The notes under the pieces: model-generated
The model's database searches: none
What the model saw: the letters and a program-made list of their open reading frames with translations, nothing else
Told to the model about the DNA's origin: nothing
Shown here: positions 1 through 64,000 of the stretch, one piece after another
How the letters are laid out: the number at the start of each line of letters is the position of its first letter
How positions within the stretch are numbered: position 1 is the stretch's first letter
NCBI GenBank assembly: GCA_028875075.1
Contig: JAPPGF010000027.1
Coordinates: 1-64,000, forward strand
Direction of reading: 5' to 3'
Length of the DNA: 64,000 nt
Source of the DNA: Gemmatimonadota bacterium
GTDB taxonomy: Bacteria > Gemmatimonadota > Gemmatimonadetes > Longimicrobiales > Gaopeijiaceae
Program-made: the position numbers and the translations under genes

Positions 1-22
1 AACCCCCCGGGCGGAGGGGGGG
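1..22 (-). terminator. possible hairpin terminator at the window edge
   Basis: C3-C8 can pair with G16-G22 to give a six-base G/C stem. Read on the minus strand the stem ends in TT before the window stops, so a U-tract cannot be checked. It lies about 75 bases downstream of the stop of the TPR gene, where a terminator would be expected. The same bases are also an open Pro/Gly-rich reading frame continuing that gene, so the call is weak. Confidence 0.3.
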
Positions 23-95
23 ACGTTGCTTCATCCCCCGCCATATTCACCCGCAAGTCTTCTCCCATCAGGCCCCCACCCACACCCGTGTAGTA

Positions 96-1712
96 CTAAC
101 GCGGGGCGGCGCGGCTACGCCGCGAGACGAGCTGACGTGAGCGCGTCGTGTCGCCTAGCGCGAGACGGACTCGGGCTGCCCAGTAGGAGGCTTCCTGCCA
201 GCGCCGGCCGTTCGGAAAGCTCACCAGGTAGGCCTCGTACTGCTCGGCTGCACGCATGTACCGGCCACGAAGTAGGTGGATCTGCCCGACGCGCATTGAG
301 GCTAGTCCAGCTCGGTCCTGCGACGGCGCGGTCTCGATCAGCCGAAGGTACGCCGCAACCGCGATGTCCAACTCGTTCCTGTCGTGCCGCGCGTCGCCCC
401 GGAAGAAGAGCACGTCCGCTGCTTCAGGGGTTGTCGGGTAGCGCTCGACCAGCCACCGTTGCAGCGTAGCCACGTCACCCATCCGGCCCTGACGCTCGCG
501 CAACCGAGCCCACCGCTCGAGCGCCCCTGCACCGATCTGGGGACGAGGCGAAGTGGATAGAGCGCGGAACTCCTCAACTGCTTCGGTCTCGCGCCCACGC
601 GTCGTGGCGAGGCGCATAGCGCGGGCTAGCCGAACGGTCTCGCCGACACGGTCGGGACCACCGCGTAGCTCCATATGGAGATCGTAGGCGCGAACTGCGG
701 GCCCGTAGTCGTTGGTTCGATCAAGCGCACGGGCAGCGACAAGCGCCTGTTCCGCGTCGGCCCCGCCTACGGACAGCAGTCCCGCAGCGGCCCGCGACGC
801 CGCCGGTGTGTTCGGTCCCTCAAGTAGCGCCGTACCGTATGCGGAGCGCGCAGTCGAAGAAGCGCCTCTTACCCGCGCGATGTCCCCGACCACGGTCCAA
901 GCCTTGGCTCGGCGGTTCCCCGTAACTCTCGCGGCCGCGTCTCGGTAGGCGCGCTCAGACCCCGCGCTGTCTCCCGCCGCCAGAAGCGCTTTTGGCAGCA
1001 ATTCCCATGCGTTGAGGCGCGCGACCGAATCCGAGATCAGCCCTAACAGGGCACGTACGTCAGCGACCCTGCCCGAATCTGCCGGGCCCACCGCCGCCGC
1101 CAGTGACCCCCAGCTTGCCACCACCGGCCTAGAGATTCCCTCGAGCGCGGCCCGCGCCTCGACACCCCGGCCCGTGTTGGCGAGTGCGCGCGCATGGCGG
1201 ACAAGGATGCCAGGGAGGACCGGATTGACGGCACCGTGCGGGGTTCGGACATACCGATTGTAGGCGTCGGCGGCCGCGTTCCACTCACGGCGCTCCTCGT
1301 GGGCACGCCCAAGTAGCAGCAACCCCGAACCGCCGCCGACGTCGTCGATCCACGCCTGGCCGGCGAGACGCTCTACGACTCCCGCCCAGTTCCGCCATCC
1401 CGCATCCGCACGCGCCAACAACAACACGTCTTGTGGAGCCAGCGTCGTGCCGGATCGCTCCACAGCGCGAAGCAGACGGCTGGCGTGCCAGGCCCGTCCG
1501 GCATCCGCCTCGCCACGGGCCGAATCGATCTGCGGATCCGCGTCGAAACTGCCGGCTGCGGCGGCGATCTGTGCACCGGTGCCTCTAAGACCAGGCCCTG
1601 CGCCGTCGCGGCGGCTCATGTCCCAACCGACCGTGCCCATCGTGAGCACAGCCAGAGAGACCGGCACAATGCGCCGCCAACTCACACGATCACCGTATTG
1701 GTGGCGACTCAT
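96..1712 (-). CDS. TPR-repeat protein resembling the helical part of Slt-type lytic transglycosylases
   Basis: A protein of about 538 residues with one membrane or signal segment near residues 14-28, followed almost entirely by helical repeat units of TPR type. The C-terminal repeats resemble the superhelical domain that precedes the catalytic domain in soluble lytic murein transglycosylases, including an ASYWAARVRLALGD element that in that family sits just before the catalytic part. No catalytic SLT domain is present before the TAG stop at 98-96. The frame stays open after the stop to the window edge and its first two codons encode Tyr-Tyr, which fits the Slt pattern, so the gene may carry a nonsense change or sequence error. 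ATG at 1712 has a GGAG upstream; a GTG at 1724 is an alternative. Likely envelope-located; function is inferred. Confidence 0.6.
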   Translation of the reverse strand: MSRHQYGDRVSWRRIVPVSLAVLTMGTVGWDMSRRDGAGPGLRGTGAQIAAAAGSFDADPQIDSARGEADAGRAWHASRLLRAVERSGTTLAPQDVLLLARADAGWRNWAGVVERLAGQAWIDDVGGGSGLLLLGRAHEERREWNAAADAYNRYVRTPHGAVNPVLPGILVRHARALANTGRGVEARAALEGISRPVVASWGSLAAAVGPADSGRVADVRALLGLISDSVARLNAWELLPKALLAAGDSAGSERAYRDAAARVTGNRRAKAWTVVGDIARVRGASSTARSAYGTALLEGPNTPAASRAAAGLLSVGGADAEQALVAARALDRTNDYGPAVRAYDLHMELRGGPDRVGETVRLARAMRLATTRGRETEAVEEFRALSTSPRPQIGAGALERWARLRERQGRMGDVATLQRWLVERYPTTPEAADVLFFRGDARHDRNELDIAVAAYLRLIETAPSQDRAGLASMRVGQIHLLRGRYMRAAEQYEAYLVSFPNGRRWQEASYWAARVRLALGDTTRSRQLVSRRSRAAPR

Positions 1713-1866
1713 GATCCATGGCACTCCATGAGGATAATGTCACCAAGATGCATGCCGTCGGCCATACAGATGACTCTCTAGCCAGCGCACCCTACAACCC
1801 GGAGACACACCCCCGTCAGGATTTCGTTTCGCCGTTTGCTACTCCCAGTCGCGGAGTGGAGCACCG

Positions 1867-2910
1867 TTACGCGGGCACACCGGTCTCCTTGCCGCAGGCA
1901 GCAAACTGCGAAAGGCCCTTCCTCTCCAGGAGTGGGACGATTCGTGCGCAGTCGCCGTCCCTGGCCGGGTGCGGACAACGTGGATGAAACGGGCACCCCG
2001 AGGGCGGCGACACCGGACTCGGCACTTCTCCGGTCAGCACGATCCGGCCTGCCCGCGACGCTGCAGGATAGGGCCGCGGGACTGCTGAGAGCAGCGCGCG
2101 TGTGTACGGATGTCGAGGGCCTTGGTAGAGCTCCGCCACCGGCGCGCATTCAACGATGCGCCCCAGATACATGACGGCCACACGGTCGCTGACATGCTGT
2201 ACGAGAGCTAGGTCGTGGGCGATGACCAAGTATGTGAGTCCCAGCTCAGCCTGTAGGTCCTCGAGTAGGTTCACTACCTGGGCCCGCACCGAAACGTCGA
2301 GCGCCGATACAGGCTCGTCGAGCACGATCAGTTCGGGTTCCACCGCCAGCGCACGCGCGATACCCAGTCGCTGGCGCTGTCCTCCGCTGAATTCATGGGG
2401 GAACCGGTCCACGTGCTCGGGACGAAGCCCTACACGCTCCAGCAACTCGCCAATCCGGACGCACCGCCCGGTGCGGTCGCCCCCGAGGCGATGCACGCGG
2501 AGCACCTCGTCCAACATGCCACCAACCGTCATGCGCGGATTGAGCGAGCCGAACGGGTCCTGAAATACGATCTGAGCTCGCCGACGAAAAGCGCGCAACG
2601 CGTCCCGGCCCATGGCCCTCACGTCTTGCCCCCTGAACCGGATCGTTCCCGCCGTCGGCTCAATTAAACGCAGCACGGTGCGGCCGGTCGTCGTCTTGCC
2701 GCAGCCGGATTCTCCGACCAAGCCCAAGGTCTCACCAGGACGAAGCCAAAAACTCACTCCGTCCACCGCGCGTACCGACGTCTTGTGACCGCCTCGCCCT
2801 CTGCCCAGCGGAAAACGCTTCTCGAGCCCCCGTACTTCGAGAAGCAGCTCCTCTGAGGACGGAAAAGAGTCCTCAAGAAGCGCGGCTCCGGTTGGCTGGA
2901 ATGGCGTCAC
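1867..2910 (-). CDS. dppF: oligopeptide ABC transporter ATP-binding protein (DppF/OppF family)
   Basis: Cytoplasmic ATPase that powers peptide import together with the preceding DppD. It shows Walker [10 protein letters not shown], the ABC signature FSGGQRQR, Walker [13 protein letters not shown] and the H-loop region VIAHDLAL. The C-terminal oligopeptide-transporter extension has the usual Cys-rich element around [10 protein letters not shown]. The open frame begins at 3081, but the upstream 57 codons overlap dppD; GTG at 2910 overlaps the dppD stop as GTGA and places the start the usual distance before the first strand ([12 protein letters not shown]). Last gene of the gcvH-gcvP-lipoate ligase-dppABCDF string. 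Confidence 0.92.
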
Positions 2911-3929
2911 CTCAAAGACTCGACCCCATCGCGGCGCCGGCCTGGCTCGTCCACCAGCCAACAGCGCACGGCCCGCTCCGCGCCGCGTCCGGGCACAAGT
3001 TCCAAAGCCGGGGGCATCACTGCCTGGCAGCGCTCCCAGGCGTGGGCGCAGCGCTGGGCGAAACGACAGCCGGATGGGCACTCAGTCGGGGCTGGAACAA
3101 CGCCGGGAATTGGTCTCAGTCGCTCGTCCGTCCGTCCCACCCGTGGAATGGATTCGAGCAGTCCCTCCGTGTATGGATGCGTCGGTGACGCGAACACCTC
3201 CCGTACCGAGCCTGTCTCGGCGACCTGGCCCGCGTACATTACGACGACCCGATCGGCCACCTCGGCGACGACCCCGAGGTCGTGTGTGATGAGCAACACA
3301 GCCATGCCGCGCCGTTCGCGCAGCTCGGCCAGCAGTTCAAGTATCTGCGCCTGGATCGTGACGTCGAGTGCCGTAGTGGGCTCGTCTGCCACGAGCAGCG
3401 CCGGCTCGCACGCCAGCGCCATCGCAATCATGACCCGTTGCCGCATACCGCCCGAAAGCTGGTGAGGGTACTCACCGAAACGCCGTGCCGGCTCGGGAAT
3501 ATGTACTTCGCGAAGCAGTTCGATTACTCGCTCGCGCGCCTGTCGGGCACCTATCCGTTGGTGCAGGCGGAGAGGCTCGGCGAGCTGTCCACCCACCGTA
3601 AAGACCGGGTTCAGCGAGGTCATCGGCTCCTGAAAGATCATCGAAATCTCGTTGCCCCGGAGCCTCCGCATGCGTTCTTCCGAAGCACCCACCAGCTCCT
3701 CCCCGCGGAGCCGGACGGAGCTGCCTGTCCCGATCCGTCCCGGCGGGTCAGGCACCAAACCGAGGATCGAGAGCGCAGTCACTGTCTTCCCACACCCGCT
3801 CTCGCCGACCAGCGCGAGTGTCTCCCCCTCCGCCACAGAGAATGAGATCCCGTCCACGGCCCGGGCCATGCCCTGATCGGTCTCGAAGCAGGTAGACAGG
3901 TCGGTGACTTGCAGAAGGGGCGTCTTCAT
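2907..3929 (-). CDS. dppD: oligopeptide ABC transporter ATP-binding protein (DppD/OppD family)
   Basis: 340 residues, normal for the family. Walker [14 protein letters not shown], signature LSGGMRQRV, Walker [15 protein letters not shown], switch region [10 protein letters not shown], and a C-terminal peptide-transporter extension with the cysteine cluster [18 protein letters not shown]. It pairs with DppF (4-base overlap) as the two nucleotide-binding subunits of the importer. A 147-base spacer separates it from dppC, longer than elsewhere in the operon; I see no gene or clear terminator in that spacer. Confidence 0.93.
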
Positions 3930-4076
3930 GGCCCAGCGTACACGCCATAGCAGATACTGGGCACGGAAGGCGAGCGCGACGACTGAGACGTGGCCTGTGG
4001 CTCGTTACGTTTCCACGTTGCCCCCGTGTGTCTGCTCGCGCGGGGCCTGACAAGACCATGCGCCGATTTCACGGGC

Positions 4077-5216
4077 TCACCTGCGGAGCCTCGGGTCCAG
4101 AGCGTCCCTCAGTCCGTCTCCGACGAGGTTGAAGCACAGGACCGTGACGACGATCGCCAGCCCTGGGAACGTGGACAGCCACCATGCCTGGAGCATGACG
4201 TTGCGGCCATCTGCAACCATCGTGCCCCACGATGCCATAGGAGGCTGTACGCCCAGTCCCAGGAACGAGAGGCCTGCCTCCAGTACGATCGTGTTTCCGA
4301 TGCCGAGCGTGGCTGCGACGGTCACAGGACCAAGCACGTTTGGAATCAAGTGGGCGATGATGATCCGCCACCGGGAGAAGCCGAGTGCCTGAGCTGCCTG
4401 AACGTACTCCCGCTCGCGCAGCGAGAGCACCTCTCCACGAACGAGCCGGGCGGTTCCCGTCCACTGCGTAAGCCCTAGCACGGCCACGATTAGGAAGATC
4501 GATGGCTCGAAGAGCGCGATGATGGTGATCAACAACACGAGCTGAGGGAACGATATGACCATGTCGACGAAGCGCATGACGATTGTGTCCACCCAGCCCC
4601 CGAGGGAGCCGGCAACCGCACCGAGCAGCGTGCCGACCGTGACGCTGATTCCGACCGCGACGAATCCGATCAGGAGCGAGACCCGGGCACCGTAGAGCAC
4701 GCGTGACAACACGTCCCGCGCGAAATGGTCGGTACCGAGCAGATGAGTCTCGCTAGGTGGCGCGAGCAACTCGGTGAGCAAGTCGCCGAGCAGCGCGGGG
4801 TCGGCCGGAGCGAGGAAGGGTGTGAGCAGTGCGATCAGATAGAGCCCGAGGATACCGATTGCTCCCAAGACCGCCAGCCGATTGCGTGCGAAAGCGCGCC
4901 CGGCGAGCGCCCACTGGCTGACTCCGAGCCAGCGGAAGGGCGGCTTCGCCACGTCCCGCCAGGACCAGACCCAGACGGTGGCGAGCCCGCCCACCAGCGT
5001 TGCGAGGGCCACACGGTCCTCTAGAGACCCGGAGAGCGCGCCCGCTACCCGCTCGCGACGCAACACCGCCACACCCATCAGACCAATCCACACGAGCAGC
5101 GCTGCCACGCCTGCACCCGATCGGCCTGCCAAAATCTGCGGAGCTCCGGGAAGTATAGCCGACAGCGGTCGTCCGCCGTGGCTCCGTGGCCTATCCGAAA
5201 CCGCCGACTCATTCAT
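4077..5216 (-). CDS. dppC: oligopeptide ABC transporter permease (DppC/OppC family)
   Basis: Inner-membrane permease with the OppC-type N-terminal domain (RNRLAVLGAIGILGLYLIAL) and the binding-protein-dependent transport domain containing the EAA loop (REYVQAAQALGFSRWRII) and the family C-terminus GDGLRDALDPRLRR. About 379 residues, longer than typical DppC (about 300) because it carries roughly 80 extra N-terminal residues with two hydrophobic stretches before the usual first helix. ATG at 5216 overlaps the dppB stop by eight bases and replaces the longer open frame from 5258. Confidence 0.9.
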   Translation of the reverse strand: MNESAVSDRPRSHGGRPLSAILPGAPQILAGRSGAGVAALLVWIGLMGVAVLRRERVAGALSGSLEDRVALATLVGGLATVWVWSWRDVAKPPFRWLGVSQWALAGRAFARNRLAVLGAIGILGLYLIALLTPFLAPADPALLGDLLTELLAPPSETHLLGTDHFARDVLSRVLYGARVSLLIGFVAVGISVTVGTLLGAVAGSLGGWVDTIVMRFVDMVISFPQLVLLITIIALFEPSIFLIVAVLGLTQWTGTARLVRGEVLSLREREYVQAAQALGFSRWRIIIAHLIPNVLGPVTVAATLGIGNTIVLEAGLSFLGLGVQPPMASWGTMVADGRNVMLQAWWLSTFPGLAIVVTVLCFNLVGDGLRDALDPRLRR

Positions 5217-6195
5217 AGCGGATGCGTGGATCGACCACGGCGTAGAGCATGTCGGCAATCAGGTTCCCAAGCACAACCATAGCCCCAAAGATCAGGCTTG
5301 TACCCATCACAAGCGGGTAGTCACGGGTTCCTATCGCGTCGACAATTGTCTTCCCCATGCCTGGCCAGCCGAACACTGTCTCGATGAAGACGGTACCGCT
5401 GAACAGCACGGGCAGGTACAGTCCGAGCAGTGTAATCACAGGTATCAGCGCGTTTCGGAGCGCGTGCTTGAACACCACCCGGCTCTCCGGCAGACCCTTG
5501 GCGCGCGCGGTCCGCACGTAATCCTGGCGGATCACTTCGAGCATGCTACCTCGCGTGTAGCGCGCAATACCCGCCGCAAGTACGAGAGCCAAAGAGGTGA
5601 CCGGAAGTGTCATGTAGCGGATGCGGTCCGCGATTCGCTCGAACGGACCGAGGGTCGCGTATTCAATGCTGCGGGTTCCCGACGGAGGAAAGTAGATCGG
5701 CCATTCCCAAACATTTCTCGCGAAAAGCGCGAACACGAGAATCAGCATGAGTGCGAGCCAGAACGAGGGCATCGAGTAGAAGAACAGCGCCAACACACTG
5801 AGGGCTTGGTCGGTGATCGAGTACTGTCGCAACGACTGCACTATGCCAATCAAGACGCCCGCAGCGAACGCTACGAGAAGAGCTGCCGCCGAGAGCAACA
5901 GTGTGTTAGGGAGGATCTGCCCGATCACCTCAAGCACGGGACGGCCGTGTGAATACGAATAGCCCAGGTCACCTGTCAGCAGGGCGCCGAGCCATCTCAC
6001 ATAACGGACGGGCAGCGGCTGGTCTAGACCGAAGTTGGCGCGCACCTGAGCGATCACCTCCGGCCGCATTCCGGGGCTCACCAGCACCTGCGTAGGGTCT
6101 CCCGGAGCCAGGCTGATGACGAAGAACACGATCGTGGCGATCCCGAGAACAAGCGGGATCGCGGCCGCGGTACGGCGGGCTAGGTAACGGTGCAT
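5209..6195 (-). CDS. dppB: oligopeptide ABC transporter permease (DppB/OppB family)
   Basis: 328 residues with the canonical N-terminus (RYLARRTAAAIPLVLGIATI then LAPGDP), six predicted membrane segments, the EAA loop VRTARAKGLPESRVVFKHAL and the typical ending FGAMVVLGNLIADMLYAVVDPRIRYE split here as LGNLIADMLYAVVDPRIRYE. Forms the membrane channel with DppC. Lies 36 bases after dppA and overlaps dppC. Confidence 0.93.
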   Translation of the reverse strand: MHRYLARRTAAAIPLVLGIATIVFFVISLAPGDPTQVLVSPGMRPEVIAQVRANFGLDQPLPVRYVRWLGALLTGDLGYSYSHGRPVLEVIGQILPNTLLLSAAALLVAFAAGVLIGIVQSLRQYSITDQALSVLALFFYSMPSFWLALMLILVFALFARNVWEWPIYFPPSGTRSIEYATLGPFERIADRIRYMTLPVTSLALVLAAGIARYTRGSMLEVIRQDYVRTARAKGLPESRVVFKHALRNALIPVITLLGLYLPVLFSGTVFIETVFGWPGMGKTIVDAIGTRDYPLVMGTSLIFGAMVVLGNLIADMLYAVVDPRIRYE

Positions 6196-6231
6196 CGAAC
6201 GACCGAAACGCGAAATCGTCGGCTTGGCGGG

Positions 6232-7986
6232 TCAGGACCCGCTGCCCCGACGCTCCTCCGCGGGGATCCACCAGTCTTTGATGTTGATCCACTCGCCGCG
6301 GGCGTCCATCTGGACACCGCGTAGGCGCTTGTTGACTCCATCCAATCGGTCGTCGAAATAGATGTACGTATAAGGCTGCTGCTCAAGGATCACTTGCTGA
6401 TATTCGTGCCAGAACCGCGCGGCGTCCTCCCGGTCGATAACCAGTTGAAGCGTGTCGAGCAGCTGGTCGATGCGAGGATCGTTGGTACCTGTCATCGCGT
6501 AGGGCTCGCCAGCTTTATCGGAGTGAAAGAGCGCGGTTTCGTCGAGCCTACCGATGCCCGTGTTCCAACCGAAGATGGCCGCGTCGAAGTCACGCTCCTG
6601 CGACGTCATCTGTGCGATCATCGTCCCGAACTCAAGGACCTGAGGTCGAACACGCACGCCGACCTCGGCCAGCTGGGCCTGCATGATCTCGGCGATATCG
6701 GCGCGACGCTGATTCCCCTGGTTGTACTTGAGCGTGAATTCGAAGGGCTCGCCATCGGCGTTTTCGCGCAGGCCGTCACGGTCCCGATCGAGCCAGCCGG
6801 CTTCTTCGAGGAGCCGGCGCGCAACGACAGGGGCGTAGGCAAGCTCGTCCGCCAGGCTCGGATCGTAGGCGAAGTGCAATGGGTTCACCCCAGTGTTTGC
6901 CAAGGATCCGTAGCCGCGTAGCTGCGCTTCCACAATCTTCCGACGATCAACCGCGATCGACATTGCGCGCCGTACACGTGCGTCAGCGAACCAAGGCCTG
7001 CGTGAATTCCACGCCACTAACGTGTAGGCAGGCCAAGTATAGTGCAGGAGCGTGAGCCGTGGCGACGCCTCGATTTGCGGCGCTTGGTCGGCGCGCGGGT
7101 TGATGTAGACGTCGATGTTTTCGGTGAGGAGATCCGTCAGTAGGGTCGTCTGCTCGGGGATGACCCGGTATACGTAACGGTCCAGGTGCGGCCGACCGCC
7201 GAGAACGTTCGGAAACACCGGGTTCGCTTTGAACATCCAACTCTCCTGTGGCCGGTGCTCGACGAACACGAACGGACCGTTCCCGACCGGACACTGTGTT
7301 CCGTAGGGATGCTGCTGCAGCTGCGTTACAGGTACATCCTCCAGAAGGTGATGGGGCATGATTACAACGCTCGGCCACGGGTCCATGTACTCGGCATGAG
7401 GCCGAGCCAAACGGATCCGGACCGTGAGGGAATCGATCACCTCCACGCCTTCCGGACCACGCACGTAGTGGTCGAACATGCTGAGATTCGGATACGCCGT
7501 GGCCGTGTCGGTGATGGTGCGGTAGGTGAAGGCCACGTCCTCGGCGTCGACCTTGAAGCCGTCGTGCCAGAAGACGTCGGGCCGGACATGGAACGTGATC
7601 GTAGACGGGTCTTCGAGGTCATCCACCTCCCAGGACTCGGCCAGGTACGGCTGCATTGCAAGCGTAGAGTCGTACTGGAGCAGCGTCATGAGATTGACAA
7701 ACTGCTGGTGATCGTTCGTCTCGTAGTTCGACGTGACGAAGTGGTTCATCCCGTTCGTGAGTTCACCGATCGCCCCCACGACCGCGGTCCCCCCGTAGCG
7801 CGTTGAGTCAGGAGCGGACCATTCCGACTCCGCCCGCCCGATGAAGGCGTCGACGCGCGCCAGTGCTTCTTCGCAAAACCTTCCGAAGTCCGCAGTGGCG
7901 ACGCCACCCCCGCCGCCGTAGTCGCCGCCGCACGCGGCAAAGAGCGTCGACACTGCGAGCGTGAGGCCCGCCGCCCCTGTATTCAT
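6232..7986 (-). CDS. dppA: extracytoplasmic peptide-binding lipoprotein (SBP_bac_5 family)
   Basis: 584-residue substrate-binding protein of the peptide/nickel transporter family. The N-terminus has a short hydrophobic signal ending LFAAC, with Cys-19 as likely lipid attachment site, then a Gly-rich linker. Family features include LAESWEVDDLEDPSTITFHV, WHDGFKVDAEDVAFTYRT and the C-terminal half with RRAMSIAVDRRKIVE. Delivers the ligand to DppB/C; peptides are the usual substrate but specificity cannot be read here. A near-perfect Shine-Dalgarno (AGGAGGA) precedes the ATG. It follows the lipoate-attachment gene by 27 bases. Confidence 0.9.
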   Translation of the reverse strand: MNTGAAGLTLAVSTLFAACGGDYGGGGGVATADFGRFCEEALARVDAFIGRAESEWSAPDSTRYGGTAVVGAIGELTNGMNHFVTSNYETNDHQQFVNLMTLLQYDSTLAMQPYLAESWEVDDLEDPSTITFHVRPDVFWHDGFKVDAEDVAFTYRTITDTATAYPNLSMFDHYVRGPEGVEVIDSLTVRIRLARPHAEYMDPWPSVVIMPHHLLEDVPVTQLQQHPYGTQCPVGNGPFVFVEHRPQESWMFKANPVFPNVLGGRPHLDRYVYRVIPEQTTLLTDLLTENIDVYINPRADQAPQIEASPRLTLLHYTWPAYTLVAWNSRRPWFADARVRRAMSIAVDRRKIVEAQLRGYGSLANTGVNPLHFAYDPSLADELAYAPVVARRLLEEAGWLDRDRDGLRENADGEPFEFTLKYNQGNQRRADIAEIMQAQLAEVGVRVRPQVLEFGTMIAQMTSQERDFDAAIFGWNTGIGRLDETALFHSDKAGEPYAMTGTNDPRIDQLLDTLQLVIDREDAARFWHEYQQVILEQQPYTYIYFDDRLDGVNKRLRGVQMDARGEWINIKDWWIPAEERRGSGS

Positions 7987-7993
7987 GGTGTCG

Positions 7994-8000
7994 TCCTCCT
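7994..8000 (-). promoter_or_regulatory. strong ribosome binding site of dppA
   Basis: AGGAGGA on the minus strand, seven bases before the ATG at 7986. It is the strongest ribosome binding site I noticed in the window and suggests high translation of the binding protein relative to the overlapping permease genes. Confidence 0.8.
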
Positions 8001-8013
8001 GAGTTCGCAGGCG

Positions 8014-8819
8014 TCAGCACCGCCAAGTCCAAGCATCCGATCGGTACCGCAGCTCAAGCTCTCGCTCGATCGCCTGACTGGGCGCCCCCCGCACTGCCGT
8101 GGCCTTGAACACCCCGAGCAATGCTACTTCGAGCTCGTGCTTGGCGAGTGGCCGGTCGAGGAGCTCCGAGAGCGTTGCAGGGGCCACACCGCCTGCGGTG
8201 GCACCGAGACGCTGCAGCAATGCCTGATCGTTCCCCAGCAGGATGGAGCCGTGCTGGAGGATGACGCGACGGATCTTGACCTGTGCGCTACCCACCAGCT
8301 TTCGGCCCCGTGCAACCACTTCGCCCGGCGCCGAGCCCCGGAAGCAGGGCCCGGCCTCGGGCAGCCGAGCCCGTCCCGCCCGAGACGCAATCTCTACGGG
8401 CACTCCCAACGAAGCCAGGGCACTGGCTAGCATCTCGTTGATCCAACGATACGCGGCGCGCGGACCCAGGACCGATGCCGGGAGTGCGATGGAGTACGTA
8501 AGCTCGCGCCAGTGAAGCACCGCCCGCCCGCCGCTCGGTCGGCGAACCACGGCCACGCCCAGCCGCCGCAACAGATCGGGATCGTAGCGGCCGAGCGCCG
8601 GCTCGTTGCGGCCAAGGGAGAGCGTGGGCACATCCCAGCGGTAAAGGCGCAGTGCCGCGCCACCCGCCTGCAGCTCAAGCGCCGACGCGTGGTCGCGAGC
8701 CATGTTCTTTGCCCCCGAACACGCCGACTCCACCCGTGCGGTCCACCTAAGGCCCAGCGGTCCCGGCTCGCGCGTCCGGACCGCAACAGGCACGAGTGAC
8801 GTACTCTCGTCTGCCGTCA

Positions 8820-8820
<1 letters not shown>
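8014..8820 (-). CDS. lipoate-protein ligase / octanoyltransferase (LplA/LipM family)
   Basis: Cytoplasmic enzyme of the BPL/LplA/LipB superfamily that attaches a lipoyl or octanoyl group to carrier lysines. Seen: RRPSGGRAVLHWRELTYSI (the family RRxxGG motif), GPCFRGSAPGEVVARGRKLV and VGSAQVKIRR, where the Cys fits the acyl-transfer cysteine of LipM-type octanoyltransferases and the Lys the substrate-contacting lysine. About 268 residues. ATG at 8820 overlaps the gcvP stop (TGATG); a GTG three bases upstream is the alternative. Position straight after gcvH and gcvP indicates that GcvH is its natural target. Whether it is an ATP-dependent ligase or a transferase is not decidable from motifs alone. 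Confidence 0.85.
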
Positions 8821-11708
<2,888 letters not shown>

Positions 11709-11719
11709 GCTGTTCGGGG

Positions 11720-12112
11720 TCAGCCCTCGCCGATGTGAGCAGCGTAGCCCGCTCCGTCCAGCAGGCCTGAGAGAGCGCCCTCATCCGCGACCCGGACGCG
11801 GATCATCCACCCGTCACCGTAAGGATCAGAGTTGACAAGGGACGGATCGTCTACTAGCGCAGCGTTGACCTCGACCACATCACCTCGTACGGGACAGTAC
11901 AAGTCGCTTACGGCCTTTACGGCCTCGATCGTACCGAAGGGCTCCATCGGTTCCAGGGTCGTGCCCGCCTCAGGCAGTTCCACGAACACCACGTCGCCGA
12001 GTTCCCCCTGGGCGAAGTCGGTGATCCCGAGCTGATAGATCGCCTCCTCGGAGGTCTTTTTCAGGTACTCGTGCTCCTTCGTATACGTAAGGTCTACGGG
12101 GATCTCCGACAT
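11720..12112 (-). CDS. gcvH: glycine cleavage system H protein
   Basis: 130 residues. Lipoyl carrier of the glycine cleavage system; the lipoylated lysine is in the motif [12 protein letters not shown], followed by [10 protein letters not shown] and the conserved [14 protein letters not shown]. The open frame starts at 12304, but the protein begins at ATG 12112 ([18 protein letters not shown]), with GGACGAGG just upstream; the extra 64 codons do not resemble GcvH. First gene of the minus-strand operon. I looked for a glycine riboswitch ahead of it and saw none. Confidence 0.96.
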
Positions 12113-12369
12113 TCGCCTCGTCCGGTGAGGGCCTCGGCTCGGGTGCCTCCGTGGGCGCTCGAAACGGGACCGGCCTTCGCGACCACCTCCACAGTGAGCG
12201 CGAAAGATAGAGGAAGCAGCGTGCATGAGCACGTGGCGCAGCCAGTCCCTAGATTGCGTCCCATCCGCTGTCCGCGATCCCTCATCCAGGCACCGGGCCA
12301 GCAAGTATGGGCAACGTGCTCACCGACACCCATCCGGCCCTCACGACGCTGAGGATCAGCAGGCGGATC

Positions 12370-12725
12370 TGCCGGCGAGGCAGGCAACGGCTACGAGATC
12401 GCCATCGAGACTCACAACGAAGGACGGTCGGCATCGGTTGCCAGGTTGGCTCGGGCTGGCGCGGGGCACGCACGATAGCACAGGTGGAGGCGGCGCGCTT
12501 GATGGTTTACAATGCTGCGCGACTGGGAGATGCTGGAGAGCCGTTCGTCGTTGCGGCGGCGCTGGCCAATTGTTCCGGCCCGAGGTGGCGCCGCATGTCT
12601 CCTCGGTCTGTGTCGATCTATTTGGTGGCTACGGCTTCACCCGGGAGCAGTCGGTGGCGAAGTTGTATTGTGACACCGGTATCGGGACGATCTACGAGGG
12701 GACGTCCAACATGCTGCAGAAGTAG
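12370..12725 (+). pseudogene. acyl-CoA dehydrogenase C-terminal relic
   Basis: Three reading frames must be joined to recover an acyl-CoA dehydrogenase C-terminus: AGNGYEIAIETHNEGR near 12385-12432, then a short stretch matching the GIGxQ...GLARG element, then IAQVEAARLMVYNAAR (about 12475-12522), and after what looks like a single missing base near 12570 the segment VDLFGGYGFTREQSVAKLY and IGTIYEGTSNM up to TAG at 12725. Sense codons for AIAIALMRG follow this stop. The N-terminal two thirds and the segment before the AAR motif are missing. The family oxidises acyl-CoA and donates electrons to ETF; this copy cannot be functional. Confidence 0.85.
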
Positions 12726-12756
12726 GCTATCGCCATCGCCCTCATGAGAGGATGAC

Positions 12757-12999
12757 GTGAAACAAGAACATTCTCGACATCCCGTTTCGTACGCACTTGT
12801 GATCGGTGGCCTGGGTGTCGGCGAGCTGCTGTTCATCGTACTCGCTCTCCTGTTCTTTTTTGGCGCCAAGCGCATTCCGGAGATCGCCAAGGGCATCGGC
12901 GGCGGGATCAAGACCTTCAAGGCTGAGCTCAAAGAACAGGACGAGGAGGATCCGGACACCCGGTTGCTGCCGGAGGACCGCGACACGCCGGGTGGCTGA
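12757..12999 (+). CDS. tatA: Sec-independent protein translocase TatA/TatB family
   Basis: 80 residues: a short polar N-terminus, one membrane helix (GELLFIVLALLFFFG), the hinge FGAKRIPEIAKGIGGGIK with the conserved Phe-Gly, an amphipathic helix and an acidic tail. Twin-arginine pore subunit that exports folded proteins; a Tat-type signal on ActB in this window gives a plausible client. GTG start with AGAGG about nine bases upstream. It overlaps the following methylase gene by eight bases. Confidence 0.9.
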   Translation: MKQEHSRHPVSYALVIGGLGVGELLFIVLALLFFFGAKRIPEIAKGIGGGIKTFKAELKEQDEEDPDTRLLPEDRDTPGG

Positions 13000-13840
13000 C
13001 GGAGCACACCCGCAACACGGCTCGGGTCCCGCTCCGCGCACCCCCCACCCGGGTCTTCCTCAACCGTCAGCGCCAGACGAGCAGGCGCTAGCCAATGTGG
13101 TGGTGGTGCTCGACGAGCCACAGAACACGGTCAATGTGGCTGCAGTCATCCGCGCCATGATGAACATGGGGCTCACCAGGCTAAGGCTTGTGCGCCCGCT
13201 CGATTTCGACCCCCATCGCGTCGAAGGCATCGCCCACCGTAGCACCCACCTGGTGGGTGCCACGGAACTCTACGACAGCTTGACGGGCGCGGTTGCCGAC
13301 GCTGTATTCGTGGCAGGAACATCCGCTCGCCCCCGGAGCGCCAACCGGAATTACGCTCGCCCTCGCGCTGTCGCCAATAGCTTGGTAGAGCGGGCCAGGC
13401 GAGGAACCGTATGCCTGTTGTTCGGCCGAGAGGACCGCGGCCTCACCAACGCGGCGCTTGATCTGTGTAACGTGATCATTACGATCCCAACAGCGCCGGA
13501 TCACCGGAGTCTCAACCTCGCTCAGGCTTGCTTGCTCATATCTTACGAACTCTTTCTAGCGGCCGGCGGGGGTAAGCGCACGTTGCCACGCGGTCGACGG
13601 GCGACTGATCCCGCGACGCGTGAGGAGCTCGAGAGCATGTACAGCGCACTTGAGAATGGGCTCGCCAGAATCCACTTCTTCAAGGGCGCTCGACAGCCTG
13701 CCTCGGTTCTGCGGACCTTGCGAACTGCGCTCGAGCGGGCGGAGCTGGACGGACGCGAGGCGCGGCTTGTGCGGGCGATCGCGTTCGAGATCGGCCACTA
13801 TCCGGACCGCAGCCGCGAAGGCGAGGACCGAAAGCCGTGA
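12992..13840 (+). CDS. SpoU-type RNA 2'-O-methyltransferase, TrmJ-like
   Basis: About 282 residues with the knotted SPOUT fold motifs: VVVLDEPQNTVNVAAVIRAM (motif 1), LLFGREDRGL (motif 2) and SLNLAQACLLISYELF (motif 3). These are characteristic of the TrmJ branch, which modifies tRNA position 32. A C-terminal helical extension follows. GTG at 12992 overlaps the tatA stop; the longer open frame upstream is a shadow of tatA. Substrate assignment to tRNA is by family only. Confidence 0.85.
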   Translation: MADGAHPQHGSGPAPRTPHPGLPQPSAPDEQALANVVVVLDEPQNTVNVAAVIRAMMNMGLTRLRLVRPLDFDPHRVEGIAHRSTHLVGATELYDSLTGAVADAVFVAGTSARPRSANRNYARPRAVANSLVERARRGTVCLLFGREDRGLTNAALDLCNVIITIPTAPDHRSLNLAQACLLISYELFLAAGGGKRTLPRGRRATDPATREELESMYSALENGLARIHFFKGARQPASVLRTLRTALERAELDGREARLVRAIAFEIGHYPDRSREGEDRKP

Positions 13841-14015
13841 AGTGGTTGGCAGAGCATGGGACGGCAGCACGGTGGAGGCGCACAACGATGGGCTCAGCGA
13901 ACTGTGTGTCCGTGCCCGTGCCGACTGAGGGCGGACCGAACAGGACGCCCGCCTGTGTTCACCGGCTAGAAGTCGGGATCCAAGTGGAACTGGCGCTCGT
14001 GCGCACAACATCAAG

Positions 14016-14126
14016 GTGACCAACAGGACAATCCCATTGGACCCGGAACCCATGACGCCCGCGGACGATACGGTCTGGGCCGATAACGTGCACTTGTACC
14101 TGAACAAGGGTCAGCACAATCGATGA
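14016..14126 (+). CDS. possible short ORF or gene remnant ahead of hisN
   Basis: A 36-codon frame (GTG 14016; internal ATG 14052) ending in TGA that overlaps the hisN ATG as ATGA, the junction style common in this genome. The peptide includes IPLDPEPMTPADDTVWADNV. The frame stays open upstream to about 13925 but has no good start or ribosome site. The rest of 13841-14015 holds nothing I can recognise. It may be the end of a decayed gene. Confidence 0.25.
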   Translation: MTNRTIPLDPEPMTPADDTVWADNVHLYLNKGQHNR

Positions 14127-14926
14127 ACTCAGCCCGGAATCAGGCCCGCGCAACGGACCGGGAAGTGGCCGAGCTGCTCGAGGTGGCCTCGGAATGGGGG
14201 TGTGAGGCTGGACAGTTCACGCTACGTCACTTCGGGCATCGCGTCGATTTCGATGACAAGCCGGACGGCACGCCTGTCACGGCAGCGGACCGGGGCGCTG
14301 AAGAGCTCCTGCGCGAGCGTATCGTCACACGGTTTCCCGACCACGGCGTGTTGGGCGAGGAGCACGGCGAGACGAACCCGCGGGCGCGTGTTCGCTGGGT
14401 GATCGACCCTATCGATGGCACGCGCGCCTTCGCGCGAGGCGTCCCGATCTTTGGTGTCCTAATTGGGATTGAGATCGAGGGCGAAGCTGTGGTGGGAGTC
14501 GCTTATTTCCCGGCCCTTGGCGAACTGGTCGCTGCCGGCCGGAGGCTCGGATGCTTCTGGAATGGTCGGCCTTCTCGGGTCTCGGACACAGAGCGCATCG
14601 AAGATTCGCTGTTGCTCACTACCGATGTGAGACAAATCCTCGCGCGCACGGAAGGAGCGGGTTACCGCCGACTCCAGCAGCGTGCCCTCTTCACGCGCAC
14701 TTGGGGAGACTGCTACGGCCACTGCCTAGTCGCGACAGGGCGGGCCGAGGTAATGGTTGACCCTGTGATGGCCGCGTGGGACGCCGGGCCCTTCCCGGTG
14801 ATCTTGACCGAGGCTGGAGGACGGTTCACTTCGCTCGCGGGCGAGGCCACCATGCACGGGGAATCGGGTGTTTCGACCAACGGCCGGCTGCACGACGAAG
14901 TACTGAGGACGCTGGCCGTGGCTTAG
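14123..14926 (+). CDS. hisN: inositol-monophosphatase-family phosphatase, probable histidinol-phosphatase
   Basis: 267 residues. Metal-dependent phosphatase fold with the sequential metal-site motifs DGTPVTAADRGAEELL, GEEHGE, WVIDPIDGTRAFARGVP and the C-terminal WDAGPFPVILTEAGG. The combination WGDCYGHCLVATGRAEVMVD with a short active-site loop fits the HisN/histidinol-phosphatase branch better than SuhB or CysQ. Role would be the penultimate step of histidine synthesis. No other his gene is nearby, so substrate is inferred from motif style. Confidence 0.8.
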   Translation: MNSARNQARATDREVAELLEVASEWGCEAGQFTLRHFGHRVDFDDKPDGTPVTAADRGAEELLRERIVTRFPDHGVLGEEHGETNPRARVRWVIDPIDGTRAFARGVPIFGVLIGIEIEGEAVVGVAYFPALGELVAAGRRLGCFWNGRPSRVSDTERIEDSLLLTTDVRQILARTEGAGYRRLQQRALFTRTWGDCYGHCLVATGRAEVMVDPVMAAWDAGPFPVILTEAGGRFTSLAGEATMHGESGVSTNGRLHDEVLRTLAVA

Positions 14927-14944
14927 GCAAAATGTTGAGCCTAG

Positions 14945-15052
14945 GTGGATCCCACCGCGGAAGCTCTAGTTCAGTGCGTGCAGTGCGAAAAAGTAGAGAT
15001 CGGCCGCTACGACCGTCTCTGGAGCGAATCCCACCGCCGGTGGCGCTCGTAA
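14945..15052 (+). CDS. possible 35-residue peptide with a CxxC motif
   Basis: GTG 14945 to TAA 15052 encodes a small peptide with CVQCEKVEIGRYDRLW, a plausible metal-binding CxxC. There is no clear ribosome site and its end lies inside a strong hairpin, so it may be chance. It sits in the 211-base gap between convergent hisN and actF. Confidence 0.2.
   Translation: MDPTAEALVQCVQCEKVEIGRYDRLWSESHRRWRS
15022..15048. terminator. hairpin between convergent hisN and act operon
   Basis: GAGCG pairs with CGCTC and, inside an AATC bulge, CCACC pairs with GGTGG around a GCC loop. It lies between the ends of two convergent transcription units, where a bidirectional terminator is expected, but no T-run follows on either side. 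A second palindrome, GGTGGATCCCACC, lies at 14944-14956. Confidence 0.35.
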
Positions 15053-15137
15053 CCGCTAGACACACGAATGCGGAAGCAAAACGTCGGGCAGACTACCTCG
15101 CAAGGCGCCATTCTATTCGCTGCCTGCGTAGCGACAG

Positions 15138-16457
15138 CTAGCCTTGGACTGCCCCGCCCGAACTGACGCTATGAGCCCGCTCGGACTCCGTCATCTCAAG
15201 TTGCACCGGTGGCTGCCAAACCTGAATGGCCGGGAAGGTTGAGAGGAACCATCGGACACTTCCGATCATCAGCCCCGCGAACAGGCAAGTGATCAGCAGA
15301 TGCCAGATCGGGAACACCGGGTCCCCCTCCCGGTGGAGTGATGGCGCGACCAGCATCCAGCGCTCAAGCCACAGTCCCGTGAGGATCACGCCACAGAACA
15401 GCGAGAGGATACGTGGATTCAGTTTTGGCCGCTTACCCAGTAGTCCCGCGAACGGAACGACGAAGCAGAGCAGGATCGTGAGGGCAGAGAGTCCACCCCA
15501 CGGGGCACCCGCGCGCCGGATCATCCAAGCCTGCTCCCACGGCAGCTTTCCATACCAGATCACCAAGTACTGCGACCAGAATAGGTAGGTCCAGAAGACG
15601 CAGAAACCGAATGCCAACTTGCCCAGGTCGTGACGTTGCTGGAGCCCGATTGAAGTCCGGAAGTCGGGATGGAGAGGAATGAGCAGGCAAGCCACTATTG
15701 CCGTGACTGCGATCCCCCCCCAGAACGCGCCCATGAAGAACCAGCCGCCGAAGAGTGTGCTGTACCAGTGCGGTTCGAGCGTCATCGCCCAGTCGATTAC
15801 GAACATACTCATGATCACTCCGTAGAGGATCACGAATACGGGGCAAATCATCTGCAAACGGTGCCAACTCCGTACTTCCTCTGCTTCCTGGCCGAGCCAG
15901 CCAGCCGAAAGACGGTCGAGCCAAGAAGCTCTATCAGGGCCGTCGTCTGCGGCCGCGCGCGCCAAGTCCAGGTCGGGTCGCAACAACAGGTGCACGATAT
16001 AGAACGAAAGGCCGAAAAGTACCGCTGCCCCAACCACATTGCGCGTGATCAGAAACGGGATGTTGAGGTATGCCTGCTTCGCCTGGAGGATCGGGTCGGT
16101 CGCCATTTCCTCGATCCAGTGGAAGTACCCCTCCCTCAGACCGAGCATCGGCAGCAGCGTCAGGAAAGCGAACGGCAGGTAGGCCGAAAAAGCCAAGCTG
16201 AGCCGCTTGACCGACCAGTTCCAGCGCGCCTTGGTGATCGTGGTTACAACTACCAGAAGAACTGCTCCCATGGCCACACTGGTGAAGAAGAGCCAGTTGG
16301 CCACCCAGCTGATCCAAGCCACATGAGCGTCAGTCACGAGCGCTCCCGTGAACCCCACGAGCCCCACGGCCACGAGCACACCCACGATCATGTCCCCGCG
16401 TTTCGAGCGCTCCAGGTAGCGAATCGGGATGTCAGAAGGAATGTGGATGCGCGACAT
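15138..16457 (-). CDS. actF: alternative complex III membrane subunit ActF
   Basis: 439 residues, about ten membrane helices, NrfD/PsrC-related quinol-interacting subunit. Order and neighbours are decisive: it follows actE by 12 bases in an actABCDEF operon. ActF is thought to help bind menaquinol and anchor the complex that passes electrons to cytochrome c or directly to the terminal oxidase. Seen: a TM-rich N-terminus after a 20-residue cytoplasmic leader, and paired helix blocks such as WIFMGAFWGG-like FFMGAFWGGIAVTAIVACLL. It is the last gene of the operon. Confidence 0.92.
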   Translation of the reverse strand: MSRIHIPSDIPIRYLERSKRGDMIVGVLVAVGLVGFTGALVTDAHVAWISWVANWLFFTSVAMGAVLLVVVTTITKARWNWSVKRLSLAFSAYLPFAFLTLLPMLGLREGYFHWIEEMATDPILQAKQAYLNIPFLITRNVVGAAVLFGLSFYIVHLLLRPDLDLARAAADDGPDRASWLDRLSAGWLGQEAEEVRSWHRLQMICPVFVILYGVIMSMFVIDWAMTLEPHWYSTLFGGWFFMGAFWGGIAVTAIVACLLIPLHPDFRTSIGLQQRHDLGKLAFGFCVFWTYLFWSQYLVIWYGKLPWEQAWMIRRAGAPWGGLSALTILLCFVVPFAGLLGKRPKLNPRILSLFCGVILTGLWLERWMLVAPSLHREGDPVFPIWHLLITCLFAGLMIGSVRWFLSTFPAIQVWQPPVQLEMTESERAHSVSSGGAVQG

Positions 16458-16469
16458 GTCTCAGTCCCT

Positions 16470-17150
16470 TCAGTCCGCAGGAACTCCGGCGTCGGCTGCA
16501 CCACCCACCACAGCCGGACCCTGGAGCTGCCGGACGTAGTTCACCACGTGCCAGCGGTCGTAGTGAGCAATCTGATGGCCATACCCGGGCATGATGCCAC
16601 GGCCTACCGTGATCATCCCGTAGATGTAGCCGTCGGTGCGGAGCAGGGCCCCTCCGGTGGCTAGCGGAAACGCCACCATCGCCGGGAGTTTCTCTAGGAT
16701 AGCAGCCTCTGCCGGCATTCCTTCGGGACCGTGACAAATCGCGCACATGCGGTCGTAGACCACTTGGCCGCGCTCCAGCGATTCCGTGTTCCGGGGTACG
16801 GGGTTCTCGAGCTCGTTGATCGGACCCACGCCCGCCAGCGCTTGCGCCATACTAATCGGTGACAGCTCCGGAATGTCCTCCGGGGTGCCCTCCGGCTGGC
16901 CCACGTTCACGTCCCCCGGCGCAGCGGGGTGGTTCCCGGAAGAAAATGAGACTGCCCCTTCAGGTGGTGCCACGGGGTTCTCGTACGGATCGAATGATGC
17001 CTGATCCTGCATGCTCCGACCGAAGATCGCTTGGACAGCGTTGTCCATCGGTATACACCCCGCGATCTGGAGCAAGCAGACGAGGACCGCGATCAGCGTG
17101 TGGCCACGAGTGCGCCTCACGGGCTCACCGAATGTCCGTTCACGAGGCAT
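16470..17150 (-). CDS. actE: alternative complex III monoheme cytochrome c lipoprotein ActE
   Basis: 226 residues. The signal sequence ends LLQIAGC, giving a likely lipid-modified Cys, followed by a Pro-rich stretch and a class I cytochrome c domain with the single heme motif CAICHG and a distal Met in the MPGYGHQI region. Periplasmic electron carrier of the complex. Its start overlaps actD by 11 bases. Confidence 0.92.
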   Translation of the reverse strand: MPRERTFGEPVRRTRGHTLIAVLVCLLQIAGCIPMDNAVQAIFGRSMQDQASFDPYENPVAPPEGAVSFSSGNHPAAPGDVNVGQPEGTPEDIPELSPISMAQALAGVGPINELENPVPRNTESLERGQVVYDRMCAICHGPEGMPAEAAILEKLPAMVAFPLATGGALLRTDGYIYGMITVGRGIMPGYGHQIAHYDRWHVVNYVRQLQGPAVVGGAADAGVPAD

Positions 17151-17673
17151 GCGTGCCCTCCGCGTCCTCCGTCAGAGCCGCAGGCTGATGTCGCTCAAGA
17201 ATACGGCGTACCTCGGTCAATTTGGCACCGGTCGCGGGCACGTACAGTCCGTAGCGCCCGGAAACGAACTCAGGGTCGTAGACGATGATCGGTTTGACGT
17301 GGGGCAGCCGGCTTAGGATGAAGAGCCCAATCAGGGTGGAGAGTGCGCCGAACAAGATCGCCAGCTCGAACGCGATTACTACTGATGTGGGAATCGATAC
17401 AATCGGTTTACCGCCGGTGACAAGCGGCCAGTCCATCGCCGACCACGTCGTGAACGCGAATCCGGTGGCTGCCCCGGTCAGGCCACCCACAAGCGTCCAC
17501 ACTCGCACCGGGCTGGAGCCGTGGCCGAGTGCCTCCTCGACGTGGTGATCCGGATACGGCATGTAGGCACGCAAATCCTTGAAGCCCGCTTTTCTGAGTT
17601 CCCGGATGGCGTCCACGGTCGAATCGAGGTACTCGAACGACGCCAGTAATCCGCCTCGTTCCTGGTTAGCCAT
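17140..17673 (-). CDS. actD: alternative complex III subunit ActD (DUF3341)
   Basis: About 177 residues. Cytoplasmic N-terminal domain (LLASFEYLDSTVDAIRELRK, YMPYPDHHVEEALG) and two membrane helices, the usual DUF3341 architecture. The ATG at 17673 overlaps the actC stop; the open frame from 17724 adds 17 residues unlike the family. Its role in the complex is structural as far as known. Confidence 0.92.
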   Translation of the reverse strand: MANQERGGLLASFEYLDSTVDAIRELRKAGFKDLRAYMPYPDHHVEEALGHGSSPVRVWTLVGGLTGAATGFAFTTWSAMDWPLVTGGKPIVSIPTSVVIAFELAILFGALSTLIGLFILSRLPHVKPIIVYDPEFVSGRYGLYVPATGAKLTEVRRILERHQPAALTEDAEGTHAS

Positions 17674-19039
17674 CGTGGGTTCGCCTTCGCATAGGCGCCG
17701 GTAGGACTTCCTTGAGTTCGGCAATCGCGACCGGAGGAAGTAGCCGAGTGAACAACAAGAACCAGAAACCGAACCACGCGAAACTTCCGAGCAGAATGCT
17801 CATCTCCACGATCGACGGGCGATAGACACCCCAGGCGAACGGCACATACTCCTTGTGCTGGGAGACCACGATGATGACGTAGCGCTCGAACCACATCCCG
17901 ATGTTTATGAAGATCGAAATCACGAACAGCGCCGGAATTGAGTGTCGCACTCGCTTGAACCAGAGCGTCAGAGGCACAATGCCGTTACAGACCAACATGA
18001 CCCATGCAGCCCACCAGTAGCTTCCGAACAGCCGCTCCCAGAACGCAGTTCGCTCGATTTCCTCGCCCGAGTACCACGCCATGAAGAACTCGGTCAAGTA
18101 CGCGTACAGGACAATCAAGCCGGTCAGCATGACCAGCTTGGCCATGGCATCGTAGTGCTTGGTTGTGAGGTACGCTTCGAGACCGAACACCTTCCGAAGC
18201 GGAATGGTTAGCGTGATCACCATGGCCATGCCCGAGAAGATCGCGCCCGCCACGAAGTACGGAGCGAAGATCGTTGCGTGCCAACCAGGCACGATTGCCA
18301 TTGCGAAGTCCCACGACACGACCGAATGCACTGACAACACCAGTGGCGTGGCCAGCGCGGCCAAGTAAATGTACGCCTTGCCGAAGTGGTGCCACTCACG
18401 ATCCGTACCACGCCATCCCAAGCTTGTGATCTGGTAAAATTTCTTGCGCAGGCCACTAGCCCGCTCACGTGCCGCGGCGAGATCGGGGATCGTCCCGAGG
18501 TAAAAGAAGGTCGCGGAAACCGTGAAGTAGGTCGTTACCGCAAATACGTCCCACACAAGCGGCGAGCGGAAATTCGGCCAGAGGAAGCGACTATTAGGGT
18601 ACGGAAATAGCCAGTACGCCAGCCAAGCTCGGCCCACATGGATCAGCGGGAACAGCCCCGCGGTCATGACCGCGAACACGGTCATGGCTTCGGCAGCCCG
18701 GTAGATCGACTGTCGCCATGGCGCACGGAACAGGAAGAGAATCGCGGAAACCAGCGTACCAGAGTGGGCGATCCCGACCCAAAAGACGAACGTCGTGATG
18801 TAGACGCCCCAGCCCACCGGCTTCGTGATCCCCGCGACCCCCATGCCGCGATACAACTGCCAGCCCCAGGAACCGAACATCAGGGCCACACCACTAGCCG
18901 CGAGCGCGAACAGCGCCCACCAGCCGAACCCAGGGCGCCCGAGGATCGCCAGGACATCACGATTGACGTCACTGTGCGCGGTGATGTCCGGGTGGGGCAC
19001 GGCTCCCCGTGGCTCTTTGACCTCCACGGCGGTTGCCAT
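17666..19039 (-). CDS. actC: alternative complex III NrfD-type membrane subunit ActC
   Basis: About 457 residues with around ten membrane helices, NrfD/PsrC superfamily, the main quinol-oxidising membrane subunit. Conserved features include WVGIAHSGTLVSAILFLFRAPWR split here as GIAHSGTLVSAILFLFRAPW, and a FGSYWWAAWVMLVCNGIVPL region late in the protein. ATG at 19039 overlaps the actB stop as TGATG; an in-frame TTG at 19042 is the alternative. Confidence 0.94.
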   Translation of the reverse strand: MATAVEVKEPRGAVPHPDITAHSDVNRDVLAILGRPGFGWWALFALAASGVALMFGSWGWQLYRGMGVAGITKPVGWGVYITTFVFWVGIAHSGTLVSAILFLFRAPWRQSIYRAAEAMTVFAVMTAGLFPLIHVGRAWLAYWLFPYPNSRFLWPNFRSPLVWDVFAVTTYFTVSATFFYLGTIPDLAAARERASGLRKKFYQITSLGWRGTDREWHHFGKAYIYLAALATPLVLSVHSVVSWDFAMAIVPGWHATIFAPYFVAGAIFSGMAMVITLTIPLRKVFGLEAYLTTKHYDAMAKLVMLTGLIVLYAYLTEFFMAWYSGEEIERTAFWERLFGSYWWAAWVMLVCNGIVPLTLWFKRVRHSIPALFVISIFINIGMWFERYVIIVVSQHKEYVPFAWGVYRPSIVEMSILLGSFAWFGFWFLLFTRLLPPVAIAELKEVLPAPMRRRTHDG

Positions 19040-22000
19040 CAATGGCCCGCCGCCACCGGATGGAACGTTACTTTCTTGAGGTACGACACAGCCGGCTGTG
19101 TGTTGATGAACTCGTCCAATACGCGATACGTGCGTTCGTTTGCGACGACCTGCGCCACACGGGATTTAGGGTCGCGGATATTGCCGAACACGATCGCTTC
19201 CGCCGAACACGTCTGTTGGCAGGCGGGCACAACTTCGCCGTCCGCCACCGGGCGGCCACCCTCCAGCGCGGCTCGGTTCTCAACCTCGCGGATGCGCTGA
19301 ACGCAGAAGCTGCACTTCTCCATGACGCCGTCCTCACGAATCGTGACGTCAGGGTTGTACTGCCAGTTCATCGGCTCGGGCACATCGGTATACGTGTACC
19401 AGTTGAAAACGCGCACTTTGTAGGGACAATTGTTGGCGCAATAGCGCGTGCCGACGCAGCGGTTGTAGACCTGGGCGTTGATCCCGTCTGGAGTATGATA
19501 GGACGCAAAAACCGGGCAGACGGGCTCGCAGGGAGCATTCCCGCAATGCTGGCACAGCATCGGGAGCAGCCGCACGTCAAGCGGACCAGCGTGCGTGGCA
19601 TCGATGATCTCGTAGTAGCGCTCGAGACGGATCCAGGCCATTGAGCGCCCCATTGCAACCATTTCTTCTCCGACCCAGGGCACGTTGTTCTCGGCTTGGC
19701 ACGCCACCACGCACGCACTGCAGCCCGTGCATTTCTCCATGTCGATTGCCATGGCCCAGCGAGGCATCTCGTGCGCGCCTGCGTACTCGCCGTACTGGGA
19801 GCCCGGTAGTGGGTAGGCCTCAGGACCGCCGTCCGTCGGCACCGGCACGAAGCCGCCTCCGAGATTGAGTTCCTGAAGCTCTTCATGTTCGGCCGCCGTG
19901 TGTTCCTCTTTCCCGGGGTCATCTGCTTCAGGGGAAGCCGACTCAGACACGACCGATAAGGCGGCAAGCTCCACTGCGGACGCGATGGGGCGGCCGCGTT
20001 GATCGTCCGCACCCTCGATTGTGGCCATGCGCTGCCAAACGCCAGTGGGTTCGACCGTCACCTTTGTGGCCATGTAGACGAGCGCACCCGACGGCTGTTC
20101 CACCGCGGCAGGTAGAAGTGTCATCGGGTTCACGCCGTTGCCATCGGCAAATCGCCCCATCGCGGTGTGCCCGCCTCCCATCGAGATCGCCACCGCTCCC
20201 GGCCGGATCCCGGGGTAGCGCAACAACGGCGCCTGAAGCGAACCGTGCGGAGAGGCCACTCTCACCACGTCGCCATTCCGCGCGCCGATCCGGTCCGCAT
20301 CGTCTGGGTGCATCTCGACCCAGGCGTGCCATGCGATTTTGGCGACGGGGTCGGGTAGCTCCGCAAGCCAGGGCCGGTTTGCGAAGCGACCGTCGTAGAG
20401 GCGGGCCGACGGGTAAACGATCAGCGTATAATCGCCGTTCTCACCGTCCAGCTCGGGCGGGTCAAAGCTGAGCGCGCTCTCCGGCGCCCGGAGGGCAGGG
20501 GTGGCCGAAACTTGGTCCGTGGTCGTCCGCAGTACCCCACTCTTCAGGACACCTCGCCACCAAGCGTCGCCAGTCCCACCGGCGGCCTGCTCGGCCGGGA
20601 CGGACATCCTCAGCTCGTCCCACGCGCTACGAAGGTAGTCGTGGAACGTCGCTGCGCCGATGTCCCGACCGAGCCGGGCCGAAAGCGACAGCACAATGTC
20701 ACCCGTCTGTTTACCGTCGAACATCGGCACCGGTCGCATTACCGGCTGTTGGACGGCGTAGATGCTGGGACGAGGATTGGAATCGCCCCACGACTCCAGG
20801 TAATGGAGATCAGGGAGGATCAGATCGGCCAGCTCGGCGGTCTCGTCCGGTGCGGACGCGAATGAGACCCTGAACGCTGCCTGCTGGAACGCTTCACGGA
20901 ATCCCGATGCCGCGGGGAGTGTGTAAGCGGGATTCGAACCATGGACCATGACGACGTGCTCACCCGCCCCCGACCCTTGCATCGCCTGCTGCAGCTCTGT
21001 GTACGGCCGTGCACGCTGTCCTGCCCAGCCGTCCAATTGCAACGTCTGACCAACGTTCCCAGCGACAGCGTTGAGCACGAGCACCGCTAGGTTCGCAGCT
21101 GTGGCGTTACGGTGATGGCCCGCCACACCCGGACCGATGGCGAGGCTCGGACCCTCGGAGACGAAGCGCTCCGCAAGCCGGCGGATCACTTCGGGAGCGA
21201 GCCCCGAAAGGCGTGCCGCCTCCTCCGGCGTATATGCCTCCAAGATCTCCTCATAGGGGCCAGCCCCTCCCCCACCCGACTCCGCGACCACGCTAGCCAT
21301 GGCGAGAGCCACCGCCGATTCCGCGCCGGGTGCAATAGGAAGCCACTCGTCCGCGTTGAGTCCCGTGAGGGAGAGACGGGGCGTTACAGCCACGAACTGA
21401 CCCTTGGTGCCCGCCCCGGTCACAGCGGTGGCACGGGCGAAGCCGCGGCCATACTCCACGGGAGACAACCATGTGTCTAGGAAGTCCGCGCCGAACGACA
21501 CGATCAACTGAGCGTCGCTGAACTGGTAGTGCGGCAGCACATCCTGTCCGAACACGATGCGAGCCGCTTCCCGCAACGGTGCCTCCGAGAGCGCCTCGTA
21601 TTCGATCCGGCGGCCACCCAGGCCGGCCAAGAACCTGTCGAATAGACCCGACAGCGTGGGCCCAGTGTGGCCGGTGATCAGCAAGACGTTGCTGCCCGCT
21701 GCCTCTAGGCGCTGAGCAAACAACGTCTCGGCCTCGTCCCACGTCACGGCCTGCAGCACACCACCCTCACGGAGCATCGGGCCAGCGTAGCGGTCAGGGT
21801 TGTAGAGGCCTTGAAGGGAGCTCTGACCACGCTGGCAAAGGGCGCCCTGCGAGATAGGGTGCCCTCGATTGCCCTCCAGCTTGACGGCGCGCCCTTCGCG
21901 AGTACGTGCCCACACCCCGCAACCCGCGGCGCACTCGCCGCACACCGTCGTGTACCACGTCGCGACGCCCGGCGTGATGTCTTCCGGTGGGACCACGTAG

Positions 22001-22107
22001 GGAAGAAGCTTCTCCACTTCTCCCGTGTTGCAGGCGGTGAGCGTGGCCCCGGCCCCAGAGACCCCTGCCACCTTCAAGAAATCACGTCGCTTGATAACCC
22101 CACTCAT
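19039..22107 (-). CDS. actB: alternative complex III molybdopterin-fold/Fe-S subunit ActB
   Basis: 1022 residues. A Tat-type signal (KRRDFLKVAG, then GATLTAC) is followed by a molybdopterin-oxidoreductase-like domain that in this family has lost the cofactor, and a C-terminal ferredoxin domain with four cysteine groups: CTGCSACVVACQAENN, CQHCGNAPCEPVCPV, CVGTRYCANNCPYKV and CSFCVQRIREVE with a later CQQTC. This is the fusion arrangement of ActB (the two parts are separate in Psr/Phs-type enzymes). It transfers electrons from the quinol-oxidising membrane subunits through the Fe-S clusters to the hemes. Starts 12 bases after actA. Confidence 0.95.
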   Translation of the reverse strand: MSGVIKRRDFLKVAGVSGAGATLTACNTGEVEKLLPYVVPPEDITPGVATWYTTVCGECAAGCGVWARTREGRAVKLEGNRGHPISQGALCQRGQSSLQGLYNPDRYAGPMLREGGVLQAVTWDEAETLFAQRLEAAGSNVLLITGHTGPTLSGLFDRFLAGLGGRRIEYEALSEAPLREAARIVFGQDVLPHYQFSDAQLIVSFGADFLDTWLSPVEYGRGFARATAVTGAGTKGQFVAVTPRLSLTGLNADEWLPIAPGAESAVALAMASVVAESGGGGAGPYEEILEAYTPEEAARLSGLAPEVIRRLAERFVSEGPSLAIGPGVAGHHRNATAANLAVLVLNAVAGNVGQTLQLDGWAGQRARPYTELQQAMQGSGAGEHVVMVHGSNPAYTLPAASGFREAFQQAAFRVSFASAPDETAELADLILPDLHYLESWGDSNPRPSIYAVQQPVMRPVPMFDGKQTGDIVLSLSARLGRDIGAATFHDYLRSAWDELRMSVPAEQAAGGTGDAWWRGVLKSGVLRTTTDQVSATPALRAPESALSFDPPELDGENGDYTLIVYPSARLYDGRFANRPWLAELPDPVAKIAWHAWVEMHPDDADRIGARNGDVVRVASPHGSLQAPLLRYPGIRPGAVAISMGGGHTAMGRFADGNGVNPMTLLPAAVEQPSGALVYMATKVTVEPTGVWQRMATIEGADDQRGRPIASAVELAALSVVSESASPEADDPGKEEHTAAEHEELQELNLGGGFVPVPTDGGPEAYPLPGSQYGEYAGAHEMPRWAMAIDMEKCTGCSACVVACQAENNVPWVGEEMVAMGRSMAWIRLERYYEIIDATHAGPLDVRLLPMLCQHCGNAPCEPVCPVFASYHTPDGINAQVYNRCVGTRYCANNCPYKVRVFNWYTYTDVPEPMNWQYNPDVTIREDGVMEKCSFCVQRIREVENRAALEGGRPVADGEVVPACQQTCSAEAIVFGNIRDPKSRVAQVVANERTYRVLDEFINTQPAVSYLKKVTFHPVAAGH

Positions 22108-22119
22108 GGTCCGATGCCC

Positions 22120-22677
22120 TCAATAGTGACAGACCGTGCAGTCACGCGACGCACCCAGCTCAACATGGCACGATACGCACCACCCCATGTTATCGCCTCG
22201 CCACGCCGGGTCGCGTTGCTCGATCGCCCCCATGGTCTCGACCGGTCCGTGGCACTGCTGGCACGTTAGACCGGCATTGATATGACGCATGTGTGGAAAG
22301 TGCGCGTGGTCTGAGATCTTGTATATGCGCACCCACGGGATGACCTCGCCGCGCTCCGCGAAATCGAGCACCTCCTGCACGGCACCGGGGTTCTCCGTGC
22401 CCGGGATCAACCGATGGCAACCCACACAGGTCGCCACGGGAGGCATTCCAGCGTCCACTGACCGCTCGGCGGAGAAATGACAGTACATACAGTCCATTCC
22501 GTACGTACCTGCGTGGATGTCGTGGCGGAACGGGATCGGCTGGACAGCCTGCGTCTGGACCGCAGGCTGCGCCCCGGGCGTCGCGCCCGTGTCTGTGTCC
22601 TGAGTCTGAACGAAGGCCAGACCCATGGCAGAACCGCCCGCAATCAGGGCGGCAAACAACCATTGTCTGCTTGTCAT
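22120..22677 (-). CDS. actA: alternative complex III pentaheme cytochrome c ActA
   Basis: 185 residues with an N-terminal membrane or signal helix and exactly five CxxCH motifs: CMYCH, CVGCH, CQQCH, CVSCH and CTVCH. This heme count and its position at the head of the act operon identify ActA. It receives electrons from ActB Fe-S clusters in the periplasm. The promoter at 22763-22791 lies about 85 bases upstream. Confidence 0.96.
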   Translation of the reverse strand: MTSRQWLFAALIAGGSAMGLAFVQTQDTDTGATPGAQPAVQTQAVQPIPFRHDIHAGTYGMDCMYCHFSAERSVDAGMPPVATCVGCHRLIPGTENPGAVQEVLDFAERGEVIPWVRIYKISDHAHFPHMRHINAGLTCQQCHGPVETMGAIEQRDPAWRGDNMGWCVSCHVELGASRDCTVCHY

Positions 22678-22762
22678 GCCGATATAGAACAGGGTTCGAT
22701 CAGGCGCCGCGCGTACACTCTCCGTGCGCGCTCGCCGGGAGACTCAGGAAGAAAGCGGAGCG

Positions 22763-22791
22763 AAGGTAGAGACCGCTTTGGGACGTGTCAA
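22763..22791 (-). promoter_or_regulatory. sigma-70-type promoter of the act operon
   Basis: On the minus strand TTGACA (22791-22786), a 17-base spacer and TACCTT (22768-22763). Perfect -35, good -10 and ideal spacing, about 85 bases before the actA start, with no other gene between. Confidence 0.75.
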
Positions 22792-22812
22792 CGGATTTTT
22801 TCTGACGCTCTG

Positions 22813-23370
22813 GTGAACGCGAGCGTGATCGTTCCGTTGCCCTCCGGACCCTCTCTCTACGACGGATTTCGGGAACCGCCCGGACTTCTCCAGACGTCGC
22901 GTGACCTCTGGCGGGACTGGTGCGGACGCCGGGAAATCCCCTTCGGGCGGACCCTGGAGACGGTGTTCAAGACCGCCTCGCTGACTCGCGAAGGCTGCTT
23001 CCGGCTTGAGTATCTCACCCGCTGGGTCATCCGTCGGGTCGTGCGTCCTTCGCCGAATACAACCGGATCCATACCACGTGCCCCGGAAGTCCTTATGTGG
23101 GCAAGCGCAACTGGCGGAGAAGTACGTATACTGTCGCCTCCTCCGTCAACCCGAGCTGCGCTCCCGCACCAGTCCAGACAGAGGTGTAAGACGTTGGGCG
23201 CCAAGCCGGTCGAGTGCCTCACGACGCGTAGCCATGCAGAGCAGCTGAGGATCCGCTACAACTTCGTGTCTGCTACGGGGGTTATCTATTGGACAAACAC
23301 GAACGACCCGGTGACCTATGGTGCATCGCCGCGTTCGCAGCCCACTAGGTACCGCGTGAGGACGCCGTGA
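22813..23370 (+). CDS. doubtful ORF in the act/AbrB intergenic region
   Basis: GTG 22813 to TGA 23370, about 185 codons, ending in a GTGA overlap with the next ORF. The first 75 codons have strong G/C in third positions; the rest looks non-coding, and an antisense frame covers the same bases. No family is recognisable. If it is not a gene, 22792-23366 is an intergenic stretch with nothing else I can identify. Confidence 0.25.
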   Translation: MNASVIVPLPSGPSLYDGFREPPGLLQTSRDLWRDWCGRREIPFGRTLETVFKTASLTREGCFRLEYLTRWVIRRVVRPSPNTTGSIPRAPEVLMWASATGGEVRILSPPPSTRAALPHQSRQRCKTLGAKPVECLTTRSHAEQLRIRYNFVSATGVIYWTNTNDPVTYGASPRSQPTRYRVRTP

Positions 23371-23663
23371 CTGCAACTCTCCCACCTAAGCCGGGTCCGC
23401 CCTCGCGCGGACAGTATGTCGCGAATGTGAGCCATCTGGGCCGCTTCTGGGACGTCTTTCTCGAGTTCGACGACGACCCGAAGCGTCCCGACATCTGCCG
23501 TGGCGTCCTCTGCTTCTGTCCGTCCGACCGCAACGAGGGAGAACAACCCAGGCGGACGACTGCCATCATCGTAGAGTCGTCGTACGAAGACGCACTACAC
23601 AAGGCGCGCAGCTTCGAGCAGCACCAGCTCGTCGGGTTCTTGCGCTCGGTGCTGCCGGACTGA
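23367..23663 (+). CDS. hypothetical protein, 98 residues
   Basis: GTG start with GAGG nine bases upstream. The protein begins Pro-rich, then contains GRFWDVFLEFDDDPKR, a pair of cysteines (CRGVLCFCPSD) and a helical end (SSYEDALHKARSFEQHQLVG). No family recognised; composition looks like a genuine small soluble protein. It precedes the AbrB-type gene but has its own distance and the latter has a separate promoter. Confidence 0.55.
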   Translation: MTATLPPKPGPPSRGQYVANVSHLGRFWDVFLEFDDDPKRPDICRGVLCFCPSDRNEGEQPRRTTAIIVESSYEDALHKARSFEQHQLVGFLRSVLPD

Positions 23664-23746
23664 GACGGTTACGGGTTTCCCAAGAGGTGCAGGTGCGTCA
23701 CACAAGCGCCTCATATCGACGGAACCCGAAAATCCCCGAACCTGCT

Positions 23747-23775
23747 TTGCCGCAAACGCGGGAAATCCCTACATT
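23747..23775 (+). promoter_or_regulatory. promoter of the AbrB-family gene
   Basis: TTGCCG (23747-23752), 17-base spacer, TACATT (23770-23775), ending 32 bases before the ATG at 23808. Good match to a housekeeping promoter. Confidence 0.6.
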
Positions 23776-23807
23776 CCTTGAACTTGAACCTTCGGCTCGG
23801 GGGTCTA

Positions 23808-23999
23808 ATGGCCATTTACCGCACACTCTACTACGGCGACGTCGTGGTGGGGGTCGGTGGCCGGATCACGATTCCGCAGGAGATGCGTGAGGACTTGGGG
23901 ATGGACGAGGGGGACACGCTCACAATCCGAGTAGAGGAAACTCACCAAGGAGCGCGTCAGATGGTGCTCTGGCGCGCGGAGCAACAACCGGAGGAGTAG
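23808..23999 (+). CDS. AbrB/SpoVT-type DNA-binding protein
   Basis: 63 residues from ATG 23808. The swapped-hairpin DNA-binding fold is visible as VGGRITIPQEMREDLGMDEG followed by DTLTIRVEE. Such proteins are transition-state regulators or antitoxins. No toxin gene follows (the next gene is convergent and 150 bases away), so a stand-alone regulator is more likely. An open frame ten codons longer lacks a ribosome site. A G/C hairpin (GGCCCCG/CGGGGGC) follows the stop at about 24002 and may end transcription. Confidence 0.8.
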   Translation: MAIYRTLYYGDVVVGVGGRITIPQEMREDLGMDEGDTLTIRVEETHQGARQMVLWRAEQQPEE

Positions 24000-24150
24000 A
24001 AGGCCCCGCACGGGGGCGGCCAGCTCCCGGCATGGTTCGTCGTCCAGACGGCGACGGGAAACCAACCTGCCAGCGCTGGGAGCATTTGCTCCGCCACGCG
24101 CTGCATAAGGCTTAGCCGGACTAGAGCCCCATAGCAACTACAAAGAGGTA

Positions 24151-25554
24151 CTAGGGCGGTCCTTCGAGGTCCACCCAACGCAGTAAAGGCGCGAGCGGCC
24201 CCTGGCCGTCGTGGTGCCACCAGGGAGGTGGGAACGGGACTTCGGAAAGTGCACAGATGCGTACCGCCCCGATCTCACCGAGCCCGGCAGCCAAGAGTTC
24301 GCGGTGAATAGGCTGCAACCCCGCCAAGCCAACCGTCTGGAGGTGTGCGCCCAGTGGCGCCAGATGGGTGCACGCTTCCCACGCCTCGCGCACCGGGTGC
24401 ACGCGCACACTCCGGGCAACGCACGGCTCTGGGACGGCTGCGGGCTCAAGTACGACCGTCCACGCGGTCCCCGGTGCGCTAAAGACTTCTACGGCCTCGC
24501 CTGCTGCGGCGCGCAGCTCCGCTGTGCTCCGAAGCTGCTGTAGCCAAGCACCCTCCGCTGGAGTCACTTTCGCCGCCGGAAGAACGCTCTCCAGAACGTC
24601 GAGAGCCGCCGCCAAGGCAGCGGCAAAACCCTGAGGGCTCACTGCCCCTCCCTCCTCCACAAAGAAAGCGTGCGGCGATACGCACCCGCGCTGATCGAAC
24701 ATGGCGACCGCCCGAGCGCAGGTTTCGGCAACGTCTTCGAGCCCGCCAGCAGCGAAGGCTTCACGACCGAGCACGGCCGCGCTTATTCGGTGATGGTAAA
24801 GCACAAGACGCGTAGCCGCCCGAACGCGAGTCCGCACTGCGCGAATGGTTTCGTCGCCGCCGTACACGACCACGGCATCTGCCTCGTCCAAGGCGGCCTG
24901 TTCCGCTGCGGAAGTGCCGCCTTCCCAGTACACCACCGCAGCCATCGCAGCGAGCTCTGGCGCCACCTCGGCAAGTGCACGAGTGAACAGTACTGGAAGC
25001 ACGACATCGGCACGGCCTGGCTTCACCAGAGCGGATGATCCGATGAGCAGGGCGCGGACGAGAGACGTTGCGGACACACCGGGCACGGTGCTAGCGCCCA
25101 GGTGGAGTGAGAGCGAGGGAGCGTACGATCGGACCCGCAGACCGCCGGGCACCCCTGGAGAGTTCACAAAGCGGTCGAGCGCGGCAGGATCATGCAGCTC
25201 GGCCGCGAGCATTGCGAGTAGCCGCTGTTCAGTCCAGTCGCGCGCCATTCCGTCGATCACGGCGCGTGCCATCCCAGCCGAGAGGCCTGCCGTCGGTGGC
25301 AGGCGCTCCTCGGCCTCGCGACGGAGTGGATCGTCGCGGTCAAGAAAGCGTGCGCCCGCCCGACCAATCAGGGCGGCACGACAGCGTGCCGTATGATCCG
25401 CGACCACAATCCCACGTGCCGCCCGAAGCGTGCGTGCGAGCCCGCGGCACGCTTCGGCATCCAAGCACGGCCAGCGTAGGCCGTCAGCCGTCAAAGTGGT
25501 AAGCCCCGGGGGCAGTGTGTTGGCCGGCACCGCCCAAGCGTCGAACGCGCTCAC
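24151..25554 (-). CDS. luxC: acyl-CoA/acyl-protein reductase, LuxC family
   Basis: About 467 residues of the aldehyde-dehydrogenase-like LuxC family, which reduces an activated fatty acyl group to aldehyde with NADPH. The catalytic cysteine region is FDQRGCVSPHAFFVEEGG; a nucleotide-fold segment LLIGSSALVKPGRADVVLPV precedes it. GTG 25554 overlaps the luxE stop (GTGA); the longer open frame to 25614 overlaps luxE by 64 bases and is less likely. Partner of the adjacent acyl-protein synthetase. No luciferase luxA/B is in the window, so bioluminescence is not implied. Confidence 0.85.
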   Translation of the reverse strand: MSAFDAWAVPANTLPPGLTTLTADGLRWPCLDAEACRGLARTLRAARGIVVADHTARCRAALIGRAGARFLDRDDPLRREAEERLPPTAGLSAGMARAVIDGMARDWTEQRLLAMLAAELHDPAALDRFVNSPGVPGGLRVRSYAPSLSLHLGASTVPGVSATSLVRALLIGSSALVKPGRADVVLPVLFTRALAEVAPELAAMAAVVYWEGGTSAAEQAALDEADAVVVYGGDETIRAVRTRVRAATRLVLYHHRISAAVLGREAFAAGGLEDVAETCARAVAMFDQRGCVSPHAFFVEEGGAVSPQGFAAALAAALDVLESVLPAAKVTPAEGAWLQQLRSTAELRAAAGEAVEVFSAPGTAWTVVLEPAAVPEPCVARSVRVHPVREAWEACTHLAPLGAHLQTVGLAGLQPIHRELLAAGLGEIGAVRICALSEVPFPPPWWHHDGQGPLAPLLRWVDLEGPP

Positions 25555-26708
25555 GGGCCACGCAGGCCCGAGGTCCGCGACCCTCGTAGCAGCTCTTCCA
25601 CCGTAAGCGAGCAACCGCGCGGCTCGGCTCCCGCGATCCGGCCGAGCACCTTGAATCCTCTTGGCAACGCAACCCCAAGGTCGTCAGTGAGCACGCACGC
25701 GACGGAGCCCGCATTGGCCAAGTCTAGATGGCATAGAAGCCCCTCCCGACCGTCGGCCACCGAACCAAGTGTTATCGGGTCAAGAACGCGAGTCCGTACC
25801 CAGGGCGGCGGCACAAGGAAGCGATCGCTCGGCAGCCCGCGACCGAGATCTGGATGTTTGAGTACCGGCTCGTAGAACTGAGACATCAACTCCGTCATCC
25901 CGTACTCGTTGACAATCATCTCGGAAGGGATGCCGAGGTAGTAGTGGACGCCCGCATACAGTTCGCCGCGCGCTACGGTTCGGGAGCGGCCCTTGAACCC
26001 TCCGGTCTCCATCAACCGTGAACCGTCGGGCAACCGGACTCGCGTATTCCGAGCCTCAAGCAGGTCGAGGACATGGACGAGTGCAAAAGCCGTGCTCACC
26101 ACCAACACCGGACGCGTTCCGCTCTCCGATGCTGCGAAGACGTCGAGCAGTCGGCCCTCCGCCAATGTGCCGTCCGCCCCGGCCAACCACTCGCTCCCCT
26201 GGCCACCAAACGCCGCCATCACTGTCGCCACCATGTGGCTGAGTGACGAGTCGGCAGCGTCCGACGGCGAGGGCATCATCGCGAGCAAGGGCAGGCGGCC
26301 GCCCTCTGGAAGCACGTGCGCCCGAAATGGGGGCAACACAGCGGCGCGGTAGAGGGCGAGGCTCGCTACGGCGTGCTCACCACGGCGGGTCGGACCTCCG
26401 GTCGTGCCACTTGTGCGGAATACCGCTTCGGGTGAACGGCCCGGCTCAAGCGAGCGCAGCCGCACGTGTCGAAACGCGGAGGTTGGCACTGGCGGAATGT
26501 CCTCCCACCTCGTCACGGTGTCAGCCGTGGCGCCGCGGTCGGCGCAGTACCTACGGTAGTTCTCATTGCGAGCGAGCTGCCACCGAAAGACTCGCAAGGC
26601 CCAGCAGTCGAACTCGTCGGGAGGGAGGGGCCGAGCAACCCCTCGCGCGAACAGCGAGGAGAGACCGCGCGCAAGCACGCCGAAGGACTCGCCGGTGGCA
26701 CGCGTCAT
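25551..26708 (-). CDS. luxE: acyl-protein synthetase, LuxE family
   Basis: About 385 residues of the ANL-like LuxE family, which activates a fatty acid as acyl-AMP and hands it, via an acyl-enzyme, to LuxC. Seen: FRTSGTTGGPTRRGEH (adenylation loop), a central FALVHVLDLLEARN block and NEYGMTELMSQFYEPV, typical of LuxE and phenylacetate-CoA-ligase relatives. ATG 26708 is chosen because the open frame to 26768 overlaps the upstream gene. Overlaps luxC downstream. Confidence 0.85.
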   Translation of the reverse strand: MTRATGESFGVLARGLSSLFARGVARPLPPDEFDCWALRVFRWQLARNENYRRYCADRGATADTVTRWEDIPPVPTSAFRHVRLRSLEPGRSPEAVFRTSGTTGGPTRRGEHAVASLALYRAAVLPPFRAHVLPEGGRLPLLAMMPSPSDAADSSLSHMVATVMAAFGGQGSEWLAGADGTLAEGRLLDVFAASESGTRPVLVVSTAFALVHVLDLLEARNTRVRLPDGSRLMETGGFKGRSRTVARGELYAGVHYYLGIPSEMIVNEYGMTELMSQFYEPVLKHPDLGRGLPSDRFLVPPPWVRTRVLDPITLGSVADGREGLLCHLDLANAGSVACVLTDDLGVALPRGFKVLGRIAGAEPRGCSLTVEELLRGSRTSGLRGP

Positions 26709-26740
26709 AGGCCGATAGTGGGCTCCGCCTGCCGCAGCAT

Positions 26741-27010
26741 TCAACCGGGCCCTGAATGCCGGACCCATCCGGGCTCAGACGTTCCCGACTGCAGGACTTT
26801 CTGCTGGAGGCGAGCCCCCTCCCTATCGGCGAAACCAAGGAGCTCGGCGAGTAGTCCGCGCACAGCCGTGTAGTCGTCCTTCGGGAAATCCTGGCCTTCC
26901 GTTCGTGCGATCGCTCCCTCCAGCGACTCCAACTCGTGAAGCGCCTTGGCGGCGGCCCGGCGGAGCCGGTTTAGCGCCTTGCGAGCTTCAGAAGTAGCTG
27001 CGTCACTCAT
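26741..27010 (-). CDS. small charged helical protein upstream of luxE/luxC
   Basis: 89 residues, largely helical and charged (RKALNRLRRAAAKALHELES, LLAELLGFADREGARLQQ), probably a coiled coil or helical bundle. No family recognised. Ends 32 bases before luxE on the same strand, so it is likely the first gene of a three-gene operon and might be an accessory or acyl-carrying partner; that role is a guess. Confidence 0.6.
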   Translation of the reverse strand: MSDAATSEARKALNRLRRAAAKALHELESLEGAIARTEGQDFPKDDYTAVRGLLAELLGFADREGARLQQKVLQSGTSEPGWVRHSGPG

Positions 27011-27738
27011 TCGTTAGGTCAGGGTTGTCAGGTAGCGTACTTTGCGGGAGTACGTCCGTCAGCCTGCCCCCCGCCTTCCATATGACTTGCCGCCCCGTCC
27101 CCGTCCAGCCACCCCCCGCAACAACCGCGGCAGCCATGGTAACGACTCCCCAAGGGTTATCCCAGCGAGGTCGCGGCGGGGTCAGTGCTAAGATCCCGGT
27201 GCAGTAGGTTCAGTCCGGACGCTACCGGGAGCTCTGGGCCCGCCCAGCAGTCGCGCTGTTCGCACTCCACGTCGGCCCGATAGTGTCGGGACTGAAAAGG
27301 TCGATGACGGCAATCCGTCTTCGTCCCCGCGGTGGAATTGATGGACCTCAACAGGTGGAGCCATTGGGTTTACCCGTGCCGGTCGTCCACCCCGGTGGAC
27401 GAGTATCTCGTCAAGACACATAGGAAGGAATGGGGTCTTATGTAAGCCCTCCATGTTATTCGGTTCGGGCTGGTCGTGGTTCTGGCGGTCTCGGGGTGCG
27501 TGGTGCGCCCACACCGCCAGGATTAGAGCAGGGGCTGCTGGGTGCGGTCACGCTGGAGCCGGGTGACACCCTACCGCCGACCTGAGAGTCGCGCGGCTAC
27601 CCGGTGTAGGCGGCACGCAAAGCGTCGGGCGCAACCTGTCTACCGCCTGTTCCCCGAACGACCCCGTGGCGGTCTGTCGCCGCGGGTTTCGGGTCCTATC
27701 GCCGGAACGATGCCACAATTCCGGGGGTCTCCTCAGCC
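27011..27738. other. 728-base intergenic region
   Basis: No intact gene seen. It holds a perfect hairpin (CGTCCACC/GGTGGACG, about 27387-27405) and the lipoprotein-like relic listed separately. Short open frames on both strands show no family features. Confidence 0.5.
27455..27585 (+). pseudogene. possible broken small lipoprotein gene
   Basis: In one frame 27455-27526 encodes a lipoprotein-like signal, VIRFGLVVVLAVSGC then VVRPHRQD and a stop, without a usable start codon. In the next frame 27520-27585 continues LEQGLLGAVTLEPGDTLPPT to a stop. Together they look like one frameshifted lipoprotein gene. Short and unconfirmed. Confidence 0.3.
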
Positions 27739-28746
27739 ATGTCCGAGAAAAACCTCGATCTCGTCGTCGTCGGAGCGGGGCCATGCGGAATCGCCGCGGG
27801 TGCGGCCGCCCGAGCCGCCGGCCTCAGGACGGTTCTCTTCGACCGCGGTTGCGTCACACAGTCGCTGATCGGCTACCCGTACTACATGACATTCTTCAGC
27901 ACCGCTGAGAAACTGGAAATCGCAGGTGTGCCGTTCACGATCCCCGATAGCAAGCCGACACGGAGAGACGCGCTGGCTTATTTCAGGCGTGTCGTGCGTC
28001 AGCGTGAGCTCGATGTTCGTCAGTACGAGGAAGTGACCTCGGTGACCGGAGTCGAAGGTGACATTACGGTCCACACGAGGTGCTTGAGCGGCGTCGAGCG
28101 TGCGGTGCGTACACGGGCGGTCGCGATCGCCACCGGCGGATTCTCCGAGCCCAACTGGCTCCGTGTCCCCGGCGAGGATCTCCCAAAGGTATTGCACTAC
28201 TATCGCGAGCCGTATCCGTTCTACGATCAAGACGTCCTAGTCGTCGGCGGACGCAACTCGGCGGTCGAGTCAGCGCTTGAGTTGCACAGGAACGGTGCAC
28301 GCGTGACCATGGTCCATTTCGAGGACACGCTCGATCCCGGGGTGAAAGCATGGGTGATCCCGGACATCGCCAATCGCCTGGAGAACGGCGAGATCCAGAT
28401 GTACTACCGACACCGGGTAGCCGAGGTGAAACCGGACAGCGTCGTACTGCGCGCAGAGCACACTAGACGCACGGTTGAGCTTCCGAATCAGTGGGTGCTC
28501 GCCATGACCGGCTGGCGCGCGGATCAGCAGTTGCTGCGCTCCCTCGGTGTTGAGATCGACGACACAACCGGGATCCCGACCTACGACCCCTCTACCATGC
28601 AGACCAACGTGCCCGGAGTGTTCGTCGCGGGCGTGCTGGCGGCGGGGAACGACGCCAACAAGATCTTCATCGAGAACGGTCGGGATCATGGTGCACTGAT
28701 TGCGCGCGCGCTCGTCGACTCCAGAGCGCATTCGTCTTCTCGATGA
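27739..28746 (+). CDS. ypdA: YpdA-type flavoprotein (putative bacillithiol-disulfide reductase)
   Basis: 335 residues. Two dinucleotide-binding motifs, VVVGAGPCGIAAGAAAR (FAD) and VLVVGGRNSAVESALEL (NADPH), and the YpdA signature YPYYMTFFSTAEKLEIAGVPF with PTRRDALAYFRRVV. It lacks the redox CxxC of thioredoxin reductase, as YpdA does. In bacteria making bacillithiol this enzyme recycles its disulfide, which fits Gemmatimonadota, Bacteroidota, Acidobacteriota or Firmicutes. Bacillithiol synthesis genes are not in the window. ATG 27739 follows a G-rich ribosome site; it ends 39 bases before convergent ygfZ. Confidence 0.85.
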   Translation: MSEKNLDLVVVGAGPCGIAAGAAARAAGLRTVLFDRGCVTQSLIGYPYYMTFFSTAEKLEIAGVPFTIPDSKPTRRDALAYFRRVVRQRELDVRQYEEVTSVTGVEGDITVHTRCLSGVERAVRTRAVAIATGGFSEPNWLRVPGEDLPKVLHYYREPYPFYDQDVLVVGGRNSAVESALELHRNGARVTMVHFEDTLDPGVKAWVIPDIANRLENGEIQMYYRHRVAEVKPDSVVLRAEHTRRTVELPNQWVLAMTGWRADQQLLRSLGVEIDDTTGIPTYDPSTMQTNVPGVFVAGVLAAGNDANKIFIENGRDHGALIARALVDSRAHSSSR

Positions 28747-28785
28747 CGCAAGCGCGCCGCTGGCCGGCAGAGCTCAGTGCCGCGG

Positions 28786-29850
28786 TCAAGCCCGCCACCA
28801 CTCGTCACCGTCATGCGCCTGGAGCCCTACAGCCGTAACGACAGGGCCACCGGCAGCGCTGACAGAGACCCTGCCGGGGACATCAACCTCGCGCCGCAGA
28901 TAGCCGAGTCCCAACAATTCGCCTGCCCGAGGCGAGTTCGCCACCGTGGTCATAGTTCCCACTGGAGTATCCCTGCCCGGAATCCAAAGCTGGGCGCCGG
29001 CCTCGACGAGGGTTGTGCCTCCGAGTTTGAGGCCACGGAGATGGCGGTTGACGTGGCCGCGATCACGGATCCGCACAATCACCTCCTGTCCCGTGTAACA
29101 ACCCTTGGTGTGATCAATCGCACGCACGTCGAGTCCAGCCTCCGGCGGCAGCGTGCGACCGTCGAGTTCGGAACCCCACGCGGGCCTTCCTGCTTCGACA
29201 CGCAGTGCGTCACGATCCTCGCGCTCGAGTGGAGCGGCACCCGCTTCGATCAGGCGTTCCCGGAGCACTGCAATGTTCGTGGGATCCGTGACCACATCGA
29301 AGGTGGCCGTGGCCAGCTCACCACTCCGGATCACAAAGATCCCGGCACTGCCGATGTCCACCCACACCCAGGCGTCCTCGGGGAGCGCGGTGAGCTCATG
29401 TTCTTCCAAGCGGAGCCCGATCACCTCGCGCGTGAGCAACGTCGCCGCTTCCGGACCGGCAACTGTGAGCGCGCCAATACGGCCAGTGTCGTCGAAAGCG
29501 TGGGCCAGGCGTGGAGGCAGAAAACGGTTGACGTGCGCAAGGAAGCCGTTCAGCGCTGATGCGGCGAGCTCGAGCAGGAGTCCGTCACCGTCGCGTGGAC
29601 CATGCACGACATGGAGGTCCGCCACCATCCTACCCTTGGGGGTGAGCGCCGCCGAGTAACGGCCCTGCCCCCGTCGTAACCCGCGGTCCCCGGGTGCCGG
29701 AGGCGCGGGGATCCGACTCGTGAGAATGCCTTCGAGCATGCTCCCCGGATCTCGGCCAACCACTCTTACGAACGCGCGGTCTGGACGGTCGGCTACAGCG
29801 ACGCCGCCAAGCGCCGCCCGATATCCGACTGATCTGGTGGGCATTCTCAC
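28786..29850 (-). CDS. ygfZ: folate-binding YgfZ/GcvT-fold protein
   Basis: 354 residues with the GcvT fold. The signature KGCYTGQEVIVRIRDRG, with its conserved cysteine, is diagnostic for YgfZ/IBA57-type proteins, which help make or repair Fe-S clusters in a tetrahydrofolate-dependent way. It is not the glycine-cleavage T protein, in which this motif is different. It stands alone, convergent with ypdA. Confidence 0.85.
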   Translation of the reverse strand: MRMPTRSVGYRAALGGVAVADRPDRAFVRVVGRDPGSMLEGILTSRIPAPPAPGDRGLRRGQGRYSAALTPKGRMVADLHVVHGPRDGDGLLLELAASALNGFLAHVNRFLPPRLAHAFDDTGRIGALTVAGPEAATLLTREVIGLRLEEHELTALPEDAWVWVDIGSAGIFVIRSGELATATFDVVTDPTNIAVLRERLIEAGAAPLEREDRDALRVEAGRPAWGSELDGRTLPPEAGLDVRAIDHTKGCYTGQEVIVRIRDRGHVNRHLRGLKLGGTTLVEAGAQLWIPGRDTPVGTMTTVANSPRAGELLGLGYLRREVDVPGRVSVSAAGGPVVTAVGLQAHDGDEWWRA

Positions 29851-30046
29851 CGCCGTGGTCCGCCGGCCCCTTCTGGGTCCCCCTGCTGGGTCAGCTGGCG
29901 GAGGAACAGCACGGAGTGCGCTTGATCCCGTAAAGGAATACCGGACGGGCCACCCTCATTGCTCTTCTCATCGCATGCCGAGTGCCAGATGCGGTCCCTC
30001 GGGACGCCGTGGACACGCCGACCCGGTCTGCCTTCGGTACTCGGTC

Positions 30047-30190
30047 CTAGGTTAGAGTTCGCGTCAACCTCTCAAGCATCACGAGGTGCGTGGCTTCATT
30101 GCTCAGGCTGCACTTCACGTATTCGACAAGTTGATCCGCCGGGATGGCTCTCAAGCCGTCGCTCCTCGCGCAGGAACCGTTCGCACACCG
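30047..30190 (-). pseudogene. relic resembling the C-terminal part of a serine recombinase
   Basis: A minus-strand frame reads RCANGSCARSDGLRAIPADQ, then LVEYVKCSLSNEATHLVM and LERLTRTLT to TAG at 30047. A small cysteine pair followed by IPADQLVEYV matches the zinc-ribbon and following helix of large serine recombinases (Cys pair, then IPAxxLexxV). Upstream the frame is stopped, and the adjacent frame carries ERAGYVGV, as if frameshifted. Too short for certainty, but it points to a past integrated element. Confidence 0.35.
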
Positions 30191-30227
30191 ACATAGCCAG
30201 CACGCTCAGCCCTCGAACCAAGGATGG

Positions 30228-30246
30228 CTTTCACGGTGCGTGAAAG
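30228..30246. repeat. inverted repeat upstream of the recombinase-like relic
   Basis: CTTTCAC, five-base loop, GTGAAAG. A perfect seven-base stem within the lon/ygfZ gap. It could be a protein-binding site or the remnant of an element end; no direct repeat flanks were seen. Confidence 0.5.
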
Positions 30247-30320
30247 TGCCCGGCCAGCGGGTCGTTCCGCCCGAGTCGGGCGCAGGCGATCCGCCGGACG
30301 GGACCCGCTCGTTCCACCGG

Positions 30321-32987
30321 CTAGGCCGGCTGTGTGTGCCCCCCGTCCAATTGGCGTGGTCCAACAGCGGGTCGACGATTGCGTAGGCGCTCCCCCAGCA
30401 GCGCGATGTCCATTACTTCGTCTAAGTCTTGGACCAGATGAAAGACCAACACGGTCATCACGTCTTCGGGAATGTCCTCGAGGTCTGCGGCGTTCTCGGC
30501 TGGCATTACGACTTCCTTGATCCCGGCGCGCAACGCGCCCAGCACCTTCTCCTTCACCCCACCAATGGGAAGCACACGCCCCGTGAGGGTGAGCTCACCC
30601 GTCATCGCAACGTCCCGGCGCACTTTGCGGTTCGAGAGTGTTGACACGAGCGCGGTCGCCATCGTAATGCCGGCTGAGGGGCCGTCCTTGGGCACCGCGC
30701 CTGCAGGCACATGGAGGTGCACTTCCTGTCCAGTGAGCGCGTGCTCACCGATACCCAACCGCTCCCAGTTGCTCTTGGCGAAGGTGAGAGCAGCACGCCC
30801 CGACTCCTTCATCACGTCGCCCAGTTGACCGGTCAGCACGAGCCCTCCGTCGCCCGGCATCACGCTCGCCTCCACAAACATGATGTCGCCTCCCACCGCC
30901 GTGTAGAACATCCCGGTGGCCACGCCAACCGTATCGAAAGATGCTATGCACTCCGGGTGGACCCGAGGACGCCCCAGCAGCTCGCGCACGGTGTCGGCAT
31001 CCACCTCAACGCGCTCGGTTCCACCGACCGCGATGCGGCGTGCAACTTTGCGCGCAAGCTTGCCAATTTCGCGCTCCAGCTGTCGCACTCCGGCTTCGCG
31101 AGTGTACTGCTGGATGATGGCCAAGACGGCATCGTCGGTAACCCCGATCTCCTCGTCGTGAAGCCCGTTCTCTTTCTGCTGACGTGGTAGCAGGTAGCGC
31201 TTGGCGATCTCAAGCTTTTCCTGCTCCGTGTACCCGGCAAAGTCCACACGCTCCATCCGGTCGAGCAAGGGTGCAGGAATTCGGTCGCCGTAGTTCGCGG
31301 TCGCGATGAACAAGACCTCGGACAGGTCAAATGGCATACCGAGATAGTGATCTACGAACGTTGAGTTCTGAGCCGGATCGAGCACCTCCAGAAGCGCCGC
31401 ACTGGGATCGCCTTGAAAACTCACCCCAAGCTTGTCCACCTCGTCCAACAAAAAAACGGGATTCTTCCGCTTCGCCTGGCGCATTCCCTGAACAATTCGG
31501 CCCGGCATGGCGCCCACGTACGTGCGACGATGGCCGCGAATGTCAGCCTCGTCCCGAGCGCCGCCCAGCGAGATACGTACGTACTTGCGCCCCAGCGACC
31601 GCGCAATCGACTGCGCAACTGAAGTCTTGCCCACCCCAGGAGGACCTACGAACAGAAGGATAGGACCACGCCCGACGGCATGCATAGCCTTCTTCCACCG
31701 TTCCTTCTCTCGGTCCTCGACGGGCACGGAAGGCCTCTCTTCAGGACCTTCCGGCAAGACCGGGTCAGGCGCAGCCGGTCTATCCGACCCAAGGGGTTCC
31801 ACGTTGCTCCCGACGGGTGCGTCGGAACCTAGCGGCGGCGGCCCGCCGAGCGGATTCGGCGACGGAGTGGAAGGCGCCGGAATCGCTTCATCGCGCGGCG
31901 ACTGCGTGGATGGCGTCTCACGCTGACCCAGCTCACCCTCGACGGCAGCTGGCATGCGTTCGAGTTGCAGTTTGCGCACCGCCAAGAACTCCAGCACACG
32001 ATCTTTGACATCCTCCAACCCGTGGTGATCCTCGTGCAGGATCTCCTCGGCACGAGTTAGGTCGATCTTGTCCTCGGTACGCTCGTTCCACGGGAGCTCG
32101 GTCACCCACTCGAGAAATGTGCGGATAACCTGGTATTCGGCAGACTGCGGGCTGGTCCGTTCCAGTCGGTTCAGCTCGCGCTCGACCTCAGTACGCTGGT
32201 CGTCAGTGAACTCCAGGCCCTCGATCCGTTTCTTGAGCTCCCCGACATCGTCGCGCTCTTCCTCCTCTCCAAGCTCCTTTTGAATCTGCTTGAGCTGCTC
32301 GCGCAACAGCATCTCGCGTTGTCGCTCACCCAGCTCGGACTGAACCTTGGCCTGTATTTCCTCCTGAGCGTCGATACGCGCGAGCTCGCGCTCTACCGCA
32401 ACGAGAGCGCGACGCATACGCTCCTCGTCGTCCAGCGTCTCCAGCAGCTTCTGTTTGTCCTGAATGGGTAGTTCGAGGTAGAAGGCCACCAAGTCGGCGA
32501 ACGCACCTGCGTCGTCGACACCCTGGATCAGCTGGTTCAGGGCCTCGGCTGGCACACCGCGCCGGGTGCCCAGCTCAGCCGCCCGGTCGCGCAGCTCTCG
32601 ATCGAGCGCCTGGAAGGCGGGGTCGTTCTCTGCCTGAGGCCCTTGACGATCCATCTCCAGAAGGACGGCATGCAACATGTGCTCGCCTTCCTTCTCGTAG
32701 GTCACCGCCTGCGCACGTTTCTCACCCTGCACTAGCAGCTGGACTCCGCCACGCACTCGATGCGTCTGAACGATCCGAATGACCGTGCCGACCCTGTAGA
32801 GCAAGTCTGGAAGAGGTTCGTCAACATTTTCGCGCTGCGCGACCGCGAACAGGTGTCGATCACTCTCAAGTGCGTGCTGCACGGCTGCGACCGTCCCTGG
32901 CCGGCCGGCCGAGATCGGCACCGCCACGCCCGGATATACAACCGTGTCCCTAAGCGGAAGGACCGGAAGCTGGTGGCGCTCACCCAT
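30321..32987 (-). CDS. lon: ATP-dependent protease Lon with a Pro-rich insert
   Basis: About 888 residues from ATG 32987. N-terminal LON substrate domain (LPVLPLRDTVVYPGVAVPIS), long coiled-coil segment, AAA+ module with Walker A GPPGVGKTSVAQSIA and Walker B VFLLDEVDKL, and a C-terminal protease with the catalytic Ser in KDGPSAGITMATAL and Lys in GGVKEKVLGAL. It degrades misfolded and regulatory proteins in the cytosol. Unusual: about 85 residues rich in Pro, Gly, Ser and Glu (roughly residues 347-432) are inserted between the helical N-terminal domain and Walker A, where Lon normally has only a few residues. The start is supported by AGAGG eight bases upstream and the promoter at 33025-33052; the frame to 33179 is not needed. 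Confidence 0.95.
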   Translation of the reverse strand: MGERHQLPVLPLRDTVVYPGVAVPISAGRPGTVAAVQHALESDRHLFAVAQRENVDEPLPDLLYRVGTVIRIVQTHRVRGGVQLLVQGEKRAQAVTYEKEGEHMLHAVLLEMDRQGPQAENDPAFQALDRELRDRAAELGTRRGVPAEALNQLIQGVDDAGAFADLVAFYLELPIQDKQKLLETLDDEERMRRALVAVERELARIDAQEEIQAKVQSELGERQREMLLREQLKQIQKELGEEEERDDVGELKKRIEGLEFTDDQRTEVERELNRLERTSPQSAEYQVIRTFLEWVTELPWNERTEDKIDLTRAEEILHEDHHGLEDVKDRVLEFLAVRKLQLERMPAAVEGELGQRETPSTQSPRDEAIPAPSTPSPNPLGGPPPLGSDAPVGSNVEPLGSDRPAAPDPVLPEGPEERPSVPVEDREKERWKKAMHAVGRGPILLFVGPPGVGKTSVAQSIARSLGRKYVRISLGGARDEADIRGHRRTYVGAMPGRIVQGMRQAKRKNPVFLLDEVDKLGVSFQGDPSAALLEVLDPAQNSTFVDHYLGMPFDLSEVLFIATANYGDRIPAPLLDRMERVDFAGYTEQEKLEIAKRYLLPRQQKENGLHDEEIGVTDDAVLAIIQQYTREAGVRQLEREIGKLARKVARRIAVGGTERVEVDADTVRELLGRPRVHPECIASFDTVGVATGMFYTAVGGDIMFVEASVMPGDGGLVLTGQLGDVMKESGRAALTFAKSNWERLGIGEHALTGQEVHLHVPAGAVPKDGPSAGITMATALVSTLSNRKVRRDVAMTGELTLTGRVLPIGGVKEKVLGALRAGIKEVVMPAENAADLEDIPEDVMTVLVFHLVQDLDEVMDIALLGERLRNRRPAVGPRQLDGGHTQPA

Positions 32988-33024
32988 GGATGCCTCTACG
33001 AAGGGGTGTGACCGGCTGCTGCCC

Positions 33025-33052
33025 ATTATGGCCACCCCATGCGCAAGGGCAA
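33025..33052 (-). promoter_or_regulatory. promoter of lon
   Basis: Minus strand TTGCCC (33052-33047), 16-base spacer, CATAAT (33030-33025). It predicts a leader of about 30 bases before ATG 32987, which supports that start. No CIRCE-like or heat-shock sigma motif noticed. Confidence 0.55.
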
Positions 33053-33391
33053 CCGTGTCGTCGCGCGATGTCGAATCCGGCGCAATCATGCCGATCCGTG
33101 GCTCTCCGCGCGAGCCCGCGAAGAAGATGTAGGCAAGCCGGGCAAGCCGCTTGAAGGCGATCCTGACCGTGACCATCAATCATGTTGAGATCCCTGACTG
33201 CGATTTGAATGTCGGCCGGCGTTCAAGTTGCCCCCACTGGGTCACGAAGAACCAAAGAGTTCGCCCTGTTGTCCAACTCCCCCCGGCACCGAATCATCCA
33301 CCTAGGAAGTAGTTATTTGAAGCGGTCATCGCCACGGTTGCTCCTTTGCTGCCGAGAGCCGCTCGGTAAGCTGTGCTCGACTGAATAACGG

Positions 33392-33574
33392 CTAGCGGTC
33401 GTCGTAAGATACCCATGGCCTTCTCTGAGAGTGGCTCGGGTCCAGCGATCTCAAGTCGCTGACGTCGATCTCGATTGCTCCTCCGGGCTTTCGCGGCGGC
33501 GCTAGCTGAGGCCACTGAGACATGAACTCAAGATAGAGGACTCCAGGATCCTCACGAAGAACCTTGATTGACAT
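33392..33574 (-). CDS. doubtful 60-residue ORF
   Basis: Begins with a coding-like segment (MSIKVLREDPGVLYLEFMSQ, then PRKPGGAIEIDVSDL). AAGAGGGAG abuts the ATG, closer than a normal ribosome site. A second minus frame ending at 33294 could continue it after a frameshift. No family recognised; possibly another relic. Confidence 0.25.
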   Translation of the reverse strand: MSIKVLREDPGVLYLEFMSQWPQLAPPRKPGGAIEIDVSDLRSLDPSHSQRRPWVSYDDR

Positions 33575-33807
33575 CTCCCTCTTCGTACTGAGGATAGGAG
33601 CGCCGCGGGGCCCGGAATGCCCACCCGGGACCTTGTACTTGGTCGGGCCGCGCCCCTAGGGTCTGGAAGTCCCCGCTCGGCTTCACTGATCAATCCTTCC
33701 ATCTTATCGAGAAAGGTTGTGTCGCAGGACCCGTTGACGTGCCTGTTGTGCCTTAAGACGGCATGGCGCGACCATGTCTCGGTTGCTCCCGGACGCCGGT
33801 CGGGTCG

Positions 33808-33991
33808 GCGAACCACGAGGGCGGGATCGACAACATCACCGTCGCGCTGCTCAAGGTCGATCGATCCCCACGAGGCCCCCCTACCTCGACGGGGCCGGGA
33901 TCTCAGGGTCCCGACGGGTCGTGACCGCGTCTTCCCGGTCTGGGTGGCCTTCGTCGTCCTCGCCTCTCCGCCGCTGTTCGGCTTCATGTGA
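33808..33991 (+). pseudogene. C-terminal relic of a PP2C-type Ser/Thr phosphatase
   Basis: 33808-33924 encodes ANHEGGIDNITVALLKVD, the hallmark last strand of PP2C phosphatases (consensus A...GGxDNITVxxv), then a Pro/Ser/Gly linker and a stop. In another frame 33930-33991 encodes a hydrophobic segment VFPVWVAFVVLASPPLFGFM and a stop, which would be a C-terminal membrane anchor after one frameshift. The catalytic upstream part is absent. Confidence 0.6.
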
Positions 33992-34082
33992 GTCCAGAGG
34001 GTCCGGCGTGCCGAGGACGCCCTTGAGCGGCAGTCAACGGCGTCGGGCCCGCGTCTCACCCTTCCGGGTCCGGCCGGCGAGG

Positions 34083-34811
34083 CTACTGCGTCGTGACGCC
34101 CAGTTTCCTCAGCAGGGCCTCAATCTCCGGGTCTTGATGGGTAGTGATCCCGTGCTCCCGGTTCTTCCAGAAATAGTCCGCTGTTCGGCCCGAGTCGGGC
34201 TCGCTGTCCTCTGCGTTGCCCCATGCATCGGCGATCTCCTCGGGCAGCGGATAGCGTCGAGGTGAGCCCTCGGGCCCCCTGGGTCGGGTCACGGTGGCGA
34301 GCAGCGCGCTCCACTCAAGGCGTGATCCGGTGACCGTTCGCGGCCAGTCTATCGCGAGGAGGCCGGAGCGCGGATCGACCACGTCCCGCTCTTCCCCATT
34401 CATTCGAACCGAGCCATGGTAGCCTTCCTCTCGCACGATCCGTTCCTTCCACTCCTCGCGCATTCGGTCCGGAAGGCGATGGTCCGGGTTCTCCAGAAGG
34501 GCCACGCAGCCCAAGTCGGTCGAGATGCGGCCCTCGGGCCTCCGTCCGCGATTGTCCTCGGCCGCCCAGAGCTTCTCGGCCTCCTCGATCAGATTCCGTG
34601 TCCAGTACGGTACCGCGATCGCGGTACCGTACTCGTAGGCGCCGAGCTGCGGCGAGATGACCATGGTGTAGGTGTCACCGCGCTTGGTGGACCTCCGTCC
34701 GTAGCGGATCGGGACCCTCACGTGCTCCCGATGCATGCAGTCGAGGCGCTCGGCGCGCCAGCGCGGCCTGGGCGGCGCGGAGTCCCAATAGAGCGATCCG
34801 ATGATCAGCAC
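34083..34811 (-). CDS. hypothetical protein
   Basis: About 242 residues from GTG 34811. Begins with a buried strand and GSLYWD, then WRAERLDCMHREHVRVPIRY and a strand TYTMVISP, followed by a helical half with EEAEKLWAAEDNRGRRPEGR and an end rich in short charged motifs (DYFWKNREHGITTHQDPEIE). Overall it looks like a soluble, conserved protein of unknown function; the GSLYW start and strand pattern faintly recall gamma-glutamylcyclotransferase-like folds, but I would not assign that. The open frame extends to 34949, but those 46 codons are Cys/Trp-rich and unlike the rest. No functional neighbours. Confidence 0.65.
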   Translation of the reverse strand: MLIIGSLYWDSAPPRPRWRAERLDCMHREHVRVPIRYGRRSTKRGDTYTMVISPQLGAYEYGTAIAVPYWTRNLIEEAEKLWAAEDNRGRRPEGRISTDLGCVALLENPDHRLPDRMREEWKERIVREEGYHGSVRMNGEERDVVDPRSGLLAIDWPRTVTGSRLEWSALLATVTRPRGPEGSPRRYPLPEEIADAWGNAEDSEPDSGRTADYFWKNREHGITTHQDPEIEALLRKLGVTTQ

Positions 34812-35424
34812 GCCGACCCTGACCGGTTGTTCATCCTGGGCTCCGCCCGTGCTGCCGACTGCGTGCCTAGTCAGTGGATTCGCAAACGCATGTCGAGTTC
34901 GACAAAAGACAAGCCAGATTACGCACAGTATTGTGCACTTTCCGCTCAAGTGGCCACTTCACCTTCCGCAGTTCCTTCGTCGAGCGCGCATATCCGCGGG
35001 TTCGAGAGCCCGCTCGCTGCCATGCGAGCCAATCCTTGGCCGGAAGACCACGCACCCCTTCCGCCAGCACGGTCACACACGCCGTGAGATCGACACCCGA
35101 CTCCCCTCCACGAGCAAGCCCACTGGCCAGCCTAGCAAAGATTATTGACACCCGTGGCACCAGCTCGTGCTCCCAGCCAGCGCACCCACTCACACACACG
35201 GGAGGCCACCTGGCTTCCACTACGCTGACCTCCACCTCCCCGAGCTCGTCGCCGGTTTCGGCATCGCTCCTCGCGAGGCGCGCAAGTTCGATTGCCCTCG
35301 CCAAACCTGCGGGTCCCGCCCCCACGAACTAGACGTCCAACGCGATCGCTTCGGCGTCGCACGGACCGGCCCGAATTGTCCGTTCAGTCGGAACGGCGGC
35401 TAGTACTCTAGCGGGAGTATCACC
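34812..35424. other. 613-base region with an ETF-QO relic
   Basis: No intact gene. It carries the ETF-quinone oxidoreductase relic (listed) and, next to the small gene at 35425, a hairpin TACTC/GAGTA at about 35403-35418. Confidence 0.5.
35045..35355 (-). pseudogene. electron-transfer flavoprotein:quinone oxidoreductase relic
   Basis: The minus strand encodes AEAIALDV, then TAG at 35331-35329, then FVGAGPAGLARAIELARLAR and DELGEVEVSVVEA. This is the N-terminal FAD-binding strand-helix-strand in the form typical of ETF-QO, whose consensus has Leu where the TAG lies. Further on, GVDLTACVTVLAEGVRG matches a later ETF-QO block (consensus G.eL.AkvtvfAEG.rG) but lies about 100 residues too close, so an internal deletion is likely. 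The C-terminal Fe-S and quinone-binding part is absent. Non-functional. Confidence 0.8.
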
Positions 35425-35598
35425 ATGTACGTGCAATTCCCCGAGGGCCCGTTTGCAGCCGATTCGCAGCGTCCGACCCAAGAACCTGCCCAACGGCCGG
35501 AGGGTAGCGTGCTTGACACCTGGTCATCGGTCAACTTCCGTTCAGTCGACTCGGCCCGTCGTGTTCTCTCGTCCGTGGAACCTCCTTCGCCAAGATGA
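35425..35598 (+). CDS. small 57-residue protein coupled to the AAA ATPase gene
   Basis: ATG 35425 has a good ribosome site (GGGAG, spacing seven to nine) and the frame ends in TGA overlapping the next ATG (ATGA), so translation is probably coupled. The peptide starts MYVQFPEGPFAADSQ and ends in a Ser/Arg-rich helix (SVDSARRVLSSVEPPSPR). No family recognised. A TTGACA at 35513 inside it could be a second promoter for the ATPase but lacks a good -10. Confidence 0.5.
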   Translation: MYVQFPEGPFAADSQRPTQEPAQRPEGSVLDTWSSVNFRSVDSARRVLSSVEPPSPR

Positions 35599-37046
35599 CC
35601 GAACTGCGCCCGCGCACCCTCGGCGAACTAAAGGCCGCGGGCTACAGGACGCGCACGATAAGGGACGAGATTCGTTCTAACATCGTGCGCAAACTGCACG
35701 CACGGGAACGGCTCTTTCCGGGCATCGAAGGCTACGACGAGACCGTGGTCCCACAGGTTGTCAACGCTCTGCTGGCCCGACACGACTTCATTCTGCTTGG
35801 CCTGCGCGGTCAGGCGAAGAGCAGGATCCTACGCCAGCTCGTGGACTTCCTGGACGAGGAGATTCCCTTTCTGGCGGGCAGTGAGGTCAACGACGATCCG
35901 CTGTGCCCCGTCTCTAAGCACGGACGCACGCTCGTGCTCGAAAAGGGCGACGACGCGCCGATCGAGTGGCTGCAGCGGGACCATCGTTATGTCGAGAAGT
36001 TGGCGACGCCCGATGTCACGATCGCTGACGTAATCGGCGACGTGGATCCGATCAAGGCAGTCCGGGGAGGGCATGTCCTAGCCGACGAATTCACGATCCA
36101 CTTTGGGTTGCTCCCGCGCGCCAACCGCGGGATCTTCGCGCTTAACGAGCTGCCTGACCTCGCGGGCAAGATCCAGGTGGGGCTCTTCAACATCCTGCAG
36201 GAGGGCGATGTGCAGGTGAAGGGCTACCCCATCCGCCTCCCGCTTGACCTTCTGATGGTATTCACAGCCAACCCAGAGGACTACACCTCGCGTGGTAAAA
36301 TCATCACGCCCCTGAAGGATCGGATCGGTGCTGAGATCCGCACGCATTATCCAGAAGCGATCAAGACCGCTATGGAGATCACGCGGCAGGAGTCATGGAT
36401 CACACGCGAGGGATTGCGCGTGGAAATTCCCGACTTTGTGGCCGAGACCGTGGAACGAATTGCGTTCTTGGCGCGTGCGGACAAGCGGGTCGACCAGCGT
36501 TCGGGCGTGAGTCAGCGCATGCCGATCTCGGTGACGGAGAGCATCGTGTCAAACGCCGAGCGCCGTGCGCTCCAGCTCGGAGAGGAACGCGTCGTACCGC
36601 GTATCGGCGACCTCTACGCGACACTTTCCGCCATCACAGGGAAGATGGAACTGGAGTATGAGGGAGAGCTGCATGGCGCTGCCAAGATCGCACGTGAGCT
36701 CATCCAAGCGGCCGCTCAGCGCACCTTCCAAGATCGCGCCGGCGGCACGGATGTCGAGGCAATCGTTCAGTACTTCGAGCAGGGCGGCGCGCTCCAGATC
36801 AGCGAGGATGCCTCGGCTGCGGCTTGTGTTCAGGGGTTCGAGACCGTGCCTGGACTTCTGGAGCTGGTCGAGTCGGTGGGGCTCGCGACCGCATCCGCCT
36901 CCGATGGCACCCGCGCCGCCGCCTGCGAACTGACCTTGGAGGCCCTCGTAGGCCAACGACGTATCAGCCGCACGCGACCCGGTCGCTACGGGCGGGTTCG
37001 CCGCGATGGTCCAACCGGCAAGGGCTTCACGGGATTCGATTCTTAG
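35595..37046 (+). CDS. magnesium-chelatase-like AAA+ ATPase
   Basis: 483 residues, the family of stand-alone ChlI/BchI-like ATPases that also occurs in bacteria without chlorophyll (for example the mycobacterial Rv0958 type). Walker A is GLRGQAKSR, with Ala replacing the usual last Gly; the Walker B region RGIFALNELPDLAGKIQ has Asn-Glu instead of Asp-Glu, as in that subfamily. Sensor region VFTANPEDYTSRGKIITPLK and DRIGAEIRTHYPE follow. Such ATPases work with a VWA partner as a metal-insertion or protein-remodelling machine; the matching VWA gene lies at 39096, separated by a methyltransferase and by mutY on the other strand. Cytoplasmic. Confidence 0.85.
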   Translation: MTELRPRTLGELKAAGYRTRTIRDEIRSNIVRKLHARERLFPGIEGYDETVVPQVVNALLARHDFILLGLRGQAKSRILRQLVDFLDEEIPFLAGSEVNDDPLCPVSKHGRTLVLEKGDDAPIEWLQRDHRYVEKLATPDVTIADVIGDVDPIKAVRGGHVLADEFTIHFGLLPRANRGIFALNELPDLAGKIQVGLFNILQEGDVQVKGYPIRLPLDLLMVFTANPEDYTSRGKIITPLKDRIGAEIRTHYPEAIKTAMEITRQESWITREGLRVEIPDFVAETVERIAFLARADKRVDQRSGVSQRMPISVTESIVSNAERRALQLGEERVVPRIGDLYATLSAITGKMELEYEGELHGAAKIARELIQAAAQRTFQDRAGGTDVEAIVQYFEQGGALQISEDASAAACVQGFETVPGLLELVESVGLATASASDGTRAAACELTLEALVGQRRISRTRPGRYGRVRRDGPTGKGFTGFDS

Positions 37047-37152
37047 AGTTCGTGACAACAATCACACCCTGCACGCCAGTCCGCCCGCCTGATGACCGCC
37101 ACTGCGCCGCCATACTATTCCCCCGGCGCTCGTCCACCGGGCAACACCGACG

Positions 37153-37815
37153 TTGTCTGGCAACGTGAACCGACCCGTGCGCGGTTGGATCTCCCGCTTC
37201 GTCCCGCTCCGCCTCGTCCTTCCTTGGATCTTCTTCTGGAAGGGACCGCGCCGTGCTCTCGCACATCACTACGGTTGGGCACGCACCCTACGCGACAAAA
37301 TACCGCAAGACGCCGCTGGCCAACCGTTGCCGTGGATCTCCTACAGCGCAATCGGGCTGTTGTCGGAGCGGCTGTCATCCAGCCATACCGTCCTCGAGTT
37401 CGGAGCCGGTTACTCGACCCTTTTCTTTGGCGCGCGGGCGCGTCGCGTCGTCTCGATCGAGCATGACGCCGGCTGGATCGCGTGGGTGCGCGCGCGCATC
37501 CCAAGGAACGTTGAGCTGGTGCCGACCCGGCGTGGCCCGGCCGCCGTGTACTGTGCTCCGCTAGCAGGTTTGGACGAGTTCTTCGACGTGATTCTGGTTG
37601 ACGGTCGACATCGGAATGAGGCCTTTGAGAAAGCGCTCGACCACCTGAATCGGAAAGGAGTGATCCTCTTGGACGATAGCCACCGTCCGCGTTACGCCCC
37701 CGCCTTCGCGACTGCTCACGCGGCCGGACTGAAACATCTGCACCTGGAGGGGCACAAGCCGATGAGCGTGGATCTCTACCGAACCACGCTCTTCTACCGT
37801 AGCGAGAATTGCTAG
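37153..37815 (+). CDS. class I SAM-dependent methyltransferase-like protein
   Basis: 220 residues. Motif I VLEFGAGYSTLFFGARARRV, acidic end of strand 2 VVSIEHD, and motif IV-like FFDVILVDGRHRNEAFEKAL followed by KGVILLDDSHRP, typical of the methyltransferase family annotated as FkbM or Methyltransf_24 type. Substrate unknown. It sits 106 bases after the AAA ATPase on the same strand; the N-terminal 30 residues are basic and hydrophobic and may be a membrane-proximal extension. Confidence 0.75.
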   Translation: MSGNVNRPVRGWISRFVPLRLVLPWIFFWKGPRRALAHHYGWARTLRDKIPQDAAGQPLPWISYSAIGLLSERLSSSHTVLEFGAGYSTLFFGARARRVVSIEHDAGWIAWVRARIPRNVELVPTRRGPAAVYCAPLAGLDEFFDVILVDGRHRNEAFEKALDHLNRKGVILLDDSHRPRYAPAFATAHAAGLKHLHLEGHKPMSVDLYRTTLFYRSENC

Positions 37816-37865
37816 GCATCTGAACGGCGGCGATCCAGGGCGCGTCTCGTCGGCTCTCCAGCGGC

Positions 37866-39062
37866 TTACATGTTGCCCGAACGGTCTTCAAGGGCTCTAC
37901 GAATCGGCGGCGAATCATGGGTCCTTTCCGGTTGGCCGCCCTCAAGGCCTGGAGAGCGCTCGATCCATGCAGTGACGGCGCGTGCGATCCTTCGGTACGC
38001 CGCAGCCAGGGCCCGCTCTTCGAGCGCTTCCACCGGAGTCCAGGCGTGCCGCGCCGGAATCCCAACGGGCTCGCGCCAATTCGGTGCGCTTGTGTTCCAG
38101 ACAAACGGACGATAGGTCGCACGGAAATGGGAGTAGGTGTTTCTGAATGGCGGAAGCTCAGTCGGTTGCCGCCGGGGCAGCACACCCGCGGCGCGCGCGG
38201 CTCGCGTGGCGGCTGCGAGCACGGCGCGGCGCGTGCAGCCGGGCAACGGAAGGGTCGCGCTGGGAAAGGCCCATAGACCTCCGAGCAGACCGTCCAACGG
38301 CCTGCGAGCAAGCAATAGCTCGGGACTGCCAGAGTTGCCAGCGCGCAGCAGGACGGCGACCGCGATCTCGCGCTCGGGCAGCACGGAGCGCTGCCGGGGA
38401 CGGGGACGTTCGAGGACGGTCCCGAGCGCGCGTGCACGGCATTGCCGAGCAAGCGGGCATCGCGAACAAGCGGGCTGACCTGCCGTACATACTGTGGAGC
38501 CCAGTTCCATGAGAGCTTGGTTGAAGTCGCCCGGGCGCACAGGATCGACGAGCGCAGCAGCGTATGCGCGCAGCCAGCGAGGCGCTGGATCGGCTTCGTC
38601 AGAGAGCCTTGCCAGCACGCGCCGTGCGTTGCCGTCCACCGCGGGCACGCACTCCCCGAACGCGATGCTCGCCACGGCGCCGGACGTGTACTCGCCGAAA
38701 CCAGGTAGCGCGCGGAGCTCCGCGGCGCGGGCGGGGAGCTTGCCACCCATACGGTCGCGGACTAGCAGGGCCGCGCGGTGCAGGTTGCGGGCGCGAGCGT
38801 AATAGCCCAGGCCTTCCCAAGCCTTGAGCACGTCGTCTAGTGACGCGGACGCTAGTGCCTCCAGGTCCGGGAACCGCTCCATCCAGGCCCGGTAGTACGG
38901 GAGGACCGTGTCCACGCGTGTCTGTTGCAGCATCACTTCCGAAACCCACACTCGGTAGGGATGCAGCTCTCCACGCCACGGTAGGGCCCGGTGGCCAGCG
39001 TCGTAGAACTTCAGTATGTCACGGCGCGTGCGCCGTGTCTCCGCCTCCGACATCTCGGCCAT
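37866..39062 (-). CDS. mutY: A/G-specific adenine DNA glycosylase
   Basis: About 398 residues. Removes adenine opposite 8-oxoguanine. Catalytic Glu in SEVMLQQTRV, HhH with LPGFGEYTSGAVASIAFG, catalytic Asp in AVDGNARRVLARL, the Fe-S cysteines CTAGQPACSRCPLARQC (C-x6-C-x2-C-x5-C), and a C-terminal NUDIX-like recognition domain. Start ATG 39062 (MAEMSEAETRRTRR); ATG 39053 is possible. It is divergent from the VWA gene with only about 33 bases between the two starts. Confidence 0.93.
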   Translation of the reverse strand: MAEMSEAETRRTRRDILKFYDAGHRALPWRGELHPYRVWVSEVMLQQTRVDTVLPYYRAWMERFPDLEALASASLDDVLKAWEGLGYYARARNLHRAALLVRDRMGGKLPARAAELRALPGFGEYTSGAVASIAFGECVPAVDGNARRVLARLSDEADPAPRWLRAYAAALVDPVRPGDFNQALMELGSTVCTAGQPACSRCPLARQCRARALGTVLERPRPRQRSVLPEREIAVAVLLRAGNSGSPELLLARRPLDGLLGGLWAFPSATLPLPGCTRRAVLAAATRAARAAGVLPRRQPTELPPFRNTYSHFRATYRPFVWNTSAPNWREPVGIPARHAWTPVEALEERALAAAYRRIARAVTAWIERSPGLEGGQPERTHDSPPIRRALEDRSGNM

Positions 39063-39095
39063 GGCAAAGCTAAAGTAACCCTCCCTGGAGATCCC

Positions 39096-40415
39096 GTGCG
39101 CTTCACGACCTACACGAAGTACATGGGGACCTGGGCGGACGCTGTTAACCTCCGGTCCCTGCTCGACCACCTTTCCGAGTTTCTCCTAAACGGCGGATTC
39201 GCCGGGGGCCCACACTATCACCCCTATTGGGGCTGGTCCGGAACTGAAGAAGACAAATCGCCGCACGCGCTCAAGCGTGCTCTATTCAAGGCGTTGGTCG
39301 AGACCGGCCAACTCACTCCCGAGATGGTCGAGGAACTCAGTGGGGAGGGCCAGGGCGACGCCGACGTTCAGCAGAGCATCGCCGAGCTGCTCGATCGTTT
39401 GATCGAACTATTGGTCGAGGAGGGATACCTCGCTCCCATCCAGTCCGACTTGCCCACGGTCGCGGGCCCCACCCAGCACGTCACGGGCCAGGGTCAAGTG
39501 AACGACCCCAAACAGGCGGCGCAGCAGGTTCAATTTAGTCCGACCCGCAAAGGCATCGATTTCCTGGGCTACAGTGCGCTCAAGAGGCTGTTGTCGGCGG
39601 CGGGCAGATCCGACCTGGGCTCCCACAGCACGTCACATCTCTCGACTGGCGTGGAAACGGAAGCGGTGAGTCGTCCCTATGAATACGGCGACACAATGAA
39701 TCTTGACATTCCTGCTACGCTTAAGAACGCGCTATCACGCGTTCGGGAGGACAGCGACTACGAAACCGGACTCGAGGGTCCCTGGGCGCTCGATTACAGG
39801 GACCTGATGGTGCATCAGTCTGAGTATCGGTCCTCATGCGCCACGGTCCTGATGCTCGACATATCACACTCGATGGTGCTCTATGGCGAGGATCGCTTTA
39901 CGCCCGCGAAGCAAGTGGCACTCGCTCTTTCTCACCTCATTTGTACCCAGTACCCGGGCGACAGCTTGCGCGTGCTCACCTTCGGTGACCGCGCCGAAGA
40001 GATCCCATTCTCGCACCTCGCCAAGGCGCAGGTAGGGCCTTACCACACGAACACGGCGGAGGGGCTTCAGGTGGCACGACGGATTCTCGCCACCCAGAAG
40101 CAGGACATGCGGCAGATCATCATGATTACCGACGGTAAGCCCAGCGCGGTCACCCTGCCGGACGGCCGCATTTACCAGAACTCCAGCGGAATAGACGGAC
40201 TCATCCTGCGACGCACCTTCCAGGAGGTCGCCGAGTGCCGCAAGGCCGGCATCCTTGTCAACACCTTCATGCTCGCCCGCGATCCGTACCTCGTTAAGTT
40301 TGTTCAGGAAGTGTCGGAGGTCGCCCGGGGGAAGGCGTATTTCACCACGACCATCACCCTCGGCCAGTACATTATGATGGACTTCATGAAGCGGAAGCGT
40401 CGCCACGCCACGTGA
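39096..40415 (+). CDS. VWA-domain protein, partner of the chelatase-like ATPase
   Basis: About 439 residues. The C-terminal half is a von Willebrand A domain with the metal-site motif MLDISHSMVLYGEDRFTPAK (DxSxS), a later Thr in the HTNTAEGL region and the TDGKPS motif. The N-terminal half is helical and acidic, as in VWA partners of ChlI/MoxR-like ATPases. GTG 39096 with GGAG eight bases upstream is preferred; the open frame from 38991 runs into mutY. Probably assembles with the ATPase at 35595, by analogy with ChlI/ChlD; no ChlH-like subunit is present in the window. Confidence 0.85.
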   Translation: MRFTTYTKYMGTWADAVNLRSLLDHLSEFLLNGGFAGGPHYHPYWGWSGTEEDKSPHALKRALFKALVETGQLTPEMVEELSGEGQGDADVQQSIAELLDRLIELLVEEGYLAPIQSDLPTVAGPTQHVTGQGQVNDPKQAAQQVQFSPTRKGIDFLGYSALKRLLSAAGRSDLGSHSTSHLSTGVETEAVSRPYEYGDTMNLDIPATLKNALSRVREDSDYETGLEGPWALDYRDLMVHQSEYRSSCATVLMLDISHSMVLYGEDRFTPAKQVALALSHLICTQYPGDSLRVLTFGDRAEEIPFSHLAKAQVGPYHTNTAEGLQVARRILATQKQDMRQIIMITDGKPSAVTLPDGRIYQNSSGIDGLILRRTFQEVAECRKAGILVNTFMLARDPYLVKFVQEVSEVARGKAYFTTTITLGQYIMMDFMKRKRRHAT

Positions 40416-40750
40416 ACCCGAGTTGGCCACGCCCAGGATCGGTTGCGACGGGGCTCTCGGCTAGCATTGCCAATCCAAGGCCGACATCCGCGCCCCGCCA
40501 GGAGGCAGTTCCCGCGGGACCCGCGAGGCCCGTGTCGTTCGGCGAGACTGTGCGCCTGCAAACGGCTACCGAGCGTAGCGATACCTTGGTAGTGGATGTC
40601 GGCATCCCGTCGTGGCGGCAAATTGGTTCTGGAGGAGTGTGTTCACGAGGAGAGCGGGTGTGGAAACGCGAGCCGACTGCGCAGCCCTCCTCGCCTACAC
40701 AACGGACGGGTAGCGTCACCTCGCGCGCGTCCGTCATGGCGGGAAGCTGA
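40412..40750 (+). CDS. doubtful Pro/Ser/Thr-rich ORF
   Basis: GTG 40412 overlaps the VWA stop (GTGA) and the frame runs 112 codons with high G/C third positions. The product is low-complexity, with only PVSFGETVRLQTATERSDTL looking structured. An antisense frame of similar length exists. If it is not a gene, 40416-40781 is an empty 366-base gap in the operon. Confidence 0.25.
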   Translation: MNPSWPRPGSVATGLSASIANPRPTSAPRQEAVPAGPARPVSFGETVRLQTATERSDTLVVDVGIPSWRQIGSGGVCSRGERVWKREPTAQPSSPTQRTGSVTSRASVMAGS

Positions 40751-40781
40751 CAAGCGTCCTAAATGCCCTGAGCTTTGGATT

Positions 40782-41033
40782 GTGAACGAATTCGAGGAGC
40801 GCACCATCGGCGGTCTGGTCGTGCGCATCGACCGGCTGCTTTGCGTAGGATTCGGCGACTGCATCGCCGAGGTGCCGGACGCCTTGGTATTCGGCGGAGA
40901 GGGTATCGTCACGTTTACCGAGGCCGCCGATGGGTTGGACCGGCAGCAGATCATTTCGGTTTGCGAGGCTTGTCCCGTTGATGCCATCACGGTCTACGAG
41001 AACGGAACGCAAATCGCCCCCCAGAGCGCATGA
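40782..41033 (+). CDS. single-cluster ferredoxin
   Basis: 83 residues from GTG 40782. Cysteine pattern CVGFGDC early and CEACPVDAI late, with the intervening PDALVF, matches small ferredoxins holding one 3Fe-4S or 4Fe-4S cluster (C-x5-C ... C-x3-C; the middle Cys of the first motif is Phe). It overlaps the Mrp-type ATPase gene (ATGA) and probably supplies electrons to a partner in this operon, the radical SAM enzyme being an obvious candidate. Confidence 0.8.
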   Translation: MNEFEERTIGGLVVRIDRLLCVGFGDCIAEVPDALVFGGEGIVTFTEAADGLDRQQIISVCEACPVDAITVYENGTQIAPQSA

Positions 41034-41923
41034 GACGCATACGAACCTACAAGGACGTTGCCGCAGAGGCTGGTGCGGCCGTCGTCACAATTCCCGGACA
41101 GGTGATGGCACAGCGCGAGCGCCTCGCCCGGCGGCTGGCGGACATCGGGGCCGTGGCGGCGATTGCGAGCGGCAAGGGAGGTGTGGGCAAGAGCGCCCTG
41201 ACCGCGAATCTCGCGGTCTCCCTGGGTGCCCACGGACTGCGGGTGGGTGCGCTCGACAGCGACCTTAACGGTCCATCGCTTGCGCGCATGCTCGGAGTCG
41301 TCGGGGCACGGTTCACTGCGGGGGAGAACGGGATGATCCCCCCCATGGGATCCGGTGGAATACGCGTCGTCTCCATGGAACTCTTTCAGGACGGTGCCGA
41401 CGATCCGCTTCGGTGGCGCGGCCCCAAGGGCGAGAGCTGGGCGTGGCGGGGCGTGATCGAGACCGGCACGATACGGGAGCTGCTCTCCGACGTGGCTTGG
41501 GGCAAGCTAGACGTGCTATTCGTGGACGTGGCTCCGGGCACGGACCGCATCGCCAGGCTGCTCGATCTAGTGCCCGATCCCGCGGCGCTACTCCTCGTCA
41601 CAACGCCCTCGGCCATGGCCCGGCGCGTCGTCGCGCGCTCGCTGCGTCTTGCGCGCGAGGCACGGGTTCGCCGAATTGGCCTCGTCGAGAACATGACAAC
41701 TTGGGCCTGCCCGGGCTGCGGAGCCCTCACCGAACTCTACGAGTCGTCTGAGCCGCAGCTCGCCAGCCGTGAGATCGAGTGTTGGGCTGAAGTGCCGTTC
41801 GATCCGAGGCTCGCTCGGAGCACTGACGAGGGCACACCGTTTGTGCTCGCCTATCCGGACGCTCCGGCCGCACGCGCCATCACCGCCCTAGCCACGCGGT
41901 TGAGACGAGAACTCCACTTGTGA
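41030..41923 (+). CDS. Mrp/NBP35-type P-loop ATPase
   Basis: 297 residues. Deviant Walker A GKGGVGKSALTANLA, switch LDSDLNGPSLARMLG, and the C-terminal ENMTTWACPGCG with the CxxC that in ApbC/Mrp binds a bridging Fe-S cluster. Mrp proteins carry Fe-S clusters to apo-enzymes; the fold is shared with BchL. It overlaps its neighbours on both sides (ATGA and GTGA), so it belongs to the ferredoxin/PCP_red operon and may load clusters onto the radical SAM enzyme. Confidence 0.88.
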   Translation: MRRIRTYKDVAAEAGAAVVTIPGQVMAQRERLARRLADIGAVAAIASGKGGVGKSALTANLAVSLGAHGLRVGALDSDLNGPSLARMLGVVGARFTAGENGMIPPMGSGGIRVVSMELFQDGADDPLRWRGPKGESWAWRGVIETGTIRELLSDVAWGKLDVLFVDVAPGTDRIARLLDLVPDPAALLLVTTPSAMARRVVARSLRLAREARVRRIGLVENMTTWACPGCGALTELYESSEPQLASREIECWAEVPFDPRLARSTDEGTPFVLAYPDAPAARAITALATRLRRELHL

Positions 41924-42384
41924 AGTTCCTCTGCGTACCGTGCGACCGGGTGATGGCGTTCGCCGAACGTCACGTTCCTGACGACGGCACATTGACCGTC
42001 GTATTCGGTTGCCCGGGGTGTGGTCGTGAGATGGCGCTGCTCGCTAACCCGTACGAGAGTCAGCTAGTGCGCAGTCTCGGCGTGAAGGTCGGGGGCCGGA
42101 CCGTCCCCGAACAGCCGATGGAACTCATGCGCGGAAGCCTTGAGGGTGGCCGTCCCGAAGCGTTTAACGATAGCACACCTCTAGCCCGCGAGGATGCCGC
42201 GAGCCGTGGCCCAGGACCCGTGTGGAGCCCGGGCGCGCTTGAACGGCTTGAGCGGGTGCCCTCATTCGTACGCGGAATGGTTAAACGCATCTACGTCGAT
42301 TGGGCCCGCCAGCACGGGATCTCGGAGTTTACCCCCGAGGTCATGGACCGGGCACGGAGCGAGCTCGGTCTCGAGGGGATGTAG
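41920..42384 (+). CDS. zinc-ribbon protein with C-terminal PCP_red domain
   Basis: 154 residues. The N-terminus has two cysteine pairs (CVPC and CPGC) forming a probable zinc ribbon. After a linker the last 50 residues (LERLERVPSFVRGMVKRIYV then DWARQHGISEFTPEVMDRAR) match the PCP_red domain, a small helical unit first known from the C-terminus of the B subunit of light-independent protochlorophyllide reductase, where it contacts the tetrapyrrole. GTG start overlaps the Mrp gene. Function unknown; first of three PCP_red proteins in this cluster. Confidence 0.75.
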   Translation: MKFLCVPCDRVMAFAERHVPDDGTLTVVFGCPGCGREMALLANPYESQLVRSLGVKVGGRTVPEQPMELMRGSLEGGRPEAFNDSTPLAREDAASRGPGPVWSPGALERLERVPSFVRGMVKRIYVDWARQHGISEFTPEVMDRARSELGLEGM

Positions 42385-42385
42385 G

Positions 42386-42763
42386 CTGGAGGCGACCCCG
42401 GAGCGGCGGCGCAAGTTCAGGCAGGCAGCCTTCTACTACCTGCACATGGGAGTACTCTACGAGGCTGCGGTCTTCGAGATGGCCCGCCACGGGCTGCTGG
42501 AGGGACGGGGCGGCATCCCCTGGATCTGGCTCCTCGCCGGGGCCGCCATTGTCGTCCTGGTATTCTGGGCCCTCTGGAGCAGGCAGAGCGTCTGGGTGGC
42601 GCGCATCGTCTGGGCCCTCGGCCTGTTTCGCCTGCCGGCCCTAATCGGGGGAGCCTTTTTTCCCGACCCGCAGACGCAGATTGCGACCGATTTCTTCCTC
42701 ATCGCGCTGCTCGTCGTCCTCGGAAATCTCTGGCTACTGGCACGCGCTGGCTGGGATCTCTGA
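42386..42763 (+). CDS. small integral membrane protein
   Basis: About 125 residues with three to four hydrophobic segments (WIWLLAGAAIVVLVFWALW, WALGLFRLPALIGGAFF, FFLIALLVVLGNLWLLARAG). Coding character extends upstream of the first ATG (42446) to a CTG at 42386 that has GAGGGG at good spacing, so a CTG start or ATG 42446 are both possible. No family known to me. It follows the PCP_red gene directly and precedes the promoter region of the next operon. Confidence 0.6.
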   Translation: MEATPERRRKFRQAAFYYLHMGVLYEAAVFEMARHGLLEGRGGIPWIWLLAGAAIVVLVFWALWSRQSVWVARIVWALGLFRLPALIGGAFFPDPQTQIATDFFLIALLVVLGNLWLLARAGWDL

Positions 42764-42794
42764 AGGAATCGCCTCGCGACTCGGGCTAGGATTG

Positions 42795-42824
42795 TTGACG
42801 GGTCCGATCAGGCACCGGTATACT
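42795..42824 (+). promoter_or_regulatory. promoter of the PCP_red/cytochrome operon
   Basis: TTGACG (42795-42800), 18-base spacer, TATACT (42819-42824), in a locally A/T-rich patch that stands out in this G/C-rich window. It predicts a leader of about 280 bases before the gene at 43113. Confidence 0.7.
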
Positions 42825-43112
42825 GTTATCTTTTACCTTGTACTTTATTTCACAAGACGCGTTTCTGACGCCCTCTAAGACTGTACGACTCGACGTCCCC
42901 TACTCGACCGAGGTGACGCGTTCACGTCGGCCCGACGGGCCGGCGCTGCGCGTTTCACGCTTGAAGGCCCTCCCTGCGTTCGGTGTCCGACACCGGTTCA
43001 GGTCCGGGACAGGGGAAGCGGGCACGCACACCGTGGCGCCGCAAGGTTGCGGGCGGTCCTACCCACAAGAGTACGGCACAAGGGGCGCGTAGCCCGTGAG
43101 CGAGGCAACTGA
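42825..43112 (+). other. long untranslated leader with palindromes
   Basis: No convincing gene (an 84-codon TTG frame looks spurious). Contains a hairpin CGGCCC-GAC-GGGCCG at 42928-42942 and an odd palindrome CGGTGTC-C-GACACCG at 42981-42995, which could be an operator or RNA structure controlling the downstream operon. I could not match it to a known riboswitch class. Confidence 0.4.
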
Positions 43113-45221
43113 ATGTACCGAGAGGTTTTGGTCCCGGTCGACAACTCCGATCCGTCCCACTGGGCAGTCGACCGCGCCATCGAGCTATGTCGACGCTCCG
43201 CCGGCCGGATAACGGGGAACCACGTCTACGCGGCCCGCCTCCACGACGTCCGCTTTCGGCAGCTTGAGACGGGCCTTCCCGCGCAGTTCCAGACACCGGA
43301 AGAGATCAAGCGTCAGCGCAAGGTCCACGACAAGCTGATTGAGAAGGGCCTGCAGCTCATCTCGGACTCCTTCCTAGACCAGACCGAGCAGCGTTGCCAA
43401 GCGTCGGGCGTGCCGATTACCCGCCAACTGCTTGAGGGGATCAACTACGAGGAGATCGTCCGCGAAGCCAACAGCGGCGCTGGCCGGCTCCCTAGTCTGA
43501 TCGGGTTCGACCCCAACATCACCCACAAGTACGACGGCGGGGATATGGTTAGGAGTGATGTGAGGCTAGGCGCGGACGGCCGTATCGTTGAGGAGGACGA
43601 GGAACAGGACGAGAAACTCGCAGGCTCAAGCGGCCGCCACTACGATCTGATCGCAATCGGCGCCCACGGCATCGGCCGTCAGCCCTACAGTCAGCTGGGC
43701 GGGGTCGCGGCACGTGTTCTCCGCCAAGTCGAGAAGGACATCCTGCTCGTGCGCGACGACCGAACCCTCGAGGGCGGCCGATGGATGGTTTGCGTGGACG
43801 GCTCCTCGTACGCCTACAAGGCGCTGCGAATCGCCCTCGAGCTGGCCGAGGAATACAGCGCGAGACTCTACATATGCAGCGCCTTCGATGTCGAGTACCA
43901 CCACGTGGTCTTTGGCAACATCAAGGATGTGCTCTCCATCCAAGCCTCCAAGATTTTCAAGTTCGAGGAGCAGGAGGAGCTCCACAACAATATCATTGAC
44001 AAAGGCCTGCTAAAGCTGTGCCAGGCCAACTTGAAGCGTGCGCGGGTGATGGCTGAGGCCCATCCCGAGGTCGTGACGGACACGCAAGTCCTCATCGGGA
44101 AGCCGTTCCAGTGTATCCTCCAGTGGGTGCGGGAAATCGACCCGACGCTCCTGATCTTTGCACGCCACGGCGGCCACCGGATTGAGGGCACCGACCTGGG
44201 ATCGCAGGCCGAGAACCTGGTGCGGCTTGCACCAACCAATGTGCTCCTCGTCGGCACCCAGGATGTCCGTCCCGACGAGATTCCTTGGATCGAGGAGGAC
44301 GGCGAGAAGGGCCTGGAGTGGGCCCCGGACGCGGAGGCACGCATTCACCGCGTGCCCCCGTTCGCACTGGGCATCGCGCGCAAGGCGGTCGAAGAGTTCG
44401 TGCTCGACAACTACGGTCCAGGAGCTAACGGCACCTACGCGGAAGACGGGCGCGGAGCCGCCCCGCACGTTGACGGCGTTGCAGGCTCGAACGGCGGAGC
44501 ACGTACAGCTTCGATACCGCCGGTTAGCGCCGACGGGTTTCCCATGGTGACCAACCAGCGCTTGGACGAGGCGATTACGAAACTGCTACCCACCCACATG
44601 CAGTTGATCATGGGAATCGGCACGGCCGAGGAGCTGGCACTGGCCGAGGTGAAGGCCGAGGAGGCGATGAAGCGGACCGCCGTGGAGGGATCGGACGCCG
44701 ACGAGGCGCACGCAATGGTAACGGTGAAGTGCCCCTATACAGGGCAGGTATCCACCCGGGCCCGTACCGAGAAGGATTCGATCGTCTGGACGAACGAAGC
44801 GTTCGAGCGACTTCGCGCAGTCCCGCTCATCGCACGTCCGCTGGCGCGCAACACGGTGGAACGCTTCGCGCGCGAGCGCGGCATGTGGCGGATCACGACG
44901 ATGGTAATGGACGAGAACAAGCAGGCCATGGTCGAGGCGGACGAGTTTGACACCGACACGATGCTCGTGATGTTTCGTGAGCTGCAGACCAAGCAGATCC
45001 AGGCCCAGGCGGAAGGCACGGACGGGCTCACTCCCGAGACGCGACGCTTCATCGAAGAGGCGAAGGCGTCCGGCGTCACCCGCTGTCCCATCCGTGACGT
45101 GGTCGCCAAGGCGGATCAGTGCCCGGTCGACCTCAATACCGTCACGCCCGAGCAGGCGCGCGCCGCCGTGGAGGAGTCCATGAAGCGCGAGCATCGCGAG
45201 CCCGCCGGAACGGGCGATTGA
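43113..45221 (+). CDS. double universal-stress-protein with two PCP_red domains
   Basis: 702 residues. Two Usp domains: residues 1 to about 235, opening LVPVDNSDPSHWAVDRAIEL and closing IGAHGIGRQPYSQLGGVAAR, with a large internal insert; and about 240-400, with VCVDGSSYAYKALRIALELA and the nucleotide-loop-like RHGGHRIEGTDLGSQAENLV. Then two PCP_red-like units, near residues 406-440 (ARIHRVPPFALGIARKAVEE) and 560-600 (FERLRAVPLIARPLARNTVE), and a C-terminal tail with two cysteines (RCPIRDV, QCPVDL). Usp domains bind ATP in many cases; PCP_red suggests contact with a tetrapyrrole. First gene of the cytochrome operon; ATG preceded by GCGAGG. Confidence 0.8.
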   Translation: MYREVLVPVDNSDPSHWAVDRAIELCRRSAGRITGNHVYAARLHDVRFRQLETGLPAQFQTPEEIKRQRKVHDKLIEKGLQLISDSFLDQTEQRCQASGVPITRQLLEGINYEEIVREANSGAGRLPSLIGFDPNITHKYDGGDMVRSDVRLGADGRIVEEDEEQDEKLAGSSGRHYDLIAIGAHGIGRQPYSQLGGVAARVLRQVEKDILLVRDDRTLEGGRWMVCVDGSSYAYKALRIALELAEEYSARLYICSAFDVEYHHVVFGNIKDVLSIQASKIFKFEEQEELHNNIIDKGLLKLCQANLKRARVMAEAHPEVVTDTQVLIGKPFQCILQWVREIDPTLLIFARHGGHRIEGTDLGSQAENLVRLAPTNVLLVGTQDVRPDEIPWIEEDGEKGLEWAPDAEARIHRVPPFALGIARKAVEEFVLDNYGPGANGTYAEDGRGAAPHVDGVAGSNGGARTASIPPVSADGFPMVTNQRLDEAITKLLPTHMQLIMGIGTAEELALAEVKAEEAMKRTAVEGSDADEAHAMVTVKCPYTGQVSTRARTEKDSIVWTNEAFERLRAVPLIARPLARNTVERFARERGMWRITTMVMDENKQAMVEADEFDTDTMLVMFRELQTKQIQAQAEGTDGLTPETRRFIEEAKASGVTRCPIRDVVAKADQCPVDLNTVTPEQARAAVEESMKREHREPAGTGD

Positions 45222-45226
45222 ACCCC

Positions 45227-46612
45227 ATGGCGGTGCCCCCGCTCCGTACTACGGGCGCGCCCTCGGGGCTGCTCGACGTGGCATCCCCTGCGCTGGTGCC
45301 CATGGTAGAACCGGCTGCCGCGACGAACCCACGCACCCGCCTTCCCCACGTGATTGCGTGGAACCTCACCCGCCGCTGCAACCTGGCCTGCGCCCACTGC
45401 TACATTTCGGCTGGCCCTTGGCACTCTGCCGCGGGCGAACTCAACACGTCCACCTGCAAGCGGATCCTCGACGAGGTACTGGAGGTCAACCCCGCCCCGG
45501 TGCTGATCCTGTCGGGAGGCGAGCCCCTGCTCAGAGCGGACCTCGAAGAGCTGGCCGAGCACGCGTCCGCTGGCGGTGCAACAGTGGTGGTTGGCACCAA
45601 CGGAACGCGGCTCACCGAAGCGCGAATCCGCTCACTCATGGCCGTTGGCGTCAAGGGTGTCGCGGTGAGCATCGACTCGCTCGATCAGCGCTATCACGAC
45701 CGCTTCCGACACGGCGAAGGTGCACTCGGCGATACGCTCGCCGCGGTGGAGTGCCTGCGCGCGCGCGGGCTTGACTTCATCGTCCAGACGACGGTCACGC
45801 GCGGCAACCGCGGAGAGCTCGCGGCACTCGCTGCGTGGTCGGCTGAGCACGGTGCAGTGGCATTCAATGTGTACTTCGTGGTACCGACCGGGCGCGGCGA
45901 TCGAATGCGTGCGATGGAGCCGGATGAGAACGACGCGGTGCTACGCGACCTCGTGGGGCTGGAGCGGATCTACCGCGGCCGTATGATGGTGCGTTCCAAG
46001 TGCCAGCCCCAGCTCATGCGTCACGCACTCGCGGGCGATGCCGACTCGCCACTCCTGAACTATGAGACCCGCTGCCCCTGTGGAATTCAGTACTGCCGGA
46101 TCACGCCAGAAGGGAAGGTCACGCCGTGCCCGTACACCCCGGTAACGGCCGGCGACCTCACGAAGGCGTCGTTCGGCGAGATCTGGGACACGTCAGTAGT
46201 CTTCCAGAGCCTCCGCACCGGGGCGCTCGGCGGCAAGTGCGGCCGTTGCGAGTTCCGGGCTGTCTGCGGTGGCTGCCGTGCACGCGCGTACGCCGAGGGC
46301 CACGACCTGTTGGGGCCCGACGAGTCGTGCGCGTACGAGCCCACGGGCCAGGTGCCGCTGATTCAGCGGCGGGCCGTCACGTACGGTACTGCGTTCGAGG
46401 CTGAACTCGACTGGGCGCCCGAGGCTGCGGCACGTCTCAAGGCGATCCCCAGCTTTGTGCGCGGCGTGGTCACGCAGCGCGTTGAGAAGTTCGCGCGGGA
46501 GCGCGGCTACGAGCGTGTCGATCTGGACGTGATGGTGGAGGTGCGGAGGGCGATGCCCGTGGATTTCTCGAAACGGTTGCCGTTTTTCCTGAGCAAGGAC
46601 GGTGAGCGGTGA
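45227..46612 (+). CDS. radical SAM/SPASM enzyme with C-terminal PCP_red domain
   Basis: About 461 residues. The radical SAM cluster motif CNLACAHC is near residue 50; LILSGGEPLL is the SAM-binding GGE motif. A SPASM-type Cys-rich region follows (CPCGIQYC, CPYTPV, CGRCEFRAVCGGCRARAY). This layout is that of the NirJ/AhbC/AhbD group, which edits porphyrin side chains in heme d1 and alternative heme synthesis. The last 60 residues are a PCP_red unit (RLKAIPSFVRGVVTQRVEKF, ARERGYERVDLDVMVEVRRA). The fusion of a heme-biosynthesis-like radical enzyme with a tetrapyrrole-linked domain is the strongest functional clue in the cluster. Start 45227 follows the Usp gene by five bases; the longer frame to 45119 is a shadow. 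Confidence 0.85.
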   Translation: MAVPPLRTTGAPSGLLDVASPALVPMVEPAAATNPRTRLPHVIAWNLTRRCNLACAHCYISAGPWHSAAGELNTSTCKRILDEVLEVNPAPVLILSGGEPLLRADLEELAEHASAGGATVVVGTNGTRLTEARIRSLMAVGVKGVAVSIDSLDQRYHDRFRHGEGALGDTLAAVECLRARGLDFIVQTTVTRGNRGELAALAAWSAEHGAVAFNVYFVVPTGRGDRMRAMEPDENDAVLRDLVGLERIYRGRMMVRSKCQPQLMRHALAGDADSPLLNYETRCPCGIQYCRITPEGKVTPCPYTPVTAGDLTKASFGEIWDTSVVFQSLRTGALGGKCGRCEFRAVCGGCRARAYAEGHDLLGPDESCAYEPTGQVPLIQRRAVTYGTAFEAELDWAPEAAARLKAIPSFVRGVVTQRVEKFARERGYERVDLDVMVEVRRAMPVDFSKRLPFFLSKDGER

Positions 46613-48411
46613 GCCGGGTCACTGGCCAGATCGCGCCCGGCACGGCGCTTGTCGTAGCCGTGTTTGTCGCTGCGGTTCCGATGCCCCTGCTCGCGCAGGC
46701 CGCCGAGGGCACTGTCCAGATGCCCATGTACGGGCAATTCCCATACGGCGGCGCCCGCTTCGCGATCTGGATCGCGGCGCAGGTGCACCTGTTCTTCGCG
46801 GCGTTCGTGCTGGGCGTACCAATGTTCGCGGTGGTCGCCGAAGCCATGGGCATCTTCGGTCAGGAACCCAAGTACGACAAGCTCGCGAAGGAGTTCACGC
46901 GGTTGCTCCTGGTTTCGTACTCGGCAACCGCCATCTGGGGTGCGATCCTCGCGTTCGGGCTGATCACACTCTACCCGGGCGTCTGGAGCTATCTCGCCGA
47001 GATCTTCGCCCCCTCCATGTGGGCGTACGTGGGACTCTTCTTCTTCGAGTCGTTTACCCTGTACCTGTATTACTACGGATGGGAGCGCTGGTCTGTCGGC
47101 GGGGCCAAGCTGGGCCACTGGACGCTGGGCATCCTGCTGAATGTTTGGGGTACAGCTGTGATGTTCATCGCCAACTCCTGGCTCACCTACATGATGAGTC
47201 CGCCCGCCGACGTGACACCCGACACGTCCCCCGCCATGGTGCAGTTCTGGAGCGCCTTCGCGAACGCCACGTGGATGCCGATCAACATCCACCGCGTGAT
47301 TGCCAACATCGTATTCGGTGGCGCCATCGTGGGTGGCTACGCGGCCTATCGTTTCCTCCTGGCCGACAACGACGACGAACGCGCCCATTACGACTGGATG
47401 GGCTATGTCGGCAACCTGATCGCCATCGGCGCGCTCATCGTTCTGCCCTTCGCCGGCTACTACCTAGGCCGCGAGATCTACGAATTCAACCAACAGATGG
47501 GCATCACGATGATGGGCGGCTTCATGAGTTGGCTTTGGATCATCCAAGCCTTTCTCATTGGCGTGCTCTTCCTGGCTGGCAACTACTACCTGTGGGTCGG
47601 TATGGGGCGGATCCCGGGCGCAACGCGCTTCCAGCCCTATACCAAGTGGATGCTGCTGGTGCTGGTAGTGGGCGTCATCGTGTGGGCCACGCCCAACACC
47701 ATGATCGCCGACCGCGCGGAGCTGTCCGCCATGGGCGGATCGCACCACCCGTTTCTGGGCGTGCTAGGGGTGATGAGCGCCAAGAACACCGCCGTCAATT
47801 TGATGATCTTGACTACCTTCCTGTCGTTTCTGCTCTACCGGCGTGCCAACAAGCGCCCGACTGTGACATGGGCGAGAACCGGCACACAGGTGCAGGCCGC
47901 CCTGTTCGTGATCTCTGCGGTGATTGTGCTCTTCTACGGCATCTACGGATACTTCGTCACGGCGATCGTGCGGATCGGCTTCTCGGTCTATCAGGTCCTA
48001 GCGGTCCTTTTCGCTATCATCGCCGTAAGCGCGATCGACATCCGCATGATGCGCCGGGCGGAGAGCTACGGAGCAATCCGCTGGGGACAGATGCCGCCGC
48101 GCTCCCAGTACGCCCTGTTCATCTTGATGGTGACATTTACTTGGCTGATGGGGCTAATGGGGTTCGCGCGCAGCGGCATCCGCCAGCACTGGCATGTGTG
48201 GGAAGTGATGCGTGACACCAGCGAATTCGCGGCCACGCCCCCGCTCGGCTATGCCGCACAGGTGATTAGCATATGTGTGCTGATCTTCCTGGGCCTCGTC
48301 GCGTTGATCTTCTGGGTAGGCGGTCTGGCCGAGAAGCCGATCGTCACTCCTGCCCGCAAGGACGCGCTAATGGGTGGGGAGCACGCCACGGCTGCGGTTG
48401 CGGGCGACTAA
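46609..48411 (+). CDS. CydA-like cytochrome bd-type membrane protein without CydB
   Basis: 600 residues, about 14 hydrophobic segments. The N-terminus RFAIWIAAQVHLFFAAFVLG corresponds to the CydA opening with its heme-ligand His, and WMPINIHRVIANIVFGGAIV to the second heme-ligand His region. Similar bd-like proteins are known from nitrite-oxidising Nitrospira as putative oxidases. No cydB follows; three cytochromes c do. So it may be an electron-transfer membrane subunit rather than a classic quinol oxidase. GTG start overlaps the radical SAM gene (GTGA), implying tightly linked expression. Confidence 0.8.
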   Translation: MSRVTGQIAPGTALVVAVFVAAVPMPLLAQAAEGTVQMPMYGQFPYGGARFAIWIAAQVHLFFAAFVLGVPMFAVVAEAMGIFGQEPKYDKLAKEFTRLLLVSYSATAIWGAILAFGLITLYPGVWSYLAEIFAPSMWAYVGLFFFESFTLYLYYYGWERWSVGGAKLGHWTLGILLNVWGTAVMFIANSWLTYMMSPPADVTPDTSPAMVQFWSAFANATWMPINIHRVIANIVFGGAIVGGYAAYRFLLADNDDERAHYDWMGYVGNLIAIGALIVLPFAGYYLGREIYEFNQQMGITMMGGFMSWLWIIQAFLIGVLFLAGNYYLWVGMGRIPGATRFQPYTKWMLLVLVVGVIVWATPNTMIADRAELSAMGGSHHPFLGVLGVMSAKNTAVNLMILTTFLSFLLYRRANKRPTVTWARTGTQVQAALFVISAVIVLFYGIYGYFVTAIVRIGFSVYQVLAVLFAIIAVSAIDIRMMRRAESYGAIRWGQMPPRSQYALFILMVTFTWLMGLMGFARSGIRQHWHVWEVMRDTSEFAATPPLGYAAQVISICVLIFLGLVALIFWVGGLAEKPIVTPARKDALMGGEHATAAVAGD

Positions 48412-48431
48412 CCGATAGGCTCCCGACGTCC

Positions 48432-49238
48432 ATGTGGAAGACCAACCTAAAGATCATCGGGATCGTGATGGGAACGCTCGCGCTCTACACGATCGTCGCC
48501 AACTCGATCCCGCAGGTCGCCTCGGAGGTGCCTGAAGAGCTGACTTTCACCGACGAGGTCAGCACCGCGGAGCTCGTCGCGGCCGGTGAAGAGCTCTACG
48601 GCGGGGCCGGAGGCTGCACGACCTGCCACGGCACGGGTACGCGCGCGCCGAACCTACTCACGGACCACGCAGGCGAGGGCGCGATCGGGACACGCTGTGG
48701 CGACCGCGTGCCCGGAGAGGTTTGCAGAGTCTACCTATACAATTCTCTGGTCGGGCCGGCGGAGTTCGTCCTGGAGGGTTTCCCCCCCATGGTGTTTCAG
48801 GCCCGTACGTTCTCGGACGCACAGTTGTGGGCGTTGGTCGCGTACATGGAATCCCAGGGAGGGGAGGTGACGGTCACGGCAGACGACATCGCGGCCTCAG
48901 CCGACCCCGGCCAGTCGACGGCCGCAGCGGCGACCGAGTCTCCCGCCGGGGCGGCGGCGGTCGCGAGTACGACGACCGACGTGGCCATGCTGCTCCAAGA
49001 ACAGCTTTGCCTAGGCTGCCACGCCATCGACGGCGCTGGACCACCGCTCGGGCCGAGTTTCGACGGCATCGGCGGACGCCTCACGGCCCCCGAGATCCGC
49101 GCCGCGATCTTGGAACCGAACGCGGGCGCCGCTCCGGGCTACGAGGCCATGATCGGTGTCATGCCCACGACCTACGGCCAAGCGTTCACTGCGGCCCAAC
49201 TCGAGGCCGTCGTCTCGTTCCTGGCCGGCCGGAACTGA
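48432..49238 (+). CDS. membrane-anchored diheme cytochrome c
   Basis: 268 residues from ATG 48432: one N-terminal anchor (IIGIVMGTLALYTIVANSI) and two cytochrome c domains with CTTCH and CLGCH, joined by an Ala/Thr-rich linker. Extra cysteines CGDRVPGEVC lie in the first domain. Periplasmic electron carrier associated with the bd-like protein just upstream (20 bases). Confidence 0.88.
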   Translation: MWKTNLKIIGIVMGTLALYTIVANSIPQVASEVPEELTFTDEVSTAELVAAGEELYGGAGGCTTCHGTGTRAPNLLTDHAGEGAIGTRCGDRVPGEVCRVYLYNSLVGPAEFVLEGFPPMVFQARTFSDAQLWALVAYMESQGGEVTVTADDIAASADPGQSTAAAATESPAGAAAVASTTTDVAMLLQEQLCLGCHAIDGAGPPLGPSFDGIGGRLTAPEIRAAILEPNAGAAPGYEAMIGVMPTTYGQAFTAAQLEAVVSFLAGRN

Positions 49239-49249
49239 GGGAGGACCCG

Positions 49250-50053
49250 GTGAGACTTTGGCCGAGCGAACCCTTCGGGCAGACGGTCGCGATCCTCGCG
49301 ATCGCCTATCTGCTGATCGAGCTAGGTATTCCCTACATCCCGCCGCTGTTCGGGCTTGCGAGCGCTCCGGCCCCCGACAGCGTGGTCTTCCAATACATGT
49401 TGACGGTGCTGATGGGTGTTCTGATCTGGGTGAGCGACAACGAGGAGCGGTGGCGTGCGTTCAAGCGTCCAATACAGCGCGTCTTGGTCGAAGAGAAACG
49501 TAAACCGATCCGCGTTGCACTCCTTGTGTTGGTGCCGGTATTGGTGGCATTTATCGCCTTCGACCAGGCTCGTCCTTCTCTTTCGGCTCCACCGTCCTTC
49601 CGCGCCATCCACCCGGCGCCTCCCGGCTCGATGACCTTCCGTGACCGGACGATCCCGATCACCGGACTAGAGAACCCGCTGCGTCACGAGGGTCGTCTCG
49701 AAGCGCACTACGAAGAGGGAAAGCGGATTTACTACCGCAACTGCCTTGTCTGTCACGGAGACCTCTTGGACGGTCAGGGCCCCTACGGGCCGGCCTTCAA
49801 TCCCGCCCCGCTCAGTTTCCAGGACGTGGGCACCATTCAGCAGCTCACCGAGAGCTACGTGTTCTGGCGGATCGCCAAGGGCGGAGCGGGGCTGCCCAAC
49901 GAGGGCGGGCCGTGGAACTCGGCCATGCCCGCATGGGAAGAGTTTCTGACCGAGGACGAGATATGGACGGTGATCATCTTCCTCTACGAGCAGGCGGACA
50001 AGACACCGCGCACATGGGAAGAAGTCGCCGGATCGGAAGGAGGTCCCCAGTGA
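49250..50053 (+). CDS. membrane-bound monoheme cytochrome c
   Basis: 267 residues from GTG 49250, with a strong ribosome site GGGAGG. Two to three membrane segments in the first 115 residues (TVAILAIAYLLIELGIPYI, YMLTVLMGVLIWVSDN, VALLVLVPVLVAFIAF), then a periplasmic cytochrome c domain with CLVCHGDLLDGQGPYGPAF and a probable distal Met in AMPAWEEFL. Overlaps the next gene (GTGA). Confidence 0.87.
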   Translation: MRLWPSEPFGQTVAILAIAYLLIELGIPYIPPLFGLASAPAPDSVVFQYMLTVLMGVLIWVSDNEERWRAFKRPIQRVLVEEKRKPIRVALLVLVPVLVAFIAFDQARPSLSAPPSFRAIHPAPPGSMTFRDRTIPITGLENPLRHEGRLEAHYEEGKRIYYRNCLVCHGDLLDGQGPYGPAFNPAPLSFQDVGTIQQLTESYVFWRIAKGGAGLPNEGGPWNSAMPAWEEFLTEDEIWTVIIFLYEQADKTPRTWEEVAGSEGGPQ

Positions 50054-51651
50054 CGCGCACGATTCTGCTGGCAGTCCCGGTGCTTGCGCTTGCGTCACTC
50101 TCGACGACCGCTGCCTCGGCTGACGCCCAGGACCAGGAGCTCTCGCTCGGCAAGGATGTCTACGATCGCTGGTGCGCGGGCTGCCACGGCGTGGACGGCG
50201 CTGGGGCCGGGCCCGGCGCCGCAACAATGCTACCGCGCCCGCGTGACTTCACACGGGCGCAGTATCAAGTCCGCACGACCGGCACCGGCGAGTTGCCGAC
50301 CGACGCGGACATTATGCACGTCATAGACGTGGGGATGCCAGGAACGGCGATGCCCGGATGGGAGGATGCACTTAGCCGTGATGAGCGCGAGGCGTTGGTG
50401 GCGTATCTTAAGAGTTTCTCGCGCTTCTTCGAGAGCGGTCCAGAGCCGACCCCGCTCGAGTTCGGTAGCGCCCCGAGCAGCAGTGAGGCGACCATCACGG
50501 AGGGAGCGAGACTTTATCAGGAGATCGAGTGCTGGCAGTGCCACGGGCAGGCGGGGCGCGGGGACGGCAGCGCCGCAGCCACGCTCGACGACGACCTTGG
50601 GTTTCCCAACTACGCGGCCGACCTGACGCGGAACTGGCTGTTTAACGGAGGCGGCGCGGTCGAGGACATCTACCGCGTCCTCCGCACGGGCCTGGACGGC
50701 ACACCGATGCCCACGTTCAGCGACCTTATAGAGTCGGACATTGTCACTGATGATCAGCTCTGGAGCCTAGCGCACTACGTCAGGAGCCTGTCCCCCGCCC
50801 GGGCACCCGCGGTGCGCGAGGTGATCACGGCGACGCTTGACGAATCGGAGCTGCCGTCGACGCCGGATGACGAGCGGTGGGCCAGTGTCCAGCCGTTCTA
50901 TGTGCCGCTCGCTGGGCAAGTCATCGTCAAGCCGCGCTGGTTCTCACCACGTGTGACGAACATCTGGGTGCGTGCGCTCCACGACGGCGAAGATGTGGTG
51001 CTCCTCGTGAGCTGGACCGATCCAACGCAAAGCCCCAGCTCGGACCCCGACTGGGCGAGCTTCGCACAGCGTGTGGTCGATACCATGGAGCCCAAGGACG
51101 AAGGATCGACCTGGGAGCCGGGCGCTCCCGATCGCCTCGTGGTGCAGTTTCCACAGACGCTCCCCTCGGGGCTCGAGCGTCCGCATTTCCTGCAGGGGGA
51201 CGCCCGCCGCCCGGCCTATCTCTGGAGCTGGAGCAGCGAGGAGGATCGGGCGGTGGAGATGGTGGCGGAGGGACTGGCGACCGGCCAGCAACAGCCGGAC
51301 GAGAACCAGCAGCTGAGCGCCGTCTCGACCTGGTCGGAGGGCGAGTGGCGCGTCCTGTTTCGACGTCCGCTCATGACGCCGGACATTGCCGCCGATCTTC
51401 AGTTACCCTTGGCGACTGCGGTCCCGATCGCGTTCCAAGCGTGGGACGGCGACAACGGTGAGGCCGGCAAGCAGAACGCAGTCAGCACATGGTACTTCTT
51501 GGCGCTCGAGGAAGCGACTCCGGCCACCGTGTTCATGGCGCCCGTTGCAGCGTTCGTGTTAACCGCGGCCTTCGGGCTAGGTGTCGTCGCGCGCGCCCAG
51601 AGGCGATACACGGAAGCGGAAGAGCGAGCCGGCCAGGCCGGCGGCGCATAG
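50050..51651 (+). CDS. diheme cytochrome c fused to an ethylbenzene-dehydrogenase-type heme-binding domain
   Basis: 533 residues. Signal peptide (ILLAVPVLALASLSTTAASA), two cytochrome c domains (CAGCHG and CWQCHG), then an EB_dh domain such as in the heme b-binding gamma subunits of DMSO-reductase-family enzymes (VTNIWVRALHDGEDVVLLVS, then DRLVVQFPQTLPSGLERPHF and LQGDARRPAYLWSW), and a C-terminal membrane helix. It could carry two c hemes and one b heme in the periplasm. No catalytic molybdoenzyme subunit is in the cluster. Confidence 0.85.
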   Translation: MTRTILLAVPVLALASLSTTAASADAQDQELSLGKDVYDRWCAGCHGVDGAGAGPGAATMLPRPRDFTRAQYQVRTTGTGELPTDADIMHVIDVGMPGTAMPGWEDALSRDEREALVAYLKSFSRFFESGPEPTPLEFGSAPSSSEATITEGARLYQEIECWQCHGQAGRGDGSAAATLDDDLGFPNYAADLTRNWLFNGGGAVEDIYRVLRTGLDGTPMPTFSDLIESDIVTDDQLWSLAHYVRSLSPARAPAVREVITATLDESELPSTPDDERWASVQPFYVPLAGQVIVKPRWFSPRVTNIWVRALHDGEDVVLLVSWTDPTQSPSSDPDWASFAQRVVDTMEPKDEGSTWEPGAPDRLVVQFPQTLPSGLERPHFLQGDARRPAYLWSWSSEEDRAVEMVAEGLATGQQQPDENQQLSAVSTWSEGEWRVLFRRPLMTPDIAADLQLPLATAVPIAFQAWDGDNGEAGKQNAVSTWYFLALEEATPATVFMAPVAAFVLTAAFGLGVVARAQRRYTEAEERAGQAGGA

Positions 51652-51826
51652 GTGCGACCGGCGGGCCGGGCACCGCGAATCGGCCCGTACGAGGTGGCGC
51701 AAAAGCCCGGTCTGCCCGAGGTTTCTCGTTCCGTGTTGAGTGGCCGGCGCCGAGCGCGCCGCTGAGGTAACCGCAGATTTTGGTTGTCGGCAATAGCCGA
51801 AGAGAACCGACTAAAGGAGACGGATC

Positions 51827-52708
51827 ATGTTCAAATTGCCTTATCTGAGGAATCTCGTCACCAGCTCGCTGGCAACCGCCGTCGTGATGGGCTGCGGTGG
51901 TGGTGACGGCGACGGTGGAGCCGAGGACGCCGGGGAAGCGACCGCAGCCGTGATGGAGCACCCCGTGGACGCGGCGACCGCCGGCAGCATCACCGGGCTG
52001 GTCATCTTCACAGGAACGCCCTCCGAGGGTGATATGATCGACATGTCCGAGGAGCCCGCCTGCGCCGAGGTGCACGCCACGCCGCCGATGCGCATGCCGG
52101 CCGTGGTGGGAGCGGACGGCGGACTCGCCAACGTGTTTGTTCACCTGAGCGAGGGTTTGGACCCCAGCTTGCAGTTCCCCGCCGAGGAGGCTGCTGTCCT
52201 CGACCAACTGGGTTGCGAGTATGTCCCGCACGTCGTGGCGCTCTCCACCGGCCAGCAACTCACAGTACGCAACTCGGATCCCGTCCTCCACAACGTGAAC
52301 ACGACGCCCACTGAGAACCGCGGGTTCAACCGCAGCCAACCACAGGTGGGCATGGAGTTTCAGACATCGTTTCCGACCGCCGAAGTCATGATCCCCGTGC
52401 GCTGCGATGTGCACGGCTGGATGGAGTCCTACATCGGGGTGACAGCCCACCCATACCACGCGGTGACGGGAGAGGACGGCTCTTTCGCGCTTGAGCGCCT
52501 CCCCCCGGGAACGTACACGCTTGAGGCTTGGCATGAGCTCTACGGAACGGTAACGCAGAGCGTGGTCGTTCCCGAGAGTGGTGACGTCGAGGTGATGTTC
52601 GAGTTCGACGAGTCGATGGCCGGGCGGCATGTGCCCCTGCGGCCGACCCTGATTATAAGCCACGAGCGCGACGGCAGGGCCACGGCCGTCCGCGCGACGC
52701 AGCAGTAA
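51827..52708 (+). CDS. cupredoxin-like lipoprotein with carboxypeptidase-regulatory-like fold
   Basis: 293 residues. Lipoprotein signal ending VVMGC, Asp/Gly-rich linker, then a beta domain with SDPVLHNVN and VRCDVHGWMESYIGV, where His, Cys, His and Met have the spacing of a type 1 copper site, and a final carnitine-regulatory-like strand set (GEDGSFALERLPPGTYTLEA). Likely a periplasmic copper electron carrier or scaffold between the cytochrome cluster and the oxidase. Follows a 175-base gap that shows nothing notable. Confidence 0.75.
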   Translation: MFKLPYLRNLVTSSLATAVVMGCGGGDGDGGAEDAGEATAAVMEHPVDAATAGSITGLVIFTGTPSEGDMIDMSEEPACAEVHATPPMRMPAVVGADGGLANVFVHLSEGLDPSLQFPAEEAAVLDQLGCEYVPHVVALSTGQQLTVRNSDPVLHNVNTTPTENRGFNRSQPQVGMEFQTSFPTAEVMIPVRCDVHGWMESYIGVTAHPYHAVTGEDGSFALERLPPGTYTLEAWHELYGTVTQSVVVPESGDVEVMFEFDESMAGRHVPLRPTLIISHERDGRATAVRATQQ

Positions 52709-52804
52709 CTACGAGGACCAAGGCCCGGTGCACGGCAAGGTCTAGGAGAACGACCCGCGCCGGGCTTTCACGGTAGCAACCTCTCGACGGAGGAGCTGGA
52801 TCGG

Positions 52805-53476
52805 ATGGAGAACTGGTCATGGCTGATGGATGGAAGCGCGTCGACCTTCGGCCCCACCATCGATCGCCTCTATCTCGTGATCCTGATCATCACAGGAGTT
52901 GTCTTCTTCGCCACGCAGGGGGCGCTGATCTGGTTGCTCATCAAGTATCGGCACCGCGCAGGGCATAAGGCGGAATACATCCACGGCAACACGCGGGCCG
53001 AGGTGATCTGGACGGTTATTCCGTTCGTGATCGTGCTGGGGATCGCGCTCGCAAGCCGGGGTGCGTGGGCGCAAGTCAAGGACCCGCAGAACATCCCGCC
53101 CAACTCGCTACCCGTGCACGTCATGGCCAGCCAGTTCGAGTGGGACGTCACCTACCCTGGCCTGGACGGTCAGCTCGAGACCGGCGACGACTTCACCGTG
53201 CGCAACCGGATGGACGTGCCGGCCGATCGTCCCACGCACGTGATCCTGGAAGCCGAGGACGTAATCCACTCGTTCTTCCTGCCGGACTTCCGGGTGAAGC
53301 AGGACGCAGTGCCGGGAATGGTGATGAACGTGTGGTTCCAACCCACGCGCACGGGTGAGTTCGTGATCGGGTGCGCGGAACTATGCGGCATCGGCCACAC
53401 CCGCATGCGGGGCACGCTGACCGTGCACTCCGCGGCGGACTATCAAGCATGGCTCAACGAGCAGTCCCAGCCGTAA
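52805..53476 (+). CDS. coxB: cytochrome c oxidase subunit II
   Basis: 223 residues, two membrane helices and a periplasmic CuA domain with the site CAELCGIGHTRM (C-x3-C-x3-H-x2-M). No cytochrome c domain is fused to it, unlike caa3 oxidases. Strong ribosome site GGAGGAG. First of four core oxidase genes. Confidence 0.96.
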   Translation: MENWSWLMDGSASTFGPTIDRLYLVILIITGVVFFATQGALIWLLIKYRHRAGHKAEYIHGNTRAEVIWTVIPFVIVLGIALASRGAWAQVKDPQNIPPNSLPVHVMASQFEWDVTYPGLDGQLETGDDFTVRNRMDVPADRPTHVILEAEDVIHSFFLPDFRVKQDAVPGMVMNVWFQPTRTGEFVIGCAELCGIGHTRMRGTLTVHSAADYQAWLNEQSQP

Positions 53477-53509
53477 GCGGCCACGGCTAGAACCGCAACG
53501 AGGAAGGCA

Positions 53510-55309
53510 ATGGCGACAACTGCAGTCACGGCCGAGCAGCACGCGGCCACGGCCCAGCACCACCACGAGCCGGGCTTCATCCGCACCTATGTCTTCAGCA
53601 CCGATCACAAGATGATCGCCAAGCAGTTCTTGCTTGCGAGCCTGTTTTTCTTGCTGGTCGGTGGGCTCTTGGCGGCAGGCATCCGCTGGCAGCTCGGCTT
53701 CCCAGGGCAGCCCATGCCCCTCATCGGAGGCCTGTTCTCCGACACGACAGCCCCGGGTGGCATCATCCTGCCGGAGTTCTACAACGCCCTGGTCACCATG
53801 CACGGGACCTTCATGATCTTCTTCGCCATCATGCCGCTGCTAGTGGGCGTGTGGGGCAACTACCTGATCCCACTCCAGATCGGGGCGCCCGACATGGCTT
53901 TTCCGCGCCTCAACATGGCGTCGTTCTGGATCAGCGTGCCGGCCGGTGTGATCATGCTCGCCGGTTTCTTCGTGCAGGGCGGACACGCCGGTGCCGGCTG
54001 GACCGCCTACGCGCCGCTCTCTTCCGAACCGGAGTACAGCGGCGTCTACATGGGCCAGATCCTGTGGCTGATAAGTCTGACCATCCTAGGCTTCAGCTCG
54101 CTTGCGGGAGCAGTCAACTACATCACGACCGTGATCAACATGCGCGCGCCTGGCATGACGTGGTTCAGGTTGCCACTGCCAGTGTGGGCACTGTTCGTCA
54201 CCTCCTGGCTTGTGCTGCTGGCCATCCCAATCCTCACCGGCGGATTGATCATGCTCTTATTCGATCAGACCATCGGGACAGGATTTTTCTCAGCGGCCAC
54301 CGACGGCGAACCGCTGCTGTGGCAGCACGTGTTCTGGTACTTTGGCCATCCCGAAGTCTATATCCTGATCCTGCCGGCGATGGGACTTGTGAGCGAAGTG
54401 ATCGCCAACCGTTCCCGCAAGCCCATCTTCGGCTACCACGCCATGGTGCTGGCCATCATCGCGATCGCGTTTCTGGGCTGGGTCGTGTGGGGACACCACA
54501 TGTTCCAGAGCGGGATGAACCCGTTGCTCGGCACGACGTTCATGATCACGACGATCATCATCGCCGTGCCATCGGCTATCAAAGTATTCAACTGGTTGGG
54601 CACGCTTTGGCGTGGCGACTTGCACTTCGACGTGCCCATGCTGAACGCGCTTTCGTTTGTATCAATGTTCGTCATCGGCGGGTTGTCAGGCATATTCATG
54701 GCGTCGGCGCCAGTCGATATCTTTATCCACGACACGTATTACATCGTCGCCCACATCCACTATGTGCTGTTCGGTGGCAGCCTCTTCGGGATTTTTGCGG
54801 CCATCACATATTGGTTCCCGAAGATGTTCGGCCGGATCTTCAGTCCTGTGCTTGGGAAAGTCCATTTCTGGTTGACTTTCGTCTCGTACAACCTCGTGTT
54901 CTTCCCGATGCACACTATCGGACTCAGAGGCCACATGCGTAGGATCTATGATCCCAACCAGTACGAATTCCTGCAACCGCTTCAGCCCATCAACACGTTT
55001 ATCACGATCGCTGCGTTCGTTCTGATCGCCACGCAGTTGATCTTCGCCTTCGCCTTCTTCTGGAGCATGTACAAGGGCGAGAAGGCGCCCAGAAACCCCT
55101 GGAAAGCAAACACGCTGGAGTGGACGGCCGCGCCCACGCCTCCGCCACACCTCAACTTCCCAGGGGGCGCACCGGTGGTCTACCGGGGGCCGTACGAGTA
55201 CAGCTGGCCCGGTTCGACGGACGATTTCCTACCACAGGACCTGCCGCCGGACCGTGTGTCCAGAACACCGATCCCGAGCGAACCGAGCCCCATGTCCACC
55301 GGCGACTGA
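53510..55309 (+). CDS. coxA: cytochrome c oxidase subunit I (A1-type heme-copper oxidase)
   Basis: 599 residues. Heme a and a3/CuB ligands are in WQHVFWYFGHPEVYILILP (His and the D-channel Glu), VVWGHHMF (the two CuB His) and IVAHIHYVLFGGS. The Glu in GHPEVY places it in the A1 class of proton-pumping aa3 oxidases. The C-terminus carries the usual extra helix and a Pro-rich periplasmic tail. Confidence 0.97.
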   Translation: MATTAVTAEQHAATAQHHHEPGFIRTYVFSTDHKMIAKQFLLASLFFLLVGGLLAAGIRWQLGFPGQPMPLIGGLFSDTTAPGGIILPEFYNALVTMHGTFMIFFAIMPLLVGVWGNYLIPLQIGAPDMAFPRLNMASFWISVPAGVIMLAGFFVQGGHAGAGWTAYAPLSSEPEYSGVYMGQILWLISLTILGFSSLAGAVNYITTVINMRAPGMTWFRLPLPVWALFVTSWLVLLAIPILTGGLIMLLFDQTIGTGFFSAATDGEPLLWQHVFWYFGHPEVYILILPAMGLVSEVIANRSRKPIFGYHAMVLAIIAIAFLGWVVWGHHMFQSGMNPLLGTTFMITTIIIAVPSAIKVFNWLGTLWRGDLHFDVPMLNALSFVSMFVIGGLSGIFMASAPVDIFIHDTYYIVAHIHYVLFGGSLFGIFAAITYWFPKMFGRIFSPVLGKVHFWLTFVSYNLVFFPMHTIGLRGHMRRIYDPNQYEFLQPLQPINTFITIAAFVLIATQLIFAFAFFWSMYKGEKAPRNPWKANTLEWTAAPTPPPHLNFPGGAPVVYRGPYEYSWPGSTDDFLPQDLPPDRVSRTPIPSEPSPMSTGD

Positions 55310-55319
55310 GACGCTAGCC

Positions 55320-55370
55320 ATGACGACGATCCCAGCGCCCCCATCGTCGAGCACGAGGACCTCGCGATGA
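55320..55370 (+). CDS. possible 16-residue peptide before coxC
   Basis: ATG 55320 to TGA 55370, MTTIPAPPSSSTRTSR, ends in an ATGA overlap with coxC and starts ten bases after coxA. It may be a translational coupler rather than a functional peptide. Confidence 0.3.
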   Translation: MTTIPAPPSSSTRTSR

Positions 55371-56038
55371 CGACCGACGCCTCCACGCTCCGCAGCATGA
55401 TGATCCCCGACCCAGCGTACGAGCCGGGGATGAAGGTCTACACGATGAAGCTGGGGATGTGGGTCTTCCTGCTCTCCGAAGTGATGTTCTTTACGTCGCT
55501 GATCGGGAGCTACGTCATCCTCCGCTTTGCTCACCCCGACCACTTCGCTGCACCGGGAGTCGTATTGAACGTGCCGCTGACCGCGTTCAATACGTTCTTC
55601 CTGATTTGCTCGTCGGTGACGATGGTCAAGGCATTCGCCGCCATCCAACAAGGCGATGACACGGGGCTCAAACTCTGGCTGCTCGCCACGATTCTGATCG
55701 GCTCGCTGTTCGTGGGCATCCAAGCGGTCGAGTATTACATCCTCTACCATGAGGGATTCGTGCCCGCCGCAGCCGACTACCACGCCGCCGGCCGTCAGGG
55801 CATGGAGGGAGGCCCTATCGTGGGCGGTCCGCTCTATGGCGCCACGTTCTATACCATGACGGGCTTTCACGGTGCTCACGTCACCATCGGCGTCATCTGC
55901 CTGACATTCGTCCTGATACGTGCGTTGCGCGGCGCCTACACACAGAACGATCACCGTGGAGTCGAGCTGATCGGGCTGTATTGGCACTTTGTGGACCTAG
56001 TCTGGATTATCCTCTTCACCATCGTCTACCTGATCTGA
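55367..56038 (+). CDS. coxC: cytochrome c oxidase subunit III
   Basis: 223 residues, seven-helix type reduced to about five to six segments, with family motifs KLGMWVFLLSEVMFFTSLIG, TGFHGAHVTIGVICL and YWHFVDLVWIILF. Non-redox subunit that stabilises subunit I. Confidence 0.95.
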   Translation: MTTDASTLRSMMIPDPAYEPGMKVYTMKLGMWVFLLSEVMFFTSLIGSYVILRFAHPDHFAAPGVVLNVPLTAFNTFFLICSSVTMVKAFAAIQQGDDTGLKLWLLATILIGSLFVGIQAVEYYILYHEGFVPAAADYHAAGRQGMEGGPIVGGPLYGATFYTMTGFHGAHVTIGVICLTFVLIRALRGAYTQNDHRGVELIGLYWHFVDLVWIILFTIVYLI

Positions 56039-56048
56039 GCGAGGGTCC

Positions 56049-56345
56049 ATGACCACCGACGTGCAGCACTCTGGTCACGCCGAGGGTGAGATCCACGAGG
56101 CGCCCTACATGCTTATCTTCGGCGCGCTGATCGTGCTTACGCTTGCAGAGGTCGGGTATGCCTTTCTCAGCTTGCCGAAGTTCTGGCTCGCGCTCGGCTT
56201 GATCGTCATGGCCTTCTGGAAGGCTACCCTCGTTGCGCTCTACTACATGCACTTGCGATTCGAGCCGAAGCGCCTGTGGGTTCTAGCTTTATCTCCCCTG
56301 CCTTTGGTCGTGATCCTGATCGTGGCGGTACTCACAGAATTCTGA
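56049..56345 (+). CDS. coxD: cytochrome c oxidase subunit IV (prokaryotic)
   Basis: 98 residues with three membrane helices (LIVLTLAEVGYAFL, ALGLIVMAFWKATLVALYYM, LALSPLPLVVILIVAVL) and the family KATLVALYYMHLRFE motif. Starts ten bases after coxC. Confidence 0.9.
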   Translation: MTTDVQHSGHAEGEIHEAPYMLIFGALIVLTLAEVGYAFLSLPKFWLALGLIVMAFWKATLVALYYMHLRFEPKRLWVLALSPLPLVVILIVAVLTEF

Positions 56346-56369
56346 TCTGGCCCGAGGGAGTGGACCGTT

Positions 56370-56546
56370 ATGGAGCATGACGTACAGTTTACTGGACTTC
56401 AGATAGGCATGTTTCTCGGCGGCCTATTAATGGCCTTCGTGCCAATCACGATCTCGATCGGGATTGGTATCTGGGCCTTACGGCAGCGCGCCCGAGTCGG
56501 ACGAAGTGTCCCAGCAGACAACGGCGCACACCAGGAGGCGGCATGA
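56370..56546 (+). CDS. 58-residue single-span membrane protein in the cox operon
   Basis: ATG 56370 to TGA 56546. One or two hydrophobic stretches (MFLGGLLMAFVPITISIGIG then IWALRQRARVGR), positive-inside C-terminal side, and a GAGGGAG about ten bases upstream. Its stop overlaps the next start (ATGA). Probably a small oxidase-associated subunit or assembly peptide; no family recognised. Confidence 0.6.
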   Translation: MEHDVQFTGLQIGMFLGGLLMAFVPITISIGIGIWALRQRARVGRSVPADNGAHQEAA

Positions 56547-57559
56547 ACTTGCCCGACGCTGCCACCCAGGCCCCCGAGCCGTCTTCCCTCGGCCCTGGAA
56601 CTCCCAACTTCAGCGGCATGGTGGTGCGTGGGGTAGTGGCTGGTCTAGTAGGAGCTACGGCGATGGCGCTCTGGTTCCTAATTGTGGACAGCTCCGAGGG
56701 ACAGCCTTTCCGAACGCCGAACTTCGTCGCTGCCTCGTTGCTAGGCGTTCAGGGGATGGAGATGGGCGTCGGTCTGATCATCCTCTACACGCTCCTCCAC
56801 TACCTCGTCTGGATCTTGGTGGGCCTCGTGTCGGCTTGGGTACTCGACCAGGTGGAGATTGCCTCGCCGATCTTGATCGGGCTCGTCTTGGGGTTTCTGC
56901 TGTTCGATCTCGTATTCTACGGGAGCGTCGTGGTCACCGGGGCAAACATCATCCAAGCTCTAGGCTGGCCCGAAGTGTTAGCCGGGAACCTGCTGGCGGG
57001 GATGAGCCTGATGGCCATCCTGCACTGGAGTGGACCCACCCGGAAGATGACGTGGTGGGAAGCGCTCGGCACGAACAAAGTCGTGCGAGAAGGTATCGTC
57101 TGCGGAACGATTGGCGCCGCCGTGGTGGCAATTTGGTTCCTTGTGTTCGACGTACTTCGCGGCGAGCCCTTCTTCACCCCCGCTGCCCTCGGGTCGGCTT
57201 TGTTCCTCGGGGCAAGCAACGTAGAAGCAGTAAGCGTTGAAGCGGCGACCGTCATCGGCTATTCGCTTCTGCATCTCCTTGCCTTCACCATCACCGGATT
57301 TCTCGTAGCGGTGATAGTGACCGCCGCCGATGACACGCCTCCACTCATTGTCGGTGCCGTAATGTTCTTCGCCGTATTCGAAGCCCTCTTCATGGGCCTG
57401 TTGGCTATGGTAGCGGAGTTCTTACTCGGATCGCTCGCTTGGTGGACGATCGCGGCCGGCAATGTCATGGCCGCTGTTGCGATGGGTTGGTATCTGTGGG
57501 AGCAACATCCCAAGCTCCGCGCCGCGCTCGCGATGGACCCCCTCGATCGGACCGGCTGA
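56543..57559 (+). CDS. integral membrane protein with an internal duplication
   Basis: 338 residues, about eight hydrophobic segments. The two halves are alike: RGVVAGLVGATAMALWFLIV near residue 29 and EGIVCGTIGAAVVAIWFLVF near 185, each followed by a GQPF/GEPF loop and a helix that opens a similar four-segment unit. Coupled to the small gene before it. Function unknown; position at the end of the cox operon suggests a role in oxidase assembly or a copper or heme delivery step, but no metal motif is evident. Confidence 0.75.
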   Translation: MNLPDAATQAPEPSSLGPGTPNFSGMVVRGVVAGLVGATAMALWFLIVDSSEGQPFRTPNFVAASLLGVQGMEMGVGLIILYTLLHYLVWILVGLVSAWVLDQVEIASPILIGLVLGFLLFDLVFYGSVVVTGANIIQALGWPEVLAGNLLAGMSLMAILHWSGPTRKMTWWEALGTNKVVREGIVCGTIGAAVVAIWFLVFDVLRGEPFFTPAALGSALFLGASNVEAVSVEAATVIGYSLLHLLAFTITGFLVAVIVTAADDTPPLIVGAVMFFAVFEALFMGLLAMVAEFLLGSLAWWTIAAGNVMAAVAMGWYLWEQHPKLRAALAMDPLDRTG

Positions 57560-57581
57560 CGAAACTTCCTACCACCCGGCC

Positions 57582-58493
57582 CTATGTTTGGGCACCCAAG
57601 GCCCTGAGCACCTCCATCATCCGCACGTCGTAGGGATCGCCGGACGGGTCGTCCGCTGCGATGTCAGTATTCTGTTTCGGAGTCTCGAGCAGGAGCGGGA
57701 TGCCGCGACTGCGCCGGTCTGCCAGCAGCCAGCCGAATGGCTCTTCCCCGATCTCTCCCGCTCCTATGAGCGCGTGCCGATCACGATTCGAACCGAGCGC
57801 ACCCACCGAGTCGTTCAGGTGGAAAAACGAGGGGGGCTCTCCAGCCGTTTCCTCGAACTCGTCCAGCACGGCTCGGAGATCCGCCTCGGACGACTTCAAG
57901 TCGTAACCCGAAACGAACAGATGGCACGTGTCCAGACCGTAGCCGGCCCGCTCGCGCACATCTTCGGGAAGGGCTGCGAGAATTGCACCTATTTCAAAGG
58001 CGTTGCGCCCATAAGTCGTCCCGGCCCCGGCGGAGTTCTCAACGTAGAGCCGGGTGAGCCCGGGGGCGTCCTTCAGCGCTCGAGTCATCGCTCGTGCCAC
58101 CCGCTGCGCTCCCTCCCCGGGCTCGGCCTTGCCCCGAGGACATGCACCGGGGTGAAAGCACACCCCACCTACGCCCAATGTGGCGGAGCGGTCCATTTCC
58201 TTGGCCAATCCTGCAACCGAGCGCTCCCACTTTCCCTCATCGTTCGTGGCGGCGTTTAGGACGTAAGCGCCGTGAACCATTACGTGCCCGGGCTCTATCC
58301 CGGTCTCGACCAGGGCTTCCTTGAAACGTTGCGCACGCTCGGGACGGATCTTGGATTTGTCACCGTAGAACTTGGGGACCGCCGTGAAGATCTGGACCGC
58401 CGACATACCGGCAGCGGTCGCCCGGCGTACGGCCATGTCGATCCCGCCGTTGTCAACTGAGTGCGTGCCGATAAGGTGACGAGTCCGGGACAT
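57582..58493 (-). CDS. nfo: endonuclease IV (AP endonuclease)
   Basis: 303 residues. Zn-dependent TIM-barrel nuclease with family signatures GLDTCHLFVSGYD, FHLNDSVGALGSNRDRH and VENSAGAGTTYG. Repairs abasic sites. Convergent with the cox operon end, separated by 22 bases; no terminator hairpin seen there. Confidence 0.94.
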   Translation of the reverse strand: MSRTRHLIGTHSVDNGGIDMAVRRATAAGMSAVQIFTAVPKFYGDKSKIRPERAQRFKEALVETGIEPGHVMVHGAYVLNAATNDEGKWERSVAGLAKEMDRSATLGVGGVCFHPGACPRGKAEPGEGAQRVARAMTRALKDAPGLTRLYVENSAGAGTTYGRNAFEIGAILAALPEDVRERAGYGLDTCHLFVSGYDLKSSEADLRAVLDEFEETAGEPPSFFHLNDSVGALGSNRDRHALIGAGEIGEEPFGWLLADRRSRGIPLLLETPKQNTDIAADDPSGDPYDVRMMEVLRALGAQT

Positions 58494-58511
58494 AGCCGGG
58501 TCGAGGCGAGC

Positions 58512-58745
58512 TCAGCGGCCGGGGCTGCGCGCCCGCCCAAGCCTGCCCGAGTCATCGCCGAGGAAGCGGCGCAGGCGAACGAGGTAGTAGCTCAGGAGCC
58601 CACCCAGCACGACAAAGGTTACTCCTAACACGAGTGCTCCGGCCACCCGACCCACCCACCATGTCATCAGTTCCCAGGCGGCGAACCCGAAGCAGAAGGC
58701 GATTGCTGTGGCGATCAGGAAGCGATGAAAGGAGATCAACGACAT
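58512..58745 (-). CDS. small two-span membrane protein
   Basis: 77 residues from ATG 58745: HRFLIATAIAFCFGFAAWEL and GRVAGALVLGVTFVVLGGLL are membrane segments, then a basic tail. No family recognised. It lies 18 bases ahead of nfo on the same strand. Confidence 0.6.
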   Translation of the reverse strand: MSLISFHRFLIATAIAFCFGFAAWELMTWWVGRVAGALVLGVTFVVLGGLLSYYLVRLRRFLGDDSGRLGRARSPGR

Positions 58746-58885
58746 TTCGGTCTTCCACGGGTTCCGGCCGTTACATGAAACTTGGTCACTGCCGCGTGCA
58801 CAGGCGCTTCCGTGCGCCACCGTGAGTACTCCTCGCGCAGCCAGCGGAACCACAGCCTAGCGATCGCGATCCGGCAAGTGAGCAT
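58736..58885 (-). CDS. possible 49-residue ORF or C-terminal remnant
   Basis: ATG 58885 to TGA 58736, overlapping the next start. The peptide (WFRWLREEYSRWRTEAPVHA) is Trp/Arg-rich and looks like a real protein end. A GGCGAGG lies about a dozen bases upstream. It may be the tail of a decayed gene. Confidence 0.35.
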   Translation of the reverse strand: MLTCRIAIARLWFRWLREEYSRWRTEAPVHAAVTKFHVTAGTRGRPKCR

Positions 58886-59209
58886 GCCTGGGACGCCTCG
58901 CCAGGAATTTCGCTCGCTTGGGCACGAACGTCTAGGTTAGCTCCGCGCCCGGGCACACCCATGAGTCTGCGGCATATCGCAGCGTTCGGCCGTCCACGGA
59001 AGGGCGCTAGAACATGTGCGAGCGTCCCCACACTGAGGTCGAGATGGCTCGCGTGATCCAATAGATGAGACCGTGCAGGATCGACGCGGTTGAGGGCAGT
59101 TCGCGGAGCGAGGCTCGACTGCGGGCGCTCGCCACCGCAAGAAAGAGCGACTAGCGCCGGTAGGTTGGTCAACCCCGACAGGATGCCGTGCGAATCTCTT
59201 GCAGGGGGT
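58886..59209. other. 324-base intergenic region
   Basis: No gene, RNA or clear promoter recognised. A 128-codon minus-strand frame crosses it but shows no family feature and overlaps the ORF at 58736. Confidence 0.4.
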
Positions 59210-59473
59210 TCACCGGTCTTGGATCCCGTGCACAGAAATGGCCTCGTCTATCAATAGGATCGGAATGTCTTCACGGACGGGGTACAGCCACCGCCCGTCC
59301 TCTCGGAGAAGCCCTCCCTCGATGGGCGAGCTCACCGTCTCGCCCCCGCGGCTGGTCAGCTGACCTGCGGCGATGGCAACGTTGACCCGTTCGATCAGGG
59401 CAGCGGGCGCTGCCCGCACAGGTTGCCGGCTCTCGGGGCACACCAGAATCTCAAGGAGGCGCGGGTCTACCAT
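59210..59473 (-). CDS. Trm112-family small zinc-finger-like protein
   Basis: 87 residues from ATG 59473. LLEILVCPESRQPV at the N-terminus and LREDGRWLYPVREDIPILLI at the C-terminus match the YcaR/Trm112 family, whose eukaryotic members activate methyltransferases. Here only one of the usual cysteines is kept. The frame to 59557 adds 28 unlike residues. Confidence 0.8.
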   Translation of the reverse strand: MVDPRLLEILVCPESRQPVRAAPAALIERVNVAIAAGQLTSRGGETVSSPIEGGLLREDGRWLYPVREDIPILLIDEAISVHGIQDR

Positions 59474-59640
59474 CTCTGCAGTACCGGTGTCATTCTTAAC
59501 CACTAACGGGCTCGCTGCGACTTCCTGCTCGAACAGCCGCTCGGTGGGACTCGGCAACGAAAGCTAAACCTGGCCCAGCACCGTTGGCGAGCGGCTACGC
59601 GGGTACTGGTCGACTCCTTCGGGGCGAGCGGAGACGTTTC

Positions 59641-60189
59641 GTGACCAAGCCAAGAAGCGCTAGTAGGCACTGCTGCGGCGCATTTCTTCTCACGGTGACG
59701 ATTCTCGCGGGTTGCGGCAGGGTCTTGGAGCCTCCCGCACAGACGACCGAAGGTGGGCAACCAATACTTGCTCCGCAGGTCGCCAATGGAGGAGACTCGC
59801 CGCCGCAAGTCCGCCGACCACCCCGACGCAGCGCGTGGGTGATCTTGGGAAGCGATACCGTCGTGGCAGAGGTCGCGCGAACCCAAGAGGAAAAGGAACG
59901 TGGCCTCATGAACCGCAGTGAACTCCCCGACGGCACCGGCATGCTCTTCCTGTGGAACGAAGAGGGAATCCGCTCCTTCTGGATGTCAAACACGTTCTTC
60001 GGTTTGGACGTGGCCTTCATGGACGCGAACCTGAGGATCGTTGACATACAGCAGATGGAGGCCGAGAGCACGAATATCCACTCAAGCGCGCGTCCCGCTA
60101 TGTTCGCCCTCGAAGTGCCGTTCGGTTGGCTGGCCCGGCACAACGTCTCCGTAGGCGATACCGCCGAACTGGTGCTAGGTCCCCTGTGA
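59641..60189 (+). CDS. DUF192 lipoprotein
   Basis: 182 residues from GTG 59641 (GGAG eight bases upstream). Lipobox LLTVTILAGC, Pro/Gly linker, then the DUF192 beta-barrel: VVAEVARTQEEKERGLMNRS, GTGMLFLWNEEGIRSFWMSN and the DVAFMDANLRIVDIQQMEAE block. The family is exported and of unknown function. Confidence 0.85.
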   Translation: MTKPRSASRHCCGAFLLTVTILAGCGRVLEPPAQTTEGGQPILAPQVANGGDSPPQVRRPPRRSAWVILGSDTVVAEVARTQEEKERGLMNRSELPDGTGMLFLWNEEGIRSFWMSNTFFGLDVAFMDANLRIVDIQQMEAESTNIHSSARPAMFALEVPFGWLARHNVSVGDTAELVLGPL

Positions 60190-60317
60190 GTCCACGGGCG
60201 CAACCCGGAGGCCGGGAGCTTCCTGGCCCCGATCGTCCTGTTGGCCTCGTCTGACGGAGCCGGTTATCCTGTCTCCCTTCATCGCGCCCAGCCGCGCCGG
60301 GATCTGACGGAGGTCGC

Positions 60318-60878
60318 ATGTCCTTCCGGACCAATCCGGATCGTATCCTCGAGAACATTGATCGTGCCCGCAGCCGCGAGGCCGATGCTCCACGCTCGGG
60401 TACTGACCTGCACGCAAACGTGCGCGAGTTGGATTCCGAGGTTCCGGAGGTCGACGCCACCAACCCGGAGCGGATCCGACGCATCTTCCGTCTGGTGGAA
60501 TGCACATACATGAAGGCTGCGCAGAGCGTGGCGCTCGGCCCACTCGCGGCACGGTTCCAGGCGGTAGGAGATCTCCATCACCACCATGCCCACGGAAATG
60601 TGAGCGTGAGCGTCCAATACCTGGACCACGCCCGACCCGAGGAAGTCGGGGTTGTTCCCTTCGAGGTCACGCCCGAGCAGATTGCTGATCAGAAACGCGA
60701 GACGCGCACGAGCCGGCCCGACGTGAACGCGATGCGCGTGCTCCGTGCGGGGCTACGTTCGGGGGTAATGGCGTGCTACAAGAAGCTCGAACCGCGTATA
60801 CGCGAGGGCCTCCGTGAGCGGGCGGACATGGGCCATATCGCTGTCACGATAACCGTGGGATTGCGCTCGGCCGAGTGA
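60318..60878 (+). CDS. hypothetical protein with a His cluster
   Basis: 186 residues, ATG preceded by CGGAGG. Charged N-terminus, a helix FRLVECTYMKAAQSVALGPL, then LHHHHAHGNVSVSVQYLDHA and a mixed alpha/beta end. The tight His run could bind metal. No family recognised; monocistronic as far as seen. Confidence 0.65.
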   Translation: MSFRTNPDRILENIDRARSREADAPRSGTDLHANVRELDSEVPEVDATNPERIRRIFRLVECTYMKAAQSVALGPLAARFQAVGDLHHHHAHGNVSVSVQYLDHARPEEVGVVPFEVTPEQIADQKRETRTSRPDVNAMRVLRAGLRSGVMACYKKLEPRIREGLRERADMGHIAVTITVGLRSAE

Positions 60879-61001
60879 CAAGCCATTCATACGTCAAGGT
60901 CCGGCGCGCAACTTCTTCTCGTGGCAATTTTTGGCCGAACCCGGCCTCAGATGAGCGAGACCTCGCACGTCCGGCCGGTCCGCCCGCGCGGGGCACCAAA
61001 A

Positions 61002-61358
61002 CTAGACGCCGCCAGCAGCCGCCGTGGCGATCGCAAAACGCACCGCAGGAGCAGGCAAGAGGTACAACAAGTAGGCCAGCACTAAGAGCACGACGAGACA
61101 CCCGATCAGTAAGCGTCGGGCCAGGGGAAGACGTCCGGAAACGGGGACGGGACTCTGCACCGGGGCAGTCCGGCGGAGCCCCCCGCTCTCCTGCAGAAAA
61201 CTCTCCATGCTCGCCCCGCAGCGCGCACAAAGCCTGAAGGGCCCCGGGTTCACGTTCCAGCAGTGCGGGCAGACAGACGGATGCCCAAAGCCCGGAGCCG
61301 TGACGGGCTTGAGCGACACGGAAGTTGGACGAAACCCTACCCCTGGAGCCGGCCTCAC
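61002..61358 (-). CDS. zinc-ribbon membrane protein
   Basis: Up to 118 residues. A four-cysteine zinc ribbon (CPHCWNVNPG and CARCGAS) is followed by one strong membrane helix (LLIGCLVVLLVLAYLLYLL). The start is uncertain (61358 or a GTG about 15 codons downstream). Many bacteria have such single-span zinc-ribbon proteins of unknown role. Confidence 0.6.
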   Translation of the reverse strand: MRPAPGVGFRPTSVSLKPVTAPGFGHPSVCPHCWNVNPGPFRLCARCGASMESFLQESGGLRRTAPVQSPVPVSGRLPLARRLLIGCLVVLLVLAYLLYLLPAPAVRFAIATAAAGGV

Positions 61359-61761
61359 TACTGACCGCCGCTCGAGTGCGGGTTTGGTCGCCGGTCGCCT
61401 CCGTGCCGGGTATCCCGCTGGATACCACGTCCGAACTCGCGGATTAGGCGGTTCACAGGATCGCCCCCACCAGGCCAGAGACAGTGATTGGATGGCCGGT
61501 TGAACAACGTGTGCATGTCAGTCAAGTGACTCGCAGCTTCTTTGGAGCTTCCGGCTGCACCAAGGCAACTGCTCGCGGATTCTTCGTGGCGAGGCGGTAG
61601 CCGGCAGTACTCATGCAACCATAGCAGTCGATCCGAGTTGGCTCCCCGGGGGGAGCGTGTTTCGACGTAATGCGCGTATGGTGGGAGGGGTCATACAATC
61701 GCCCCGTGCGCAGTCCCGGCCGACTCCGGTCCGAGACGCCATCCGCGACTGCCAACATTGA
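61359..61761. other. 403-base intergenic region
   Basis: No gene recognised. It contains a strong hairpin GGCTCCCC/GGGGAGC around 61640-61657, followed on the plus strand by GTGTTT; it could serve as a terminator for leftward or rightward transcription but lacks a good T-run. Confidence 0.4.
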
Positions 61762-62859
61762 TCAAGGAAAGGTCTCGCACCGCGTCGCCAACGCTTTGAT
61801 GTAGCCACGGTCGAGCTCGATCCCGATCCCGGGTGCCTCGACCGGGGTGAGCGCGCCAGCAGCGAGCTCCCACTCAGGCTGAACCAAATCACGCTCCCAG
61901 TAGCGACGGCTAGCCGATAGGTCACCGGGAACGTTGAATCCGGGCAACGTCGCGAGGGCCACATTATGTGCTCGCCCGACTCCCGACTCCAGCATCCCGC
62001 CACACCAGAGTGGCACGTTCCAGGCCCGGCAGAGGTCATGTATTTGGAGTGCCTGGCCGAAGCCCCCGACGCGGCCCGGCTTCAGGTTGATTACGCGGGC
62101 ACTGCCCATTGCGATGGCCAAGCGAGCGTCCTTCACCGAACGGATGGACTCGTCCAAGCAAATCGGCGTCCGCAGTGCCTCCTGGAGCACCGCGTGACCG
62201 CGCAGGTCTTCTCGCTCAAGCGGTTGCTCGAGCATGGCGAGTCCCAAGTTGTCCAGTTCGCGAAGACGGACGAGGTCGACCAGTCTGTATCCGCCGTTCG
62301 CGTCGGCGCTCAGAACGGCCTCCGGGAAGCGCGCACGCACATGTGTAAGTGTCTCCAAGTCGCGACCAGGCTCGATCTTGAGCTTGATGCGATGGTAGCC
62401 TTCCACTAGACACTGCTCAACCCGCCGGAGCAGGGCATCCCGATCATCCTCGAAACCGAAGCTCACACCAGCAGGCACAGGTCGCACGCTACCACCGAGC
62501 ATCTCGCACAACGGACGCCCTGCACGCTTGGCCGCTAGATCCCAGGCGGCCATTTCGATCGCCGCGGATGCCATCGGCACATCTCGCATCCAGCTCCGCT
62601 CAGGCTCTCCTCGCAGGAGCGCCGGCAGTAGCCGCCCGCTTAGCACGCTCCATGCACTCTCGGCCGTTTCCGGCGCATAGCCGCGGACGGCCAGGGCCAC
62701 GCACTCCCCCCACCCGGTTACGCCGTCGCCGTGCAGGGCCACCAGAATTACCGGGCGCTCGTGGACGGTGCCCCTGGAGCTTCGGAAGGGATGCCGCAAG
62801 CGCAAGGGAATCAGGAGGAGTTCGGCACCCTCGATAACGGGAGCAATCTCCGGGATCAT
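61762..62859 (-). CDS. menC: o-succinylbenzoate synthase (enolase superfamily)
   Basis: 365 residues. The barrel shows the catalytic Lys in HRIKLKIEPGRD, metal ligands in SADANGGY, MLEQPLE and CLDESIRS, and the second Lys in INLKPGRVGG. This is the MenC/N-acylamino-acid racemase pattern; menaquinone synthesis fits the quinol-oxidising act operon, but racemase activity is possible in this subgroup. ATG 62859 overlaps the stop of the upstream ORF (ATGA); the frame to 62952 is not needed. Confidence 0.85.
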   Translation of the reverse strand: MIPEIAPVIEGAELLLIPLRLRHPFRSSRGTVHERPVILVALHGDGVTGWGECVALAVRGYAPETAESAWSVLSGRLLPALLRGEPERSWMRDVPMASAAIEMAAWDLAAKRAGRPLCEMLGGSVRPVPAGVSFGFEDDRDALLRRVEQCLVEGYHRIKLKIEPGRDLETLTHVRARFPEAVLSADANGGYRLVDLVRLRELDNLGLAMLEQPLEREDLRGHAVLQEALRTPICLDESIRSVKDARLAIAMGSARVINLKPGRVGGFGQALQIHDLCRAWNVPLWCGGMLESGVGRAHNVALATLPGFNVPGDLSASRRYWERDLVQPEWELAAGALTPVEAPGIGIELDRGYIKALATRCETFP

Positions 62860-63200
62860 ACAGGCGAGCGTTCGATACAGGATCTCGCCCAGCGCCGGCG
62901 GCCCAACCCCTGCTGTGCGCGAGATGATCCTGCCAAGCAGGCTCCCTCCCATAGCACGTGCACAAGCTCGTCCGCTCCTGCTGCTTGGAAGTCGCCCGCA
63001 AGCGCACCCGCGACGAGAGCGCCTGCGCGGACGGGGAAGTCGGGGTCCCTGTTGATCTCCGACCTCCTGAGCCTGCCGTGGTACGCCAGGACCTCAGTTA
63101 CCACGTAGTCTTCCCGTGGCCAGCAATCTCGCCGGACACGCCGTGGCGTCCCCACGTCGAGAAGTCCAGGGAGGCGAAGGGGGTGACCGAGCTGCAGCAC
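62856..63200 (-). CDS. hypothetical protein between an M20 peptidase and menC
   Basis: Up to 114 residues. The stop overlaps the menC start (ATGA) and the start is about 15 bases after the peptidase stop, so it fits an operon. Coding-like core: YVVTEVLAYHGRLRRSEINR then FPVRAGALVAGALAGDFQAA and a basic end. No family recognised; the start could be later than 63200. Confidence 0.45.
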   Translation of the reverse strand: MLQLGHPLRLPGLLDVGTPRRVRRDCWPREDYVVTEVLAYHGRLRRSEINRDPDFPVRAGALVAGALAGDFQAAGADELVHVLWEGACLAGSSRAQQGLGRRRWARSCIERSPV

Positions 63201-63214
63201 GCTACTGCTGGCGT

Positions 63215-64000
63215 TCAGTCAGGTCGTTCTTCAACGGGGATCAGCAGCAGCCGAGCCAGGAGCGCGCATCGAGCAACAACGCCCTCCACCCGCACGTGCT
63301 CGTGCGACGCGTGAGCTCCACCGCCCACCGCACCCAGGCCATCCAGTGTGGCCGAGTGCAGGCTGGTGACGTTGCCGTCGGACGCACCGCCTACCGTTGC
63401 CTCCCCCAACTCTAGGCCGAGCTCGGCCCCGGCACGTCGGGCTTCGTCGAAGAGCCGACGATTACGTGGGGTACGCTCTAGGGGTGGCGTATCTACGGTC
63501 CCTTCGATCTCGAGGGAGACACCAGGTGTCCTCGCCGACAGAGCGAGGATCCGCTCCGTTACCATGCGTGCGTCCGCACTCGCGAGCACACGGACGTCAA
63601 CCTGAGCACGGCTCACTGGGGCAACAACATTGGGACGCACCCCACCGTCTACGACACCCACGTTGACGGTGATACCCCGCTCACGATCGTTGAGCGCGTG
63701 TAGGGCGTGAATCACGTTGGCTAGCTCAAGGATGGCGCTTGCGCCCGTCTCGGGCTCCAACCCGGCATGCGCCGAGCGACCTCGAATCGTCACGCGGAAT
63801 TGGCCTACCCCCTTGCGTGCGGTCTTGAGGTATCCTTCAGGGCCGTACGACGGTTCCAGCACGTACGTCCGCGCTGCCGCCCGCGCGAGACGATGTACCA
63901 GCGGCCGCGACTCGAAGCTGCCCATCTCCTCGTCTGAATTGACGAGTACGACGGGTACAGCGGGGGGCTCGAGCCCGAGCTCCACTAGCGTGCGGAGCGC
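63215..64000 (-). CDS. M20-family metallopeptidase, partial
   Basis: C-terminal about 262 residues; the frame runs off the window edge, so the N-terminal metal ligands HxD are missing. Seen: NSDEEMGSFESR, the catalytic-Glu and metal region of CPG2/ArgE/DapE-type enzymes, the dimerisation-domain HAGLEPETGASAILELA and the last metal His in GGGAHASHEHV. Substrate unknown. First gene of an apparent operon with the ORF at 62856 and menC. Confidence 0.9.
   Translation of the reverse strand, partial: ALRTLVELGLEPPAVPVVLVNSDEEMGSFESRPLVHRLARAAARTYVLEPSYGPEGYLKTARKGVGQFRVTIRGRSAHAGLEPETGASAILELANVIHALHALNDRERGITVNVGVVDGGVRPNVVAPVSRAQVDVRVLASADARMVTERILALSARTPGVSLEIEGTVDTPPLERTPRNRRLFDEARRAGAELGLELGEATVGGASDGNVTSLHSATLDGLGAVGGGAHASHEHVRVEGVVARCALLARLLLIPVEERPD

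Follow-up and report, generated by a model that had tools for sequence, protein, structure and literature searches.

What are three PCP_red proteins doing directly upstream of a cytochrome bd-like gene in a bacterium that is not a phototroph? The locus lies in a 64,000-nucleotide stretch of a Gemmatimonadota metagenome-assembled genome (MAG) (assembly GCA_028875075.1, contig JAPPGF010000027.1, positions 1 to 64,000), which we call the window. The genes of interest and their upstream neighbours are as follows:

35595-40415, no single strand: chromosomal neighbours outside the system, namely an AAA ATPase gene (35595-37046), a methyltransferase gene, mutY (minus strand) and a VWA gene (from ~39105)
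40782-41033, plus strand: single-cluster ferredoxin (Fer4_15/Fer4_13), start codon uncertain (the first ATG lies at 40596 and conservation begins at ~40782)
41030-41923, plus strand: Mrp/ApbC/NUBPL-type P-loop ATPase of the iron-sulfur carrier family (E 1.5e-61)
41920-42384, plus strand: PCP1, an N-terminal CxxC...CxxC ribbon (Cys5, Cys8, Cys31, Cys34), then a C-terminal PCP_red domain (42223-42357, 46 bits)
42388-42763, plus strand: orfX, a small membrane protein with ~3 transmembrane (TM) helices, start codon uncertain
43113-45221, plus strand: UspPCP, two universal-stress domains, then a partial PCP_red copy (44319-44402, 27 bits) and a full one (44787-44921, 45.9 bits)
45227-46612, plus strand: radical SAM-PCP, a radical SAM domain (CxxxCxxC), a seven-Cys SPASM domain and a C-terminal PCP_red domain (46412-46543, 58.6 bits), nearest to NirJ2/AhbD
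46609-48411, plus strand: a 600-aa membrane protein resembling CydA (PF01654, E 8e-19), bd-like and of OR-N type
48432-49238, plus strand: c2, a membrane-anchored diheme cytochrome c homologous to anammox Kustd1711 (PDB 7zs0, E 9e-17)
49250-50053, plus strand: TMc, three predicted TM helices and a monoheme cytochrome c
50050-51651, plus strand: c2EB (alternative NxrC), a diheme cytochrome c with an EB_dh/NxrC-type heme b domain and a TM helix
51827-52708, plus strand: cup, a carboxypeptidase-regulatory/cupredoxin-like exported protein, conserved in the cluster
52805-55309, plus strand: COX2 and COX1 (heme-copper oxidase)

The downstream half of this locus is recognisable from its sequence as the known bd-like oxidase/alternative-NxrC (OR-N) cluster (PMC3578206, PMC6606698, PMC6423088), an assignment that the first-pass annotation did not make and that is based on the CydA core fold, the active-site residues, the absent Q-loop (quinol loop) match and the neighbouring genes. 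The OR-N neighbours are all present (a diheme cytochrome c, a monoheme cytochrome c, a diheme protein with an EB_dh domain and a cupredoxin-like protein), and the CydA-like gene is followed by five CXXCH sites and a single EB_dh domain for heme b, as the first-pass annotation had anticipated in reading five or more c/b heme sites there. In the published descriptions, the clusters of Nitrospira, Nitrospina and Kuenenia combine a CydA-like protein lacking a quinol site with a Kustd1711-type diheme cytochrome c, a monoheme cytochrome c, an alternative NxrC that carries an EB_dh domain and two c hemes, and a cupredoxin-like protein, in the same gene order as here (PMC3578206, PMC6606698, PMC10839748, PMC6423088); the Kuenenia cluster also includes a UspA gene, like UspPCP in the window (PMC6423088). 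In their accessible text these descriptions make no mention of PCP_red, a radical SAM-PCP protein or a maturation cassette, and the complex in the window further differs from those described in its Gemmatimonadota host and its adjoining heme-copper oxidase genes. COX2/COX1 are co-located with the bd-like cluster in Gemmatimonadota and Rokubacteria; a heme-copper oxidase was nevertheless rejected as a constant partner, because cox1 was not found beside the bd-like gene at several other loci, that of Scalindua for example.

The bd-like protein shows the core fold of CydA together with conserved residues of the active site. An AlphaFold model built from 11 sequences was poor, whereas one built from 37 was usable, and in a Foldseek search the ten best matches to this predicted structure were all cytochrome bd subunit I (10/10). 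Alignment with CydA stops near residue 300, with no match to the Q-loop region, and an earlier report describes the same absence of a CydA match past the N-terminal half of the bd-like oxidase (PMC3578206). Within the pocket, His60, Glu147 and His228 are kept (equivalents of CydA His19, Glu107 and His186). The protein departs from canonical CydA in its extra helices, in the absence of CydB from the locus, in an Asn in place of Met393 and, in every one of 81 bd-like sequences, in a Tyr (Tyr140 in the window protein) that replaces the heme ligand Glu99. This last change could suit ordinary heme b.

Upstream of the CydA-like gene stands a cassette of ferredoxin, Mrp and three PCP_red genes. Its PCP_red domains all pass the Pfam gathering threshold of 32.5 bits (PF08369) and only the partial copy in UspPCP falls below it; a profile search of the whole 2.6 Mb genome returned no further match. 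Detection is well above chance, since among 14 control genomes Synechococcus alone has a match. The first-pass annotation took the domain for the tetrapyrrole-contacting tail of BchB/ChlB, and the solved C-termini of these proteins do match the PCP_red stretch of the cassette proteins; both they and the stand-alone Asr4154 (PDB 2l09) share its conserved pattern of W, A, P, F, R and G residues (PDB 2xdq, 2kru, 3aek). The cassette is nonetheless not a light-independent protochlorophyllide reductase (BchLNB). In place of the nitrogenase-like BchB and BchN it has Usp, ribbon and radical SAM domains fused to PCP_red, its hosts are non-phototrophs, and its ATPase is Mrp rather than BchL (17 bits against a BchL cut-off of 345). 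The Mrp gene is kept in the cassette across phyla, and orfX, which matches no family, is kept beside PCP1 in relatives. Cys-Pro heme-regulatory motifs were considered in UspPCP and PCP1 and dropped; they occur in the UspPCP of the window, yet are not kept across phyla.

Profile matches confirm the ferredoxin, the Mrp ATPase, the three PCP_red proteins, the NirJ/Ahb-like radical SAM enzyme and the CydA-like protein of the first-pass annotation. Its ChlI-like and ChlD-like proteins did not hold up: the AAA protein reaches 33 bits against BchI/BchD models and the VWA protein 23 bits against a cobaltochelatase model, where the cut-offs are 467-779. That such a pair might insert a metal into a tetrapyrrole draws on this weak similarity and on nearness in the window. 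A methyltransferase gene and the divergent mutY separate the two genes, however, and the AAA gene belongs to the general gene stock of the order: 51 of 59 relatives have it, whether or not they carry the cassette, and one cassette-bearing genome (G016) gave no match for it. In the ~10 kb that precede the bd-like gene at 37 other loci, AAA never occurs (0/37) and VWA occurs three times (3/37). We give a part for this pair in the system practically no credence.

The PCP_red genes and the bd-like gene do travel together, as had been suggested. Among 197 genomes in three samples, 122 carry both PCP_red and the bd-like gene, 64 carry neither, two carry the bd-like gene only and nine carry PCP_red only (pooled phi = 0.88); those nine comprise two with phototroph enzymes and a remainder that is mostly broken contigs. 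The counts for both, bd-like only, PCP_red only and neither are 24, 1, 3 and 31 in Gemmatimonadota relatives, 50, 0, 6 and 23 in the phylum of genome G059, and 48, 1, 0 and 10 in the order of a Scalindua genome. PCP_red was present in 16 of the 16 bd-like genomes checked outside Gemmatimonadota, and the pairing spans at least five phyla, anammox bacteria among them. In Gemmatimonadota the radical SAM gene touches the bd-like gene at 57 of 58 loci (54 by automatic count, three more with an overlapping start), and UspPCP is at the bd-like locus in 49/49. In Scalindua a bd-like paralogue, its cytochromes and UspPCP lie together in the order given for Kuenenia kustd1713-1706 (PMC6423088). The PCP_red cassette is a near-obligate partner of the bd-like complex, and the association appears to be new: a literature search, with many subscription papers beyond its reach, found nothing linking PCP_red to bd-like oxidases.

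Because this co-occurrence is nearly constant, it suggests a role for the cassette in making or installing an unusual heme-type cofactor for the complex. We consider it probable, at about three in four, that ferredoxin, Mrp, PCP1, UspPCP and radical SAM-PCP form, in a broad sense, a maturation module for the bd-like/alternative-NxrC complex. Whether the module holds and edits a tetrapyrrole for that complex is a more evenly balanced matter, with the odds a shade under even. Such a module might work as follows: (i) the PCP_red domains would bind an iron-tetrapyrrole and also serve for docking between the cassette proteins; (ii) radical SAM-PCP would edit a tetrapyrrole side chain by NirJ/AhbD-type chemistry, with electrons from ferredoxin and iron-sulfur clusters from Mrp; (iii) UspPCP and PCP1 would ferry the product to the membrane; and (iv) the bd-like subunit would receive the product in its altered, Tyr140-bearing heme pocket. 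The link is a genomic one, and since several subunits of the complex contain heme, a different one could be the target.

The radical SAM-PCP protein of the window scores 280 bits with NirJ2 and 270 bits with AhbD, and in all five members scanned NirJ2 or AhbD ranks first (270-348 bits), with MftC and PqqE well below. These proteins belong to the radical SAM/SPASM superfamily and fall under all NCBIfam cut-offs, including the 500 bits set for both NirJ2 heme d1 synthesis (TIGR04055; 280-348 bits) and the AhbD heme synthase (TIGR04545; 270-327 bits); they also differ from both families in their extra C-terminal PCP_red domain, and they are not encoded within a gene set for heme d1 or siroheme.

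Such sub-threshold scores, the full seven-Cys SPASM pattern and the lack of any invariant His or Cys able to ligate a metal in the PCP_red alignment are counterpoints to the tetrapyrrole version. The seven-Cys pattern is common among peptide-modifying enzymes, and a maturase that alters an amino acid in the bd-like protein or in another subunit (by a crosslink near the heme pocket, for instance), with PCP_red as a mere docking domain, would account for it as well as for the missing ligand, the abundance of invariant Tyr, His and Lys in the bd-like protein and the sharing of one module by several otherwise unrelated proteins. Against this, all five members score best with enzymes acting on tetrapyrrole side chains, and to our knowledge the characterised PCP_red proteins all act on tetrapyrroles. 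We judge a peptide maturase to be unlikely on balance.

UspPCP invites a different explanation, in which it would sense ATP and/or heme by binding them and so tune the respiratory complex, and the cassette would be no maturase at all. Usp domains are as a rule stress-linked, and the near-invariant His 37, 44, 72, 263 and 291 of UspPCP could bind a ligand; in the nxr cluster of anammox bacteria, kustd1706 carries a UspA annotation (PMC6423088). The radical SAM enzyme and Mrp, however, are constant, and ferredoxin is present in many loci, which indicates chemistry rather than sensing and makes a regulatory module improbable.

A last alternative takes radical SAM-PCP for an AhbD-type coproheme decarboxylase making ordinary cellular heme b anaerobically. 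AhbD ranks first or second among the families for each member scanned, and the genome of the window has no ferrochelatase match, an absence that prompted us to consider the cassette as a general heme pathway. That gap is probably one of a 92% complete MAG. Ferrochelatase is present in the other cassette relatives, two of the same genus included (G057 has a fragment only), and HemQ/ChdC occurs in the window's genome, in most cassette relatives and in many cassette-free ones. Ferrochelatase and HemQ therefore occur independently of the cassette, which rules it out as a general heme route, and a heme b synthase is very hard to credit.

The maturation reading gains its interest from the setting of the complex, which in anammox bacteria lies within the gene cluster for nitrite oxidoreductase and which occurs also in nitrite oxidisers. 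The cassette offers a handle on what sets the hemes of the bd-like complex apart, for which oxidase and reverse-electron-transport roles compete, and it accounts for PCP_red in so many non-photosynthetic genomes. Tentatively, and at odds that we put clearly against it, the cassette may produce an undescribed heme with an edited side chain, which would be loaded into the Tyr pocket of the bd-like complexes found in anammox bacteria, Gemmatimonadota, Methylomirabilota/Rokubacteria and others. It would then predict a pigment to be sought in existing anammox biomass, and a respiratory complex that is central to the nitrogen cycle yet enigmatic would run on an unknown pigment.

The 64-kb window lies on contig C31 of a 2.6-Mb metagenome-assembled genome (MAG) that is 91.6% complete, and gene prediction and domain searches place one continuous feature in it:

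From 40.8 kb, + strand: PCP_red cassette and respiratory genes

Along the + strand, the first half encodes a ferredoxin, an Mrp ATPase, PCP1 (PCP_red preceded by a CxxC...CxxC ribbon), a small membrane protein, UspPCP (two Usp domains with one partial and one full PCP_red), and a radical SAM/SPASM-PCP protein. These are followed by the CydA-like (bd-like) protein, diheme c, TM-monoheme c, diheme c-EB_dh, a cupredoxin/carboxypeptidase-regulatory-like protein, COX2, and COX1. Starts overlap the preceding stops at 41030, 41920, 46609, and 50050, suggesting that the genes are arranged as in an operon. The PCP_red stretch resembles the C-terminal domain of BchB/ChlB (solved structures 2xdq, 2kru, 3aek), and the first-pass matches to it hold in a profile search (scores of 43.7 to 61.8 bits, cut-off 32.5); the whole MAG contains no further PCP_red outside these genes.

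PCP_red and the bd-like gene were proposed to travel together, and they do. We scored three whole-genome samples for PCP_red and a close bd-like homologue (>40% identity or, for the anammox-order genomes, a strong alignment hit): Gemmatimonadota relatives (n=59; 24 with both, 1 with bd alone, 3 with PCP_red alone, 31 with neither), the phylum of an NC10/Methylomirabilota genome (n=79; 50, 0, 6, and 23), and the order of a Scalindua genome (n=59; 48, 1, 0, and 10). Pooled, 122 of 197 genomes have both, 2 bd only, 9 PCP only, and 64 neither (phi 0.88), with Fisher values that overstate independence because the sampled genomes are related. The pairing recurs in three separate clades, each with members having neither part. 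The exceptions are mostly accounted for: G032 is a 60% complete genome, G184 has a bd fragment only, PCP_red in G011 and G029 sits within bacteriochlorophyll synthesis genes, and in most of the remaining seven, genes of the cassette, cox1, the cupredoxin-like gene, or the diheme c-EB_dh gene lie on short contigs. The loci in G029 (L223), G011 (L224), and the Gemmatimonadota relative G019 (L225) carry bacteriochlorophyll genes with BchB/BchZ-type PCP_red; G019 has photosynthetic genes and the cassette together. A separate scan found bd-like relatives in Methylomirabilota and Rokubacteria, Planctomycetota (Scalindua), Myxococcota, and Chloroflexi, with PCP_red in 16/16 genomes, usually as UspPCP, radical SAM-PCP, and PCP1 with Mrp.

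The link extends to gene order. Among 64 Gemmatimonadota-type loci, counting those with enough sequence, the radical SAM gene is directly 5' of the bd-like gene in 57/58 (54 by automatic count, 3 with an overlapping start), UspPCP and PCP1 lie upstream in 49/49 and 38/40, and diheme c lies downstream in 56/56. In Rokubacteria, a Usp-radical SAM-Mrp set is often near cox1 of the same cluster. The Scalindua locus L196 runs from the cupredoxin-like gene through bd-like, diheme, monoheme, diheme-EB_dh, tetraheme, and monoheme genes to UspPCP, the gene order of Kuenenia kustd1713 to kustd1706, the last named UspA (PMC6423088). The window's diheme protein matches Kuenenia Kustd1711 (PDB 7zs0), whose heme potentials are near +350 mV (PMC11791136). 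The respiratory half is therefore the bd-like/alternative-NxrC cluster already described (PMC3578206, PMC6606698).

The first-pass annotation picked out a real system, with a putative tetrapyrrole role, though its membrane half was not recognised as this known cluster and its border was set too far upstream, at a ChlI/ChlD-like AAA/VWA pair. We exclude that pair: the AAA gene occurs in 51/59 relatives (62 to 80% identity) with or without the cassette and was not found among them in cassette-bearing G016, neither gene is a constant neighbour in the flanks of bd-like loci, and both proteins match chelatase subunits only remotely. The genome-wide search covered the AAA gene; the VWA case rests on the flanks and chelatase profile scores. 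A 288-aa ORF 5' of the AAA gene (34083-34949, - strand) lacks any Pfam match.

Several variations accompany these loci. An ABC-2 type exporter (DrrA-like ATPase and permease), not in the window's own locus, lies between PCP1 and UspPCP in many relatives (L065:14054-15699; equivalents in L069, L070, L071, L074, L076, L078, L081, and L082) and could transport a cofactor or lipid. A second, longer bd-like paralogue (~46% identity) has extra helices and its own cytochromes (L066:16245-18245, L058:394-2403, L196:10424-12466); in Scalindua it adjoins an octaheme cytochrome c (L196:6583-9444) and a PCP_red cassette. UspPCP (43113-45221) has invariant or nearly invariant histidines at residues 37, 44, 72, 263, and 291 in 90 proteins; some of them pair across the two Usp halves, and they could form a site for metal or heme. 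In one rokubacterial UspPCP (L202:6044-8200), PCP_red domains are separated by a rubredoxin-like motif (RUBY_RBDX), and proteins of three PCP_red domains alone (~240-270 aa; L217:9298-10038, L219:2411-3205, L200:7498-8295, L215:3572-4354) occur in Methylomirabilota/Rokubacteria, mostly distant from the bd-like gene.

Residues 49-303 of the window's bd-like protein align with canonical CydA of the same order (profile comparison, probability 98.8), and the ten best solved structural matches to its AlphaFold model (pLDDT 80, pTM 0.81) are cytochrome bd subunit I. Invariant in 81 bd-like proteins are His60, Glu147, and His228 (CydA His19, Glu107, and His186), together with Met389, His380, Lys392, and His529. 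Tyr140 replaces CydA Glu99, which we take from published bd structures to be a heme ligand, in 81/81; Asn393 aligns with CydA Met393 in 81/81, in a C-terminal half whose alignment is uncertain.

In the radical SAM-PCP enzyme, CxxxCxxC and seven SPASM cysteines are conserved from phylum to phylum, and 14/14 aligned members have the PCP_red tail. The enzyme's full SPASM pattern would also suit a peptide substrate. In an NCBIfam scan of five members from several phyla, the top family was NirJ2 in three and AhbD in two. The strongest of these hits score 308-348 bits and all score at least 270, none reaching the 500-bit cut-off; TIGR04053 (function unknown) scored 240-285, and among models with other known substrates the highest scores were roughly 140-175. 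Because NirJ2/AhbD rank first, and the side chains of porphyrins are what NirJ, AhbC, and AhbD modify (PMC7242693), this ranking favours a tetrapyrrole substrate.

Ferrochelatase gave no match in the window's 91.6% complete MAG and is present in both relatives from its genus and in nearly every genome with the cassette; HemQ/ChdC occurs in the window's genome and in most relatives, cassette or none. The cassette therefore adds to heme b synthesis and does not replace it.

The new result is a near-obligate pairing, across phyla, of the PCP_red/radical SAM cassette with the bd-like/alternative-NxrC complex; no earlier report of it was found in the literature within reach, which leaves out many subscription papers. 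This genomic link is demonstrated, and the cofactor it points to is putative. The most economical mechanism is that the cassette would serve as a maturation module that may bind, edit, and deliver a tetrapyrrole.

Follow-up and report, generated by a model that had tools for sequence, protein, structure and literature searches.

The gene at positions 43113–45221 (+) of the window, by which we mean the whole 64,000-nucleotide stretch of Gemmatimonadota DNA that was analyzed, encodes a fusion protein of 702 aa (P0001). It is a soluble bacterial protein composed of tandem Usp domains, two PCP_red modules, and an invariant tail with two cysteines. Since the fusion always accompanies one poorly understood bd-like respiratory cytochrome, its role is probably that of a helper in building or loading the heme cofactors of this cytochrome. 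More specifically, we give about an even chance to an ATP-binding scaffold or chaperone that works with a radical-SAM protein, a ferredoxin, and an Mrp-type Fe-S ATPase in maturing or inserting the tetrapyrrole which the bd-like complex has as cofactor, by a mechanism that we infer below. Usp and PCP_red are each known singly, whereas no paper that we found describes the two joined in one protein or the respiratory operon dedicated to it. Our search of the literature, the coverage of which was incomplete, retrieved no published account of a Usp-PCP_red fusion or of PF08369 outside phototrophy, in agreement with the original prediction that no function has been described for such a protein.

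The open reading frame is real, as 22 orthologues (71–83% identity) align with it over the full length and begin with the identical start MYREV; full-length identity among the fusion orthologues ranges from 66 to 83%. The predicted architecture, a Usp protein joined to two PCP_red units, was borne out by Pfam, by the orthologues, and by the folds. Among the 37 loci with all genes compared, the mean pairwise distance amounts to 0.23 for the CydA-like protein, 0.26 for the fusion, 0.29 for COX1, and 0.34 for the radical-SAM protein, i.e., the fusion is better conserved than COX1 and ranks behind the CydA-like protein alone. Judged by these distances, the constraint is very strong for a soluble accessory protein. 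Invariant elements of the orthologue alignment are His263/264, the motif FEEQxxLHxxIID, and three cysteines conserved in 52 of 52 aligned sequences: Cys540 (44730–44732, +), predicted to lie in a beta hairpin between both PCP_red modules, and C658 and C670 (RCPIRD...CPVD; 45084–45122, +), which form the two-cysteine tail already noted in the original prediction. A 1170-aa ORF at locus L039 was considered as a fusion of the USP and radical-SAM genes and rejected: the match to its radical-SAM core does not start until profile position 77, which probably reflects a frameshift.

The fusion scores 108.5 bits for the Usp family (PF00582), where the cut-off is 24; scored separately, both halves exceed the cut-off (56.6 and 65.3 bits). 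Usp domain 1 (approximately residues 1–217; 43113–43763, +) carries D10 and G183-2x-G186-9x-G196-G197. Usp domain 2 (approximately residues 223–382; 43779–44258, +) carries D229 and G353-9x-G363-S364, and also harbors the conserved histidines and the FEEQxxLHxxIID motif. All of these Asp, Gly, and Ser positions are invariant (52/52). Across the 52 sequences, the nucleotide motif is altered in both domains: in Usp-1, GG replaces GS, i.e., the S/T position is occupied by G, and in Usp-2 the first G is mostly A. The GS is present in the Usp-1 motif of L134, one of two shorter orthologues (L133 and L134; 560–570 aa, 52–54% identity) that represent family f9. The large insert that had been predicted for one of the Usp domains was found in Usp-1 (approximately residues 121–174; 43473–43634, +; alignment A1). 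It is lineage-specific, and since the f9 form lacks both this insert and the linker of the first PCP_red module, these two elements are dispensable.

An AlphaFold2 model of the fusion, built on 52 orthologues, has a mean pLDDT of 73, with values mostly above 90 in the Usp core, and consists of a tandem Usp followed by helical modules. Its best PDB matches in Foldseek (E 4.6e-16) are Rv2623, ATP-bound TTHA0350, and UspE, with TM-scores to the target of mostly 0.7–0.85. Like these tandem Usps, the fusion has two Usp domains per chain and keeps the Asp and, in altered form, most of G-2x-G-9x-G(S/T). It differs from them by the two PCP_red modules, the C-terminal helices, the invariant cysteines, and the large Usp-1 insert, as well as by its location in the operon of a respiratory complex. 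From model and motifs, nucleotide binding by the tandem Usp half is plausible.

The remainder of the protein accounts for the PCP_red assignment (PF08369), which covers two stretches with 61.8 bits in total against a cut-off of 32.5. Module 2 (residues 559–603; 44787–44921, +) passes the cut-off by itself, with 43.6 bits alone and 45.9 bits in the genome search. Module 1 (approximately residues 403–491; 44319–44585, +) yields a partial match of only 28.4 bits (residues 403–430, profile positions 1–28), because the domain is interrupted by a variable linker. This hypervariable, G/N/A-rich segment (approximately residues 436–476; 44418–44540, +; alignments A1 and A3) is mostly modeled with pLDDT below 50. 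When it is deleted, module 1 matches profile positions 1–44 of 45 with 32.6 bits, and in the L084 orthologue, which lacks the linker, the same positions 1–44 match directly as one contiguous domain and both copies total 70.6 bits. Copy 1 is thus a split full-length module. Both originally predicted segments are real; the range of residues 400–450 proposed for the first was too short, as copy 1 resumes at about residue 477 and extends to about 491.

For a structural comparison with the PDB by Foldseek, the C-terminal half was modeled from the linker-free L084 sequence. The two top matches are the PCP_red domains 2kru and 2l09 (TM-scores to the target 0.80 and 0.68), the former with an rmsd of 1.0 over 53 columns. 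Their E-values are weak (0.0095 and 0.017) because the domain is small, with about 60 residues. The predicted model has the three-helix fold of 2kru and 2l09. The outcome that would have refuted the original prediction, i.e., no PCP_red score for either segment and Usp folds only, did not occur: module 2 exceeds the Pfam cut-off, module 1 is complete though split, and the modeled C-terminal half resembles known PCP_red structures. Along the same line, the sequence profile of alignment A3 matches 2l09 and BchB chains when compared with the PDB. An AAA+ lid domain (RuvB) was rejected as an interpretation of the C-terminal half (Foldseek E about 0.4, not significant).

The genome contains four PCP_red stretches, every one of them in this one operon and within 4.3 kb: one in a small ribbon protein, two in the fusion, and one at the C-terminus of a radical-SAM protein. 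Immediately upstream of the fusion gene and on the same strand are genes for a 4Fe-4S ferredoxin (40773–41033, +; PF13459), an Mrp/NBP35-type Fe-S carrier ATPase (41030–41923, +; PF10609, 208 bits), the small protein with a zinc-ribbon-like CxxC/CxxC ribbon and PCP_red (41920–42384, +; Pfam), and a small membrane protein without Pfam match that the neighborhood search identified as conserved in the module (42443–42763, +). An AAA ATPase, MoxR-like by its size and its pairing with a VWA protein (35595–37046, +), and this CoxE-like VWA protein (38991–40415, +; Pfam and neighborhood search) are linked in a subset of loci.

The fusion gene is followed after a gap of 5 bp by the gene of a radical SAM/SPASM protein (45227–46612, +; PCP_red at 46412–46543; Pfam, NCBIfam, and genome search), which overlaps by 4 bp with that of a divergent cytochrome-bd-like CydA subunit of 600 aa (46609–48411, +). 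The latter assignment is derived from Pfam (67.9 bits), bd-oxidase matches in the PDB, and co-occurrence. Three cytochrome c genes come next, encoding a protein with two heme-binding domains (48435–49238, +; Pfam), a conserved membrane-anchored protein whose CxxCH was read directly in the sequence (49232–50053, +), and a protein that combines cytochrome c with an ethylbenzene-dehydrogenase-type heme b domain (50047–51651, +; Pfam); a heme-copper cytochrome oxidase lies downstream on the same strand. The claim that the fusion gene leads the cytochrome operon holds in part. It is preceded by a 349-bp gap with a sigma-70-like promoter match (42795–42824, +; 10/12 match, 0.1 expected) and opens the series USP, radical-SAM, CydA; on the other hand, the ferredoxin, Mrp, small PCP_red, and membrane protein genes stand immediately before it on the same strand.

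The gene order ParA, small PCP_red, ferredoxin/membrane protein, USP, radical-SAM, CydA, cytochromes, and COX is kept over dozens of loci, with occasional inserted genes. These loci were taken from GTDB genomes and are almost all labeled Gemmatimonadota, apart from a few Gammaproteobacteria and one Rokubacteriota. The same operon in MAG loci with the latter two labels (L052, L055, L056, L060, and L112; 74% identity for Gammaproteobacteria, 66% for Rokubacteriota) indicates either mislabeled or mis-binned MAGs, or horizontal transfer. In about 33 loci, the small PCP_red gene is separated from the fusion gene by genes for an ABC ATPase and an ABC-2-like permease (e.g., L041:8858–9568, L047:7839–8840). 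The pair is a possible exporter of heme or a cofactor; an assignment as CcmAB was discarded, as the top-scoring families are generic and the ccmA cut-off is not reached.

In accordance with this linkage, the fusion strictly co-occurs with the CydA-like subunit of the presumed target complex. Among 200 genomes of the phylum, 50 contain the fusion and 51 the CydA-like gene, and 50 contain both (Fisher P 1e-46, genome relatedness not corrected for). The sole mismatch, G089, is due to a contig break, where the CydA contig starts inside the fusion gene (residues 625–691). Within the 59 nearest relatives, fusion and CydA-like gene agree in 24 of 25 cases each way, G053 being explained by a contig edge. 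In G032 (60% complete; L125), the only CydA type is a second one, of 46% identity. In G008 (L124:10700–17730), a second CydA-like/cytochrome c cluster, about 50% identical, is located directly upstream of the fusion gene. Weaker CydA matches (about 21–30% identity) also turn up where the fusion is absent and are probably canonical bd oxidases. In G197, the contigs are broken (L118 and L119) and carry genes for the ferredoxin, Mrp, the small PCP_red protein, and the radical-SAM-PCP_red protein; no match to fusion or CydA-like protein was obtained there at the thresholds used, and G262 and G362 of the same family have both. The original idea of a sensor of ATP or redox state did not find support. 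Given a conservation above that of COX1 and the strict 1:1 relation with the CydA-like gene, an obligate maturation or structural factor would fit better than a peripheral sensor. By itself, the co-occurrence would be equally compatible with a structural subunit or a regulator.

The CydA-like protein resembles the OR-type bd-like CydA of PMC10839748 and PMC12342949, both of which cite Murali et al. 2021 as a source, in being a divergent CydA homologue with cytochrome c partners; the comparison was made with the OR type as a whole, which comprises OR-C and OR-N. In the portions of these two papers that treat OR-type CydA, such oxidases are characterized as widespread and biochemically uncharacterized, and there is no mention of a Usp-PCP_red partner. 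A dedicated maturation module, if confirmed, would provide a handle on the cofactors of OR-type bd-like oxidases and on their production.

Heme biosynthesis forms a further part of the genomic context. Of 53 loci whose upstream sequence extends for at least 9 kb, 23 contain genes of the set HemA/B/C/D/E/L/Y at most 10 kb upstream, arranged as HemB-E-Y-L, HemA-B, HemC, HemY-D-B-E-L, or HemA-E-Y; 30 of the 53 have none there, and none occurs in the window. Representatives of HemA, B, C, E, L, and Y score above the NCBIfam cut-offs, and the HemD match remains below its own. The radical-SAM neighbor points in the same direction. It consists of radical-SAM and SPASM parts, and its nearest NCBIfam relatives are NirJ2 (280 bits) and AhbD (270 bits). 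Unlike these, it falls below the family cut-offs (500 for both) and carries a C-terminal PCP_red, and its genome encodes HemQ, as do most relatives with the fusion module. Ordinary heme b thus need not depend on the radical-SAM protein, and we rejected a role as housekeeping heme b synthase. The original prediction had linked the fusion to a cytochrome operon and to tetrapyrroles: the former is confirmed, and the latter agrees with the adjoining heme genes in many relatives and with the heme-type, PCP_red-carrying radical-SAM neighbor.

Taken together, the fusion would act as a cytoplasmic biogenesis factor dedicated to the bd-like cytochrome complex. Judging from its fold and motifs, the tandem Usp half would bind or respond to nucleotide and thereby change its state. 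The PCP_red modules of the fusion, like those of the small zinc-ribbon protein and of the radical-SAM protein, would serve to dock the components together and/or to hold a tetrapyrrole; contact with a tetrapyrrole is conceivable because the BchB subunit of DPOR terminates in this domain. Fe-S clusters and electrons may come from the Mrp ATPase and the ferredoxin. Heme, or else a polypeptide, would be modified by the NirJ/AhbD-like radical-SAM protein, and the product would be kept by the Usp-PCP_red scaffold or delivered by it to the CydA-like subunit. Points that speak against this reading are the degeneracy of both nucleotide motifs, the lack of upstream heme genes in 30 of the 53 loci and in the window, and the sub-threshold NirJ2 and AhbD scores of the radical-SAM protein. 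A further step is tentative and finds limited credence with us: the operon might encode an undescribed cofactor-maturation machine, in which three adjacent proteins dock through their PCP_red modules round a heme intermediate and the Usp scaffold, gated by ATP, passes the radical-SAM-modified heme to the bd-like complex. If so, PCP_red would serve generally, and outside chlorophyll synthesis, as a module for docking or for handling tetrapyrroles.

A second explanation, possible though on the whole unlikely, is that the fusion is itself a permanent, nucleotide-responsive regulatory or structural subunit on the cytoplasmic face of the bd-like complex, with a Usp pair similar to those of TeaD, KdpD, or KCC and with PCP_red contacting the membrane part. 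Usp folds attach to membrane proteins elsewhere, and the Foldseek matches of the fusion model include TeaD as well as KCC/NKCC chains, the latter, however, with low TM-scores. The strict 1:1 occurrence, the very high conservation, and the position of the f9 fusion gene directly before the CydA-like gene would suit a subunit well, yet such a role leaves unexplained why PCP_red is common to the radical-SAM and ribbon proteins and why heme genes recur in the neighborhood.

More doubtful is a scaffold for radical-SAM modification of a polypeptide, e.g., a crosslink or thioether in cytochrome subunits, with PCP_red serving for docking only and no tetrapyrrole involved. Since the radical-SAM protein scores below the NirJ2 and AhbD cut-offs, its substrate could be a peptide; proteins of the SPASM radical-SAM type often mature peptides, its PDB matches include PqqE and SkfB, and PCP_red in three adjacent proteins resembles a docking set. 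However, NirJ2 and AhbD, its best NCBIfam relatives, are heme enzymes, and the linkage to hem genes is recurrent.

We attach hardly any weight to the fusion as a remnant or relative of the (bacterio)chlorophyll pathway, related to DPOR. PCP_red is the C-terminal domain of BchB/ChlB, a subunit of the tetrapyrrole-reducing DPOR, and the fusion has the same 45-residue domain, above the Pfam cut-off and with 2kru as best structural match. In contrast to BchB/ChlB, Pfam reveals Usp and PCP_red only and no nitrogenase-like catalytic part (Oxidored_nitro), two PCP_red copies are joined to Usp, and the host is non-phototrophic. A search for the photosynthetic reaction centre (PF00124) found none in this Gemmatimonadota genome, and only two of the 50 fusion-carrying genomes have such a gene; PCP_red here is thus no trace of chlorophyll synthesis. 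In most PCP_red-bearing genomes of the phylum, the domain resides in this respiratory operon and a reaction centre is missing. PF08369 served as a pre-screen for phototrophy in PMC12815261, a use to which the 48 of 50 operon-bearing genomes without a reaction-centre gene stand opposed. The fusion operon takes PCP_red beyond chlorophyll biology. Usp proteins are common and their role is often unclear, but an ordinary stress or dormancy Usp that gained PCP_red by chance and is merely co-transcribed is highly improbable in view of the full-length conservation, the co-occurrence in 50 of 51 genomes, and the phylum-wide gene order.

A divergent homologue bears on the proposed maturation role. In G073 (L120:8126–9643, −), a protein that combines three PCP_red modules with a Usp domain and a HypA-like ribbon partly retains the FEEQxxLHxxIID motif. 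ParA, small PCP_red, and radical-SAM genes share its contig of 9.6 kb, the USP gene lying about 6 kb off, and no CydA-like match was found in this 98% complete genome at E<=1e-20. This points to the maturation module as the core partner of the homologue and suggests, as a lead from one short contig, that the fusion may belong primarily to this module and that its target can vary.

Two further features of the window concern genes on the opposite strand. Alternative complex III-like genes at 15138–22107 (−) encode a 1022-aa molybdopterin/FeS ActB-like protein, an NrfD/ActC-like protein, a cytochrome c, and a 439-aa ORF without Pfam match. A bc1-type cytochrome b (PF00033) was not found in the genome, and the notion that the bd-like complex substitutes for a missing complex III was dropped in view of the alternative complex III genes that the window contains. 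A LuxC-type acyl-CoA reductase is encoded at 24151–25614 (−).
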